From Lachnospiraceae bacterium (lineage in GTDB: Bacteria > Bacillota > Clostridia > Lachnospirales > Lachnospiraceae), in contig JAKSPC010000019.1 in assembly GCA_024405155.1 (NCBI GenBank), forward strand, positions 1-41,327: a DNA stretch of 41,327 nt, given 5' to 3'. This document shows positions 1 to 41,327 of the stretch, piece by piece; the stretch's first letter is position 1; each line of letters begins with the position of its first letter. The notes under the pieces are model-generated. The model saw only the letters and a program-made list of their open reading frames with translations, searched no databases and had not been told where the DNA came from. The position numbers and the translations under genes were made by a program.

Positions 1-64
1 GCGGTTGTCGAACAGAACTTCTTCCGGAATACCCGGGAAGCCGGGATGCCACCGGGATGCCACC

Positions 65-519
65 GGTTACTGTTCAGAGGTAAGCCGGTCGACAGGTAAG
101 TAAAATAACTGAAACAGTGGTTTCCCATCCATTCGGCCAACCTGGAATGAGGTCGAAAAAACCGGCATGTGAGCCGGTGAGCGGTTTGAACTGTGTCCGG
201 CTCACATAAATGCGCGAGAAACTTTTGCCGATTTGGACCTCTGGCGCCCTGATACCCTTAGCGGCTCACATCGCTCCCGAAAATCCTGCAGAAATTGTCT
301 CAAAACGGTTTACATAAATTTCTGTATGTGAGCCAAATGACATCAAACCACGCCAGCGGCTCACATCGCAGTTTTTTGACTTTTTAAGCGTGTGAGCCGG
401 AACGGTCTAAATGCGCTCTCCGGCTCACATCGCAGTTTTTGCAACCATTAAACAGAAGGGCCGGACCCCAGCCGGGAGCGGCAGGGATCATGATTCTGGC
501 TGATCTCTGAACAGTAACC
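65..519 (+). mobile_element. 455-bp element with terminal inverted repeats, copy A
   Basis: The segment starts with GGTTACTGTTCAGAG (65-79) and ends with its exact reverse complement (505-519). A near-identical copy lies inverted at 4443-4897; by eye about 7 of 455 bases differ. Inside are seven copies of ATGTGAGCC in both orientations: 167-175 (+), 199-207 (-), 263-271 (-), 326-334 (+), 358-366 (-), 390-398 (+, first base G) and 422-430 (-). Opposed sites can pair into hairpins. There is no coding potential, so it resembles a non-autonomous MITE-like element. I could not define a target-site duplication, and the family is not one I recognise. Confidence 0.8.
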
Positions 520-654
520 TTTATAGCACACATATCGTTGGCTGTCCAATAAATCGGACTGCAATTAACACACTATTAGCACAAATTAACACAAATTGTG
601 GGAAAAAGCCTTACAGAATGGGAATGTGGTTCTCAAACGGCATCTTAAAATTTT
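520..654. other. AT-rich intergenic stretch, no gene seen
   Basis: This stretch lies between copy A of the 455-bp element and the tRNA-Ser terminator. It is AT-rich. I see only two copies of AATTAACACA about 20 bases apart and a small palindrome CACAAATTGTG. No reading frame or promoter that I would defend is visible. Bases 1-64 likewise hold only a tandem 11-base duplication (GGGATGCCACC, twice). Confidence 0.5.
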
Positions 655-694
655 GGCTAAAATAAAGGGAAACCGCTATAAATAACGATTTCCC
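655..694 (-). terminator. Rho-independent terminator of tRNA-Ser
   Basis: Read on the minus strand, GGGAAATCGTTA pairs with TAGCGGTTTCCC (forward 667-694) across a three- to four-base loop, giving a 12-bp stem with G-T wobbles. TTTATTTT follows. It lies a few bases beyond the 3' end of the tRNA gene. Confidence 0.8.
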
Positions 695-700
695 GATATC

Positions 701-786
701 CGCAGCAGGAGGGATTCGAACCCCCGTACGGTTGCCCGCAAACTGATTTCGAGTCAGCCCCGTTATGACCACTTCGATACTGCTGC
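701..786 (-). tRNA. tRNA-Ser(CGA)
   Basis: On the minus strand the acceptor stem GCAGCAG (786-780) pairs with CTGCTGC (708-702), followed by discriminator G. The anticodon loop is CTCGAAA, giving anticodon CGA, which reads UCG. The T-loop is GGTTCGAATCC. The length of 86 nt and a long variable arm are typical of serine tRNAs. CCA is not encoded. The gene has its own promoter and terminator, separate from gpsA upstream. Confidence 0.93.
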
Positions 787-801
787 ATACCCGGCTATTC
801 T

Positions 802-830
802 ATTATACTTTGCCGCCGATTTCAAGTCAT
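802..830 (-). promoter_or_regulatory. Promoter of tRNA-Ser
   Basis: On the minus strand ATGACT (830-825) and a perfect TATAAT (807-802) are separated by 17 bases. Transcription would start about 9 bases before the tRNA 5' end, so the tRNA can be expressed independently of gpsA. Confidence 0.65.
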
Positions 831-895
831 TTACACAGGAACGGCGAAAGACGCTGCACAGGAACGCCGCAAGGCGGACAGTTGCGCGGCCCGGC

Positions 896-1918
896 TTACC
901 TGTCCGCAAAATCCCCGGTGGAGGAAGGTTTGGACAGAAGGGCCGCCGCCACTTCCTTTGCACTGCGGCCGTCCACTACGGCTTTCACCGCCCGGGCTAC
1001 CGGCATTTCCACGCCATGTTTTTCGGCAAGAGAAAGCGCGGGATCCAGGGCGTTGAGTCCCTCTACCACCATGCCCACCTGCTTCACGGCTTCTGCCGCG
1101 GGAACTCCCTGACCGATGAGCATGCCGCACTTGTTGTTCCGGCTGTGCATGCTGGTGGCAGTGACCACCAGATCGCCGATGCCGGCAAGACCGGAAAACG
1201 TCTCTTCCCTGCAGCCCATGGACACACCCAGACGTTTGATCTCCGCAAGGCCTCTGGTAATGATGGCCGCCCGGGTGTTGTCGCCGAACCCGGCGCCCAC
1301 GGCGATGCCGGAAGCCAGGGCGATCACGTTCTTTAAGGCGCCGGAAAGTTCCACGCCTTTTACGTCCGCATTCACGTAGGCCCGGATGCAGGATCCGTCG
1401 AACAGGCGGCGCACTTCTTCCGCCGCTGCCATGTCTTCACAGGCTGACACGATGGTGGTGGGCATATCCAGCGCCACTTCTTCCGCATGGGTGGGACCGG
1501 AAAGGGCCACGATACGGTTTCCCGGCAGGACTTCATGAAGGATCTCCGTCATGGTGAGGAGCGTCTCCTTTTCGATGCCCTTGGCCACGGTCATCACTGT
1601 CTGAGAAGGCGTGACGTAGGGAGCGGCTTTTTGGGCCGCAGACCGGATAAACACGGAAGGTACTGCGAATATAACGTAATCTTTTCCGGAAACGCAGTTT
1701 ATTTCTGTTGTAAACGAAATATTTGAAGGAATCTGCATGCCCGGCAGCTTGGGATGCCGGCGGGTGCAGGTGTATGTTTCCACCTCTTCCGCCGAAATGG
1801 ACCACACGGTCACGTCCATGCCCCGTACTGCAAAGAGCCGGGCCAGTGCCGTGCCCCAGGTGCCTGCGCCGAGAATGGCGATGCTGTTCTTTTGTGTGTC
1901 GATCCTCTGATTACCCAT
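896..1918 (-). CDS. gpsA: NAD(P)-dependent glycerol-3-phosphate dehydrogenase
   Basis: This cytoplasmic enzyme reduces dihydroxyacetone phosphate to sn-glycerol-3-phosphate, the backbone precursor of phospholipids. The 340-residue product has the family's usual length. The N-terminal Rossmann motif GAGTWGTALA starts at about residue 17. Family motifs VAKGIE, SGPTHAEEVA, ELSGALKNVIALASG (with the catalytic lysine) and GFGDNTRAAIITRGLAEI follow, and the substrate loop GLAGIGDLVVTATS is intact. The start is the only ATG before the Rossmann fold; it has no clear Shine-Dalgarno, lies 24 bases after the regulator gene, and gives an N-terminus about 10 residues longer than many homologues. It is probably co-transcribed with the upstream regulator. 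Confidence 0.95.
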   Translation of the reverse strand: MGNQRIDTQKNSIAILGAGTWGTALARLFAVRGMDVTVWSISAEEVETYTCTRRHPKLPGMQIPSNISFTTEINCVSGKDYVIFAVPSVFIRSAAQKAAPYVTPSQTVMTVAKGIEKETLLTMTEILHEVLPGNRIVALSGPTHAEEVALDMPTTIVSACEDMAAAEEVRRLFDGSCIRAYVNADVKGVELSGALKNVIALASGIAVGAGFGDNTRAAIITRGLAEIKRLGVSMGCREETFSGLAGIGDLVVTATSMHSRNNKCGMLIGQGVPAAEAVKQVGMVVEGLNALDPALSLAEKHGVEMPVARAVKAVVDGRSAKEVAAALLSKPSSTGDFADR

Positions 1919-1942
1919 ACCGATTGCCGGTGCGCATCGGCA

Positions 1943-2410
1943 TTACGCTTTCTTATCGATCATTCCGCGAAGCCAGCTGATGGTATCCTGCAGTTTGGCG
2001 ATGACCTCGCTCTTCTTGTCGTTTTCGTTCTTTAAATGCTCCACCGCACGTTCCAGCCGCTGGAACTCTTTTTCGTACTGCTCGATCACGTGGTTCTTGT
2101 TTTCCACAATAAGCTTGTAGCCTTCGATGGTATTGAAATAGTACTCGCCCTGGGTGTCATCGTTCACGTCCGGCTGGGGCGTGTCCTCATGATACTCGAT
2201 CAGGTAAGCCACGATGGGCTGAATGGTGGAATACCGGAACTCCGGATTCTTTCCGGTAAGGATCCGATCCAGCGTACTTTCCGGCACGCCGGTCACATCT
2301 GCCAGTTTTGCCCGGGAAATATGCTTTTCCCGACAGCGGGCGTTGCACCAGTCGATGAGATCACGGGGATTTAAGGTGTGTACAATAAAGTTGCTTTTTT
2401 CATTTGACAT
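1943..2410 (-). CDS. XRE-type helix-turn-helix protein with coiled-coil tail
   Basis: The product is 155 residues from the ATG at 2410. That start has AAAGG seven bases upstream; an earlier in-frame ATG at 2446 would add a Cys-rich stretch and has no ribosome site. Residues about 12-75 read as a lambda-repressor-like helix-turn-helix (IDWCNARCREKHISRAKLA, then VPESTLDRILTGKNPEFRYST). The C-terminal half is charged and heptad-like (YKLIVENKNHVIEQYEKEFQRL onward in two or more helices), suggesting a dimeric coiled coil. It is likely a DNA-binding regulator; target and signal are unknown. The gpsA gene follows at once on the same strand, so an operon is likely. Confidence 0.8.
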   Translation of the reverse strand: MSNEKSNFIVHTLNPRDLIDWCNARCREKHISRAKLADVTGVPESTLDRILTGKNPEFRYSTIQPIVAYLIEYHEDTPQPDVNDDTQGEYYFNTIEGYKLIVENKNHVIEQYEKEFQRLERAVEHLKNENDKKSEVIAKLQDTISWLRGMIDKKA

Positions 2411-2434
2411 GTCTGCGCCTTTCTTTCTGCAGAC

Positions 2435-2440
2435 ATTATA
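2435..2440 (-). promoter_or_regulatory. -10 box upstream of the XRE-type gene
   Basis: A perfect TATAAT lies on the minus strand, with predicted transcription start about 18 bases before the regulator's ATG at 2410. I see no good -35 hexamer at the usual distance, so this promoter may need an activator. It makes the regulator-gpsA pair separable from thlA. Confidence 0.5.
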
Positions 2441-2515
2441 ACACACTTTTCCCGAATGTGGGGAAAGATCGCGGGATGGACCGCCGGATACGAAGCGCTT
2501 AAGGCGTTTTCGGCG

Positions 2516-3733
2516 TCACTGGTTTCCTGGCCGCTCCAGCATCACGGCCGCACCCATCCCGCCGCCGATACACAGCGACGCCACGCCGTGCCGTTCCGAT
2601 CTGTTTTTCAGAAGATGCGCCAGCGTCACCACGATGCGGGCTCCGGTGGCTCCCAGAGGATGCCCCAGTCCCAGACCGCTGCCGTAAAGGTTGGTCATCT
2701 TTAAGATCTCATCTTCGCTGACGCCGTATTTTTCAGAGAGAAGCTTCACGCAGCCCAGAGCCTGTGCCGCAAAGGCTTCGTTCATTTCCAGGCACCCGAT
2801 GCTCTTAAGATCCGCGCCCGTTTCTTCCAGCAGCGCACTGATGGCATAATAGGGTCCAAGCCCCATAAACTGCGGATCGCAGCCTGCAGTGGTGCCGGCT
2901 GTAATGGTGCAAAGCGGCTCAATGCCGTTTTCCCTGCAGAACCTTTCCGTACCCAGAAGCAAAAACGCTGCCCCGTCGTTAATGCCGGAGGAGCCTGCCG
3001 CCGTCACCGTGCCGGTGCCGTCTTTTATGAAAGACGGCCGAAGAGAGGCGATCTTTTCCGGCGTGGAAGTGCGGTTGGGATGTTCGTCGGTATCAAAAAC
3101 GGTCTCCTTTCCCTTCCTATCTTTTATCACCACGGGAACGATCTCGTCTTTGAATTTTCCGCCGTCCACGGCAGCAATGGTCTTTTGGGTCGCCTCCCAT
3201 GAGAATGCGTCCTGCGCTTCCCGGGTAATGCCGTATTTCTTCGCAATGTTTTCGGCAGTGATGCCCATGTGAAGACCGGAGAACGTATCGGTAAGGCCGT
3301 CTTTCAGAAGCAGATCGGTAAGCGTAAGGTCACCAAGTTTGTTTCCGCCCCGGATGCTGTTTGCCGCATAGGGCACGTTAGACATGAATTCGATGCCGCC
3401 CGCCAGCACCAGATCCTTCCCCATGCACAGTTCCATGCAGCCGTTGATAACTGCCTGCATGCCGGAACCGCAGACCATGTTGACGGCATATGCGGGAGTC
3501 TCCACGGGCACGCCGGCATTCATGGCGATCTTTCTGGCTATGCCCTGTCCAAGATTGGTGGAATAAACGTTTCCCAGGATCACTTCCTGTACTTTGGCGA
3601 TCAGCGCCGGATCAAAGCCGCCCCGGATCACCTGGGCGGAGATATCGGCCGGATCTGCCCCGGCCAGAGTTCCCATGAACCTGCCGATGGCGCTTCGTTT
3701 GGCATCAATAATGCAAATGTTGTTGAATTTCAT
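2516..3733 (-). CDS. thlA: Acetyl-CoA C-acetyltransferase (thiolase)
   Basis: It condenses two acetyl-CoA to acetoacetyl-CoA, the entry step to butyrate/butanol-type fermentation and other C4 routes, in the cytoplasm. The 405-residue length fits the family. The nucleophile is Cys88 in NMVCGSGMQAV. Other active-site motifs are NEAFAAQALG, GHPLGATGARIVVTL and CIGGGMG near the C-terminus, all intact. The ATG at 3733 has AAAAGGTGA a few bases upstream. The usual clostridial partners (hbd, crt, bcd, etfAB) are not adjacent; instead the gene sits alone between a TnpB remnant and the XRE-type gene. The symbol is assigned by family; atoB-like thiolases cannot be excluded. Confidence 0.92.
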   Translation of the reverse strand: MKFNNICIIDAKRSAIGRFMGTLAGADPADISAQVIRGGFDPALIAKVQEVILGNVYSTNLGQGIARKIAMNAGVPVETPAYAVNMVCGSGMQAVINGCMELCMGKDLVLAGGIEFMSNVPYAANSIRGGNKLGDLTLTDLLLKDGLTDTFSGLHMGITAENIAKKYGITREAQDAFSWEATQKTIAAVDGGKFKDEIVPVVIKDRKGKETVFDTDEHPNRTSTPEKIASLRPSFIKDGTGTVTAAGSSGINDGAAFLLLGTERFCRENGIEPLCTITAGTTAGCDPQFMGLGPYYAISALLEETGADLKSIGCLEMNEAFAAQALGCVKLLSEKYGVSEDEILKMTNLYGSGLGLGHPLGATGARIVVTLAHLLKNRSERHGVASLCIGGGMGAAVMLERPGNQ

Positions 3734-3821
3734 AAATCACCTTTTTGAGAAAATCTACGGCCATTCCTATTTGCCGCGTTTTATACAGTTTATCACAGGA
3801 CCGGAGGAATATCATCCGGAA

Positions 3822-3854
3822 TCGCAAAGAAAAGGGGGGCGCTGTTCGCGCCCC
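3822..3854 (-). terminator. Rho-independent terminator downstream of the TnpB remnant
   Basis: On the minus strand GGGGCGC, loop GAACA, GCGCCCC (3854-3836) is followed by CCTTTTCTTT. It separates transcription of the transposon remnant from thlA. Because it abuts the element's right end, it also occupies the place where the guide portion of an omega RNA would be read. Confidence 0.6.
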
Positions 3855-3975
3855 TGTGACATACTCCCACCACTTAATGCTTCGCATTTGAAGTGGGGGC
3901 TTCTCGCTCGATGACGCCATCGCGTCAAGCATAAACGAGCTATCCCCGCGTGTCCCGCGGTTTATGCTGTTTTCA
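3855..3975 (-). ncRNA. IS200/IS605-type right end with omega-RNA-like scaffold
   Basis: Read on the minus strand, this region has the stem-loop CCCCACTT...AAGTGG with inner ATGC/GCAT (forward 3864-3900). It also has GACGC/GCGTC, AGCATAAAC/GTTTATGCT and a GCTCG/CGAGC pairing that would interleave like a pseudoknot. It ends in GTGGGAGTATGTCAC. This layout matches the right end of IS200/IS605-family elements, which doubles as the 3' scaffold of the TnpB-associated RNA. Whether it is still transcribed is unknown. Confidence 0.6.
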
Positions 3976-4043
3976 CAGGGCAAACAGCCGGAGCGTTCCG
4001 TTCTTTCTGCTTTCATTACTTTCTGTGATACGGATGTTTCCGT

Positions 4044-4379
4044 TCACCATGTTGGTGGCGAACTATGCTTCGGATCCTTTTTGCTCTTGAACCTCGGATA
4101 TCCAATGGACTTATCTCTGAAGAAGTTCCGGAACGCCGTTTCCAGCTGCAGCTGCGCATTGGAAAGTGCCAGGCTGTCCACTTCCTTCAGCCATTCATAG
4201 TCTGCCTTCAGATGAGCCGGTGTATTGCGCAGCGTCTTTCCGGTCTCCTCATAGTGTTTCTTTTTCTCATCCAGGAGCGTATTATATACAAAACGCGTAC
4301 AGCCGAACGCCTTTGCAAACAGCACCTGCTGTTCGGCATTCGGATAGATTAGATATTTGTTGGCGAGGTTCTTTTTCAT
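4044..4379 (-). pseudogene. TnpB (IS200/IS605 OrfB) N-terminal remnant, frameshifted
   Basis: From the ATG at 4379 the frame gives MKKNLANKYLIYPNAEQQ, then FAKAFGCTRFVYNTLL and YPRFKSKKDPKHS, the standard N-terminal helix-turn-helix region of TnpB. After about 105 residues the frame ends at a stop near 4044. The expected continuation (TNMVNGNIRITES) is found in another frame just downstream, so a frameshift is visible. Intact TnpB is roughly 370-400 residues. The RuvC core and zinc ribbon are missing, so there is no active nuclease. An in-frame ATG at 4433 exists but lies in the element's left end. Confidence 0.85.
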
Positions 4380-4442
4380 AGTACCTATTATATCAAATCT
4401 CTGTCCGATAATACGGACTTTCAAATGTGGCATCCTGTGGTA

Positions 4443-4897
4443 TGTTACTGTTCAGAGATCAGCCAGAATCATGATTCCTGCCGCTCCCGGCTGGGGTCCG
4501 GCCCTTCTGTCTAATGGTTGCAAAAACTGCGATGTGAGCCGGAGAGCGCATTTAGACCGTTCCGGCTCACACGCTTAAAAAGTCAAAAAACTGCGATGTG
4601 AGCCGCTGGCGTGGTTTGATGTCATTTGGCTCACATACAGAAATTTATGTAAACCGTTTTGAGACAATTTCTGCAGGATTTTCGGGAGCGATGTGAGCCG
4701 CTAAGGGTATCAGGGCGCCAGAGGTCCAAATCGGCAAAAGTTTCTCGCGCATTTATGTGAGCCGGACACAGTTCAAACCGCTCACCGGCTCACATGCCGG
4801 TTTTTTCGACCTCATTCCAGGTTGGCCGAATGGACGGGAAACCACTGTTTCAGTTATTTTATTCGCCTGTCTACCGGCTTACCTCTGAACAGTAACC
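4443..4897 (-). mobile_element. 455-bp element with terminal inverted repeats, copy B
   Basis: This is the reverse complement of 65-519 with about seven base differences. It runs from GTTACTGTTCAGAG (4444-4457) to CTCTGAACAGTAACC (4883-4897). All seven ATGTGAGCC sites are preserved. Differences cluster near the ends, for example GTAGACAGG here against GTCGACAGG in copy A. It sits right beside the left end of the TnpB remnant. High identity between copies points to recent duplication or to gene conversion. Confidence 0.8.
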
Positions 4898-4994
4898 TAT
4901 AAAGGCAAGCTTTAGTGCACACCGTTCCGGCTATACGGTGCAATGGGGCACAGCAAGGAAAGGCAAGCTCATCGTACCTGTCGTACCTCGCACA

Positions 4995-5160
4995 GCGGGG
5001 GGCGGAGCGACGCTCCCACAAAGAGCCGCCTGTCCCCGCAAGCCCGTGAACTCCTTCAAAACCGCGATGGAGCCGTCCCGGATCCCTGATTTCGGACAAT
5101 TCCCACCGAGCAGGCTCCCAAAGGGGGTATCGGTGGGAAAACCGAAAAACCCCCTTTTTT
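4995..5160 (+). ncRNA. Candidate structured RNA ending in a terminator
   Basis: GCGGGG (4995-5000) pairs with CCCCGC (5034-5039), and inside it GGCGG (5001-5005) pairs with CCGCC (5026-5030), giving a long stem. Further on, TCCCACCGA (5101-5109) can pair with TCGGTGGGA (5130-5138). The latter overlaps the loop of the terminator hairpin at 5121-5156, so alternative folds exist. I do not recognise the RNA, I find no strong promoter for it, and its 5' end is a guess. Confidence 0.35.
5121..5160 (+). terminator. Rho-independent terminator
   Basis: AAGGGGG (5121-5127) pairs with CCCCCTT (5150-5156), an inner CGGT/ACCG adds four pairs, and a run of six T ends the hairpin. No annotated gene reads into it on this strand. 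This is the main reason to suspect an unannotated transcript upstream. Confidence 0.7.
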
Positions 5161-5233
5161 CATCCCACATATCGCAGCCAAAATCAGTGTTTACGTGGGA
5201 ACTGTCTTGAAAAGCGGAAGTTGTAACTACGAA

Positions 5234-5493
5234 ATGTATGCCGATACGGCGATACCTGCATATAGTTTCTGCCGACTCCAGAGGCAATGTATGCCAGGAA
5301 AGCAATGACAGCCCATAGGGTCTACTCAAAAACAGAAAAATGTATGCCAAATCCGGCTTGCGGTCTCACAGGTTCTACTCGCCGCCGACTGTGTATGTCT
5401 ATGACTGGGACTTTTCTTCCGTGGACATGCTAATGTGTGCCGGTGCGGCAATGCCCGCAGATTAGTTTTACTCAAAACAGAGCAACTCATACC
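5234..5493. repeat. Diverged ~53-bp tandem repeat tract
   Basis: ATGTATGCC or a close variant recurs at 5234, 5287, 5340, 5391 (GTGTATGTC) and 5433 (ATGTGTGCC), spaced 53, 53, 51 and 42 bases. A second motif, TTCTACTC or TCTACTCAAAAACAG, recurs 20-30 bases before the next copy (5320, 5373, 5466). The units are too diverged for a CRISPR array. No protein repeat results, because the period is not a multiple of three. Confidence 0.5.
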
Positions 5494-5632
5494 ATAATGC
5501 GGTTTTTGAGGTGAACGAAAATGTGCTTCCCGGTAAAAGTTGTACATGATCCGGACTGTCAAAAATCGGCATGTAATCGGGATGGTCTTTACTGCCGTTT
5601 TTAGAATCGACCATTTTTGCTTTCGGCTGTAT

Positions 5633-5661
5633 TTGACCGACAGCGGGTTTAAGGTTATAAT
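5633..5661 (+). promoter_or_regulatory. Promoter of the proCBA-citXG operon
   Basis: TTGACC (5633-5638) and a perfect TATAAT (5656-5661) are spaced 17 bases. The predicted start near 5668 leaves a short leader before proC. No other promoter-like sequence separates the four following genes. Confidence 0.75.
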
Positions 5662-5729
5662 AAGGCGGATAACACGAGGAAGCAAATGTCATGGACTGGG
5701 GCCTTATCCCCGAAAGGACGGCAGATATC

Positions 5730-6539
5730 ATGTTTGAAAAGATCGGTTTTATCGGCACCGGCAACATGGGCGGCGCCATCGCAAGAGCAGTAAAGGTTTC
5801 GGCAGTAAAAGAAAAGGTCTATCTGTCGGATGCATTCGTGGCATCCGCCGAGAACCTGGCGAAAAAGATCCCCGGCGCATTCGTTTCCGACAACGGGCAG
5901 ATCGCAAGGGAATGTGATCTTATCTTTCTGGGAGTAAAGCCGCAGGTGCTTCCGGCGGTATTGGAGGAGATCGCTCCCGTACTGGCCGAAAGGACCGACC
6001 GTTTTGTGCTGGTCACCATGGCGGCGGGCACGCCCATCGATAAGATCATGGAACTCACGGCGGAGATCTATCCCGTGATCCGCATCATGCCCAACACCCC
6101 GGTATCCATCGGCAAGGGAGTGGTGGAGTACTGCGGAAAGAACGTGACAGAAGAAGAACTGGACGAATTTCAGGCGCTGCTGGCAGGATCCGGCAGAGTG
6201 GTGCCCCTTCCCGAAAACCTCATAGATGCCGCTTCTGCGGTCGCCGGCTGCGGTCCGGCCTTCGTATACATGTTCATTGAAGCCCTGGCTGACGGCGCCG
6301 TGGCCTGCGGACTTCCCCGGAAGGCGGCCATGGAACTGGCGGCGGCCATGGTGGAAGGCTCCGCAAAAATGGTGCTGGAGACCGGCATGCATCCCGGAGA
6401 ACTGAAGGACGCAGTATGTTCCCCCGGCGGCACCACCATCCAGGGCGTGCGTGCGCTGGAAGACGCGGGCTTCCGCGGTGCCTGCATGGAAGCCGTCATC
6501 GCGGCGTACGAAAAAACGCTGGAACTTAAAAACAAATAA
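5730..6539 (+). CDS. proC: Pyrroline-5-carboxylate reductase
   Basis: It catalyses the last step of proline synthesis, reducing 1-pyrroline-5-carboxylate with NAD(P)H. The 269-residue form begins MFEKIGFIGTGNMGGAIARA, where GFIGTGNMG is the dinucleotide-binding motif. Later family motifs are GVKPQ, RIMPNTP, GCGPAFVYMFIEALADGAVACGL and the C-terminal SPGGTTIQGVRALE. An in-frame ATG at 5691 would add 13 residues; I prefer 5730 because homologues start there and AAAGGA precedes it. It is the first gene of a plus-strand operon with proB and proA, so all three proline enzymes are co-located. Confidence 0.95.
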   Translation: MFEKIGFIGTGNMGGAIARAVKVSAVKEKVYLSDAFVASAENLAKKIPGAFVSDNGQIARECDLIFLGVKPQVLPAVLEEIAPVLAERTDRFVLVTMAAGTPIDKIMELTAEIYPVIRIMPNTPVSIGKGVVEYCGKNVTEEELDEFQALLAGSGRVVPLPENLIDAASAVAGCGPAFVYMFIEALADGAVACGLPRKAAMELAAAMVEGSAKMVLETGMHPGELKDAVCSPGGTTIQGVRALEDAGFRGACMEAVIAAYEKTLELKNK

Positions 6540-6608
6540 TTCCGGAAGCGCGCTGCCTGCCCGTGCAGACGCCGCTCTCCCGGATAAGTTTTGAAAGGAT
6601 TTTTTGTA

Positions 6609-7379
6609 ATGAGAATTGTTATTAAGGTGGGTTCCTCCACGCTGACATACGCAACCGGTGACCTGAACATCCGCCACTTCGAAAACCTGGTGAAAGTACT
6701 TTCCGACATCAAAAACGCCGGTCACGAAGTAGTGCTGGTCTCCTCCGGCGCCGTGGCCATGGGAATGGGCAAGCTGAATTTTTTCGTAAAGCCCAAGGAC
6801 ATGCCCACCAAGCAGGCCTGCGCGGCAGTGGGACAGTGCGAGCTGATGCACCTGTATGACAAACATTTCGAGGAGTACAACCATGACGTGGCTCAGATCC
6901 TCCTTACCGCCGACGATTTCCGCTCCGAAGAGCGCGTGGGAAATTTCCACAACACCATTTCCCGTCTTCTGGAACTGAACGTGCTCCCGGTCATCAACGA
7001 AAACGACACTGTGGTCACTTCGGAGATCAAGGTGGGCGACAACGACACGCTTTCCGCTCTGGTGGCCGTCCAGGCGGAGGCCGATCTTCTGGTACTTCTT
7101 TCCGACATCGACGGTCTTTACACCGCTGATCCCAGAAAGGATCCGGAGGCAAAAATGATCAGTACGGTGGATGCCATCACCCCCGAGATCGAGGCCCTGG
7201 CCGGCGGCGCGGGATCTTCCATCGGCACCGGCGGCATGGCTACCAAGATCAAGGCGGCAAAAATGGTGACCGAAGCCGGCTGCGACATGGTGATCATCAA
7301 CGGCGACCGCCCGCAGCTTTTATACGACGTGATCGACGGCAAGGCTGTCGGCACCCGGTTTTTACAGTCCCGGAAATAA
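6609..7379 (+). CDS. proB: Glutamate 5-kinase (kinase domain only)
   Basis: It phosphorylates L-glutamate to gamma-glutamyl phosphate, the committed step of proline synthesis. The product is 256 residues, starting MRIVIKVGSSTLT; AAAGGA lies nine bases before the ATG at 6609. An in-frame start at 6591 would overlap the ribosome site. Kinase motifs are VSSGAVAMGMG, NENDTV, GDNDTLSALVA, LLSDIDGLYTADPR and GTGGMATKIKAA. The C-terminal PUA domain of the E. coli enzyme is absent, as in the shorter family members. The proC stop is 69 bases upstream and proA follows 33 bases later. Confidence 0.95.
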   Translation: MRIVIKVGSSTLTYATGDLNIRHFENLVKVLSDIKNAGHEVVLVSSGAVAMGMGKLNFFVKPKDMPTKQACAAVGQCELMHLYDKHFEEYNHDVAQILLTADDFRSEERVGNFHNTISRLLELNVLPVINENDTVVTSEIKVGDNDTLSALVAVQAEADLLVLLSDIDGLYTADPRKDPEAKMISTVDAITPEIEALAGGAGSSIGTGGMATKIKAAKMVTEAGCDMVIINGDRPQLLYDVIDGKAVGTRFLQSRK

Positions 7380-7412
7380 GCGGCATCCGGGCACTACAAA
7401 GAGGTAAATGAT

Positions 7413-8669
7413 ATGACGACACACGATATCCTCGTAAAAGCAAAAGAAGCAAAGCACGGCATCGGCACGCTGGACACCGCAAAGAAGAACGCGGCGCTTT
7501 GTGCCATGGCGGATGCGCTGATCGCCGAAACGCCTGCCATCCTGGCGGCAAACGCCGGTGACATGGAGGTTGCCAAAGGCAAGATATCAGACGTGATGCT
7601 GGATAGGCTGCTCCTCACCGCCGCCCGTATCGAGGGCATGGCGGAAGGCATCCGGGAAGTGGCAAAACTTCCGGACCCGGTGGGAAAGGTGCTGCGCACC
7701 GCAACGCGTCCCAACGGCATGAAGATCGAACGTGTCTCCGTCCCCATGGGCGTTATTGCCATCATTTATGAGAGCCGTCCCAATGTCACATCCGACGCGG
7801 CGTCTCTGGCGCTGAAAGCCGGTTCCGCCTGCATCCTGCGCTGCGGAAAAGAGGCCCATGCCTCGGCACAGGCCATCGTTGACGCCATGCAGAAAGGCCT
7901 GGCAGCCGCCGGCGTTCCTGCCGACTGTGTGCAGCTTATCGAAGATACTTCCCACGATTCCGCCAACGAGCTGATGACTGCCCGCGGATACGTGGATCTG
8001 CTCATTCCCCGCGGAGGCGCGGGACTTATCCGCCGCTGCGTGGAGAATGCCACGGTCCCCGTGCTGGAGACCGGCACCGGCATCTGCCACGTTTTCGTGG
8101 AAAAGACCGGTGATCAGGAAAAGGCACTTGCCATCATTGAGAATGCAAAGTGTCAGCGCCCCTCCGTATGCAACGCCTGCGAGGACGTGCTGATCGACGA
8201 GGCCATCGCTGCGGAATTCCTGCCGAAATTAAAGAAAACGCTGGTGGACGACCGCCTGGAAAAAGGCGCAAAGCTTGTGGAACTTCGCCTGTGCGAAAAA
8301 GCACGGCAGTTCATTGACGGCACCCCGGCGGGAGAAAAGGATTTCGACACCGAGTTCCTGGACTATATCCTTGGTGTGAAAGTGGTCTCTTCCGTGGAGG
8401 AAGCCATCACACACATCGCCGCGCATTCCACCGGCCATTCCGAGGCCATCGTCACAAAGGACGAAACGGCTGCCCGGCTCTTCACCTCCCTGGTGGATTC
8501 GGCGGCAGTCTACGTCAACGTGTCCACCCGTTTTACCGACGGCGGCGAATTCGGTCTGGGCTGCGAGATGGGTATTTCCACCCAGAAGCTCCACGCCCGC
8601 GGACCGCTTGGCCTGGAGGAGCTCTGCACCTTTAAATACGTCATCACCGGCGACGGTCAGACAAGGTGA
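7413..8669 (+). CDS. proA: Gamma-glutamyl phosphate reductase
   Basis: It reduces gamma-glutamyl phosphate with NADPH to glutamate semialdehyde, which cyclises to the ProC substrate. The 418-residue length matches the family. Visible motifs are [45 protein letters not shown], the catalytic cysteine in [12 protein letters not shown], and [17 protein letters not shown] near the C-terminus. GAGGT precedes the ATG. Its stop overlaps the GTG start of citXG by four bases (GTGA), which implies translational coupling. Confidence 0.96.
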
Positions 8670-10096
8670 GCAGAAAAGCATCATTAAACGAAATACTGGA
8701 TGACCGCGAACGGCGCGCCGAAAGACAGAGGGAACTGATCACTCTGTACGGCACGCCGCTCGTTTCGTTTACCATGAACATCCCCGGCGCCGAAAAAGAC
8801 AGTCCGATGATCCGTGCAGGCTTTGCCGAGGGACTTCACCGGCTTCATCCGGTCCTTTCCGTCAGATATGAGGAGGAGCGGTACGGTGTTACCGGCCCGG
8901 AAGCGCTCCTGTGCGTGGATATGGATCCGCAGGAACTTAAAAGGATCACCGTAAAGCTGGAAGAAGCGGATGCCCTGGGACGCCTTTTCGATATGGATGT
9001 GATACGTACGGACGGAACTTCGGTGAGCCGTACGGAACTGGGGCTTCCCATGCGGAAATGCCTCCTGTGCGGAGAACCTGCCAAAATGTGCCGGCTCGCG
9101 GGACGCCATACCACGGACGAACTGAATGCCGCCGCGAAGGCGATCCTCAGGGATGCCCTCCCGGATGCGGAAGCTTTTGAAGACAACATTTCCGAAGAAC
9201 TGGCAGACCTTGCCTGCGCCGCGCTCCGGGCAGAACTTGACGCCACCCCGAAACCCGGCCTGGTGGACCGCTATAACAACGGAAGCCACGGGGACATGAA
9301 CTACAGTACTTTCTGCCGCAGCATCGAAGCTTTGCGGCCGTACTTTCTTTCCGCCGCCCGGCTGGGCGCGGGATCCGCCGGGGAAGGGGACTTTATTCCC
9401 GAAAGAGAGGTGTTTGAGGAGCTTCGCAAGCTGGGAAAGATCGCAGAGCGGGAGATGTTCACGGCCACCGGCGGAGTGAACACTCATAAGGGAGCCATCT
9501 TTGCCATGGGTCTTGCCGTCTGTGCCGCTGCCCGCGTGCTTTCCGGAGGCGGTCCCGGCATGCGCTTTCCGCGCACTGACGACAGACGGCCGGTTTCATT
9601 GACAGACGAGATCATGGACGAATGTGCCCTTCTTACAAAAGAGCTCTGTGCCCGTGACTTTGACAGCGTGACCCCGGAAAACGCGGAAACTGCCGGAAAA
9701 AAACTGTACGCCCGTTTCGGCATCACCGGTGCCAGAGGCCAGGCGGAAGGCGGCTTTCCCGCCGTGCGCAAAGCCGGGCTGCCGTATTACCGAAAGGCAC
9801 TTTCCGGCGGCGCAGGTAAAAATGATGCCGCCTGCGGGGCGCTCCTTGCCATCATGTGCCATACCGCCGATACCAATCTGATAAAGCGGGGCGGTATGGA
9901 AAAAGCGGAGCAGGTCGCTGACCGCATCCGTTCCATGCCGGACCGCATCCCCACGGAAAAAGAGCTCCTCCTTCTTGACTGCGATTTCATCCGCGAACAT
10001 TTATCCCCCGGCGGAAGCGCCGACCTTCTGGCGCTTACGATCTTTCTCCATGAACTGGACATTCGTTTCGGCACGGGGACCTGCAGAGTTTTGTGA
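8666..10096 (+). CDS. citXG: Fused CitX-CitG, citrate lyase prosthetic group synthesis/transfer
   Basis: Two enzymes are fused in 476 residues. Residues about 1-175 are CitX-like ([29 protein letters not shown], and the closing Cys-rich [20 protein letters not shown]). They would transfer triphosphoribosyl-dephospho-CoA to the citrate lyase acyl carrier subunit. Residues about 185-476 are CitG-like ([34 protein letters not shown]), making that prosthetic-group precursor from ATP and dephospho-CoA. The start is GTG at 8666, overlapping the proA stop. No citrate lyase subunit (citDEF), ligase (citC) or transporter is in the window, so its partner must lie elsewhere. Confidence 0.88.
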
Positions 10097-10172
10097 ACAA
10101 ATGTATCGGAAAACATTGCTGTTTCGTACAAAAAAAGAACACCGGATTTGTTTGATTTGGAGAAAGTTCCTA

Positions 10173-10201
10173 TTGAAAAAAGACGCTCCAGAGTTTATGA
10201 T
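10173..10201 (+). promoter_or_regulatory. Promoter of gapA
   Basis: TTGAAA (10173-10178) and TATGAT (10196-10201) are 17 bases apart. The leader to the ATG at 10256 is about 48 bases and ends with a strong AAAGGAG. Confidence 0.75.
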
Positions 10202-10255
10202 TACGGATGGTGCAAACTAAATGTATGCAATATATATTTTAAAGGAGATATAGAC

Positions 10256-11284
10256 ATGGCAGTAAAAGTTGCAATTAATGGATTTGGCCGTATCGGACGT
10301 CTTGCATTCCGTCAGATGTTCCAGCACGAGGGTACCGAGATCGTTGCTATCAACGACCTTACCGATCCCAAGATGCTCGCACACCTTCTGAAGTATGACT
10401 CCACTCAGGGCCGTTACGCTCTTGCAGATACCGTTGTTGCCGGCGAAGACAGCATCACCGTAGCAGGCAAGACCATCAAGATCTACAAGGAAGCTCAGGC
10501 AGCAAACCTTCCCTGGGGCGAGCTTGGCGTAGACGTAGTTCTTGAGTGCACCGGTTTCTATACATCAAAGGAAAAGGCACAGGCACACATCACTGCCGGC
10601 GCCAAGAAGGTCGTTATTTCCGCACCTGCCGGAAATGATCTTCCCACCATCGTTTACAATGTTAACCATGAGATCCTCACCGCTGAGGATAACATCATTT
10701 CTGCAGCATCCTGCACCACCAACTGCCTGGCTCCCATGACCAAGGCTCTGAATGATGCATTCCCCATCCAGACCGGTATCATGTGCACCGTACACGCTTA
10801 CACCGGCGATCAGATGCTCCTCGATGGTCCCCACAGAAAGGGCGACCTTCGCCGTGCACGTGCTGCAGCTCTTTCCATCGTTCCCAACTCCACCGGCGCT
10901 GCAAAGGCTATCGGCCTTGTAATTCCGGAGCTGAAGGGCAAGCTCATCGGTGCTGCACAGAGAGTTCCGACCCCCACAGGTTCCACCACTCTTCTGTTCG
11001 CAGTAGTTAAGGGCAAGGACATCACCAAGGAGTCCGTAAACGCAGCTATGAAGGCATTCTCAGACAAGATCCCGGAGACCTTCGGTTACTGCACCGACGA
11101 GATCGTATCCTCTGACGTAGTAGGCATGACCTATGGTTCACTGTTCGATCCCAGCCAGACCCTGGTAAGCCAGATCGCAGACGACCTCTACGAAGTACAG
11201 GTAGTGTCATGGTATGACAACGAGAACTCCTACACCTCACAGATGGTCAGAACCATCAAGTATTTCGAGAAGTTCGTTAAGTGA
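10256..11284 (+). CDS. gapA: Glyceraldehyde-3-phosphate dehydrogenase
   Basis: This cytoplasmic glycolytic enzyme converts glyceraldehyde-3-phosphate, NAD and phosphate to 1,3-bisphosphoglycerate. The 342-residue product starts [20 protein letters not shown] with AAAGGAG at 10241; the frame is open further upstream but without homology. The catalytic cysteine lies in [26 protein letters not shown] and [21 protein letters not shown] complete the family signature. Codon use favours GTA/GTT, GCA/GCT and CGT, unlike the GCC/GTG-rich neighbours, as expected of a very highly expressed gene. It heads a gapA-pgk-tpiA set, but a terminator lies before pgk. Confidence 0.97.
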
Positions 11285-11303
11285 TAAAGTCAGACAAAAG
11301 CAC

Positions 11304-11328
11304 AGGTCATGTGCTTGCACGATGACCT
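11304..11328 (+). other. Hairpin just after gapA
   Basis: AGGTCAT (11304-11310) pairs with ATGACCT (11322-11328), with GTGC/GCAC stacked inside. GGGGTTTTGGG follows, too poor in T for a confident terminator. It may protect the 3' end of the gapA message. Confidence 0.45.
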
Positions 11329-11338
11329 GGGGTTTTGG

Positions 11339-11396
11339 GTGACGTATTTCCGTACGGAGTACGGAAATGGCTGATTGCGAAGCAAGCAGCTGTCAC
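11339..11396 (+). repeat. Intergenic palindromic element, minimal copy (gapA-pgk)
   Basis: GTGAC (11339-11343) and GTCAC (11392-11396) bound the unit. It contains a perfect hairpin ATTTCCGTAC/GTACGGAAAT (11346-11368) and then GGCTG-ATTGCGAAGCAAG-CAGC. The segment ATTGCGAAGCAAGCAG matches the two conserved motifs of the other six elements joined without their inner stem. This is the weakest family member, and its relation to the rest is inference. Confidence 0.45.
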
Positions 11397-11474
11397 TTGT
11401 ACAGGAGCTTGAAGGAGACTCTCCATGAGCATGAAGCGAAGCGGAATGCGAATGGAAGCCAAAAGCAGCAAAAC

Positions 11475-11508
11475 AAAAAAGGCTCAGCCCTATGGGCCGG
11501 GCCTTTTT
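11475..11508 (+). terminator. Terminator between gapA and pgk
   Basis: AAAAAGGC with inner GCCC pairs with GGGC and GGCCTTTTT (11501-11508 on the T side). It lies only 20 bases before the pgk start codon and overlaps its ribosome-site leader. This suggests that gapA is mostly monocistronic, or that pgk expression is set by readthrough. Confidence 0.7.
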
Positions 11509-11528
11509 CTTACAAAAGGAGAAAACAA

Positions 11529-12770
11529 ATGGCAAAACTTAATAAGAAATCCGTAGACGACATCGACGTAAAGGGAAAGAAAGTTCTGGTTAGATGCGAC
11601 TTCAACGTTCCCATGAAGGAAGGCAAGATCACCGATGACAACCGTATCACCGCAGCTCTTCCCACCATCCAGAAGCTCATCGACAGCGGCGCAAAGGTCA
11701 TCCTCTGCTCCCACATGGGAAAGCCCAAGGGAGAAGTAAAGCCCGAGCTCACTCTGGCACCCGTGGCAAAGAGACTTTCCGAGCTTCTCGGCAAGGAAGT
11801 AAAGTTTGCAGCCGATAACGAAGTAGTTGGCGAAAACGCAAAGAAGGCAGCTGCTGAAATGAAAGACGGCGATGTGGTCCTTCTTGAGAACACCCGTTTC
11901 AGAAAAGAAGAGGAGCTTAAGTGCAAGACTCCCGAAGAGACCGAAGCTTTCAACGCATTCTGCAAGGACCTGGCTGCTCTTACCGACGGCTTCTTCGTAA
12001 TGGACGCTTTCGGAACCGCACACAGAAGACATGCGACCACCGCAGGTGTGGCTGACTTCGTAAAGAACTCTGCAGTAGGTTATCTGATGCAGAAGGAGAT
12101 CCAGTTCCTCGGAAACGCCGTAGAAGCTCCCGAGAGACCCTTCGTAGCCATCCTTGGCGGCGCAAAGGTAGCTGACAAGCTGAACGTTATCTCCAACCTT
12201 CTGGAAAAGTGCGACACCCTCATCATCGGCGGCGGCATGGCTTACACCTTCGTAAAGGCACAGGGATTTGAGATCGGTACCTCTCTCTGCGATGACGAAA
12301 AGCTGGACTACTGCAAGGAAATGCTGGAGAAGGCAAAGAAGCTTGGAAAGAAGCTCCTTCTTCCCGTAGATGCCGTTACCACCGCTTCCTTCCCGGATCC
12401 CATCGATGCTCCCATTGAGACCGAAGTTTACGACATCGACAAGATGCCTGCAGACAGAATGGGTATGGACATCGGACCCAGGACCAGAGAACTCTTCGCG
12501 GCAGAAGTAAAGAGCGCCAGGACCGTTGTATGGAACGGACCCATGGGCGTATTCGAGAATCCGCTCCTGGCAAAGGGCACCTATGCAGTTGCTGAAGCAC
12601 TGGCAGAGACCGATGCCGTGACCGTTATCGGCGGCGGTGACTCCGCAGCAGCTATCAAGAAACTTGGCTTCGCAGACAAGATGACCCACATCTCCACCGG
12701 CGGCGGCGCATCCCTCGAATACCTCGAAGGCAAGAAAATGCCCGGCGTGGAAGCTATACAGGAGAAATAA
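11529..12770 (+). CDS. pgk: Phosphoglycerate kinase
   Basis: It transfers phosphate from 1,3-bisphosphoglycerate to ADP, making ATP in glycolysis. The 413-residue product starts [27 protein letters not shown] precedes the ATG at 11529. The same frame is open upstream through the terminator, but that part is not protein-like. Motifs are [58 protein letters not shown] and IGGGDSAAA. The C-terminal [19 protein letters not shown] is intact. Codon use is of the highly expressed type seen in gapA. Confidence 0.97.
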
Positions 12771-12780
12771 AAAAATTTGA

Positions 12781-12934
12781 GCGCGGGTGGATTGCGGCGC
12801 AAGGCGTCCGGGGGACGCCTGTTATGCGCCGACCGGAGCGGAGCGTAGACTGTGCGTGCTTCGAGGCGAGTTTCGAGCGAAGCGAGAGCTGTTTGAGCTC
12901 TCGAACACGCACCGAAGCATGGTACCGCCCGCGC
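12781..12934 (+). repeat. Intergenic palindromic element (pgk-tpiA), TGGTACC subclass
   Basis: Outer arms GCGCGGG (12781-12787) and CCCGCGC (12928-12934) pair. Conserved motifs are TGGATTGCGGCGC (12788-12800) and CCGAAGCATGGTACCG (from 12912). Between them are two strong private hairpins: GGCGCA plus AGGCGTCC pairing with GGACGCCT plus TGCGCC, and GTGCGTG-TTCGAG pairing with CTCGAA-CACGCAC. The element starts 10 bases after the pgk stop and ends 6 bases before the GAGGAG of tpiA. Confidence 0.75.
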
Positions 12935-12950
12935 AAATGAGGAGTATTTT

Positions 12951-13694
12951 ATGAGACGAAGAATCATTGCCGGCAACTGGAAGATGAACAAGACCCCCAC
13001 CGAAGCCGTCGCACTCTGCGAGCTTCTTAAGGACCTTGTGAAGAATGACGCCGTAGACGTAGTATACTGCGTGCCCGCCATCGACATCATTCCGGTAGTA
13101 AATGCCGTAAAAGGAACCAATGTACAGGTAGGCGCCGAAGACATCTCCTTTGAAGACAAGGGCGCTTTCACCGGTCAGATCTCAGCGGAAATGCTGGTGG
13201 ATGCCGGTGTGAAATATGCCATCATGGGTCATTCCGAGAGAAGAGAGTATAACCACGAGACCAACGAGGACGTGAACAAGAAAGTCCTCAAGGCTCTGGA
13301 AAACGGGATCACCCCCATCATGTGCTGCGGCGAATCTCTTGCACAGAGAGAGCAGGGCATCACCATCGACTGGATCCGTCAGCAGGTAAAGGTCGGCTTC
13401 CAGGGCGTGACCGCAGAGCAGGCAGCAAAGAGCGTCATCGCTTATGAGCCCATCTGGGCCATCGGCACCGGTCTTACCGCTACCGCAGAGCAGGCGGAAG
13501 AAGTCTGCAAGGCCATCCGTGACTGCATCGCAGAGATCTACGGCACCGATACTGCCGAAAAGATCCGCATCCAGTACGGCGGCTCCATGAACGCGAAAAA
13601 CGCAGCCGAGCTTCTGGCACAGCCCGATATCGACGGCGGCCTCATCGGCGGCGCAGCTTTAAAGGCTGACTTTGGTCAGATCGTAAACGCATAA
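12951..13694 (+). CDS. tpiA: Triosephosphate isomerase
   Basis: It interconverts dihydroxyacetone phosphate and glyceraldehyde-3-phosphate. The 247-residue product starts [15 protein letters not shown], where the asparagine and lysine are active-site residues. The catalytic histidine region [10 protein letters not shown], the catalytic glutamate in [11 protein letters not shown], and the phosphate-binding [14 protein letters not shown] and [10 protein letters not shown] are all present. GAGGAG precedes the ATG. It completes the glycolytic trio, separated from pgk only by the palindromic element. Confidence 0.97.
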
Positions 13695-13704
13695 AGAAAA
13701 CTAC

Positions 13705-13831
13705 AGAAGCGATGCGACGTATGTCCGGCTCGCCGGCAGACGGATGCGACGGCCTTGCGGAGAAAACAAAATCCGGAGCAACCAGCCAAGCATACGACTG
13801 CGGGTGAGACGGGAAATGTCACATCGCTTCT
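13705..13831 (+). repeat. Intergenic palindromic element (tpiA-CPBP), ACCAGC subclass
   Basis: The arms AGAAGCGATGCGAC (13705-13718) and GTCACATCGCTTCT (13818-13831) pair at 13 of 14 positions, with a second helix CGTATG/CATACG inside. The conserved motifs CTTGCGGAG (13754-13762) and CGGAGCAACCAGCC (from 13774) are separated by only about 11 bases here. The larger copies have a 100-base inner hairpin in that position. A side hairpin CCGGC/GCCGG lies in the left half. Confidence 0.7.
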
Positions 13832-13851
13832 CATTTTATCGAGGTGTCCAT

Positions 13852-14859
13852 ATGTTCGGAAAAAAGAAAAATAAAGAGCCCCGCCCGGCGAACCGCCGCC
13901 ATCGGATCCTGGATCATCCGATCCTTTCCGTCTTCATGTTTGACCTGCTGAACATCTTTCTGACGGCGATCGTGCAGATCATCATTGACCCGTCCGCTCG
14001 GCAGAGCAGCGGAAACACGGATCTGGCCGCAGCGGTACAGCAGGCGCCGGATGCCAACCCGATGATCTACGTGGCGCAGATCATCACCGGCGTGCTGATG
14101 CTGCTTCTGTTCCGGTTCTGGTTCCGGAAAGACAGAAATCATTTCACCTATAAAGCGGAAAAGGGAAAGATCAGAGAAGGTTTCCTGCTCGGCCTGCCGC
14201 TTCTTACCACGGCAGTGATGAATCTCCTTGGCGGAGAGCTGGTGAACACCCCCAGGATGATCCTTCTTGCGCTCCTCATGGGATTCACTCCCGGGTTTGT
14301 GGAAGAAGTGACCAATCGCATCCTTCCCGTGGCAAACCTTATGCGTGTGTGGAAGGACCCGAAAAAGATCCCTGCGGTGATCACCGTCACAGGTGCCGTT
14401 TTCGGTCTTATCCATCTGACCAATCTCCTGGTGGGGGCAAGCCCTCTGCTAACGATCCTGCAGGTGGTCTTTGCCTTTGGCGCGGGTGCCCTGTTTGCCG
14501 CCGTGTATTTAAGGACCGGCTCCATGCTTGGCATTATCGTGTATCATACGGTCATTGACTTTACTGCGTTTTTAAATGCCTCCCTCTATGAGACCGGCGG
14601 CGTTCTGACCCAGACCACCGAGATCCCGGCGGAAGCCATCGTTCTGGAACTTGGCCGCGGCGTTTTGTTTGCGGCGTTCGCGTACTTCTACGTGCGTCCG
14701 TCGAAGCGGGCGGAGATCCGAAGGATCTGGGATGCCAAATGGAACATAAAACCGGAGGACGAACTGCCTGAACCTGCGGAAGAAGCTGAAATAGTATTGG
14801 ACGAGGCAGATCTGGAGAAAGTCTCCGGTGGTATAAAGATCACGCAGGAACTGACGTAA
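13852..14859 (+). CDS. CPBP family intramembrane protease with C-terminal GG-leader-like tail
   Basis: The 335-residue integral membrane protein has about seven hydrophobic segments. CPBP (Rce1/Abi) motifs are present in order: EEVTNR (two glutamates and arginine), FGLIHLTN (histidine) and YHTVIDF (second histidine). Family members cleave prenylated proteins or peptides, or protect against bacteriocins; the substrate here is unknown. The start at 13852 has GAGG seven bases upstream; the frame is open further up but through the palindromic element. The last residues LDEADLEKVSGG plus eight more match the double-glycine leader consensus (L-12, D-8, L-7, V-4, G-2, G-1), which is odd at a C-terminus. 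The HAD gene follows by 26 bases. Confidence 0.85.
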   Translation: MFGKKKNKEPRPANRRHRILDHPILSVFMFDLLNIFLTAIVQIIIDPSARQSSGNTDLAAAVQQAPDANPMIYVAQIITGVLMLLLFRFWFRKDRNHFTYKAEKGKIREGFLLGLPLLTTAVMNLLGGELVNTPRMILLALLMGFTPGFVEEVTNRILPVANLMRVWKDPKKIPAVITVTGAVFGLIHLTNLLVGASPLLTILQVVFAFGAGALFAAVYLRTGSMLGIIVYHTVIDFTAFLNASLYETGGVLTQTTEIPAEAIVLELGRGVLFAAFAYFYVRPSKRAEIRRIWDAKWNIKPEDELPEPAEEAEIVLDEADLEKVSGGIKITQELT

Positions 14860-14885
14860 TGCTCACGTAAAGGGGGGCCGGAACC

Positions 14886-15941
14886 ATGAAAAAGCAGAAC
14901 AAAGTTATCCTTCTGATACTTGCTGTATGCCTGCTGCTGATCGCGGGAGGCCTGATCGTATTCAGGCATTCAAAGAATGACTTTCAATACTGGACGCCGG
15001 GAGCAGGATCGCTGACGGAACTGCAGGAATATGTGGAGGATGTGACGCGGCCCGGTTCCGAGAACTTCATTCCGAAGGAGGACCGTATTGCGGTCTTTGA
15101 TATGGACGGGACTCTGTACGGTGAAAAAGCTCCCATATATGTAGAATGGTGGATGTTTGCATACCGTGTTCTGGAGGACCCCTCTTATCAGGCATCCGAA
15201 GAACTCGTCTCCGTCGCCAATGAAATCGTGGAAGCAGCTGAAACCGGGATCATTCCCGATGATCTGGAAAAGAAGCATGCCATTGCCAATGCGAAAGCGT
15301 TTGCGGGCATGACCATCGGTGAATACAAGGACTATGTCAATTCATTTTGCCTGAGAGAAGCAAAAGGTTTTACCGGTCTGAAATACTGCGAAGCATGGTA
15401 TCTTCCCATGCTGGAAGTGATCGATTATCTGAACAGGCATGATTTTACGGTATATATGTGCAGCGGCACCGACCGGTTTTTGTGCAGAGCCCTGGCTGAG
15501 GGAATGGCAGATATCCCGGAACGGCAGATCATAGGCATGGATTCCCTGTGCGTTGCCAGCGGACAGGGAGAAACGGACGGGCTGGATTATGTGTATACAG
15601 CCAATGATGATGTCGTGCGGACGGAGCATCTGATCATCAAAAATGTAAAAGCAAACAAGGTGTCCCAGATCATTCAGGAGATCGGTGCGAAACCGGTCCT
15701 GTCTTTTGGAAACAGCAGCGGCGATTTCAGCATGGCAATGTATACCACTGCAGGCAATCCATATAAGAGCATGGCATTCATGGTCGTAGCCGATGATACC
15801 GAACGGGAATTCGGCAATGCAGAAAAAGCGCAGCAACTGCGTGCCAAATGGGAATCCAACGGATGGACACCCATATCCATGAAAAACGACTGGACGACCA
15901 TATATGGAAAAAATGTGATCAAAGATGCCGGGAGTCAGTGA
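14886..15941 (+). CDS. Membrane-anchored HAD-family phosphatase
   Basis: The product is 351 residues. Residues about 7-27 (VILLILAVCLLLIAGGLIVF) form a single N-terminal membrane segment, so the catalytic domain probably faces outside. HAD motif I is FDMDGTLYGE with both aspartates, motif II is probably YMCSGTD, and motif IV-like residues are in SFGNSSGDFSMA. The cap region is helical. The substrate is unknown, though phosphoserine-phosphatase-like folds fit best. AAAGGGGGG precedes the ATG. Base composition is visibly more AT-rich than its neighbours (many ATA and TAT codons), hinting at a different history. Probably co-transcribed with the CPBP gene. Confidence 0.8.
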   Translation: MKKQNKVILLILAVCLLLIAGGLIVFRHSKNDFQYWTPGAGSLTELQEYVEDVTRPGSENFIPKEDRIAVFDMDGTLYGEKAPIYVEWWMFAYRVLEDPSYQASEELVSVANEIVEAAETGIIPDDLEKKHAIANAKAFAGMTIGEYKDYVNSFCLREAKGFTGLKYCEAWYLPMLEVIDYLNRHDFTVYMCSGTDRFLCRALAEGMADIPERQIIGMDSLCVASGQGETDGLDYVYTANDDVVRTEHLIIKNVKANKVSQIIQEIGAKPVLSFGNSSGDFSMAMYTTAGNPYKSMAFMVVADDTEREFGNAEKAQQLRAKWESNGWTPISMKNDWTTIYGKNVIKDAGSQ

Positions 15942-16032
15942 ATGCTGAGAGAACGATGTACAGGACACAGGAGGTGCCGGAAAAACGGTAAAAAAATCTG
16001 GTTTACATAAAACACAATATCTTGTGTTTCTC

Positions 16033-16061
16033 TTTACAACACACTACATATATGGTACTAT
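16033..16061 (+). promoter_or_regulatory. Promoter of tRNA-Arg and downstream genes
   Basis: TTTACA (16033-16038) and TACTAT (16056-16061) are 17 bases apart. The predicted start at about 16067-16069 falls inside the left arm of the terminator hairpin that begins at 16062, so promoter output and upstream termination share sequence. Confidence 0.7.
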
Positions 16062-16099
16062 AACAGCGCACGCCAAAGACGGTGAGCGCTGTTTTTTTT
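16062..16099 (+). terminator. Terminator overlapping the tRNA-Arg promoter
   Basis: AACAGCGC (16062-16069) pairs with GCGCTGTT (16086-16093), followed by six more T. It would end transcripts from the HAD gene. Transcripts from the adjacent promoter start within the left arm, so they would lack most of it and escape termination. Confidence 0.75.
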
Positions 16100-16111
16100 G
16101 GCGGTGCGGAG

Positions 16112-16183
16112 GTCCCTATAGTATAAAGGATAGAACGATAGCCTCCGGAGCTGTAGATAGCGGTTCGATTCCGCTTGGGGACG
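16112..16183 (+). tRNA. tRNA-Arg(CCG)
   Basis: The acceptor stem GTCCCTA pairs with TGGGGAC (one wobble), with discriminator G at 16183. The anticodon stem ATAGC/GCTGT encloses loop CTCCGGA, anticodon CCG, reading CGG. The T-arm AGCGG-TTCGATT-CCGCT is perfect. The D-arm GTAT/GAAC has one mismatch, and the D-loop AAAGGATA is typical. CCA is not encoded. It lies in the leader of the metallophosphoesterase gene and ends 17 bases before that start codon, so the two are probably processed from one transcript. Confidence 0.88.
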
Positions 16184-16200
16184 TTTGGAAAGGAGAGCAG

Positions 16201-17091
16201 ATGCCGATATTCGCTGCGGTCATCATGATCCTGATCGCTCTGTTTCTTCTGGAGAGCGAAATGGAAAAGCTTAGGCTCACTACCTGTGAGTACCACCTGA
16301 CGACGACGAAGCCTGTACGACTTACCGTCGTTTTTCTTTCTGACCTGCACGATTATCTGCCGGCGCGCCACGATGTGAAGAAGATCACGGATGCGGTGGA
16401 TGCGGCACATCCGGATGTTATCTTTCTGGGCGGCGACATGATCACCGTGTCAAAGTACCGGAAAAATCCCGTGCCGGAGACGAAAGCGGCTTTGGAGCTT
16501 ATCCGTCTTCTTGCAGAAAAATACCCGGTCTGTTATGCCGAAGGAAACCATGAGGCCAGATTCGCGCAGAAAGATCCGGAGGGTTACCGGGCTTATGTGG
16601 AAGAAGTAAAGAAGCTGGGCGTCCGTTACCTGGTGCAGGAGGGCACGGAGGCTGCGCCGCACGCGGAAGTCTATGGCATCACCCTGCCGGAAGAATGCTT
16701 TCAGTCTCTGCTGTTTAAACAGAAAGAGACCGTTCATCTGCCGGAAGGATTTCTGGAGAACATGCTGCCAAAAGGCGGGCGGGAGGAAGAAATGTACCGC
16801 ATCGGCCTCATTCACAGTCCCCGGTACTTAAACGATGCGGCCAAAGCGGGATTTGATCTGGTGCTCTCCGGGCATTTTCACGGCGGAACTGTCCGCCTGC
16901 CGGACGGAAGCGGGCTCATGACGCCTCAATACCAGTTTTTCGTGAAGGAATGCTCCGGCACTTTTACCAAAGAAAATACCACCATGATCGTTAACCGCGG
17001 CCTTGGCACCCACAGCATAAAGATCCGCTTTAATGACATTCCGGAAGTGAGTGTGATAAAAATTGAGGGAACCCATCACCTACAGGCTTGA
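16201..17091 (+). CDS. Membrane-anchored metallophosphoesterase (YkuE/YaeI-like)
   Basis: The product is 296 residues with an N-terminal membrane segment (IFAAVIMILIALFLL). A calcineurin-like catalytic domain carries the metal ligands in FLSDLHDYL, FLGGDM, EGNHE, IGLIHSP and LSGHFHGG. Relatives act on nucleotides, UDP-sugars or lipids at the membrane face; the substrate is not predictable here. The ATG at 16201 follows GGAAAGGAG. The frame is open upstream through the tRNA, which is not coding. The scpA gene begins inside its last 29 bases, so translation is coupled. Confidence 0.88.
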   Translation: MPIFAAVIMILIALFLLESEMEKLRLTTCEYHLTTTKPVRLTVVFLSDLHDYLPARHDVKKITDAVDAAHPDVIFLGGDMITVSKYRKNPVPETKAALELIRLLAEKYPVCYAEGNHEARFAQKDPEGYRAYVEEVKKLGVRYLVQEGTEAAPHAEVYGITLPEECFQSLLFKQKETVHLPEGFLENMLPKGGREEEMYRIGLIHSPRYLNDAAKAGFDLVLSGHFHGGTVRLPDGSGLMTPQYQFFVKECSGTFTKENTTMIVNRGLGTHSIKIRFNDIPEVSVIKIEGTHHLQA

Positions 17092-17860
17092 GACATTGGA
17101 TTTCGACGGTCCGCTGGATCTGCTCTTAAGCCTCATTGAGAAAAATAAATACAGCATTTTTGACATCCCCATTACGGAGATCACCCGCCAGTACCTGGAA
17201 TACGTGGAAAAGCTGAAAGAAAAGGACATGGACATCATCTCCGAATTCCTTCTTATGGCGGCAACGCTTCTGGAGATCAAGACAAAAATGCTCCTGCCCA
17301 GGGAAAAGGACGAACAGGGCGAAGAGATCGATCCCCGGAAAGAGCTTGTGGAACGGCTTATTCAGTATAAGAAATACCGCATGCTGGCGGATGAACTGGC
17401 AGATGCCGGCGACGAAGCAGCCCGTTTTGTCTATAAAGAGGAAACTCTTCCTGCGGAGGTGAAAGAGTACGTGCCGCCCATTGATCTGGATAAGTTCCTG
17501 AACGGTGTCACGGCGGAAAGCCTGGGCCGTATCCTGGAAGAAGTCCTGAAACGCAAGGAATACCGGGCGGATGCCGAGCGCGCCGATTTCGGCGTGATCA
17601 GAAAAGAACGGATGCCTCTGGGCCGCCGTATCAGGAGCCTGGTAAAGTACGCCCGGAAAAAGCGCACGTTTTCTTTTAAGGAAATGCTGGAGGCAAACTA
17701 CACCAGGGAAGATGTGGTGGTGTCATTTCTGGCCGTACTGGAACTTATGAAAATGGGCCGCATCGAGGCCGCGCAGAAGGATGACGGCGATATCGCACTT
17801 ACCGTAAAAGAGACCATCGATACCGACGATCTGGATCTGGAAGGGATCGTAGACGAATAA
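17063..17860 (+). CDS. scpA: Segregation and condensation protein A
   Basis: This is the kleisin subunit of the Smc-ScpAB condensin, which compacts and segregates the chromosome. The 265 residues include the signature LETLDFDGPLDLLLSLIEKNKYSIFDIPI and EFLLMAATLLEIKTKMLLP. A C-terminal winged-helix region follows (KRTFSFKEMLEANYTREDVVVSFLAVLELMKMG). No ATG is available. I take the TTG at 17063, which overlaps the preceding gene and has only a weak ribosome site; a TTG 11 codons later is less likely because it cuts into the conserved N-terminus. The stop overlaps the scpB start by one base. Confidence 0.92.
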   Translation: MREPITYRLETLDFDGPLDLLLSLIEKNKYSIFDIPITEITRQYLEYVEKLKEKDMDIISEFLLMAATLLEIKTKMLLPREKDEQGEEIDPRKELVERLIQYKKYRMLADELADAGDEAARFVYKEETLPAEVKEYVPPIDLDKFLNGVTAESLGRILEEVLKRKEYRADAERADFGVIRKERMPLGRRIRSLVKYARKKRTFSFKEMLEANYTREDVVVSFLAVLELMKMGRIEAAQKDDGDIALTVKETIDTDDLDLEGIVDE

Positions 17861-18465
17861 TGACAGGCGAAGAAGTAAAAACCAAAACGGAAGATCCGGC
17901 GGATTATACCGGTGCCGTGGAAGCGGCTCTTTTTGCGCTGGGCCGGGAAGTCAGCATTTCCGAGCTTGCCAAATGCGCAGGCTGCCGGGAGTCCACGGCC
18001 AGAAAAGCGGCCCGCACCCTGGCGGATGATTTCGAGATCCGCGGCAGCGGCATCCGCATCCGCGAATTTGACGGCTGCTTTCAGATGTGCACCGCCCCGG
18101 AATACTATGAATCCCTGATCCGTGTGGTGACCATCCCCAAAAAGCCGGTGCTTACCGACGTGGTCATGGAGACACTGGCCATCATCGCCTACAAGGCGCC
18201 CACCACCAAAGTGGACATCGAAAAGATCCGCGGCGTCAATTCCGACCACGCGGTGAACCGCCTGATCGAATACGGACTGGTGGAGGAATGCGGCCGGCTG
18301 GATGCTCCGGGAAGACCGGTGCTGTTTAAGCCCACGGAAGAATTCTACCGCCGTTTTGGTGTGAAAGATAAGAGCGAAATGCCGAACCTGAGCCCGGATG
18401 CCCAGGCGGAGATCGAAGCCCAGGCCGAAAAAGAGGCGCTGGAAGCTATCCCGGTGACCACGTAA
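17860..18465 (+). CDS. scpB: Segregation and condensation protein B
   Basis: The winged-helix dimer partner of ScpA in the Smc complex, at 201 residues. YTGAVEAALFALGREVSISELA opens the first winged helix. The central VLTDVVMETLAIIAYKAPTTKVDIEKIRGVNSDHAVNRLIEYGLVEECGRLDAPGRP is strongly typical, as is TEEFYRRFGV. The acidic tail is poorly conserved, as usual. The start overlaps the scpA stop (TAATG), and dut follows after three bases. Smc itself is not in the window. Confidence 0.95.
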   Translation: MTGEEVKTKTEDPADYTGAVEAALFALGREVSISELAKCAGCRESTARKAARTLADDFEIRGSGIRIREFDGCFQMCTAPEYYESLIRVVTIPKKPVLTDVVMETLAIIAYKAPTTKVDIEKIRGVNSDHAVNRLIEYGLVEECGRLDAPGRPVLFKPTEEFYRRFGVKDKSEMPNLSPDAQAEIEAQAEKEALEAIPVTT

Positions 18466-18468
18466 ACC

Positions 18469-18909
18469 ATGGAAAAAGTAACGCTGAAGATCAAATACCA
18501 TACCGACGCCATCGAAAAACTGGCCTACATCGACGGAAAATCCGACTGGATCGATCTGAGGGCAGCCAGACGCTACGAGCTCAAAAAAGGCGACTGGCAG
18601 CTTATCGACCTGGGCGTATCCATCGCATTGCCGGAAGGCTATGAGGCCCACGTGGTGCCCAGAAGTTCCACCTACCGCACCTGGGGCCTTCTGCAGACCA
18701 ACTCCTGCGGCGTCATCGACAACACCTACAGCGGTGACGGCGACGTGTGGATGGTGCCCATGCTGGCCACCCGCGACACCGTAGTGGAAGTGGGAGACCG
18801 CATCTGCCAGTTCCGCATCATGAAAAACCAGCCGCAGATCATCTTCGATGAAGTGGAGCATCTGGATGGCATAAACCGCGGCGGCTTCGGAACTACGGGA
18901 AGAAAGTGA
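18469..18909 (+). CDS. dut: dUTP diphosphatase (dUTPase)
   Basis: It hydrolyses dUTP to dUMP, keeping uracil out of DNA and feeding dTMP synthesis. The 146 residues carry trimeric dUTPase motifs: LRAARRYELKKGDWQLIDLGV, HVVPRSSTY, TNSCGVIDNTYSGDGDVWMVP, GDRICQFRI and the C-terminal NRGGFGTTGRK that closes over the active site. The usual aspartate of motif III is present in GVIDNTY. Its start lies three bases after scpB with no clear ribosome site, so translation is probably coupled. It precedes nrdD, another deoxynucleotide gene. Confidence 0.93.
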   Translation: MEKVTLKIKYHTDAIEKLAYIDGKSDWIDLRAARRYELKKGDWQLIDLGVSIALPEGYEAHVVPRSSTYRTWGLLQTNSCGVIDNTYSGDGDVWMVPMLATRDTVVEVGDRICQFRIMKNQPQIIFDEVEHLDGINRGGFGTTGRK

Positions 18910-18914
18910 TTCAT

Positions 18915-19100
18915 AAGCCGTGTTTCGGTATCTGGGCGAAAGCGCATTGCGGAGGCTTTTCAGATTTTCAAGGTTTCCGAGCCCGTAAAGCAGAGGTCCT
19001 TGAGCGAAGCGAGTGGCACCCTCTGCGGGGGCGCAGGAAAGCTTAGAAAATCGAAAAACGGAGCAACCAGCGCGCTCGGACAGATACCGAGACGCGGCTT
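18915..19100 (+). repeat. Intergenic palindromic element (dut-nrdD), ACCAGC subclass
   Basis: The arms AAGCCGTGTTTCGGTATCTG (18915-18934) and its complement at 19081-19100 differ at only two of 20 positions. Conserved motifs are ATTGCGGAGG (18946-18955) and CGGAGCAACCAGC (19059-19071). The inner core of about 100 bases (CTTTTCAGATTTTC ... GAAAATCGAAAA) is nearly identical in the copies at 29683 and 39382 and is itself partly self-complementary. It starts six bases after the dut stop. Confidence 0.8.
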
Positions 19101-19104
19101 ACAA

Positions 19105-19120
19105 ACACAACATCTAGTAT
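19105..19120 (+). promoter_or_regulatory. Candidate NrdR box
   Basis: ACACAACATCTAGTAT resembles the 16-base NrdR box (consensus close to ACACWATATATWGTGT): the central C, A, A, T, T, A and G positions fit. NrdR represses ribonucleotide reductase genes when dATP is high. A second box, common in pairs, is not obvious. Confidence 0.5.
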
Positions 19121-19142
19121 TTAAGAAAAAAGTTCGGTAATA

Positions 19143-19174
19143 CATATTGCGTTTTCTACGCAATATGCTACAAT
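19143..19174 (+). promoter_or_regulatory. Promoter of nrdD with overlapping palindrome
   Basis: TTGCGT (19147-19152) and TACAAT (19169-19174) are 16 bases apart. A perfect inverted repeat, CATATTGCG (19143-19151) and CGCAATATG (19159-19167), covers the -35 hexamer and spacer. This makes it a good candidate operator for a repressor. Confidence 0.6.
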
Positions 19175-19249
19175 AAACACTGCGCGCCCCGCACGAAAGA
19201 CCTGCATATAGAAAGCGCATTCATTATCGGTGAGTATGAGGAGCAGACT

Positions 19250-21655
19250 ATGATCAATGTAATCAAACGAGACGGAAAAGTAGTTGATTTCGACCTTTCC
19301 AAGATCTCAGAAGCCATGAAAAAGGCCTTCAAGGCCACAGACAAGGAGTACAACACAGACATTCTGGAACTGCTTGCATTACGTGTCACTTCTGATTTCC
19401 AGAAAAACATGCGCGAAGGGCTCATCGGCGTGGAAGACATCCAGGATTCCGTAGAGCACGTGCTGGAGCAGGCCGGCTACACTGACGTTGCCAAGGCTTA
19501 CATCCTTTATCGTAAGCAGCATGAGTCCATCCGTAACGTATCCCAGACCGTTCTCGATTACAAAAAGGTCATCGACAACTATCTGAAAGTAAACGACTGG
19601 CGTGTAAAGGAAAACTCCACCGTTACCTATTCCGTAGGCGGACTGATCCTTTCCAATTCCGGTGCCGTGACCGCCAACTACTGGCTGTCCGAAGTGTATG
19701 ACGAGGAGATCGGCGAAGCCCACAGGAACGCTGACCTGCATCTCCATGACCTTTCCATGCTCACAGGCTACTGCGCAGGCTGGTCCTTAAAGCAGCTCAT
19801 TCAGGAGGGCCTCGGCGGCATCACCGGAAAGATCACCTCCTCCCCGGCAAACCACCTTTCCACCCTCTGCAACCAGATGGTAAACTTCCTGGGCATCATG
19901 CAGAACGAGTGGGCAGGCGCGCAGGCGTTCTCCTCTTTTGATACCTACCTTGCTCCCTTTGTAAAGATCGATAATCTTTCCTACAAGGAAGTGAAGCAGT
20001 GCGTGCAGAGTTTCATCTACGGCGTCAATACGCCTTCCAGATGGGGCACGCAGGCACCGTTTACCAACGTAACGCTGGACTGGACCGTTCCGGCCGACAT
20101 GGCAGAACTTCCCTGCATCATCGGCGGCAAGGAATGTGACTTCAAGTATAAAGACTGCAAGAAGGAAATGGACATGGTCAACAAAGCCTTCATCGAGATT
20201 ATGATCGAAGGCGACTCGAACGGCCGTGGATTCCAGTACCCCATTCCCACATACTCCATCACCCGTGATTTCGACTGGTCGGATACCGAAAACAACCGTC
20301 TCCTGTTTGAAATGACGGCAAAGTACGGCACGCCTTATTTCTCCAACTACATCAACTCCGACATGGAGCCCTCCGATGTGCGTTCCATGTGCTGCCGTCT
20401 GCGTCTGGATCTCCGTGAACTCAGAAAGAAGTCCGGCGGATATTTCGGAAGCGGCGAATCCACAGGCTCCATCGGCGTGGTCACCATCAACATGCCCCGT
20501 ATCGGATATCTGGCAGCTGATAAGGAAGACTTCTACAAGAGACTGGACCGCATGATGGACATTGCGGCAAGAAGCCTTAAGGTAAAGAGAGAAGTCATCA
20601 CCCGTCTTCTGGATCAGGGTCTGTATCCGTACACAAAGAGATATCTGGGCACCTTTGCCAACCACTTCTCCACCATCGGACTGGTGGGCATGAACGAGGC
20701 CTGCCTCAATGCCAAGTGGCTGAAGAAAGACCTCACCCATCCGGAAGCACAGGAATTCACCAAGGAAGTGCTCAATCATATGAGAGAGCGTCTGTCCGAT
20801 TATCAGGAACAGTACGGTGACCTGTACAACCTGGAAGCAACACCCGCAGAGTCCACTTCCTATCGTCTGGCAAAGCACGATAAGGAAAAATACCCCGACA
20901 TCATCACCGCAAACGAGGCATCCGGCGTACCGTATTACACCAACTCCAGCCACCTGCCCGTAGGCTACACCTCCGACATCTTCGATGCTCTGGACGTGCA
21001 GGACGATCTGCAGACCCTTTACACCTCGGGTACCGTATTCCATGCGTTCCTGGGTGAGAAGCTTCCCAGCTGGGAGAGCGCGGCAAAGCTGGTACGCACC
21101 ATTGCGGAAAACTACAAGCTGCCTTACTACACCATGAGCCCCACCTACTCCGTATGTGCGGACCACGGTTACCTTATCGGCGAGCATTTCGAGTGCCCCA
21201 TCTGCGGCAAGAAGGCAGAGGTATACAGCCGTATCACCGGCTACTACCGTCCCGTACAGAACTGGAACGACGGCAAGAGCCAGGAATACAAGGACCGTCG
21301 GGAATATGACGTAAACTCTTCCTATGCCATCCACAAGGATCTGGAAGCAGGACGTTCCGGCGTGAAGGACGAAAAAGGTGAGCAGCTCACCGTGGACACC
21401 CTGGATGCAGGCGTGACCATCCGTCCCGACGTTCCCACCCTGTTCAAGACATCCACCTGCCCCAACTGCAAGCTGGTATGCCAGAAGTTCGACGCAGCAG
21501 GCGTGAAGTATGACGTGGTGAACTGCACCGAGGATCCGGAGACCGCAAAGAAATACGGGATCCAGCAGGCCCCCACGCTGCTCATCGGAAATGAGCGTTA
21601 TAAAGGCGCCGGCGCTATCCTTGCCTGGGCCCGTGAGCAGGCACTCGTAAAATAG
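19250..21655 (+). CDS. nrdD: Anaerobic (class III) ribonucleotide reductase fused to a redoxin domain
   Basis: It reduces ribonucleoside triphosphates to deoxy forms by glycyl-radical chemistry. The product is 801 residues. Residues about 2-95 are an ATP-cone (INVIKRDGKVVDFDLSKISEAM). The barrel follows. Zinc-type cysteines lie in VCADHG and CPICGK, and the radical glycine is Gly664 in SRITGYYR. After that, residues about 722-801 form a glutaredoxin/NrdH-like domain with CPNC at 737-740 and QQAPTLLI with the cis-proline. Typical NrdD ends near the glycyl loop, so this is a fusion. GAGGAG precedes the ATG. The activase gene nrdG is not in the window. Confidence 0.93.
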   Translation: MINVIKRDGKVVDFDLSKISEAMKKAFKATDKEYNTDILELLALRVTSDFQKNMREGLIGVEDIQDSVEHVLEQAGYTDVAKAYILYRKQHESIRNVSQTVLDYKKVIDNYLKVNDWRVKENSTVTYSVGGLILSNSGAVTANYWLSEVYDEEIGEAHRNADLHLHDLSMLTGYCAGWSLKQLIQEGLGGITGKITSSPANHLSTLCNQMVNFLGIMQNEWAGAQAFSSFDTYLAPFVKIDNLSYKEVKQCVQSFIYGVNTPSRWGTQAPFTNVTLDWTVPADMAELPCIIGGKECDFKYKDCKKEMDMVNKAFIEIMIEGDSNGRGFQYPIPTYSITRDFDWSDTENNRLLFEMTAKYGTPYFSNYINSDMEPSDVRSMCCRLRLDLRELRKKSGGYFGSGESTGSIGVVTINMPRIGYLAADKEDFYKRLDRMMDIAARSLKVKREVITRLLDQGLYPYTKRYLGTFANHFSTIGLVGMNEACLNAKWLKKDLTHPEAQEFTKEVLNHMRERLSDYQEQYGDLYNLEATPAESTSYRLAKHDKEKYPDIITANEASGVPYYTNSSHLPVGYTSDIFDALDVQDDLQTLYTSGTVFHAFLGEKLPSWESAAKLVRTIAENYKLPYYTMSPTYSVCADHGYLIGEHFECPICGKKAEVYSRITGYYRPVQNWNDGKSQEYKDRREYDVNSSYAIHKDLEAGRSGVKDEKGEQLTVDTLDAGVTIRPDVPTLFKTSTCPNCKLVCQKFDAAGVKYDVVNCTEDPETAKKYGIQQAPTLLIGNERYKGAGAILAWAREQALVK

Positions 21656-21671
21656 TTACAGTTTCATAACA

Positions 21672-21767
21672 GCGCCGGTGGATTGCGACGCGTGAGTGCT
21701 TTGCACCGAGTAGCAGCTTGCTGCTCCCGAAGGTGCAAACACTCACCGAGCATGGTACCGCCGGCGC
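21672..21767 (+). repeat. Intergenic palindromic element (nrdD-trxB), TGGTACC subclass
   Basis: The outer arms GCGCCGG (21672-21678) and CCGGCGC (21761-21767) pair. Conserved motifs are TGGATTGCGACGC and CCGAGCATGGTACCG. The private inner hairpin GTGAGTG-TTTGCACC/GGTGCAAA-CACTCAC, topped by GTAGCAGC/GCTGCT, differs wholly from that of the 12781 copy. The central outer pair is C-G here and G-C there, a compensatory change. Confidence 0.75.
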
Positions 21768-21791
21768 GTCTGTAAGAAAGCAGGTAATGAA

Positions 21792-22715
21792 ATGTACGAT
21801 ATCATCGTGGTGGGCGGGGGTCCCGCCGGCATGACAGCGGCGCTTTATGGCGCCCGGAACGGGAAGACCGTCCTGGTGATCGAGAAAGCAGCCTTCGGCG
21901 GCCAGATCACATACTCCCCCAGAGTGGAAAACATTCCCGGTTTCGCCTCCGTAAGCGGGACCGAGTTTGCCGATAAATTCATGGATCAGATCCTTTCCCA
22001 GGGTGTGGACGTGGAACTGGACGAGGTCACCGGCATCGAAGACGGCGGCAGCAAAAAAACAGTCACCTGCGCTTCCGGCAATACCTTCGAGGGAAAGACC
22101 GTCATCCTGGCAAACGGTGTGAAGCACCGCATGCTGGGCATCGAAGGAGAAGAAGATCTGGTGGGAAACGGCATTTCTTTCTGCGCCGTATGTGACGGCG
22201 ATTTCTACACCGGAAAGACCGTCTGCGTGGCGGGCGGCGGCAACTCTGCTTTCGTGGAGGCCGTGCTTCTTGCCGAAAAGTGCGGCAAGGTCATCATGCT
22301 GCAGGATCTTGCGGAGTTCACTGCCGATGAAAAACTTAAGAAAGAGCTTCTGGGACACGGCAACGTGGTGTCTTATTTCAATACAAAGATCACAGGCTTT
22401 GACGCAGATCCGGAAACCGGTTTCCGCGGCGTAAAGATCATGGATAAAGTTACCGGAAAAGAACAGCAGATCCCCTGTGACGGTCTGTTTGTGGCCATCG
22501 GTCTGATTCCGGACAACGACCCCTTCGCCGGTCTGGCACAGCTGGATGATCGCGGCTATTTTGCTTCCGATGAGAGCAGCCTCACGAAGACCCCCGGTGT
22601 CTTTGCCGCGGGTGACTGCCGGAAAAAAACGGTGCGCCAGGTGACAACTGCCTGCGCCGACGGCGCTCAGGCGGCACTGGCAGCCTGTGCCTATCTGAGA
22701 GAAACGGAGAAATGA
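21792..22715 (+). CDS. trxB: Thioredoxin reductase-like flavoprotein
   Basis: An FAD-dependent disulfide reductase of 307 residues. The N-terminal VVGGGPAGMTAALYGARNG is the FAD site, the redox pair is CAVC (131-134), and the C-terminal FAADGDCR-like segment (VFAAGDCRKKTVRQVTTACADGAQAA) is typical. The second nucleotide motif is GGGNSA (148-153), but the NADPH-specific HRRxxxR is replaced by MLQDLAEF (169-176). So it may use NADH or another donor. Position just after nrdD suggests that it feeds electrons to the fused redoxin domain. It is followed by coaX after one base. Confidence 0.9.
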   Translation: MYDIIVVGGGPAGMTAALYGARNGKTVLVIEKAAFGGQITYSPRVENIPGFASVSGTEFADKFMDQILSQGVDVELDEVTGIEDGGSKKTVTCASGNTFEGKTVILANGVKHRMLGIEGEEDLVGNGISFCAVCDGDFYTGKTVCVAGGGNSAFVEAVLLAEKCGKVIMLQDLAEFTADEKLKKELLGHGNVVSYFNTKITGFDADPETGFRGVKIMDKVTGKEQQIPCDGLFVAIGLIPDNDPFAGLAQLDDRGYFASDESSLTKTPGVFAAGDCRKKTVRQVTTACADGAQAALAACAYLRETEK

Positions 22716-22716
22716 C

Positions 22717-23484
22717 ATGATCCTTGCCATCGACATGGGCAACTCCAACATAAAGATCGGCGTGGTCAAAAATCCGGGCGAGATCTTTGAGGAAAGAGTG
22801 AAGACGGAATATGACAAGACCAGTTTCCAGTATGCGGCGGACATTTTTCTGATGCTTCAGTACTACGGATTTTCAAAGGAAGAGTTCGACGGTGCCATCA
22901 TTTCGTCCGTAGTCCCTTCCCTGACCCCCGTTTTAAGCGCCGCTGTCAACAAGATCCTGGGAAAACGTCCCCTGATAGTGAACGGCGATATGAAAATGCA
23001 CGTGGGGCTATCCGGGCTTGCCGATAAGACCGGTCTGGGGGCCGATCTCATTGCGGCGGCGGAGGGTGCTTATAAAAGCTATAAGCTTCCCTGCATCATC
23101 GTCAACATGGGGACTGCCACCACCATGACCATGGTGGATAAGGACGGGGAGTTCCGGGGCGGCGTGATCCTTCCCGGCATGAAGACTTCTCTCAATGCGC
23201 TTACCTCAAGCGCGGCGATCCTGCCGGATATCCGGCTGGATCATCCCGGAAGCGCCATCGGTTTCAACACGGAAGAATGCATGCGGAACGGCATCATCTA
23301 CGGAAACGCTTCCCAGATCGACGGAATCACCGCGCGCATGGAAGAAGAGATCGGAGAGCCCTGCACGGTGGTGGCTACCGGCGGTATGGCAAAGTTCTGT
23401 GTGAGTGCCTGCAGACGGAAGGTGACCCTGGACGATAAGATCATCATGACCGGCCTTCTGTCACTTTATGAGCTGAATCGGTGA
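22717..23484 (+). CDS. coaX: Type III pantothenate kinase
   Basis: It phosphorylates pantothenate, the first step of CoA synthesis, and is not inhibited by CoA. The 255 residues start MILAIDMGNSNIKIGVV, the phosphate-1 motif. Other motifs are GLGADLIAAAEGAY, IIVNMGTATTMTMVD with the catalytic aspartate region upstream, GGVILPGMKTSLNAL, and VVATGGMAKF. The start lies two bases after the trxB stop, so the pair is coupled. A long AT-rich promoter region follows. Confidence 0.94.
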   Translation: MILAIDMGNSNIKIGVVKNPGEIFEERVKTEYDKTSFQYAADIFLMLQYYGFSKEEFDGAIISSVVPSLTPVLSAAVNKILGKRPLIVNGDMKMHVGLSGLADKTGLGADLIAAAEGAYKSYKLPCIIVNMGTATTMTMVDKDGEFRGGVILPGMKTSLNALTSSAAILPDIRLDHPGSAIGFNTEECMRNGIIYGNASQIDGITARMEEEIGEPCTVVATGGMAKFCVSACRRKVTLDDKIIMTGLLSLYELNR

Positions 23485-23571
23485 TTTTTGAACTTTTTTC
23501 GTTTTTGTTAGATTGAATTTACATTTTTGTAATTATTTTACTGTTTTAGTCGAAACATTGTAAGAAAATCG

Positions 23572-23599
23572 TTGACATAATATTTTTTTGCGATATACT
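23572..23599 (+). promoter_or_regulatory. Strong promoter of the 71-residue membrane protein gene
   Basis: A perfect TTGACA (23572-23577) and TATACT (23594-23599) are 16 bases apart, set in about 100 bases of AT-rich sequence. The leader contains an 8-bp inverted repeat, TTTTCGGA and TCCGAAAA, around 23613-23643. Confidence 0.75.
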
Positions 23600-23671
23600 A
23601 TGGTTAAAGGTTTTTCGGACGTAATTGAATATTTATCCGAAAAGTGCAATTTTTACTTGTGAGGGATAAAA

Positions 23672-23887
23672 ATGAACAACCTGGGTATTATCATGATGGT
23701 GGCACTGATCGCCGGAAGCATTACCGTAGTCGTATCTACCATTGGCCTCATCGTGGATCACAAAAGGAATAAGGCGAAGAATCGCGAGAAGAGAAGGCAG
23801 CAGATCTCCGCGATCAATTCCCGTACCATCCTCACATACAAGGAAAACCTCAGAGCGGATGCGGAACATTACCGCCGCCGTGCTTAA
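23672..23887 (+). CDS. Small single-pass membrane protein
   Basis: The product is 71 residues. Residues about 4-28 (LGIIMMVALIAGSITVVVSTIGLIV) form one membrane segment. A strongly basic tail follows (DHKRNKAKNREKRRQQ and HYRRRA at the end), so the tail should stay in the cytoplasm. GAGGG lies seven bases before the ATG. It has its own strong promoter and its own terminator, so it is a separately expressed, probably abundant, small protein. I recognise no family. Confidence 0.75.
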   Translation: MNNLGIIMMVALIAGSITVVVSTIGLIVDHKRNKAKNREKRRQQISAINSRTILTYKENLRADAEHYRRRA

Positions 23888-23936
23888 GTTCGTCCGCCGG
23901 AAGCGTCCGGCAGCCGTCACTCCCAATAACCATCCG

Positions 23937-23967
23937 GGCCCGCCGCAGAGACGGGCCTTTTCTTTTT
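23937..23967 (+). terminator. Terminator of the small membrane protein gene
   Basis: GGCCCG (23937-23942) pairs with CGGGCC (23952-23957) over a nine-base loop, followed by TTTTCTTTTT. Confidence 0.8.
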
Positions 23968-23999
23968 CCCGGAGGGTGGGGTGAAACATGAGGCAACGG

Positions 24000-24028
24000 T
24001 TGACACGGTGGGGCGAAAAAAGTACAAT
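24000..24028 (+). promoter_or_regulatory. Promoter of the cell-surface cluster
   Basis: TTGACA (24000-24005) and TACAAT (24023-24028) are separated by 17 bases. It precedes the lipoprotein gene. No later promoter is evident before the ABC permease, so 24086-29682 may be one transcript. Confidence 0.75.
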
Positions 24029-24085
24029 GATAGAGGTGTAAATGGGCGCAGAGCCCGCACGTATCAATAAGGAAAAGACAGAATT

Positions 24086-24658
24086 ATGAAAAAATCAGCA
24101 TTGTTTCTTACAGGCGTACTTGTTCTAATGCTTACCGCCTGTGTAAAGATGCCCGAAAAACAGGCGGAAGTCCTGGACATCGGTCCCAATATGGAAGGAC
24201 AGGAAGGCGCCAACATCGAATTCGACATGTTTTCTTCCGAAGTCATGGAAGGGATCAGTGACCCGGAGCCCTATAGTTTTGTGACCCGTGTAAGGATCGA
24301 GGGTGCCGGCACCACGAAGGACGGATATCAGGTCACTGCCGTCGTCGGTACGTATTCCCCGCTTGAGAAGGAAGACACCGATGCTTTTTCAGCCGTTCTC
24401 TTAAAGTCCATGGGCACGACTGCGGGCAGCGAGATCAAGGAATATGAAATGCCGCCCCGGGAATCTTTCGGAGATTTCTGTGAGAGGAACGACATCCGGA
24501 TCGAATACTATGTGGACGCGGATCTGGATACCGAAGGTGCAAAGCCTTACTGCGTTTACGAGCACAAGGCGGGGGAACCCATTGCGATGGATCCGGATCA
24601 GTCAGCCTACGAAGCAGAGTATTATAAGACAAAAGACATCCTTGAGAGGAGTCTATGA
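24086..24658 (+). CDS. Predicted lipoprotein
   Basis: The 190-residue product has a lipoprotein signal (MKKSALFLTGVLVLMLTAC), with LTAC as lipobox and Cys19 the likely lipidated residue. The remainder is acidic and looks like an exported alpha/beta domain, with no family that I recognise. AAGGAAAAG lies upstream of the ATG. Its end overlaps the start of the next gene by four bases (ATGA), tying it to the surface-polymer cluster. A structural or accessory role in envelope polymer export is an inference from position only. Confidence 0.8.
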   Translation: MKKSALFLTGVLVLMLTACVKMPEKQAEVLDIGPNMEGQEGANIEFDMFSSEVMEGISDPEPYSFVTRVRIEGAGTTKDGYQVTAVVGTYSPLEKEDTDAFSAVLLKSMGTTAGSEIKEYEMPPRESFGDFCERNDIRIEYYVDADLDTEGAKPYCVYEHKAGEPIAMDPDQSAYEAEYYKTKDILERSL

Positions 24659-26295
24659 GCAATCAGCTGAAAACAAACAAACAGTCGGCGTCCACCGCGC
24701 TCCTTGCTGCAGAGGCGATTCAGGAGATCCGTCAGAGGATCGTCGGTATTTACATGTTCCTCATGTTTGCCGTCTTTCCTCTTTTTATAGTTGATAAGTA
24801 TTACAATATCCTGAAGGAGAAATTTTACTTCTTCTTTTATGCTACACTCATTACCGCGGGGATCACGGCGCTTCCGGGGCTGGTGGGTCTTTTCGGCCGG
24901 GCCGGCAGGAATAAGGTCCGTGAAAAGAAGCCTTTTCTTAAGAAGGTGGGCGACGGGATCAAAAACTTATGGCACGGTCTGTCTCTGACGGATAAGTTCT
25001 TTTTTGCGTTTCTTGTGGTAGTGAGTATCTCCACCGCTTTTTCCGAGTGGCCGTATCAGGCGTTCTGGGGCAACATGGGCCGCTATCAGGGCCTTCTGTT
25101 CTATCTGACTGCGGGTGTCGCCTACATTCTGGTGACCAGGTTCTACCGGTATAAAAAGATGCATCTTTATGCATTCATCATTGCCGGCGCCCTGGTGTCC
25201 CTGTGGGGCATCACGGACTATTTTGCACTGGATCTCTTCGGGTTTCACCAGACGATGGGAAATAAGATCGATCTGCTCCCGTTTTCGTCTTCCATCGGAA
25301 ATATCAACACGCTGACCGGGCTCCTGGCGCTTTACATGGGTGCCGCTGCCGTGCTCTGCATCGATTCTGACAAATGGTACCTCACTTTTCCGGCCATGTT
25401 CATCTTTGTGGCCGGCATGGTGGGAGGCACGTCCGACAACGCCGTTCTCGGTGTGGCCTGCGTGTATGCGCTGACCCCCTTCTTTGCCTTCCGTACCGGA
25501 AAGGGCATTTACCGTTACCTCTTTATGGCCGCCATGCTGTTTCTGGGCATGGGCGTCATGGGGCTCCTTACCGTGCTGGATACGGTCACGGACTCACTGG
25601 CCACGTATCCCTGGATGGTGGGTGTGCTGGTGGGGATCTCCAGAGACCATTACAGGCTGCTCCTTATCGGAGCGGCGGTGCTTCTGGCGGCAGGTTTCCT
25701 TGTAAAGAAGCTGTATTGCGGGAACGAAGAGGGAGGCACGGGTCCTGCGGTGAAGATATGGACCGTGATCTTCGCTTTGGGCGTACTGCTCGTGGCAGGC
25801 GTTTTTATCATGGCGAATACGGGGCATCTGCCCGAAGCACTGGAGCCCTTCCGGGGTATCCTGGTATTTAATGACGAGTGGGGCACTTACCGTGGCTATG
25901 CCTGGACCAGACTGTTCGAATTCTTTGGTCAGTTTCCTTTTGCAAAAAAACTGTTTGGCTCCGGCCCGGAGACTTATTCCATCTTCATGGCAAAGAACTA
26001 TTTCTACGAGATGCAGAAAGTGGTTGGGCAGGTATTCGATTCCCCCCACAGTGAGCCCCTGCAGTATCTGTTCACTATGGGTATTCTGGGCTTCGTCACC
26101 TACTACGGCACCGTATCGGCGGCCTGCGTGCGGGGCATGAAGCAGGGCGGTACGGCACGCGTTTTTGCCTTTGCCGTCGTTGCCGCCACGGCAGCGTCTC
26201 TGGTCAACATTTCGGTACCCATTACCACGCCGCTGGTTTTCCTTTCCCTGGCCATTGCCGGCAGCATCAAAGAAGACAGTGAAGAAAACAGTTAA
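24655..26295 (+). CDS. O-antigen ligase/polymerase-like membrane protein
   Basis: The 546-residue polytopic membrane protein has about 12 hydrophobic segments. Near the C-terminus a loop reads FGSGPETYSIFM, then FDSPHSEPLQYLFTMGILGFVTYYG. This matches the conserved histidine-containing loop of the O-antigen ligase (Wzy_C/WaaL) family, which joins lipid-linked polysaccharide units. In a Gram-positive it would ligate or polymerise a surface polysaccharide or glycan. The N-terminal 20 residues are polar. It overlaps its neighbours at both ends (4 bases upstream, 17 downstream), which suggests tight coupling. Confidence 0.75.
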   Translation: MSNQLKTNKQSASTALLAAEAIQEIRQRIVGIYMFLMFAVFPLFIVDKYYNILKEKFYFFFYATLITAGITALPGLVGLFGRAGRNKVREKKPFLKKVGDGIKNLWHGLSLTDKFFFAFLVVVSISTAFSEWPYQAFWGNMGRYQGLLFYLTAGVAYILVTRFYRYKKMHLYAFIIAGALVSLWGITDYFALDLFGFHQTMGNKIDLLPFSSSIGNINTLTGLLALYMGAAAVLCIDSDKWYLTFPAMFIFVAGMVGGTSDNAVLGVACVYALTPFFAFRTGKGIYRYLFMAAMLFLGMGVMGLLTVLDTVTDSLATYPWMVGVLVGISRDHYRLLLIGAAVLLAAGFLVKKLYCGNEEGGTGPAVKIWTVIFALGVLLVAGVFIMANTGHLPEALEPFRGILVFNDEWGTYRGYAWTRLFEFFGQFPFAKKLFGSGPETYSIFMAKNYFYEMQKVVGQVFDSPHSEPLQYLFTMGILGFVTYYGTVSAACVRGMKQGGTARVFAFAVVAATAASLVNISVPITTPLVFLSLAIAGSIKEDSEENS

Positions 26296-28303
26296 GATCC
26301 TTGTCACGGTCGGCGCAAGCGTCCTTCTGGGCGTGCTGGCCGTGCTTTTTTCAAATATGGGAGTCATCAGCCACGCGTCCGCCCGGACATACGTGGACGA
26401 GGTCTCGTTCCTTAAGACCACGGTTGCAGATTCCGCAAACCGGTATACCCTGGTATTCAATGACGCGGGAAATTCCCGGGGCCGTTATATTTCCCGTCTT
26501 CTTCTGGAGATCTTCCCGGAGGCTGAAAAGCCTTCCGATCTGGTGTTCACAGTCCGCATGGCGGGAGAAAAGCCCGGCTATGACTACGACAGGACCGCCG
26601 ATCTTTCCGTTGCCCACCTGTCAGACAAAAATCCCATTTACGTAACCAATGAAGTCCTTGACCTTAACATGGAGAACGTGATCTCCGTGACGGTGGAGGG
26701 ACAGAACGGTTCCCGGTTCACCCTGGGAAACGTGACCATCGACAACAGTTTTCGGTGGAACTGGTACGTTTTCTGTTTCGGGCTCTGCCTGGGACTCGCC
26801 GTCTGCCTGGTGATCGTACCCTGTATCGCAGCACTGTTCGGTCTGGTCCGCGGCAGCAGAAATCCTGACGGGAACCGGACGGCAAAGCGCATGGCAGCCG
26901 CTTATCTGCTCCTTTCCCTTACGTTCGGAACGCTTCTTGTCTTTGCCCTTCCGGAAAACAAGGTGGGCTATGACGAAGAGACCCACCTGCAGGCCGTACT
27001 GCAGATGGCCAGCTTCCCCGGCGAGATGCACGTATCCGACGGCGTGATCCATCAGGTCACGGTCACCGAATTCAATAACCCCGACGCCCAGCCCAAAGGA
27101 CCGGAGGAGCAGCGGGAACATGCCGCAAATCTGGCCGCGGACGCCGATTACAAAATGGGGGATCGGAGCCATCACTTCTACGTCATGGCAAACCGCATGC
27201 CGGCGTATCTGCCCATGGCGGCGGTAATGAAGATCTGCAAGGGGCTTTCTCTTTCCTGGCCAAACATCCTGCGGGCGGTGCGCCTTGCCAATCTGTACGT
27301 GTTCATCGCCCTGATGACATTCGCTCTGGCGATCCTTCCCCGGGGGCAGGTGCTCCTGTTCGTCATCGGCCTTCTGCCGCAGAATCTGTTTCTGGGTGCC
27401 ACGGTATCCTATGATCCTTTTATCACCGGCTGTCTCAGCGTCGGCCTGGCATTTCTGTTCCGCATCCTTGAGGACACCGGAGAGGGAAAGGAACTGTCCG
27501 TAAAAAGTGCGGCGGGAATGCTCGTATTCCTGCTTCTGGGCTGTCTGGTGAAAGCTGTCTACGCGCCCCTTGTGCTGGCGGCATTCCTGGTGCCGAAAAC
27601 GGCGTTTCGGGACAAAAGATCCCGCACGCTGTACCTGGCGGCCGCAGCTGCCGTGTTCCTTCTGACAGTGGTCCTGCTCATCGTGCCCACACTGGTGGCG
27701 CCTTCTGCCTCCGGAGACGTCCGGGGCGGCGAGACCGTAAGCGAAGCATCCCAGCTGAGCGTCATCCTGGGAGCGCCCTTTGCCTATGCGGGTCTTTTGC
27801 TTTCCCAGATGGCAGCCTGTTTCCGGCAGTATTTCTGCGGCCCCGACTGCAGCACACTGCTGGGGCATATCATAACGCCTTTTTCGGAATTCAAAGGGTA
27901 CTGGGTGCCTTATTTTCTCATGATGCTCCTTCCCGCCGCATTCGGCTGGATCCGTTACGCAGCCGAAAAGAAAGCCGGGAGCCCTCATTTCCTGAATGTT
28001 CCCCGGAAACTGTGGCTCCTTTTCCTGTGTTTCGGCGCGGCGGCACTGGTGTGGACTGCCATGTACGTGGCATTCACCCCCGCGGGCTGGCCGCTGATCC
28101 TGGGAGTGCAGGGCAGATACTTTATTCCCCTCATGTTTCCGGCGTATTTTGCGTTCGGATCCGACGGCCCCGCAGACTGCGCGGATGCCGGTCCGCGGAT
28201 TGCAAGGGCAGAGCAGATATGGTATGATATAACGATAATGACAATGGCGGTACTGACGGCACTGTCCCTGTGGACCTGCGTGCTTTCCCGTTATTGTGTA
28301 TGA
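26279..28303 (+). CDS. DUF2142-like polytopic membrane protein
   Basis: The product is 674 residues from the GTG at 26279, giving MKKTVKILVTVGASVLLGVLAVLF, a clear first membrane segment. The frame stays open further upstream, but that part overlaps the preceding gene and is not membrane-like. An extracytoplasmic domain follows to about residue 150. Then come many membrane helices with GYDEETHLQAV in the first loop, a pattern of DUF2142 and GT-C-type glycosyltransferases, whose loop acidic residues are catalytic. The likely role is adding sugars from lipid carriers to a surface polymer; the substrate is unknown. The weak ribosome site suggests translational coupling. Confidence 0.7.
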   Translation: MKKTVKILVTVGASVLLGVLAVLFSNMGVISHASARTYVDEVSFLKTTVADSANRYTLVFNDAGNSRGRYISRLLLEIFPEAEKPSDLVFTVRMAGEKPGYDYDRTADLSVAHLSDKNPIYVTNEVLDLNMENVISVTVEGQNGSRFTLGNVTIDNSFRWNWYVFCFGLCLGLAVCLVIVPCIAALFGLVRGSRNPDGNRTAKRMAAAYLLLSLTFGTLLVFALPENKVGYDEETHLQAVLQMASFPGEMHVSDGVIHQVTVTEFNNPDAQPKGPEEQREHAANLAADADYKMGDRSHHFYVMANRMPAYLPMAAVMKICKGLSLSWPNILRAVRLANLYVFIALMTFALAILPRGQVLLFVIGLLPQNLFLGATVSYDPFITGCLSVGLAFLFRILEDTGEGKELSVKSAAGMLVFLLLGCLVKAVYAPLVLAAFLVPKTAFRDKRSRTLYLAAAAAVFLLTVVLLIVPTLVAPSASGDVRGGETVSEASQLSVILGAPFAYAGLLLSQMAACFRQYFCGPDCSTLLGHIITPFSEFKGYWVPYFLMMLLPAAFGWIRYAAEKKAGSPHFLNVPRKLWLLFLCFGAAALVWTAMYVAFTPAGWPLILGVQGRYFIPLMFPAYFAFGSDGPADCADAGPRIARAEQIWYDITIMTMAVLTALSLWTCVLSRYCV

Positions 28304-28315
28304 TGGAGAAAAAAC

Positions 28316-28885
28316 ATGTCACAGATCAAAGTAAGCAGATGCGAAAAGAACGGAAAGATCATTGAAGGGCTCTACGTCATCGAACCTACGGTGCACAGAG
28401 ACGACAGGGGCTGCTTCGTGGAAACATACAACAAAAAGGATTTCCTGGAAGCGGGCCTTACCATGGAATTCGTGCAGGACAACCAGTCCATGTCCGTAAA
28501 AGGCGTGCTCCGGGGCCTCCATTACCAGAAACAGTACCCCCAGGGAAAACTGGTGCGGGTGCTTCACGGCCGCGTGTTTGATGTGGCCGTGGACTTAAGG
28601 AAAGGCTCCTCTACTTTCGGGGAGTGGTACGGCATCGAACTTTCCGATGAAAACATGAAGCAGTTCTACATTTCCGAAGGCTTTGCCCACGGGTTCCTGG
28701 TACTGTCCGACACTGCTGAGTTTGCTTACAAGTGCACGGATTTCTATCATCCCGGCGATGAAGGCGGTCTTCTGTGGTGCGATCCGCAGATCGGCGTGCA
28801 GTGGCCTCTGGAAGAGGGCATGGAAGTGCTCCTCTCCGAAAAAGACAAGGTACAGCCTCTGCTTTCCGAGGCGTTCCGGTTTTAA
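28316..28885 (+). CDS. rfbC: dTDP-4-dehydrorhamnose 3,5-epimerase
   Basis: It converts dTDP-4-keto-6-deoxyglucose to the L-lyxo form, the third step of dTDP-L-rhamnose synthesis. The 189-residue cupin has the catalytic histidine in VLRGLHYQKQYPQGKLVRVL, then GRVFDVAVDLRKGSSTFG, and FAHGFLVLSDTAEFAYKCTDFY with the tyrosine. GGAGAAAAAAC precedes the ATG. The companion genes rfbA, rfbB and rfbD are not in the window. Its presence suggests that the surface polymer contains rhamnose. Confidence 0.95.
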   Translation: MSQIKVSRCEKNGKIIEGLYVIEPTVHRDDRGCFVETYNKKDFLEAGLTMEFVQDNQSMSVKGVLRGLHYQKQYPQGKLVRVLHGRVFDVAVDLRKGSSTFGEWYGIELSDENMKQFYISEGFAHGFLVLSDTAEFAYKCTDFYHPGDEGGLLWCDPQIGVQWPLEEGMEVLLSEKDKVQPLLSEAFRF

Positions 28886-28887
28886 GA

Positions 28888-29682
28888 ATGCTTAAGACAC
28901 TTTGGGAAAAGAGAATGATGATCTGGGATCTGGCGAAGGCGGACTTTAAAAAACGCTTCGCGGGTTCCTATTTCGGCGTGGTCTGGATGTTCATCCAGCC
29001 CGTGGTCACCGTGCTCATTTTCTTCTTTATCTTCCAGCTGGGCATGAAATCCCAGCCCCCGGTGCCGGATACGCCCTATGTCATCTGGCTGATCCCCGGT
29101 CTGGTGCCCTGGTTCTTCTTCAGTGAAGCCATGGCATCACAGACGGGCGTGATGCAGGAATACAACTATCTGGTGAAAAAAGTGGTGTTCCCGGTGGAAC
29201 TTCTGCCCGTTATCAAGGTGGTGTCCGCCTGGATGGTCCATGCCTGCTTTGTGGCAGTCATGTTCCTGGTGTTTCTGATCGGCGGGAGAGCGCCCCAGCT
29301 CAGCTGGATCGGCGTGGTGTACTACAGCTTTGCCACCGCCTGCCTGTCCCTGGCACTGGGCCTCATCACCTCCTCCGTCAACGTTTTCTTCCGCGACATG
29401 ACCAACATCGTGGGCATCTGCCTGCAGTTCGGCATGTGGCTTGCTCCCATCATGTACTGGGAAGGCATGTTCACCCAGAGCCATCCCTGGATGGAGTATC
29501 TGTTCAAGGCAAACCCCATCTACTACATCGTGGCGGGCTACCGCGACAGCATGCTCACCGGCAACTGGTTCTGGCAGCGCCCCATGAACACCCTGTACTT
29601 CTGGGCGTTCACTGCCGTGCTGTTCGTCATCGGAGGAAAACTGTTCAGGAAGCTGAAACCGCACTTCAGCGACGTGCTGTAA
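28888..29682 (+). CDS. Polysaccharide ABC transporter permease (TagG/Wzm type)
   Basis: The 264-residue ABC-2 type permease starts MLKTLWEKRMMIWDLAKADFKKRFAGSYFGVVWMFIQP, the standard N-terminal amphipathic and coupling region of TagG/RfbD/Wzm proteins. About six membrane segments follow, with FFRDMTNIV and WLAPIMYW typical of the family. It exports completed polysaccharide or teichoic acid chains. The partner ATPase (TagH/Wzt), normally next, is absent; an intergenic palindromic element and plsC follow instead. The start two bases after rfbC indicates coupling. Confidence 0.9.
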   Translation: MLKTLWEKRMMIWDLAKADFKKRFAGSYFGVVWMFIQPVVTVLIFFFIFQLGMKSQPPVPDTPYVIWLIPGLVPWFFFSEAMASQTGVMQEYNYLVKKVVFPVELLPVIKVVSAWMVHACFVAVMFLVFLIGGRAPQLSWIGVVYYSFATACLSLALGLITSSVNVFFRDMTNIVGICLQFGMWLAPIMYWEGMFTQSHPWMEYLFKANPIYYIVAGYRDSMLTGNWFWQRPMNTLYFWAFTAVLFVIGGKLFRKLKPHFSDVL

Positions 29683-29885
29683 CATACAGCGCCGGCTGCG
29701 CTCCGACACGTGACAGAAAGCGCATTGCGGAGGCTTTTCAGATTTTCAAGTTTTTCAAGCCCGTAAAGCAGGGTCCACGAGCGAAGCGAGATGGCACCCC
29801 TGCGGGGGCGATGAAAAACTTCAGAAAATCGAAAACCGGAGCAACCAGCGCGCTCTGGCACATGACGGAACGCAGCAAGCGTATG
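29683..29885 (+). repeat. Intergenic palindromic element (permease-plsC), ACCAGC subclass
   Basis: It begins at the first base after the permease stop codon and ends six bases before the AGGAG of plsC. Arms CATAC/GTATG and TGCGCTCCGACACGTGACAG pair imperfectly with CTGGCACATGACGGAACGCA. Motifs are ATTGCGGAGG (about 29723) and CGGAGCAACCAGCGC (about 29837). The inner core of about 100 bases closely matches the copies at 18915 and 39382, while the arms do not. Confidence 0.8.
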
Positions 29886-29902
29886 GTCATAGGAGTATAG
29901 TT

Positions 29903-30640
29903 ATGAGAATCATTCTGATAATACTGTTCATACTGTTTTTGTGCGTGACCCTCCTCATCCCCATGCTGGTCCTTCTGGTGGTGCGCCTTTTCAATAAGGA
30001 CGCCTCCGAGATCATCTCCCAGCATATCGCCCGGGTGGTCATGAAGGTCGTCAATTTCCTGGCCGGCGCAAAGGTCACCGTCAAGGGACTGGAGAACGTA
30101 CCGAAGGACGAGGCGGTGCTTTTCGTGCCCAATCATCGCGGCGCCATCGATTACACCGCCACGGTGACGTCACTTCCCGTGCCTCTCTATTTCGTGGGCA
30201 AAAAGGAATTTGTCAGGATCCCGCTGTTCGGCGTATGGGTGTATCTGCAGGGAACGCTCCTTCTGGACCGTTCCAGCAGAAAAGAAGGTCTTAAGACCAT
30301 CTTCCAGGCCATCGACATGGTAAAAGCCGGAAAGAGCATCCTCATTTTCCCGGAAGGTACCAGGAACAAAGGCGAAATCACCGAGCCCCTTCGTTTCAAG
30401 GAAGGCTCCCTGAAGATCTCTTCCAAATCCGGCTGCAAAGTGGTCCCCATGGCCATCACCGGTACCCGTGAGATCTTCGAGGCGCAGGCTCCCTGGATCA
30501 AACCCGGGCCCGTCACCGTCCGGTTTGGAACGCCCATCGACCCCAAAACTCTTTCTGAGGAAGATATAAAGAACTACGGCGCCTACGTGCGCGAAAAGAT
30601 CGCAGAGATGTTAAAAGAGGAGGTAGAAGAAAACAAATGA
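29903..30640 (+). CDS. plsC: 1-acyl-sn-glycerol-3-phosphate acyltransferase
   Basis: It acylates lysophosphatidic acid to phosphatidic acid at the membrane. The 245 residues begin with a hydrophobic anchor (IILIILFILFLCVTLLIPMLVLLVV). The HX4D catalytic motif lies in VPNHRGAIDYTA, and the glycerol-phosphate-binding motif FPEGTRNKG is present, with VPMAITG closing the site. AGGAG precedes the ATG. Its stop overlaps the start of the response regulator (ATGA), so it is the first gene of that operon. GpsA, which makes the pathway's precursor, is encoded 28 kb away. Confidence 0.93.
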   Translation: MRIILIILFILFLCVTLLIPMLVLLVVRLFNKDASEIISQHIARVVMKVVNFLAGAKVTVKGLENVPKDEAVLFVPNHRGAIDYTATVTSLPVPLYFVGKKEFVRIPLFGVWVYLQGTLLLDRSSRKEGLKTIFQAIDMVKAGKSILIFPEGTRNKGEITEPLRFKEGSLKISSKSGCKVVPMAITGTREIFEAQAPWIKPGPVTVRFGTPIDPKTLSEEDIKNYGAYVREKIAEMLKEEVEENK

Positions 30641-31341
30641 CGAAAGACATCAACATTCTGGTTGTGGATGACGAAAAAGAAATTGCCGATCTTGTGGAAA
30701 TTTACCTCGTCAGCGACGGCTACAACGTATTCAAGGCGGCAAGCGCCAGAGAAGGTCTGGAGATCCTTTCCAAAGAGGACATCCACCTGGTGCTTCTGGA
30801 TCTCATGATGCCCGGCATGGACGGCATGGAGATGTGCTCGAAGATCCGCGAAAATTCCAACATCCCCATCATCATGCTCACGGCAAAGTCCGGTGATCTG
30901 GACAAGATCATGGGCCTGGGAAACGGTGCGGACGATTACGTCACCAAGCCCTTCAATCCCCTGGAACTGGCAGCCAGAGTCAAGAGCCAGCTGCGCAGAT
31001 ATACCCAGCTGAACCCCAACAACGCTTCCGAAAGCGGGGAGCCGGAGATCACCATCCGGGGCCTTGCCATCAACCGCGAGAACCACAAGGTCACCGTGGA
31101 CGGCGAGGAAGTGAAGCTCACCCCCATCGAGTTCGACATCCTGTATCTGCTGGCGTCGAACCCGGGCAAGGTATTCTCCACCGACGAGATCTTCGAAAAA
31201 GTGTGGAACGAAAAGGTCTATGAGGCCAACAACACCGTTATGGTCCACATCCGGAGACTCAGAGGAAAGATGAAAGAAGACTTAAGACAGGATAAGATCA
31301 TTTCCACTGTCTGGGGCGTAGGATACAAGATTGAAAAATAA
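30637..31341 (+). CDS. OmpR-family response regulator (VanR-like)
   Basis: The 234 residues comprise a receiver domain (acidic pair Asp11/Asp12, phospho-acceptor Asp55 in LVLLDLMMPGMDG, lysine in VTKPFNP). A winged-helix DNA-binding domain follows (LTPIEFDILYLLASNPGKVFSTDEIFEKVW, then VMVHIRRLRGKM and VWGVGYKIEK). It resembles VanR, but no vancomycin-resistance genes are nearby. The histidine kinase follows with an 11-base overlap. Position before an envelope ABC module suggests cell-surface regulation; this is inference. Confidence 0.93.
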   Translation: MTKDINILVVDDEKEIADLVEIYLVSDGYNVFKAASAREGLEILSKEDIHLVLLDLMMPGMDGMEMCSKIRENSNIPIIMLTAKSGDLDKIMGLGNGADDYVTKPFNPLELAARVKSQLRRYTQLNPNNASESGEPEITIRGLAINRENHKVTVDGEEVKLTPIEFDILYLLASNPGKVFSTDEIFEKVWNEKVYEANNTVMVHIRRLRGKMKEDLRQDKIISTVWGVGYKIEK

Positions 31342-32461
31342 CGACATTACAAAAAGCTACCGCACGCGGTTCATCATAAGCCTCATCGTTTCGGCGCTGG
31401 CCGCGTGCCTTTCCTTAAGCCTGCTGATCTATAATTTTGGCGGGCTTAAGCGCTTTTTGACGGGCACGGAAATGGTGGATACGTCCTTTACCGCCAATGA
31501 CGTGCTCCTTTTCGTGATCTTCGGCGTGGTCATCTTCGGGCTGGTGTTCTACCTGCTGCAGCGAAAGAGCATCAACTACATCAAAGGCATCGCGGAGACC
31601 GTGGAAAAGATCTCGGCCGGAGACCTGGAAGCCAGGGCAGAGGTCCGGGGAGACGATGAATTTTCCGGTATGGCGGAATCCGTGAACCGGATGGCAGGCG
31701 ACCTGAAAGAGCTTTTACGGCTGGAGAGAGAATCGGAACAGCAGAAAACGGAACTCATCACCAACATCGCCCATGACTTAAGGACGCCGCTTACCTCCGT
31801 CATCGGCTACCTGGAGCTTTTATCCGGAAAAGGGTATGACCACTTAAGCGAGAGCCAGAAAAAGAAATACTTAAGCATCGCCTATACCAAGGCAAAGCGG
31901 CTGGAACAGCTCATCGACGATCTGTTCGAATTCACAAAGCTTTCCTGCGGCAAGATCACCATGAACGTGACCTATCTGGACATCGTAAAACTGCTGGCAC
32001 AGCTTCTGGAGGAATCCTATCCCTCCTTCCGCGACAAGGGACTGCGCTACGAGCTGCATACCAATACGGACAGCCAGGAGATCATGGCGGACCCCACCCT
32101 TATGGCACGCCTGTTTGAAAACCTCATCGGCAATGCCATCAAGTACGGTGCCGACGGAAAGAAAGTGGAAGTGCGGGTGAAATCCGAGCCTGAAGCCAAT
32201 GCGGTGGAGGTGAAAGTGATCAACTACGGCTTTGTCATCGACGAGGAAGACCTGCCCCGCATTTTTGAAAAATTCTACCGTACCGACAAGGCCAGAAACA
32301 CGGAGACCGGCGGTTCCGGTCTGGGACTGGCCATCTGCAGGAACATCGTGGACATGCACGGCGGCACCATCACCGTGACCAGCGACCTGGAAGGCACCGT
32401 ATTTACCGTGCGCTTAAAGATCCATTTCGAAAAAACGGATGAAAACCTGCGGAGAGCGTGA
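31331..32461 (+). CDS. Sensor histidine kinase (VanS-like)
   Basis: The 376-residue product has membrane segments at about 13-35 and 57-77 with a short external loop, then HAMP (YIKGIAETVEKISAGDLEARAEV). The H-box has phosphorylatable His148 in NIAHDLRTPLTSVIGYLELL. The ATPase has an N-box (LFENLIGNAIKYG), an F-box (FEKFYRTD) and GGSGLGLAICRNIV. The start is TTG at 31331 with TAGGA seven bases upstream, inside the end of the regulator gene. The external loop of only about 20 residues suggests sensing within the membrane or through a partner protein. Confidence 0.92.
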   Translation: MKNNDITKSYRTRFIISLIVSALAACLSLSLLIYNFGGLKRFLTGTEMVDTSFTANDVLLFVIFGVVIFGLVFYLLQRKSINYIKGIAETVEKISAGDLEARAEVRGDDEFSGMAESVNRMAGDLKELLRLERESEQQKTELITNIAHDLRTPLTSVIGYLELLSGKGYDHLSESQKKKYLSIAYTKAKRLEQLIDDLFEFTKLSCGKITMNVTYLDIVKLLAQLLEESYPSFRDKGLRYELHTNTDSQEIMADPTLMARLFENLIGNAIKYGADGKKVEVRVKSEPEANAVEVKVINYGFVIDEEDLPRIFEKFYRTDKARNTETGGSGLGLAICRNIVDMHGGTITVTSDLEGTVFTVRLKIHFEKTDENLRRA

Positions 32462-32483
32462 CGCCCTCCGGCACAATGGCTTC

Positions 32484-34853
32484 ATGACAGACAGAAAGCA
32501 GAAAACGAAGAGAAGAGCGATTGCCGCGATCCTGGCGGCTTTTTTCGGTGTGCTTTCCGCATTCGTTTCCTTTGCCGGGGAGCCGGAACTTACCGTTACC
32601 TACGGGTATAAGAACATCGCCCGTTCCGGCATGCTCCTTCCCGTGGAAGTGAAGGTGGACGTGCCTTCGGAGACGCTTTCCGGCGGCTTTGCCGTGGTGG
32701 AGATCCCCGGAGGCTCCGGAAACATCAGCTTTACCGCTCCCGTGGAGATCATCTCCGGGACCGGCACCGTCCGGTTCGTGGTAACGATCCCCTACGGTCA
32801 TGCAGGCGCAGAGGGTACCGCGGACCGTCTGGTGGTCCACTTTTTAAATGAAGACGGCGAGGAACTTGCCGTAAAAGACGTTGCCGTGACCTACCGCGGC
32901 AGCGGGAAAGACGCGTTTCTGGGGCTGGTCTCCCTGGATCCCAGGGAACTTTCCTGGCTGGATCACATCAATCTCACCGAAGAGATCGCCACCCGTACGG
33001 CGGTGCTCTCCGTGGGAGATCTGCCGGACAGCGCGGCGGGGCTGAGCCAGCTGGACCTTATGGTGATCTCCGGCGTATCCGCCGGTGACATCCCGGAAAG
33101 CTCCCTGCGTGCAGTCTCGGAGTGGGTACGGGACGGCGGCACGCTGATCCTGGGGACAGGTGCCGCGGAAGACCCCTTCGGTATTCTTTCGGCAATTACC
33201 GGCTTTACCGCCGTGGGCCTTCCGGAGATCCGCGACGTGGACCTGGGCATGCAGTATTCCGTTTCCGGGCCTGACGGCGCGGTGCGGACGCTGGTGGTAC
33301 GCCAGGTGGAATGTCCGGACGCGGAAATTTTGTATGAAACGGAAGATCTGCCGGTGTGGAGCCGGCTGAATCTTGGCAGCGGCAGCATCCTGGTGACGGC
33401 CTATGACCTGTGTGACCTGAACGCTTTCGGCACGGAGCATCCGGATTACGCCGCAGATCTTTTTGCGGCGGCGCTGGGGCGGACCGGCCTCAGGGCACTG
33501 TCCCGCAGTACCCTGTCCGGCAGGGAGCGGCAGGAGAGCATTGCCGGACTTACCAATTACTTTACGGGAGGACTGAAGGACCGCATGGCCGTCTACGCGG
33601 TCATCGCCGTGTGGTATCTGGCCATTGCCGGCGGCGTACTGTATCTGTTCCTCAAGAAAAAAGGCCTGAGCCTGTACTATTCTCTGGGTGTCATCGCCTG
33701 CGCCATTATCGGCGGTTTCGTGATCTGGTTCGTCTCCGCAAAGACACGGATCGAAAAGCCCTACATCAATTACGCGGCCTGCGTGGAAACGAAAAACGGA
33801 GAGGCCGGCGCGGATACCACCCTGTTTCTGGACGTGCGCCGTCCGGATCTTATGCCCATTACCCTGTCCGCGCCCCAGGAAATGACCTTCCTTCCGGAAG
33901 ACGCTTCCGGAAACGTATCCATTTCCTGCGGAAAGACCAAGATGCTGGCCATCACCGGGCAGAAGCAGTTTGACAGGAACCTTTATACCGTAAGCGGCAG
34001 AGAGTACACGGAGACCGCGCCGCTTCAGCTGCTGGCGGAAGCCGGCGCCGACGGCGTCACGGTATCCGTCCGGAACGGTTCGGAAGAGACCCTGCATGAT
34101 GCCTTTGCCCTGTGTTACGACAGGATGTATCTGTTCGGCGACGTGGGACCGGGAGAAATGGCAAAGGCACAGGAAGTGCGGTACTGCCCCACGGCCATGT
34201 CCGCAGTGATCGCGGACCGGGTACTCTCCGACACAGCCCTTCCCGGAAGGGAGCAGAAGTCGGCGCTTCTTAGATACGTGCTGGAGAAAAAGTGCGGCGG
34301 TTATTTCGATACGGCGATCCTGTTTGCTTTCGCGGAAAACGCCCCCGGCCTTCTCACCGGTACCGGTTATGATCTGAACGGATCTTTGGTACGGGTATAC
34401 GACGCCGGGGACACGGCGGGTCTTGGCGGCGGTTTCCAAAAAAGCGTGCTGGCCCAGACGCCGGCAGTCATTTCAGGCAGCTACGACCCGGCGACCAACA
34501 CGGTTGCCAGCGGCGGGCAGACGGTGATCGAATATTACCTGGGATCGGAAGAAAAGATCGCGGGCCTTAAGATGCATCCCCTTTCCGGGGACATGGTCAC
34601 GGAGGACCTGGCTCCTTTTGCCGGGCAGATGGCCGTTTACAATTATCAGAAGAGCACCTACGAACCGGTGAGCACCGAAAAGACGGAGTACGGACCGGAC
34701 GAGATCGCGGCATGGCTTTCTCCGTCAAACAGCTGCCTCATCCGCTACACCCCGGGAGGAGACCCGGACAGCGGTGAACGGATGTTCCTGCCGGTGCCGG
34801 AGATCATTGCCGGAAACACGCCGGCGGCAGAAGAAGCGGGAGGGCCGGACTGA
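32484..34853 (+). CDS. Large exported membrane protein of an envelope ABC module
   Basis: The product is 789 residues from the ATG at 32484, giving a basic start and the signal-like AIAAILAAFFGVLSAFVSFAG. An ATG 45 bases earlier is possible. The N-terminal half looks beta-rich and exported, and includes DLMVISGVSAGDIPESSLRAV then EWVRDGGTLILGTG, a GATase-like fold also found in Gld-type and related ABC-associated proteins. Two membrane segments (about 380-430: YAVIAVWYLAIAGGVLYLF and SLGVIACAIIGGFVIWFV) precede a second exported domain. No specific family is recognised. Its stop overlaps the ABC ATPase start, so it acts with that transporter. Confidence 0.75.
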   Translation: MTDRKQKTKRRAIAAILAAFFGVLSAFVSFAGEPELTVTYGYKNIARSGMLLPVEVKVDVPSETLSGGFAVVEIPGGSGNISFTAPVEIISGTGTVRFVVTIPYGHAGAEGTADRLVVHFLNEDGEELAVKDVAVTYRGSGKDAFLGLVSLDPRELSWLDHINLTEEIATRTAVLSVGDLPDSAAGLSQLDLMVISGVSAGDIPESSLRAVSEWVRDGGTLILGTGAAEDPFGILSAITGFTAVGLPEIRDVDLGMQYSVSGPDGAVRTLVVRQVECPDAEILYETEDLPVWSRLNLGSGSILVTAYDLCDLNAFGTEHPDYAADLFAAALGRTGLRALSRSTLSGRERQESIAGLTNYFTGGLKDRMAVYAVIAVWYLAIAGGVLYLFLKKKGLSLYYSLGVIACAIIGGFVIWFVSAKTRIEKPYINYAACVETKNGEAGADTTLFLDVRRPDLMPITLSAPQEMTFLPEDASGNVSISCGKTKMLAITGQKQFDRNLYTVSGREYTETAPLQLLAEAGADGVTVSVRNGSEETLHDAFALCYDRMYLFGDVGPGEMAKAQEVRYCPTAMSAVIADRVLSDTALPGREQKSALLRYVLEKKCGGYFDTAILFAFAENAPGLLTGTGYDLNGSLVRVYDAGDTAGLGGGFQKSVLAQTPAVISGSYDPATNTVASGGQTVIEYYLGSEEKIAGLKMHPLSGDMVTEDLAPFAGQMAVYNYQKSTYEPVSTEKTEYGPDEIAAWLSPSNSCLIRYTPGGDPDSGERMFLPVPEIIAGNTPAAEEAGGPD

Positions 34854-35806
34854 TGCTGGAACTTCGTAACGTCACAAAGATCTACGGCACGGAACCGGCG
34901 CTGTCCGATCTATCCCTTACCATAGGGGACGGCGCGCTGTATGGTTTCGTGGGGCCCAACGGTGCCGGGAAGACCACGGCCATCCGCATCATGGCGGGGC
35001 TTCTGCACCCGGACGCGGGGGAGGTGCTGTTTGCGGGAAGACCCGTGGCAGGCGGCAGGGAGCTTATTAAGAATACCGGCTACATCCCGGACTCCCTGGG
35101 GATCTACCGGAACCTGAAAGTCAGCGAATACATGGAATTTTTCGCTTCCTGCGCAGGGCTGGAGGGGCTGGAGGCAAGGCGCCGCATTGAGGAACTGCTT
35201 TCCGACGTAGACCTTACGGACCGGGAAGACTATTTCGTGGAAGCCCTTTCCCGGGGCATGAAACAGCGGCTTTCCCTGGCCAGGGCACTGATCTCCGATC
35301 CGCCCATGCTCCTTATGGACGAACCCACGTCGGGCCTTGACCCCGGCACCCGCTATGAGTTCAAGAAACTGGTGAGCGGCCTTTCCGACAGAGGAAAGAC
35401 CATCGTCATTTCCTCCCACATCCTTTCGGATATCAGCGAGATCTGTTCCGACGTGGCCATCATCGACCAGGGAAAGATCGTGATCTCCGGCCGCTTAAGC
35501 GACGTTATGAACCGTGTGACGGCGGGAAACCCCATCGTCATCTCCGTGGACAGAGACGTGACGAAGGCCGTAAAACTGCTGAAGGAAGAGCCGCGGACAG
35601 AATCGGTGACCGTGCGGGGAAACGACATCCTCATATCGTTTTCCGGTTTTCCTGACGAAGAAGCGGTACTTCTCAAAAAACTGGTGGATGCGGGGATCCC
35701 CGTGCGCAGCTTTGCCAGACAGAAAGGTTCTCTGGAATCCATCTTCATGCAGCTTACCGGCGGGCACGACCGTCTGATCGCGTCCTCTGACGATTACAAT
35801 GAGTAG
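34853..35806 (+). CDS. ABC transporter ATP-binding protein
   Basis: The 317-residue ATPase has Walker A GPNGAGKTT, signature LSRGMKQRLSLARAL (LSRGM rather than LSGGQ, common in ABC-2 exporters), Walker B LLMDEPTSGLDP and switch histidine in ISSHILSD. The C-terminal extension of about 90 residues is typical of GldA/NatA-type ATPases that pair with ABC-2 permeases. It overlaps the upstream gene by three bases and the permease gene downstream by eight. The substrate is unknown. Confidence 0.92.
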   Translation: MLELRNVTKIYGTEPALSDLSLTIGDGALYGFVGPNGAGKTTAIRIMAGLLHPDAGEVLFAGRPVAGGRELIKNTGYIPDSLGIYRNLKVSEYMEFFASCAGLEGLEARRRIEELLSDVDLTDREDYFVEALSRGMKQRLSLARALISDPPMLLMDEPTSGLDPGTRYEFKKLVSGLSDRGKTIVISSHILSDISEICSDVAIIDQGKIVISGRLSDVMNRVTAGNPIVISVDRDVTKAVKLLKEEPRTESVTVRGNDILISFSGFPDEEAVLLKKLVDAGIPVRSFARQKGSLESIFMQLTGGHDRLIASSDDYNE

Positions 35807-36632
35807 AGCAAAAGGCATCATAAATCCCATAACGGCCAAGGAAGTCAAGGTGACGCTCCGGGGGCATTCCCTCCCGGTGCTGGTCATCGTGGTGAACCTG
35901 ATCCTTTTTCTGGCGGGATTGCTGGGCGTATACGGAAGGGCTTCCGGCATGGAGCTTTCCGGGCAGGCGGACTACCGTCAGTTTCTGTACGTCTACGCGG
36001 CCCTGGTGGGGATCCTTTCCGTCATCGTGCTCATCCTGGGCTGCAGCATTGCCTCGGGAAGCATTTCCGGCGAGCGGGAGACCGGCACCTATGACCTTCT
36101 GAAAAGCGCGGGGCTGTCGCCTCTGGCCATCGCCGGCGGAAAACTGTTTTCCGCGGCTCACATTTCCCTTTCTGTGATCGCCTCCGCGTTCCCGGCACTG
36201 CTTATCCCGCTGGTATTCGGCGGACCGGGTCTCATGGAAGTGTTTCAGATCATCGGAGCGCTGGTCCCGCTGGCGCTGTTTTCCATCACGGTGGGGCTGT
36301 ATTTCAGTTCCGTCCTGCATTCCACGGTGGCGGCCGCGGCGGTATCCGCAGGAACGGTGTTTGCCTTTGCCGCCGTTCCCGTACTGCTTGTTATGTTTGT
36401 CTGGCCGGCAGCCGGCAACGCATACCTGATGCTGGCGGATCCCCTGACACCGGTGGCGTCCCTGGTACTTAAGCAGATCGGAGAGGGCAGCCTGGTGACG
36501 GAAGCCTTCGCCCGTATGGGCATCGCCCCCGCCTCTTTCCTGTCCCGCAGCCTGACGGCACTGTCCTTTGCCGTCCAGGCCGCGATTTCGCTCTTGTTTT
36601 TTATCTTATCAGTAGGTAAGATATCCGAGTGA
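35799..36632 (+). CDS. ABC-2 type transporter permease
   Basis: The 277-residue membrane protein has about six hydrophobic segments. The N-terminal ITAKEVKVTLRGHSLPVLVIVVNLILFLAGLLGVYG and the cytoplasmic loop ISGERETGTYDLLKSAGLSPLAIAGGKLFSA are characteristic of GldF/ABC-2 permeases. The loop after the second segment contacts the ATPase. It completes a three-gene module with 32484 and 34853, likely an envelope-linked exporter. It lies seven bases before murG. Confidence 0.88.
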   Translation: MSRAKGIINPITAKEVKVTLRGHSLPVLVIVVNLILFLAGLLGVYGRASGMELSGQADYRQFLYVYAALVGILSVIVLILGCSIASGSISGERETGTYDLLKSAGLSPLAIAGGKLFSAAHISLSVIASAFPALLIPLVFGGPGLMEVFQIIGALVPLALFSITVGLYFSSVLHSTVAAAAVSAGTVFAFAAVPVLLVMFVWPAAGNAYLMLADPLTPVASLVLKQIGEGSLVTEAFARMGIAPASFLSRSLTALSFAVQAAISLLFFILSVGKISE

Positions 36633-36639
36633 GGCACTT

Positions 36640-37725
36640 ATGAAAACTGACAAAACGAAAAAAAAGATCATTCTCACGGGCGGCGGTACCGCCGGCCACG
36701 TGACCCCCAACATGGCGCTCCTGCCAAAGCTTCGTGACGATGGCTGGGAGATCCTCTATATCGGTTCCAAAACGGGGATCGAAAAAGACATCTGTGAAAA
36801 GAACGGTGTGGACTACGTTGGCATCTCCTCCGGCAAACTGCGCCGGTACATAGATCCCAAAAACCTGTCCGACCCCTTCCGCGTGATCAAAGGCTACGCG
36901 GAGGCGTCCTCTGTCATCAGAAAATTCAGACCCGACGTGGTATTCTCCAAGGGCGGCTTCGTGGCTGTTCCCGTGGTGGCGGCAGCGGCGGCTCACGGCG
37001 TTCCCGTGATCTCCCATGAATCCGACATGACCCCGGGCCTGGCAAACCGCCTGGCAGCTCCCTTCTCAAAAAAGATCTGCTGCAACTTCCCGGAAACGGC
37101 AGAGCTTCTGCCGAAGGGAAAAGGCGTGGTGTCCGGCAGTCCCATCCGGACAGCTTTACTTGAGGGAAGCCGGGAGGAAGGCCTGAGGCTTGCCGGTTTT
37201 GACGGAAAGAAGCCCGTGATCCTGGTGATCGGCGGCTCCCTGGGTGCGCAGTGCATCAATGCATGCATCCGCTCCATCCTGGACCGGTTGCTGAAAACCT
37301 ATGACATCATCCACATCTGCGGCAAGGGAAACCTGGCGGAAGACCTTTCCGACCGGAAAGGCTACCGGCAGTACACCTTCGTGAATGACGAACTGCCGCA
37401 CCTTTTTGCAGCGGCCGATCTGTTCGTATCCCGCGCCGGCGCCAACGCCATATGCGAGATCCTGGCCATGCAGAAGCCCAATCTGCTCATTCCCCTTTCC
37501 CTGGCAGCCAGCCGTGGGGACCAGATACTGAACGCCCGTTCCTTCGAGAAACAGGGATTCTCCAGGGTCCTCATGGAAGAGGAAATGACGGAAGAAACGC
37601 TTTTGCAGTCCATCAACGGGCTTTTCGCGGACAGGGAGACCTACGTGGAAGCCATGAAAAGATCACAGATGAACGACGGTGTGAAAGTGATCACCGGCCT
37701 CATCGGAGAGATCAGCGGAAAGTAA
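36640..37725 (+). CDS. murG: UDP-GlcNAc:lipid I N-acetylglucosaminyltransferase
   Basis: It converts lipid I to lipid II at the cytoplasmic membrane face in peptidoglycan synthesis. The 361 residues show GGGTAGHVTPNMALLPKL at the N-terminus, SKGGFVAVPVVAAA, HESDMTPGLANRL, the nucleotide-binding VIGGSLGAQCINACI and SRAGANAICEILAMQKPNLLIPL. All are intact. GAGG precedes the ATG. It lies outside a dcw cluster, which is unusual for cocci and bacilli but common in Lachnospiraceae. It follows an envelope ABC module and precedes the ECF genes. Confidence 0.96.
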   Translation: MKTDKTKKKIILTGGGTAGHVTPNMALLPKLRDDGWEILYIGSKTGIEKDICEKNGVDYVGISSGKLRRYIDPKNLSDPFRVIKGYAEASSVIRKFRPDVVFSKGGFVAVPVVAAAAAHGVPVISHESDMTPGLANRLAAPFSKKICCNFPETAELLPKGKGVVSGSPIRTALLEGSREEGLRLAGFDGKKPVILVIGGSLGAQCINACIRSILDRLLKTYDIIHICGKGNLAEDLSDRKGYRQYTFVNDELPHLFAAADLFVSRAGANAICEILAMQKPNLLIPLSLAASRGDQILNARSFEKQGFSRVLMEEEMTEETLLQSINGLFADRETYVEAMKRSQMNDGVKVITGLIGEISGK

Positions 37726-37728
37726 CAA

Positions 37729-38580
37729 ATGAACATCATCGAAGCCATCAAACTGAATTTTGACTATGTGAACCGTGAGGAGAGCGACGGCACCGAAACG
37801 GTGGTCCACGCCCTTTCCGACCTGGATCTTACCATAGAAAAGGGCTCTTTCGTGTGCATCCTGGGCCACAACGGTTCGGGAAAAAGCACCTTTGCCCGTC
37901 TCATCAACGGTCTCAACCTTCCCACGGAGGGGACCATCCTGGTAAGCGGCATGGATACGAAGGAGGAGGAAAAGCTCCTTGCCATCCGTGAGACCGCCGG
38001 CATGGTCTTCCAGAATCCGGACAACCAGATCATTGCCAACGTGGTGGAAGAGGACGTGGCTTTCGGCCCGGAAAACATGGGCGTGCCCCAGGCGGAACTG
38101 GAGACGCGGGTGACGAAGGCTCTGGAAAACGTATCCATGACCGCCTACCGCTACCGTTCCCCCAACCGCCTGTCCGGCGGCCAGAAGCAGCGGGTAGCCA
38201 TTGCCGGCGTCATGGCCATGAAGCCGGAGTGCATCGTGCTGGATGAACCCACCGCCATGCTGGATCCCACGGGGCGGGAAGATGTTTTAAAGACCGTGCA
38301 TGAGCTGAACAGACAGGACGGCATCACCATCGTGCTCATCACCCACTACATGGAAGAAGCGGTGGACGCGGACCGGGTCATCGTCATGGATCACGGCAGG
38401 GTGGCCATGGACGGCACCCCGGTGGAGATCTTCGGCAGAGTGGAGGAACTCAAGAAACTGTCCCTTTCCGTGCCGGTCATGACGGAACTTGCCTTTGAAT
38501 TAAAGAAAGCAGGACTTTCCATTCCCGAGGGTGTACTCAGGGAGGAAGAACTGGTGGAAGCGATCCTTAAGAACAGATAA
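37729..38580 (+). CDS. ecfA1: ECF transporter ATPase A1
   Basis: One of two ATPases of the energy-coupling-factor module that powers vitamin and metal uptake through exchangeable S proteins. The 283 residues have Walker A GHNGSGKSTFARL, the Q-loop in VFQNPDNQIIANVVEEDVAFGPENMG, signature LSGGQKQRVAIAGVMA, Walker B IVLDEPTAMLDP, and the switch histidine in ITHYMEEA. The ATG follows GGAAAG three bases after the murG stop. Assigned A1 by order and by its IIANVVEEDVAFGPEN segment. Confidence 0.93.
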   Translation: MNIIEAIKLNFDYVNREESDGTETVVHALSDLDLTIEKGSFVCILGHNGSGKSTFARLINGLNLPTEGTILVSGMDTKEEEKLLAIRETAGMVFQNPDNQIIANVVEEDVAFGPENMGVPQAELETRVTKALENVSMTAYRYRSPNRLSGGQKQRVAIAGVMAMKPECIVLDEPTAMLDPTGREDVLKTVHELNRQDGITIVLITHYMEEAVDADRVIVMDHGRVAMDGTPVEIFGRVEELKKLSLSVPVMTELAFELKKAGLSIPEGVLREEELVEAILKNR

Positions 38581-38591
38581 GTAACTTTAGC

Positions 38592-39380
38592 ATGCGTGAA
38601 ATAACACTTGGACAATATTATCCGGCCGATTCGGTGCTGCACCGGCTCGACCCCAGAACGAAACTGGCGGGTACGCTCGTTTTCCTGATCTCTCTTTTCA
38701 TTGCGAAGGGATTTCCGGGATATGCGGTCGCCACCGTATTTCTTGCTGCCGTGATCATTATGAGCAAGGTCCCCCTTTCCTTTATCGTAAGGGGATTGAA
38801 AGCCATCGTGATCCTGCTTCTGATCTCGGTATCCTTTAACATCTTCCTCACCGACGGAACGCCCATCTTTACCCTGGGGCCCTTAAAGGCGACCAGAGAA
38901 GGCCTGAACCTGGCACTTTTCATGGGAGTCCGCCTGATCTACCTGGTGATCGGTTCCAGCATCCTCACCCTCACCACCACGCCCAACCAGCTGACGGACG
39001 GTCTGGAAAAAAGCCTGGGATTCTTAAAGAAGATCGGTGTGCCGGTCCACGAGATCGCCATGATGATGAGCATCGCCCTTCGGTTCATTCCCATCCTCAC
39101 GGAGGAAACGGACAAGATCATGAAGGCACAGATGGCCCGCGGCGCGGATTTCGAAAGCGGCGGCATCATAAAGAAGGCAAAAGCCATGATCCCGCTTCTG
39201 GTCCCGCTGTTCATCTCGGCATTCCGGAGAGCCGGTGATCTGGCCATGGCCATGGAAGCAAGATGCTACCACGGCGGCGAGGGCCGCACAAAGCTCCGTC
39301 CGCTGCACTACGAACGCCGCGACGTGATCGCGTACATCATCCTGGCAGTATATTTTGTGTTAATGATAATTATGAAGTAA
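38592..39380 (+). CDS. ecfT: ECF transporter transmembrane coupling protein
   Basis: This is the membrane scaffold that links the two ATPases to the S subunit. The 262-residue protein has about five membrane helices and long cytoplasmic coupling helices. These carry two Ala-Arg-Gly-type signatures, QMARGADFESGG and MAMEARCYHGGEGRTKL. The N-terminal LGQYYPADSVLHRLDPRTKLAGTL is characteristic. The ribosome site is weak. It is followed by a palindromic element rather than by truA. Confidence 0.93.
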   Translation: MREITLGQYYPADSVLHRLDPRTKLAGTLVFLISLFIAKGFPGYAVATVFLAAVIIMSKVPLSFIVRGLKAIVILLLISVSFNIFLTDGTPIFTLGPLKATREGLNLALFMGVRLIYLVIGSSILTLTTTPNQLTDGLEKSLGFLKKIGVPVHEIAMMMSIALRFIPILTEETDKIMKAQMARGADFESGGIIKKAKAMIPLLVPLFISAFRRAGDLAMAMEARCYHGGEGRTKLRPLHYERRDVIAYIILAVYFVLMIIMK

Positions 39381-39381
39381 G

Positions 39382-39564
39382 CGCAGTGTGCGGAGGCATA
39401 CCTGCCGCACTGCTGCTCCATTTTTCGATTTTCTAAGTTTTTCTGCGCCCCCGCAGAGGGTGCCAATCGCTTCGCTCAAGGACCTCTGCTTTACGGGCTC
39501 GAAAAACTTGAAAATCTGAAAAGCCTCCGCAATGTGCTTGCATTTATGCCTCTGCACACTGCAC
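39382..39564 (-). repeat. Intergenic palindromic element (ecfT-ecfA2), inverted copy
   Basis: It reads in the opposite orientation to the other copies. The arms GCAGTGTGCGGAGGCATA and TATGCCTCTGCACACTGC (right end near 39564) pair at 17-18 positions. On the minus strand the motifs are ATTGCGGAGG (about 39536-39527) and TGGAGCAGCAG near 39420, a variant of GGAGCAACCAG. The inner core of about 100 bases matches the 18915 and 29683 copies. It begins one base after the ecfT stop. Confidence 0.8.
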
Positions 39565-39579
39565 GAATCTCTTACAATT

Positions 39580-40428
39580 ATGATAGAAGCAAAGAATCTT
39601 ACACATGTATATAACGAAGGCACCGCCATGGAATCCCACGCCTTTGAAGACGTCAGCTTCCGGATCGGCCGCGGCGAATTCATCGGCGTCATCGGCCACA
39701 CCGGCAGCGGCAAATCCACGCTGATCCAGCATCTGAACGGGCTCTTAAAGCCCACCGGCGGCACGGTGTACTATGACGGCGAGGATATTTTCAAAAAAGG
39801 TTACGACCTTCGGAAGCTCCGCTCCAAAGTGGGCATGGTGTTCCAGTATCCGGAATACCAGCTCTTTGAGGAAACGGTGCTTCGGGACGTGATGTTTGGC
39901 CCCATGAACATGGGCGCCGCGGAAGAAGAAGCGAAAGAAGCCGCAAAACGGGCCCTTACCCTTGCCGGCGTGGGAGAAGAGTTCTGGGAGCACAGCCCCT
40001 TCGAACTTTCCGGCGGGCAGAAGCGCCGCGTAGCCATTGCCGGCGTGCTTTCCATGGATCCGGAAGTGCTTGTTCTGGATGAGCCGGCAGCAGGGCTGGA
40101 TCCCGCAGGCCGGGAAGACATCCTGAATACCGTAGCGGCATTGGGAAAGAAAAAGAATATCACCATCCTTCTGGTGAGCCATTCCATGGATGACGTGGCA
40201 CAGTACGCGGACCGTATCATGGTGCTTTCCAAAGGAAAACTCGTTTTCTTCGATACACCGGAGGAAGTGTTCTCCCATGTGGAGGAACTGGAAGAGATCG
40301 GCCTTTCCGCGCCCCAGATCACCTATCTCATGCGTGACCTGGCGGCGGCAGGCCTGCCCGTAGACGTAAACGCCAATACGGTGGAAGAAGCCAGAGAAAC
40401 GATCTTAAAGGCGCTTGGGAAAAAATGA
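39580..40428 (+). CDS. ecfA2: ECF transporter ATPase A2
   Basis: The second ATPase of the ECF module, at 282 residues from the ATG at 39580 (MIEAKNLTHVYNEGTAMESHAFEDVSF). Walker A GHTGSGKSTLIQHLNGLLKP, Q-loop VFQYPEYQLFEETVLRDVMFGP, signature LSGGQKRRVAIAGVLSMDP, Walker B LVLDEPAAGLDP and LVSHSMDDVA are all present. The preceding 15 bases (GAATCTCTTACAATT) contain no Shine-Dalgarno, and just before them lies the palindromic element. An upstream in-frame ATG at 39532 lies inside that element and has no ribosome site either. Its stop overlaps the truA start. Confidence 0.93.
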   Translation: MIEAKNLTHVYNEGTAMESHAFEDVSFRIGRGEFIGVIGHTGSGKSTLIQHLNGLLKPTGGTVYYDGEDIFKKGYDLRKLRSKVGMVFQYPEYQLFEETVLRDVMFGPMNMGAAEEEAKEAAKRALTLAGVGEEFWEHSPFELSGGQKRRVAIAGVLSMDPEVLVLDEPAAGLDPAGREDILNTVAALGKKKNITILLVSHSMDDVAQYADRIMVLSKGKLVFFDTPEEVFSHVEELEEIGLSAPQITYLMRDLAAAGLPVDVNANTVEEARETILKALGKK

Positions 40429-41213
40429 CGAGGATCCTTCTCACAATCGCATATGACGGGACGGACTTCTGCGGCTTTCAGCTGCAGCCGGGACTGCGCA
40501 GCGTGGAGGGCGAACTGAACGCCGCCATCACGAAGCTTACCGGTGAGGAAATGACGGTCATCGGGGCCAGCCGCACGGACTCCGGGGTGCATGCCCTGGG
40601 AAATGCCGCCGTGTTCGATACGGAATCCTCCATCCCGCCGGAACGTTTCGCCAATGCTTTAAACACGGTGCTGCCGGATGACGTACGCGCCGTGGCAAGC
40701 CGTGAAGTGGCGCCGGACTGGCATCCCCGTCATCAGAACTGTGAAAAAACGTATATCTACCGCGTGGACTGCGGCTACGTGCCCAGCCCCATGGATTCCC
40801 GATATGCCATGCATTTCCCGCGGAACCTGGACGTGACCCGCATGCAGGAAGCGGCCGTAAGGTTTCTGGGAGAGCATGACTTCACCAGCTTTTCCAATCC
40901 CAAAAGTCAGGTGCTCATGGCGGGCGGCAGTCCGGTGCGCACCATCACGGGGATCCGGGTAAAGCAGGAAAACACTTTCGGAAGCAATGAGGGGAGCGAC
41001 GGCCGTTTCGGCGAGCTCGTCACCATCGAAGTCACCGGCACCGGCTTTTTGTACAACATGGTACGCATCATGGCGGGAACGCTTCTGGACGTTGGCACCG
41101 GCCGCTTCACCGCCGATGACGTCACTGCCATGCTGGAAGCAAAAGACCGTACCAAAGCCGGCATGACCGCCGAAGCCAAAGGACTTTGCCTGAAAGAGAT
41201 CCGGTGGCAGTAA
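40425..41213 (+). CDS. truA: tRNA pseudouridine(38-40) synthase
   Basis: It isomerises uridines 38-40 in the tRNA anticodon stem. The 262 residues carry the catalytic aspartate in GASRTDSGVHALG, with LTIAYDGTDFCGFQLQPG at the N-terminus, CEKTYIYRVDCG, and the C-terminal GTGFLYNMVRIMAGTLLDVGTG. The start overlaps the ecfA2 stop (ATGA). An ECF-truA linkage is common in Firmicutes, where rplM-rpsI often follow; the window ends first. Confidence 0.96.
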   Translation: MTRILLTIAYDGTDFCGFQLQPGLRSVEGELNAAITKLTGEEMTVIGASRTDSGVHALGNAAVFDTESSIPPERFANALNTVLPDDVRAVASREVAPDWHPRHQNCEKTYIYRVDCGYVPSPMDSRYAMHFPRNLDVTRMQEAAVRFLGEHDFTSFSNPKSQVLMAGGSPVRTITGIRVKQENTFGSNEGSDGRFGELVTIEVTGTGFLYNMVRIMAGTLLDVGTGRFTADDVTAMLEAKDRTKAGMTAEAKGLCLKEIRWQ

Positions 41214-41286
41214 TTACAAACACAGGAAGCTCTGGCATGCACCGGCGTCTCCATGCCGAAACTGCTTATAGATGGTGACTTGAAAA

Positions 41287-41326
41287 AGTAAGTTCCACTT
41301 TGCAGGAGTAAGTTCCATCTTGTAGG
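41287..41326 (+). repeat. Two tandem 20-bp repeats at the window edge
   Basis: AGTAAGTTCCACTTTGCAGG (41287-41306) and AGTAAGTTCCATCTTGTAGG (41307-41326) agree at 17 of 20 positions. The array may continue outside the window. Short tandem repeats of this size occur at the ends of some insertion sequences, for example IS21-type, but no transposase is visible here. Confidence 0.5.
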
Positions 41327-41327
41327 A

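Follow-up and report, generated by a model that had tools for sequence, protein, structure and literature searches.

Two families of dispersed hairpin repeats with conserved cores and locus-specific arms in a Lachnospiraceae genome

The window analysed here is the whole 41,327-nt stretch of contig JAKSPC010000019.1 from a Lachnospiraceae bacterium. Three of its long self-complementary elements belong to a group that we call family A: the plus-strand element 18914..19101, with outer arms at 18914-18934 and 19081-19101 around a conserved core at 18947-19065; the plus-strand element 29684..29885, with its core at about 29725-29843 and arms that include GCTGCG.TCCG and CGGA.CGCAGC (ends placed by eye); and the minus-strand element 39383..39562, with its core at 39414-39532, which lies in antisense orientation, with the cbiQ (ecfT) gene on one side and an ABC ATPase (ecfA-like) gene on the other. 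The last is flanked by an 8-bp direct repeat, AATTATGA, at 39368..39375 and 39576..39583, a possible target-site duplication. The three copies have a core of about 119 nt in common, the other two being 94% and 87% identical to the 18915 copy across the stretch that could be matched. Two plus-strand elements represent family B. The first, 12781..12934, is found between pgk and tpiA and has the arms GCGCGGG/CCCGCGC; the second, 21672..21767, is found between nrdD and a pyridine-nucleotide-disulphide oxidoreductase gene and has the arms GCGCCGG/CCGGCGC. An extra module, GGCGTCC..GGACGCC..GACCGGAGCGGAGCGTAGA, is present in the first and also inside two family A copies, L023 and L024. Downstream of tpiA, the plus-strand element 13705..13831 is an internally deleted, family-A-like element with the mini-core CTTGCGGAG..TCCGGAGCAACCAGC; a fuller relative exists at L083:2500-2680, and by eye the two have the inner arms in common but not the outer ones. 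Finally, the gapA-pgk gap (11295..11508, plus strand) contains several small hairpins, at 11295-11337, at 11346-11368 and, as the gap terminator, at 11476-11508, and also the site at 11339.

A preliminary description had joined these elements and the 11339 site into one family of seven, marked by a conserved motif pair. The long self-complementary elements at 12781, 13705, 18915, 21672, 29683 and 39382 (minus strand) are indeed there, and three regions were folded as RNA: 18914-19105 (z = -8.5), 12776-12940 (z = -5.7) and 13700-13835 (z = -6.5), with 0 of 200 shuffles as good in each case. The exchange between the GCGCGGG/CCCGCGC and GCGCCGG/CCGGCGC arms of the 12781 and 21672 elements is also real. 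The observation was thus sound but wrongly grouped, since the elements form two families and a deleted relative at 13705. The only sequence common to families A and B is TTGCG...GAGCA/GAAGCA, which is situated at the inner junction. The approximately 119-nt core of the family A copies in the window had gone unreported. Over both strands of the window, the motif pair occurs within 187 nt 14 times, at the seven sites described earlier and at seven others, compared with 6.8 expected from 30 first-order shuffles. This is near chance, so that possession of the motif does not by itself mark a family member, and the 11339 site, which had been taken for a minimal version and shows the motif pair alone, was dropped.

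Both families are dispersed through the 2.03-Mb genome, family A at about 31 places (34 matches) and family B at about 35 (36 matches), some elements being split over two matches, and most elements are about 95-200 bp long. A search of the source genome and its relatives, as proposed earlier, yielded dozens of copies in the former and none among 24 congeners, in which neither the core of family A (E<=1e-4, 24 of 24) nor that of family B (E<=0.01) was found. In the wider set of genome contigs an exact 20-mer of the A core occurs in 2 stretches, neither of them, by eye, near the A 3' motif. A phage or plasmid origin is rejected as far as tested: the exact patterns gave 0 stretches in viral contigs, and the family A element at 18905-19110 had no blastn match to plasmids and phages at E<=1e-5. 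A known Rfam RNA is rejected as well, because no family reached its cut-off on the elements (the matches in the window are two tRNAs only), and the L001 element alone scored 13.7 bits in the better of its 2 listed matches, against a cut-off of 40. Among the open-access papers retrieved with the terms used, no title or abstract opening describes either family. Palindrome density was also compared in relatives, where there were too few events.

The pairing of the outer arms is a property of the individual copy. Over 27 family A copies, the duplex energy of a 5' arm with its own 3' arm is -48.6 kcal/mol compared with -28.1 kcal/mol for cross pairings, and the own 3' arm is the best of the 27 in 23 copies (the exceptions are L003, L014, L017 and L028). 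For family B, at least 4 bp are formed by the arms in all 29 copies. Arms that pair within a copy and are unrelated between copies, as first described for the window, were thus recovered in the 27 family A copies; in family B the arms are not all different, with a GCGCG/CGCGC arm in 13 of 29 copies. The outer arms are inverted repeats, yet they differ between copies, so that the elements have no conserved terminal inverted repeats. The 5' arm identity fades outward from about 0.68 at 0-9 nt to 0.5 at 9-21 nt and is near background beyond, the background being reached in A about 20 nt outside the core; the inner arm positions common to copies are GCGC and CATG-like. Core similarity does not predict arm similarity. 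For the 11 A pairs with core identity of at least 0.95, the 5' arm identity is 0.47 at 9-21 nt and 0.39 at 21-33 nt, and for the 183 pairs with core identity below 0.75 it is 0.49 and 0.45, respectively. Arms that are unrelated even where the cores are at least 95% identical indicate that the histories of core and arm are decoupled. The expectation that a copied repeat would carry the same arms everywhere therefore fails for these dispersed insertions, and the arm pattern becomes part of the life cycle of the repeat and no proof of an mRNA-leader motif.

Two conserved operon junctions show that the elements are insertions. The cbiQ gene is just upstream of ecfA2 in 17 of the 19 relatives read (matches in 22 of 25 genomes, 20 loci fetched). 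The aligned ends leave at most about 100 nt between the two genes in 15 of these 17, compared with about 200 nt here; the genes overlap in G017, and G010 has a gap of about 210 nt. Similarly, the B copy of G000 between DUF1385 and prmC occupies a junction at which these genes overlap or are separated by 0-5 nt in 8 of the 9 relatives read (of 24 matching), the exception being G014 with a gap of about 97 nt. Since most of the relatives read have no room for an element at these junctions, the arms there are probably not ancestral hairpins. The other sites are less informative. Only one pfp ortholog was found at E<=1e-80, in G017, where both the neighbour and the terminator are different, so the pfp site decides nothing; the terminator of the gene next to the L025 copy has in relatives another neighbour or is too diverged for comparison; and at the dUTPase-nrdD site of G017 another ORF lies in between.

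These junctions bear on the proposal that the inner core enters the apex of terminators or other existing hairpins as a cassette, the arms belonging to the target. Some copies look as it would predict. Four B copies are held in terminator-like stems (L079, with AAGCCCCCC/GGGGGGCTTTTT, L090, L094 and L096); the shared module seems, by eye, to occupy the apical loop in A copies L023 and L024; and TTTT or AAAA adjoins 6 of 54 sides of the A arms and none of 54 further out (B: 3 of 58 vs 1 of 58). A TTTT comes directly after the 3' arm of 4 of the 27 A copies and of none of the 29 B copies, a count that misses T runs inside the arm, such as that of L079. Only a minority of copies is terminator-like, and as a whole the elements are not Rho-independent terminators with a GC-rich stem and then a T run. 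With little or no hairpin room at cbiQ-ecfA2 and DUF1385-prmC in most relatives read, and with GCGC and CATG-like arm positions in common, unlike random targets, we regard cassette insertion as doubtful.

The covariation by which the preliminary description had proposed to judge the elements proved strong on most measures when pair counts were compared with shuffles. Changes on both sides were found in 13 of 35 pairs of the A core (41 cells vs 9.1 in shuffles) and in 15 of 34 pairs of family B (58 vs 13.8), and four of five measures were above all 500 shuffles in each family. The count of further pair types in A, 23 vs 22.0, is not above the shuffles (192 of 500 as high), while that in B is 25 vs 20.2 (4 of 500 as high). 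Besides its both-sided changes, the A core has 19 one-sided cells, 11 of them in a single column, and 63 unpaired cells that belong mainly to two columns and the outermost helix; family B has 8 one-sided and 14 unpaired cells, with CG/AU and GC/CG exchanges among its changes and 98.0% of its stem cells paired. In the A arms, the mismatches on the described strand are 21 A-C and 8 G-U (p 0.024, with a total of only 29). The A core has 20 G-U (11 at one position) and 8 A-C, and family B has 43 G-U, of which 39 are at two fixed positions, and 1 A-C; U-G is kept at B columns 8/97 (18 of 22) and 41/56 (21 of 21 with letters).

Selection on RNA structure could produce such a pattern if the elements were old insertions and functional transcribed hairpins, whose arms drift by compensatory mutation while the cores are homogenised by gene conversion. 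The strong covariation of the cores in both families, the nearly complete pairing in B and the U-G pairs kept there are in its favour, as is the orientation of family B, with 16 sense and 3 antisense copies (p 0.004); one of the 16, L095, is in frame inside an ORF with an Acyl_transf_3 match and is the only one of the 29 extracted B copies that overlaps a scored ORF. Family A, however, shows no orientation preference (11 sense, 10 antisense), its arms have no G-U excess, one-sided changes are few in B, and arms already differ beside near-identical cores. The suggestion of a structured RNA in mRNA leaders is accordingly supported by the covariation and by the B orientation, and not by the A orientation or the A-arm mismatches. 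We consider selection on RNA structure unlikely as the explanation.

The flanks were examined for traces of the insertion process. Direct repeats of at least 7 bp (7-8 bp) flank 9 of 27 A copies, compared with 9.3% of cross pairings (28-70 nt), and the test on means gives p 0.027, with the repeats at varying distances; family B gives no signal (3 of 29 vs 6.9%; own 5.03, cross 5.04). Symmetry extends slightly past the arms in B (own 5.53 vs cross 4.87 at 8-40 nt, p 0.004). In A there is none at 30-70 or 40-80 nt (p 0.51 and 0.16), and p 0.024 at 50-90 nt illustrates how noisy the test is. Y1 transposases (PF01797), the sole transposase type searched, number two in the genome, at L140 and L141. 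L141 carries inverted repeats of its own, and neither family was seen in its 3.3-kb locus; the RAYT link looked for through these genes was not found. A hairpin end that primes synthesis on the target flank, so that each insertion makes its own arms, would explain arms that are new DNA at tight junctions and independent of core identity, as well as the B symmetry. Since the inner arms keep common positions, the A flanks lack symmetry at 30-70 and 40-80 nt and no enzyme was found, such copying confined to insertion seems very improbable.

The reading that we favour, though we place it somewhat short of an even chance, is that A and B are mobile hairpins of a MITE-like type, with cores that spread or homogenise and with stems that are remade locus by locus, at the DNA level, through fold-back template switching. 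Support comes from the dispersed copies, the failure to find the cores in congeners at the thresholds used, the insertion at junctions that are tight in most relatives read, the strong covariation, the locus-specific complementary arms and the failure of core similarity to predict arm similarity. The non-coding repeats would have multiplied within this bacterial lineage. After or during insertion, the hairpin would promote fold-back template switching at replication, in which one arm or flank serves the nascent strand as the template for the other. The arms would thereby be rewritten and lengthened in one step, the outermost part fastest, with complementarity kept, and the cores would meanwhile spread or be homogenised between loci through recombination or renewed copying. 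Family B may also act in mRNA, where its hairpins, mostly sense within operons, would serve as intercistronic RNA hairpins in mRNA processing or stability. The lack of G-U excess in the A arms, the few one-sided changes in B and the outward fading suggest rewriting at the DNA level. On the other hand, a symmetric process would not predict the A-C excess in the A arms, strong purifying selection would likewise keep one-sided changes few, the covariation pattern of family A is less clean than that of family B, and the two junctions are not tight in every relative (G010 at cbiQ-ecfA2 and G014 at DUF1385-prmC). The terminator-like arms at some sites, moreover, fit insertion into hairpins. For the outer stem by itself, it is possible, although on balance somewhat unlikely, that each copy writes its own arms by fold-back synthesis at or after insertion and that core and stem evolve independently.

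The kind of repeat is known, and the decoupled stem is unusual. Among MITEs and mosaic repeats a conserved terminal repeat is the rule, whereas in A and B the outermost stem differs at most sites and the core is conserved. The two families consist of short non-coding dispersed copies that are missing from the conserved junctions of most relatives read, and they are mostly intergenic with a nested module, like the bacterial MITEs and mosaic repeats (ERIC, BOX/RUP/SPRITE clusters, Correia), which are described as short, non-coding, dispersed, mostly intergenic and nested, with hairpin potential (PMC10969869). REP and BIME sequences are palindromic and extragenic, mostly between unidirectional or convergent genes, and A and B are likewise seldom between divergent genes (1 of 27 A and 3 of 29 B copies). 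As described, however, REPs are 20-40 bp long with an unpaired GTAG/CGTC tag (PMC3733652); A and B are longer, and a GTAG or CGTC is seen only in the flanks of 5 of 27 A and 6 of 29 B copies, so that they do not fit the REP class. Rickettsia palindromic elements are palindromic repeats of about 150 bp that can sit in frame inside genes, as L095 does; in-frame location is the exception in B, and locus-specific arms are absent from the description of the Rickettsia elements consulted. The stem-loop sequence families are mostly intergenic repeats with a common secondary structure (PMC2267715), as are A and B; a separation between the histories of core and arm does not feature in the description consulted. 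Template switching has been published as a mechanism that yields perfect hairpins and multibase compensation in one event. It was described for RNA genes (PMC8794818), while here a dispersed repeat family would be acted on.

The A and B repeats provide a natural test of how DNA hairpins arise and persist. Covariation is commonly taken as proof of a selected RNA structure, and here covarying stems are found in dozens of copies of mobile repeats, with signs that the pairing is kept up or rewritten at the DNA level. If selection on RNA were true instead, family A and B would represent a common, lineage-restricted intercistronic RNA element matched by no Rfam family. If the stem is self-templated, the element would naturally record the template-switch events of a bacterial genome. 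If DNA-level rewriting is true, the families would be a test bed for the formation of perfect hairpins and a warning for covariation-based RNA discovery.

The seven places joined in one family by the preliminary description belong, apart from the one at 11339, to two families of dispersed hairpin repeats instead, each with a conserved core and outer arms that form a locus-specific stem. In the window, family A lies at 18915, 29683 and 39382 (minus strand) and family B (GGTGGATTGCG...CCGAAGCATGGTACCGC) at 12781 and 21672. At 13705 lies an A-like element with an internal deletion; its fuller form is at 2500-2680 of the fetched locus L083, and the two have TGCGACGGCCTTGCGGAG and AAAACAAAATCC.CAGCAACCAGCC in common. 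The hairpins themselves are present at the places read, with RNA folding z values against shuffles of -8.5 (18914-19105), -5.7 (12776-12940) and -6.5 (13700-13835). The minimal version proposed at 11339 was rejected as a member. The motif pair at a spacing of at most 187 nt occurs 14 times on both strands of the window, including these seven places, compared with 6.8 in 30 first-order shuffles, and is therefore weak evidence by itself; the stretch 11284-11500 (z -4.5) folds mainly into several small separate hairpins.

In the genome of origin (46 contigs, 2,027,948 bases), blastn with the element 18905-19110 gave 34 family A matches at E<=0.01, or about 31 places, as three elements account for two matches each. 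The gene content of this genome would fit a Lachnospirales-like Firmicute. All A counts below use the 27 copies with both core ends, which leaves out L019, where the pattern failed, and three short matches. With a typical copy as query, family B gave 36 matches at about 35 places (one element accounts for two); copies without either end pattern were dropped, leaving 29 with both ends. One B copy (L086) measures 160 nt rather than the usual 91-93 nt and has a further palindromic insert in its inner hairpin. An inner module GRCGTCC..GGACGYC, followed by GACCGRAGCGGAGCGTAGA or part of it, is seen in A and B copies alike (L023, L024, L078, L096 and L105), with paired changes within its own stems.

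The covariation anticipated for these elements was borne out in both cores. For family A, a structure written from the sequences was laid on the alignment of the 27 cores, and 93.3% of the cells are paired, against at most 54.4% when the partner is slid by 1-3 columns, a comparison that favors a structure read from the sequences. Both-sided changes occur in 13 of 35 pairs and 41 cells, far above the 4.6 and 9.1 of the shuffles (0 of 500 as high), which related sequences can exceed; further pair types show no excess (23 against 22.0, 192 of 500 as high). The family B test used the 22 standard-length copies of the 29 (21 distinct), with 98.0% of cells paired. Changes on both sides affect 15 of the 34 pairs, in 58 cells, where the shuffles give 7.0 and 13.8 and never reach the observed values; further pair types number 25 against 20.2 (4 of 500 as high). 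The effect is large despite the caveats on kinship and structure source.

Arms had also been described as complementary within each copy and unrelated between copies. Both points hold for most of family A; in family B the arms are complementary within every copy, but not all of them differ between copies. When each A 5' arm was paired with all 27 3' arms, the duplex energy was -48.6 kcal/mol for the own arm and -28.1 kcal/mol for cross pairings, and the own arm was the best partner in 23 of 27 copies (L003 ranked 2nd, L014 5th, L028 6th and L017 12th). L017 is the clear exception, with a B-like 5' arm that does not pair with its own 3' arm; it is perhaps a recombinant. By DNA-style alignment the own partner came first in 25 of 27 copies at 8-28 nt and in 14 of 27 at 20-60 nt, with no own-partner signal in the flanks at 30-70 nt (p 0.51) or 40-80 nt (p 0.16); the p of 0.024 at 50-90 nt is taken as noise. 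Family B arms pair contiguously over at least 4 bp in 29/29 copies (5.7 bp on average, and 1.9 in cross pairings), but GCGCG/CGCGC recurs in 13 of the 29, the rest being paired changes relative to it or terminator-like stems.

The arms do not travel with the core when it is copied, and the two histories are decoupled, because arm identity is alike at high and low core identity. Where A cores are at least 0.95 identical (11 pairs), 5' arm identity is 0.68 (0-9 nt), 0.47 (9-21 nt) and 0.39 (21-33 nt); in the 183 pairs below 0.75 it is 0.69, 0.49 and 0.45. The 119-nt core of L001 is identical to that of L002 (100% over 132 nt), but their arms differ. Similarity of the arms falls off outward in all A pairs.

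Judged from sequence comparison, both families are insertions. Nucleotide searches, which would miss strongly diverged relatives, found family A in its own genome only among 61 (own, 24 congeners and 36 more distant) and family B likewise among 25. The cbiQ-ecfA2 junction that holds the A copy at 39382 was matched in 22 of 25 genomes, and 20 loci were fetched, 19 from relatives; cbiQ is directly upstream of ecfA2 in 17 of these 19. Measured between aligned ends, the two genes are separated by about 100 nt or less in 15 of the 17 (they overlap in G017). G014, at about 140 nt, and G010, at 210 nt, have wider gaps, and the gap here is about 200 nt. The G010 gap seemingly has small hairpins of its own, by eye. 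For the B copy at DUF1385-prmC (L098), 24 relatives were matched and nine read, with starts judged by eye; the genes overlap or lie at most 5 nt apart in eight, and about 97 nt apart in G014. An alternative is that the elements may have entered existing hairpins, as suggested by terminator-like outer stems (L079, L090, L094 and L096) and by T/A runs beside the arms. Such runs lie on 6 of 54 sides in family A, compared with none of 54 further out, and in family B on 3 of 58, compared with one of 58. However, at these two best conserved junctions a hairpin would hardly have fitted, or not at all, in most of the relatives read, and for this reason we keep insertion into hairpins as a rival that may apply at some loci. 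At pgk-tpi (10 of 24 relatives), there is almost no gap in G014, and several others, by eye, have sequence that resembles hairpins but is of other origin. Some congeners apparently have different hairpins at matching junctions (pgk-tpi gaps L050-L055, cbiQ-ecfA2 gap L194; by eye), which may be lineage-specific hairpin repeats of their own.

An 8-bp direct repeat, AATTATGA, flanks the 39382 insertion at 39368-39375 and 39576-39583. In family A, 9 of 27 copies have a direct repeat of at least 7 bp at 28-70 nt, compared with 9.3% of cross pairings; p is 0.0005 in a one-sided binomial test and 0.027 in a test on means. The distance of these repeats from the arms varies. Target-site duplication in family A is likely, though short of proven; family B has no such excess (3 of 29 against 6.9%).

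Selection on RNA read from the described strand would be expected to leave more G-U than A-C mismatches. This is so in family B (43 G-U, of which 39 at two fixed positions, against 1 A-C), so B may have a role as RNA on the sense strand. By codon-scored ORFs, 16 B copies are in sense and 3 in antisense orientation (binomial p 0.004), 6 are convergent, 3 divergent and 1 unknown. The A copies number 11, 10, 5 and 1 in the first four classes (sense/antisense p 1.0), or 9, 6, 6 and 3 with 3 undecided by a cruder call. One sense B copy lies in frame within a 398-aa ORF (L095 1103-2299, minus; Acyl_transf_3 match at residues 13-177), which recalls Rickettsia palindromic elements. The A cores have 20 G-U (11 at one position) and 8 A-C, and the confident part of the A arms (475 aligned pairs) has 8 G-U, 21 A-C and 14 other mismatches (looser alignment, A-C 45 and G-U 30). 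A symmetric process does not predict this 21 to 8 excess in the arms, which becomes a G-U excess when read on the complementary strand.

Intermediates are scarce in family B, with 58 both-sided cells against 8 one-sided and 14 unpaired, and some of its changes turn CG into AU or GC into CG, for which G-U alone is no sufficient intermediate. Family A is less clean: 41 cells changed on both sides, 19 changed on one side (11 of them at one column), and 63 are unpaired, of which two columns account for 31 and the outermost helix for 24. Strong selection could account for the missing intermediates. According to one report (PMC8794818), template switching at hairpins can yield such both-sided changes and stems in one event; it would be a source of the paired changes, and we infer it as the mechanism behind the locus-specific stems.

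Other elements were seen as well. An inverted pair of 454 nt (98% complementary; window 65-518 and 4444-4897) has ends that resemble TTACTGTTCAGAG, and several hairpins of the form ATGTGAGCC/GGCTCACAT lie within it. It looks like a further MITE-like element, longer than A and B and present twice; one copy adjoins a short ORF (4044-4433) in which an IS605 OrfB helix-turn-helix was matched. A Y1 transposase match in an open frame of 255 residues (L141 1449-2214) resembles REP-associated transposases and has its own imperfect 36-nt inverted repeats on both sides; no A or B element was seen in that locus.

Conserved terminal repeats are usual for MITEs and are absent from the outer end of the A and B elements, and the REP tag test was negative for both families. 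The nearest kinds are MITEs, ERIC/BOX-type repeats, REPs, RPEs and SLS families (PMC10969869, PMC3733652, PMC2267715), and palindromic candidate RNAs are mentioned in a survey of microbiomes (PMC8040213). The pattern is real and well supported: the dispersed hairpin repeat is ordinary, whereas the decoupled, locus-specific stems are unusual.
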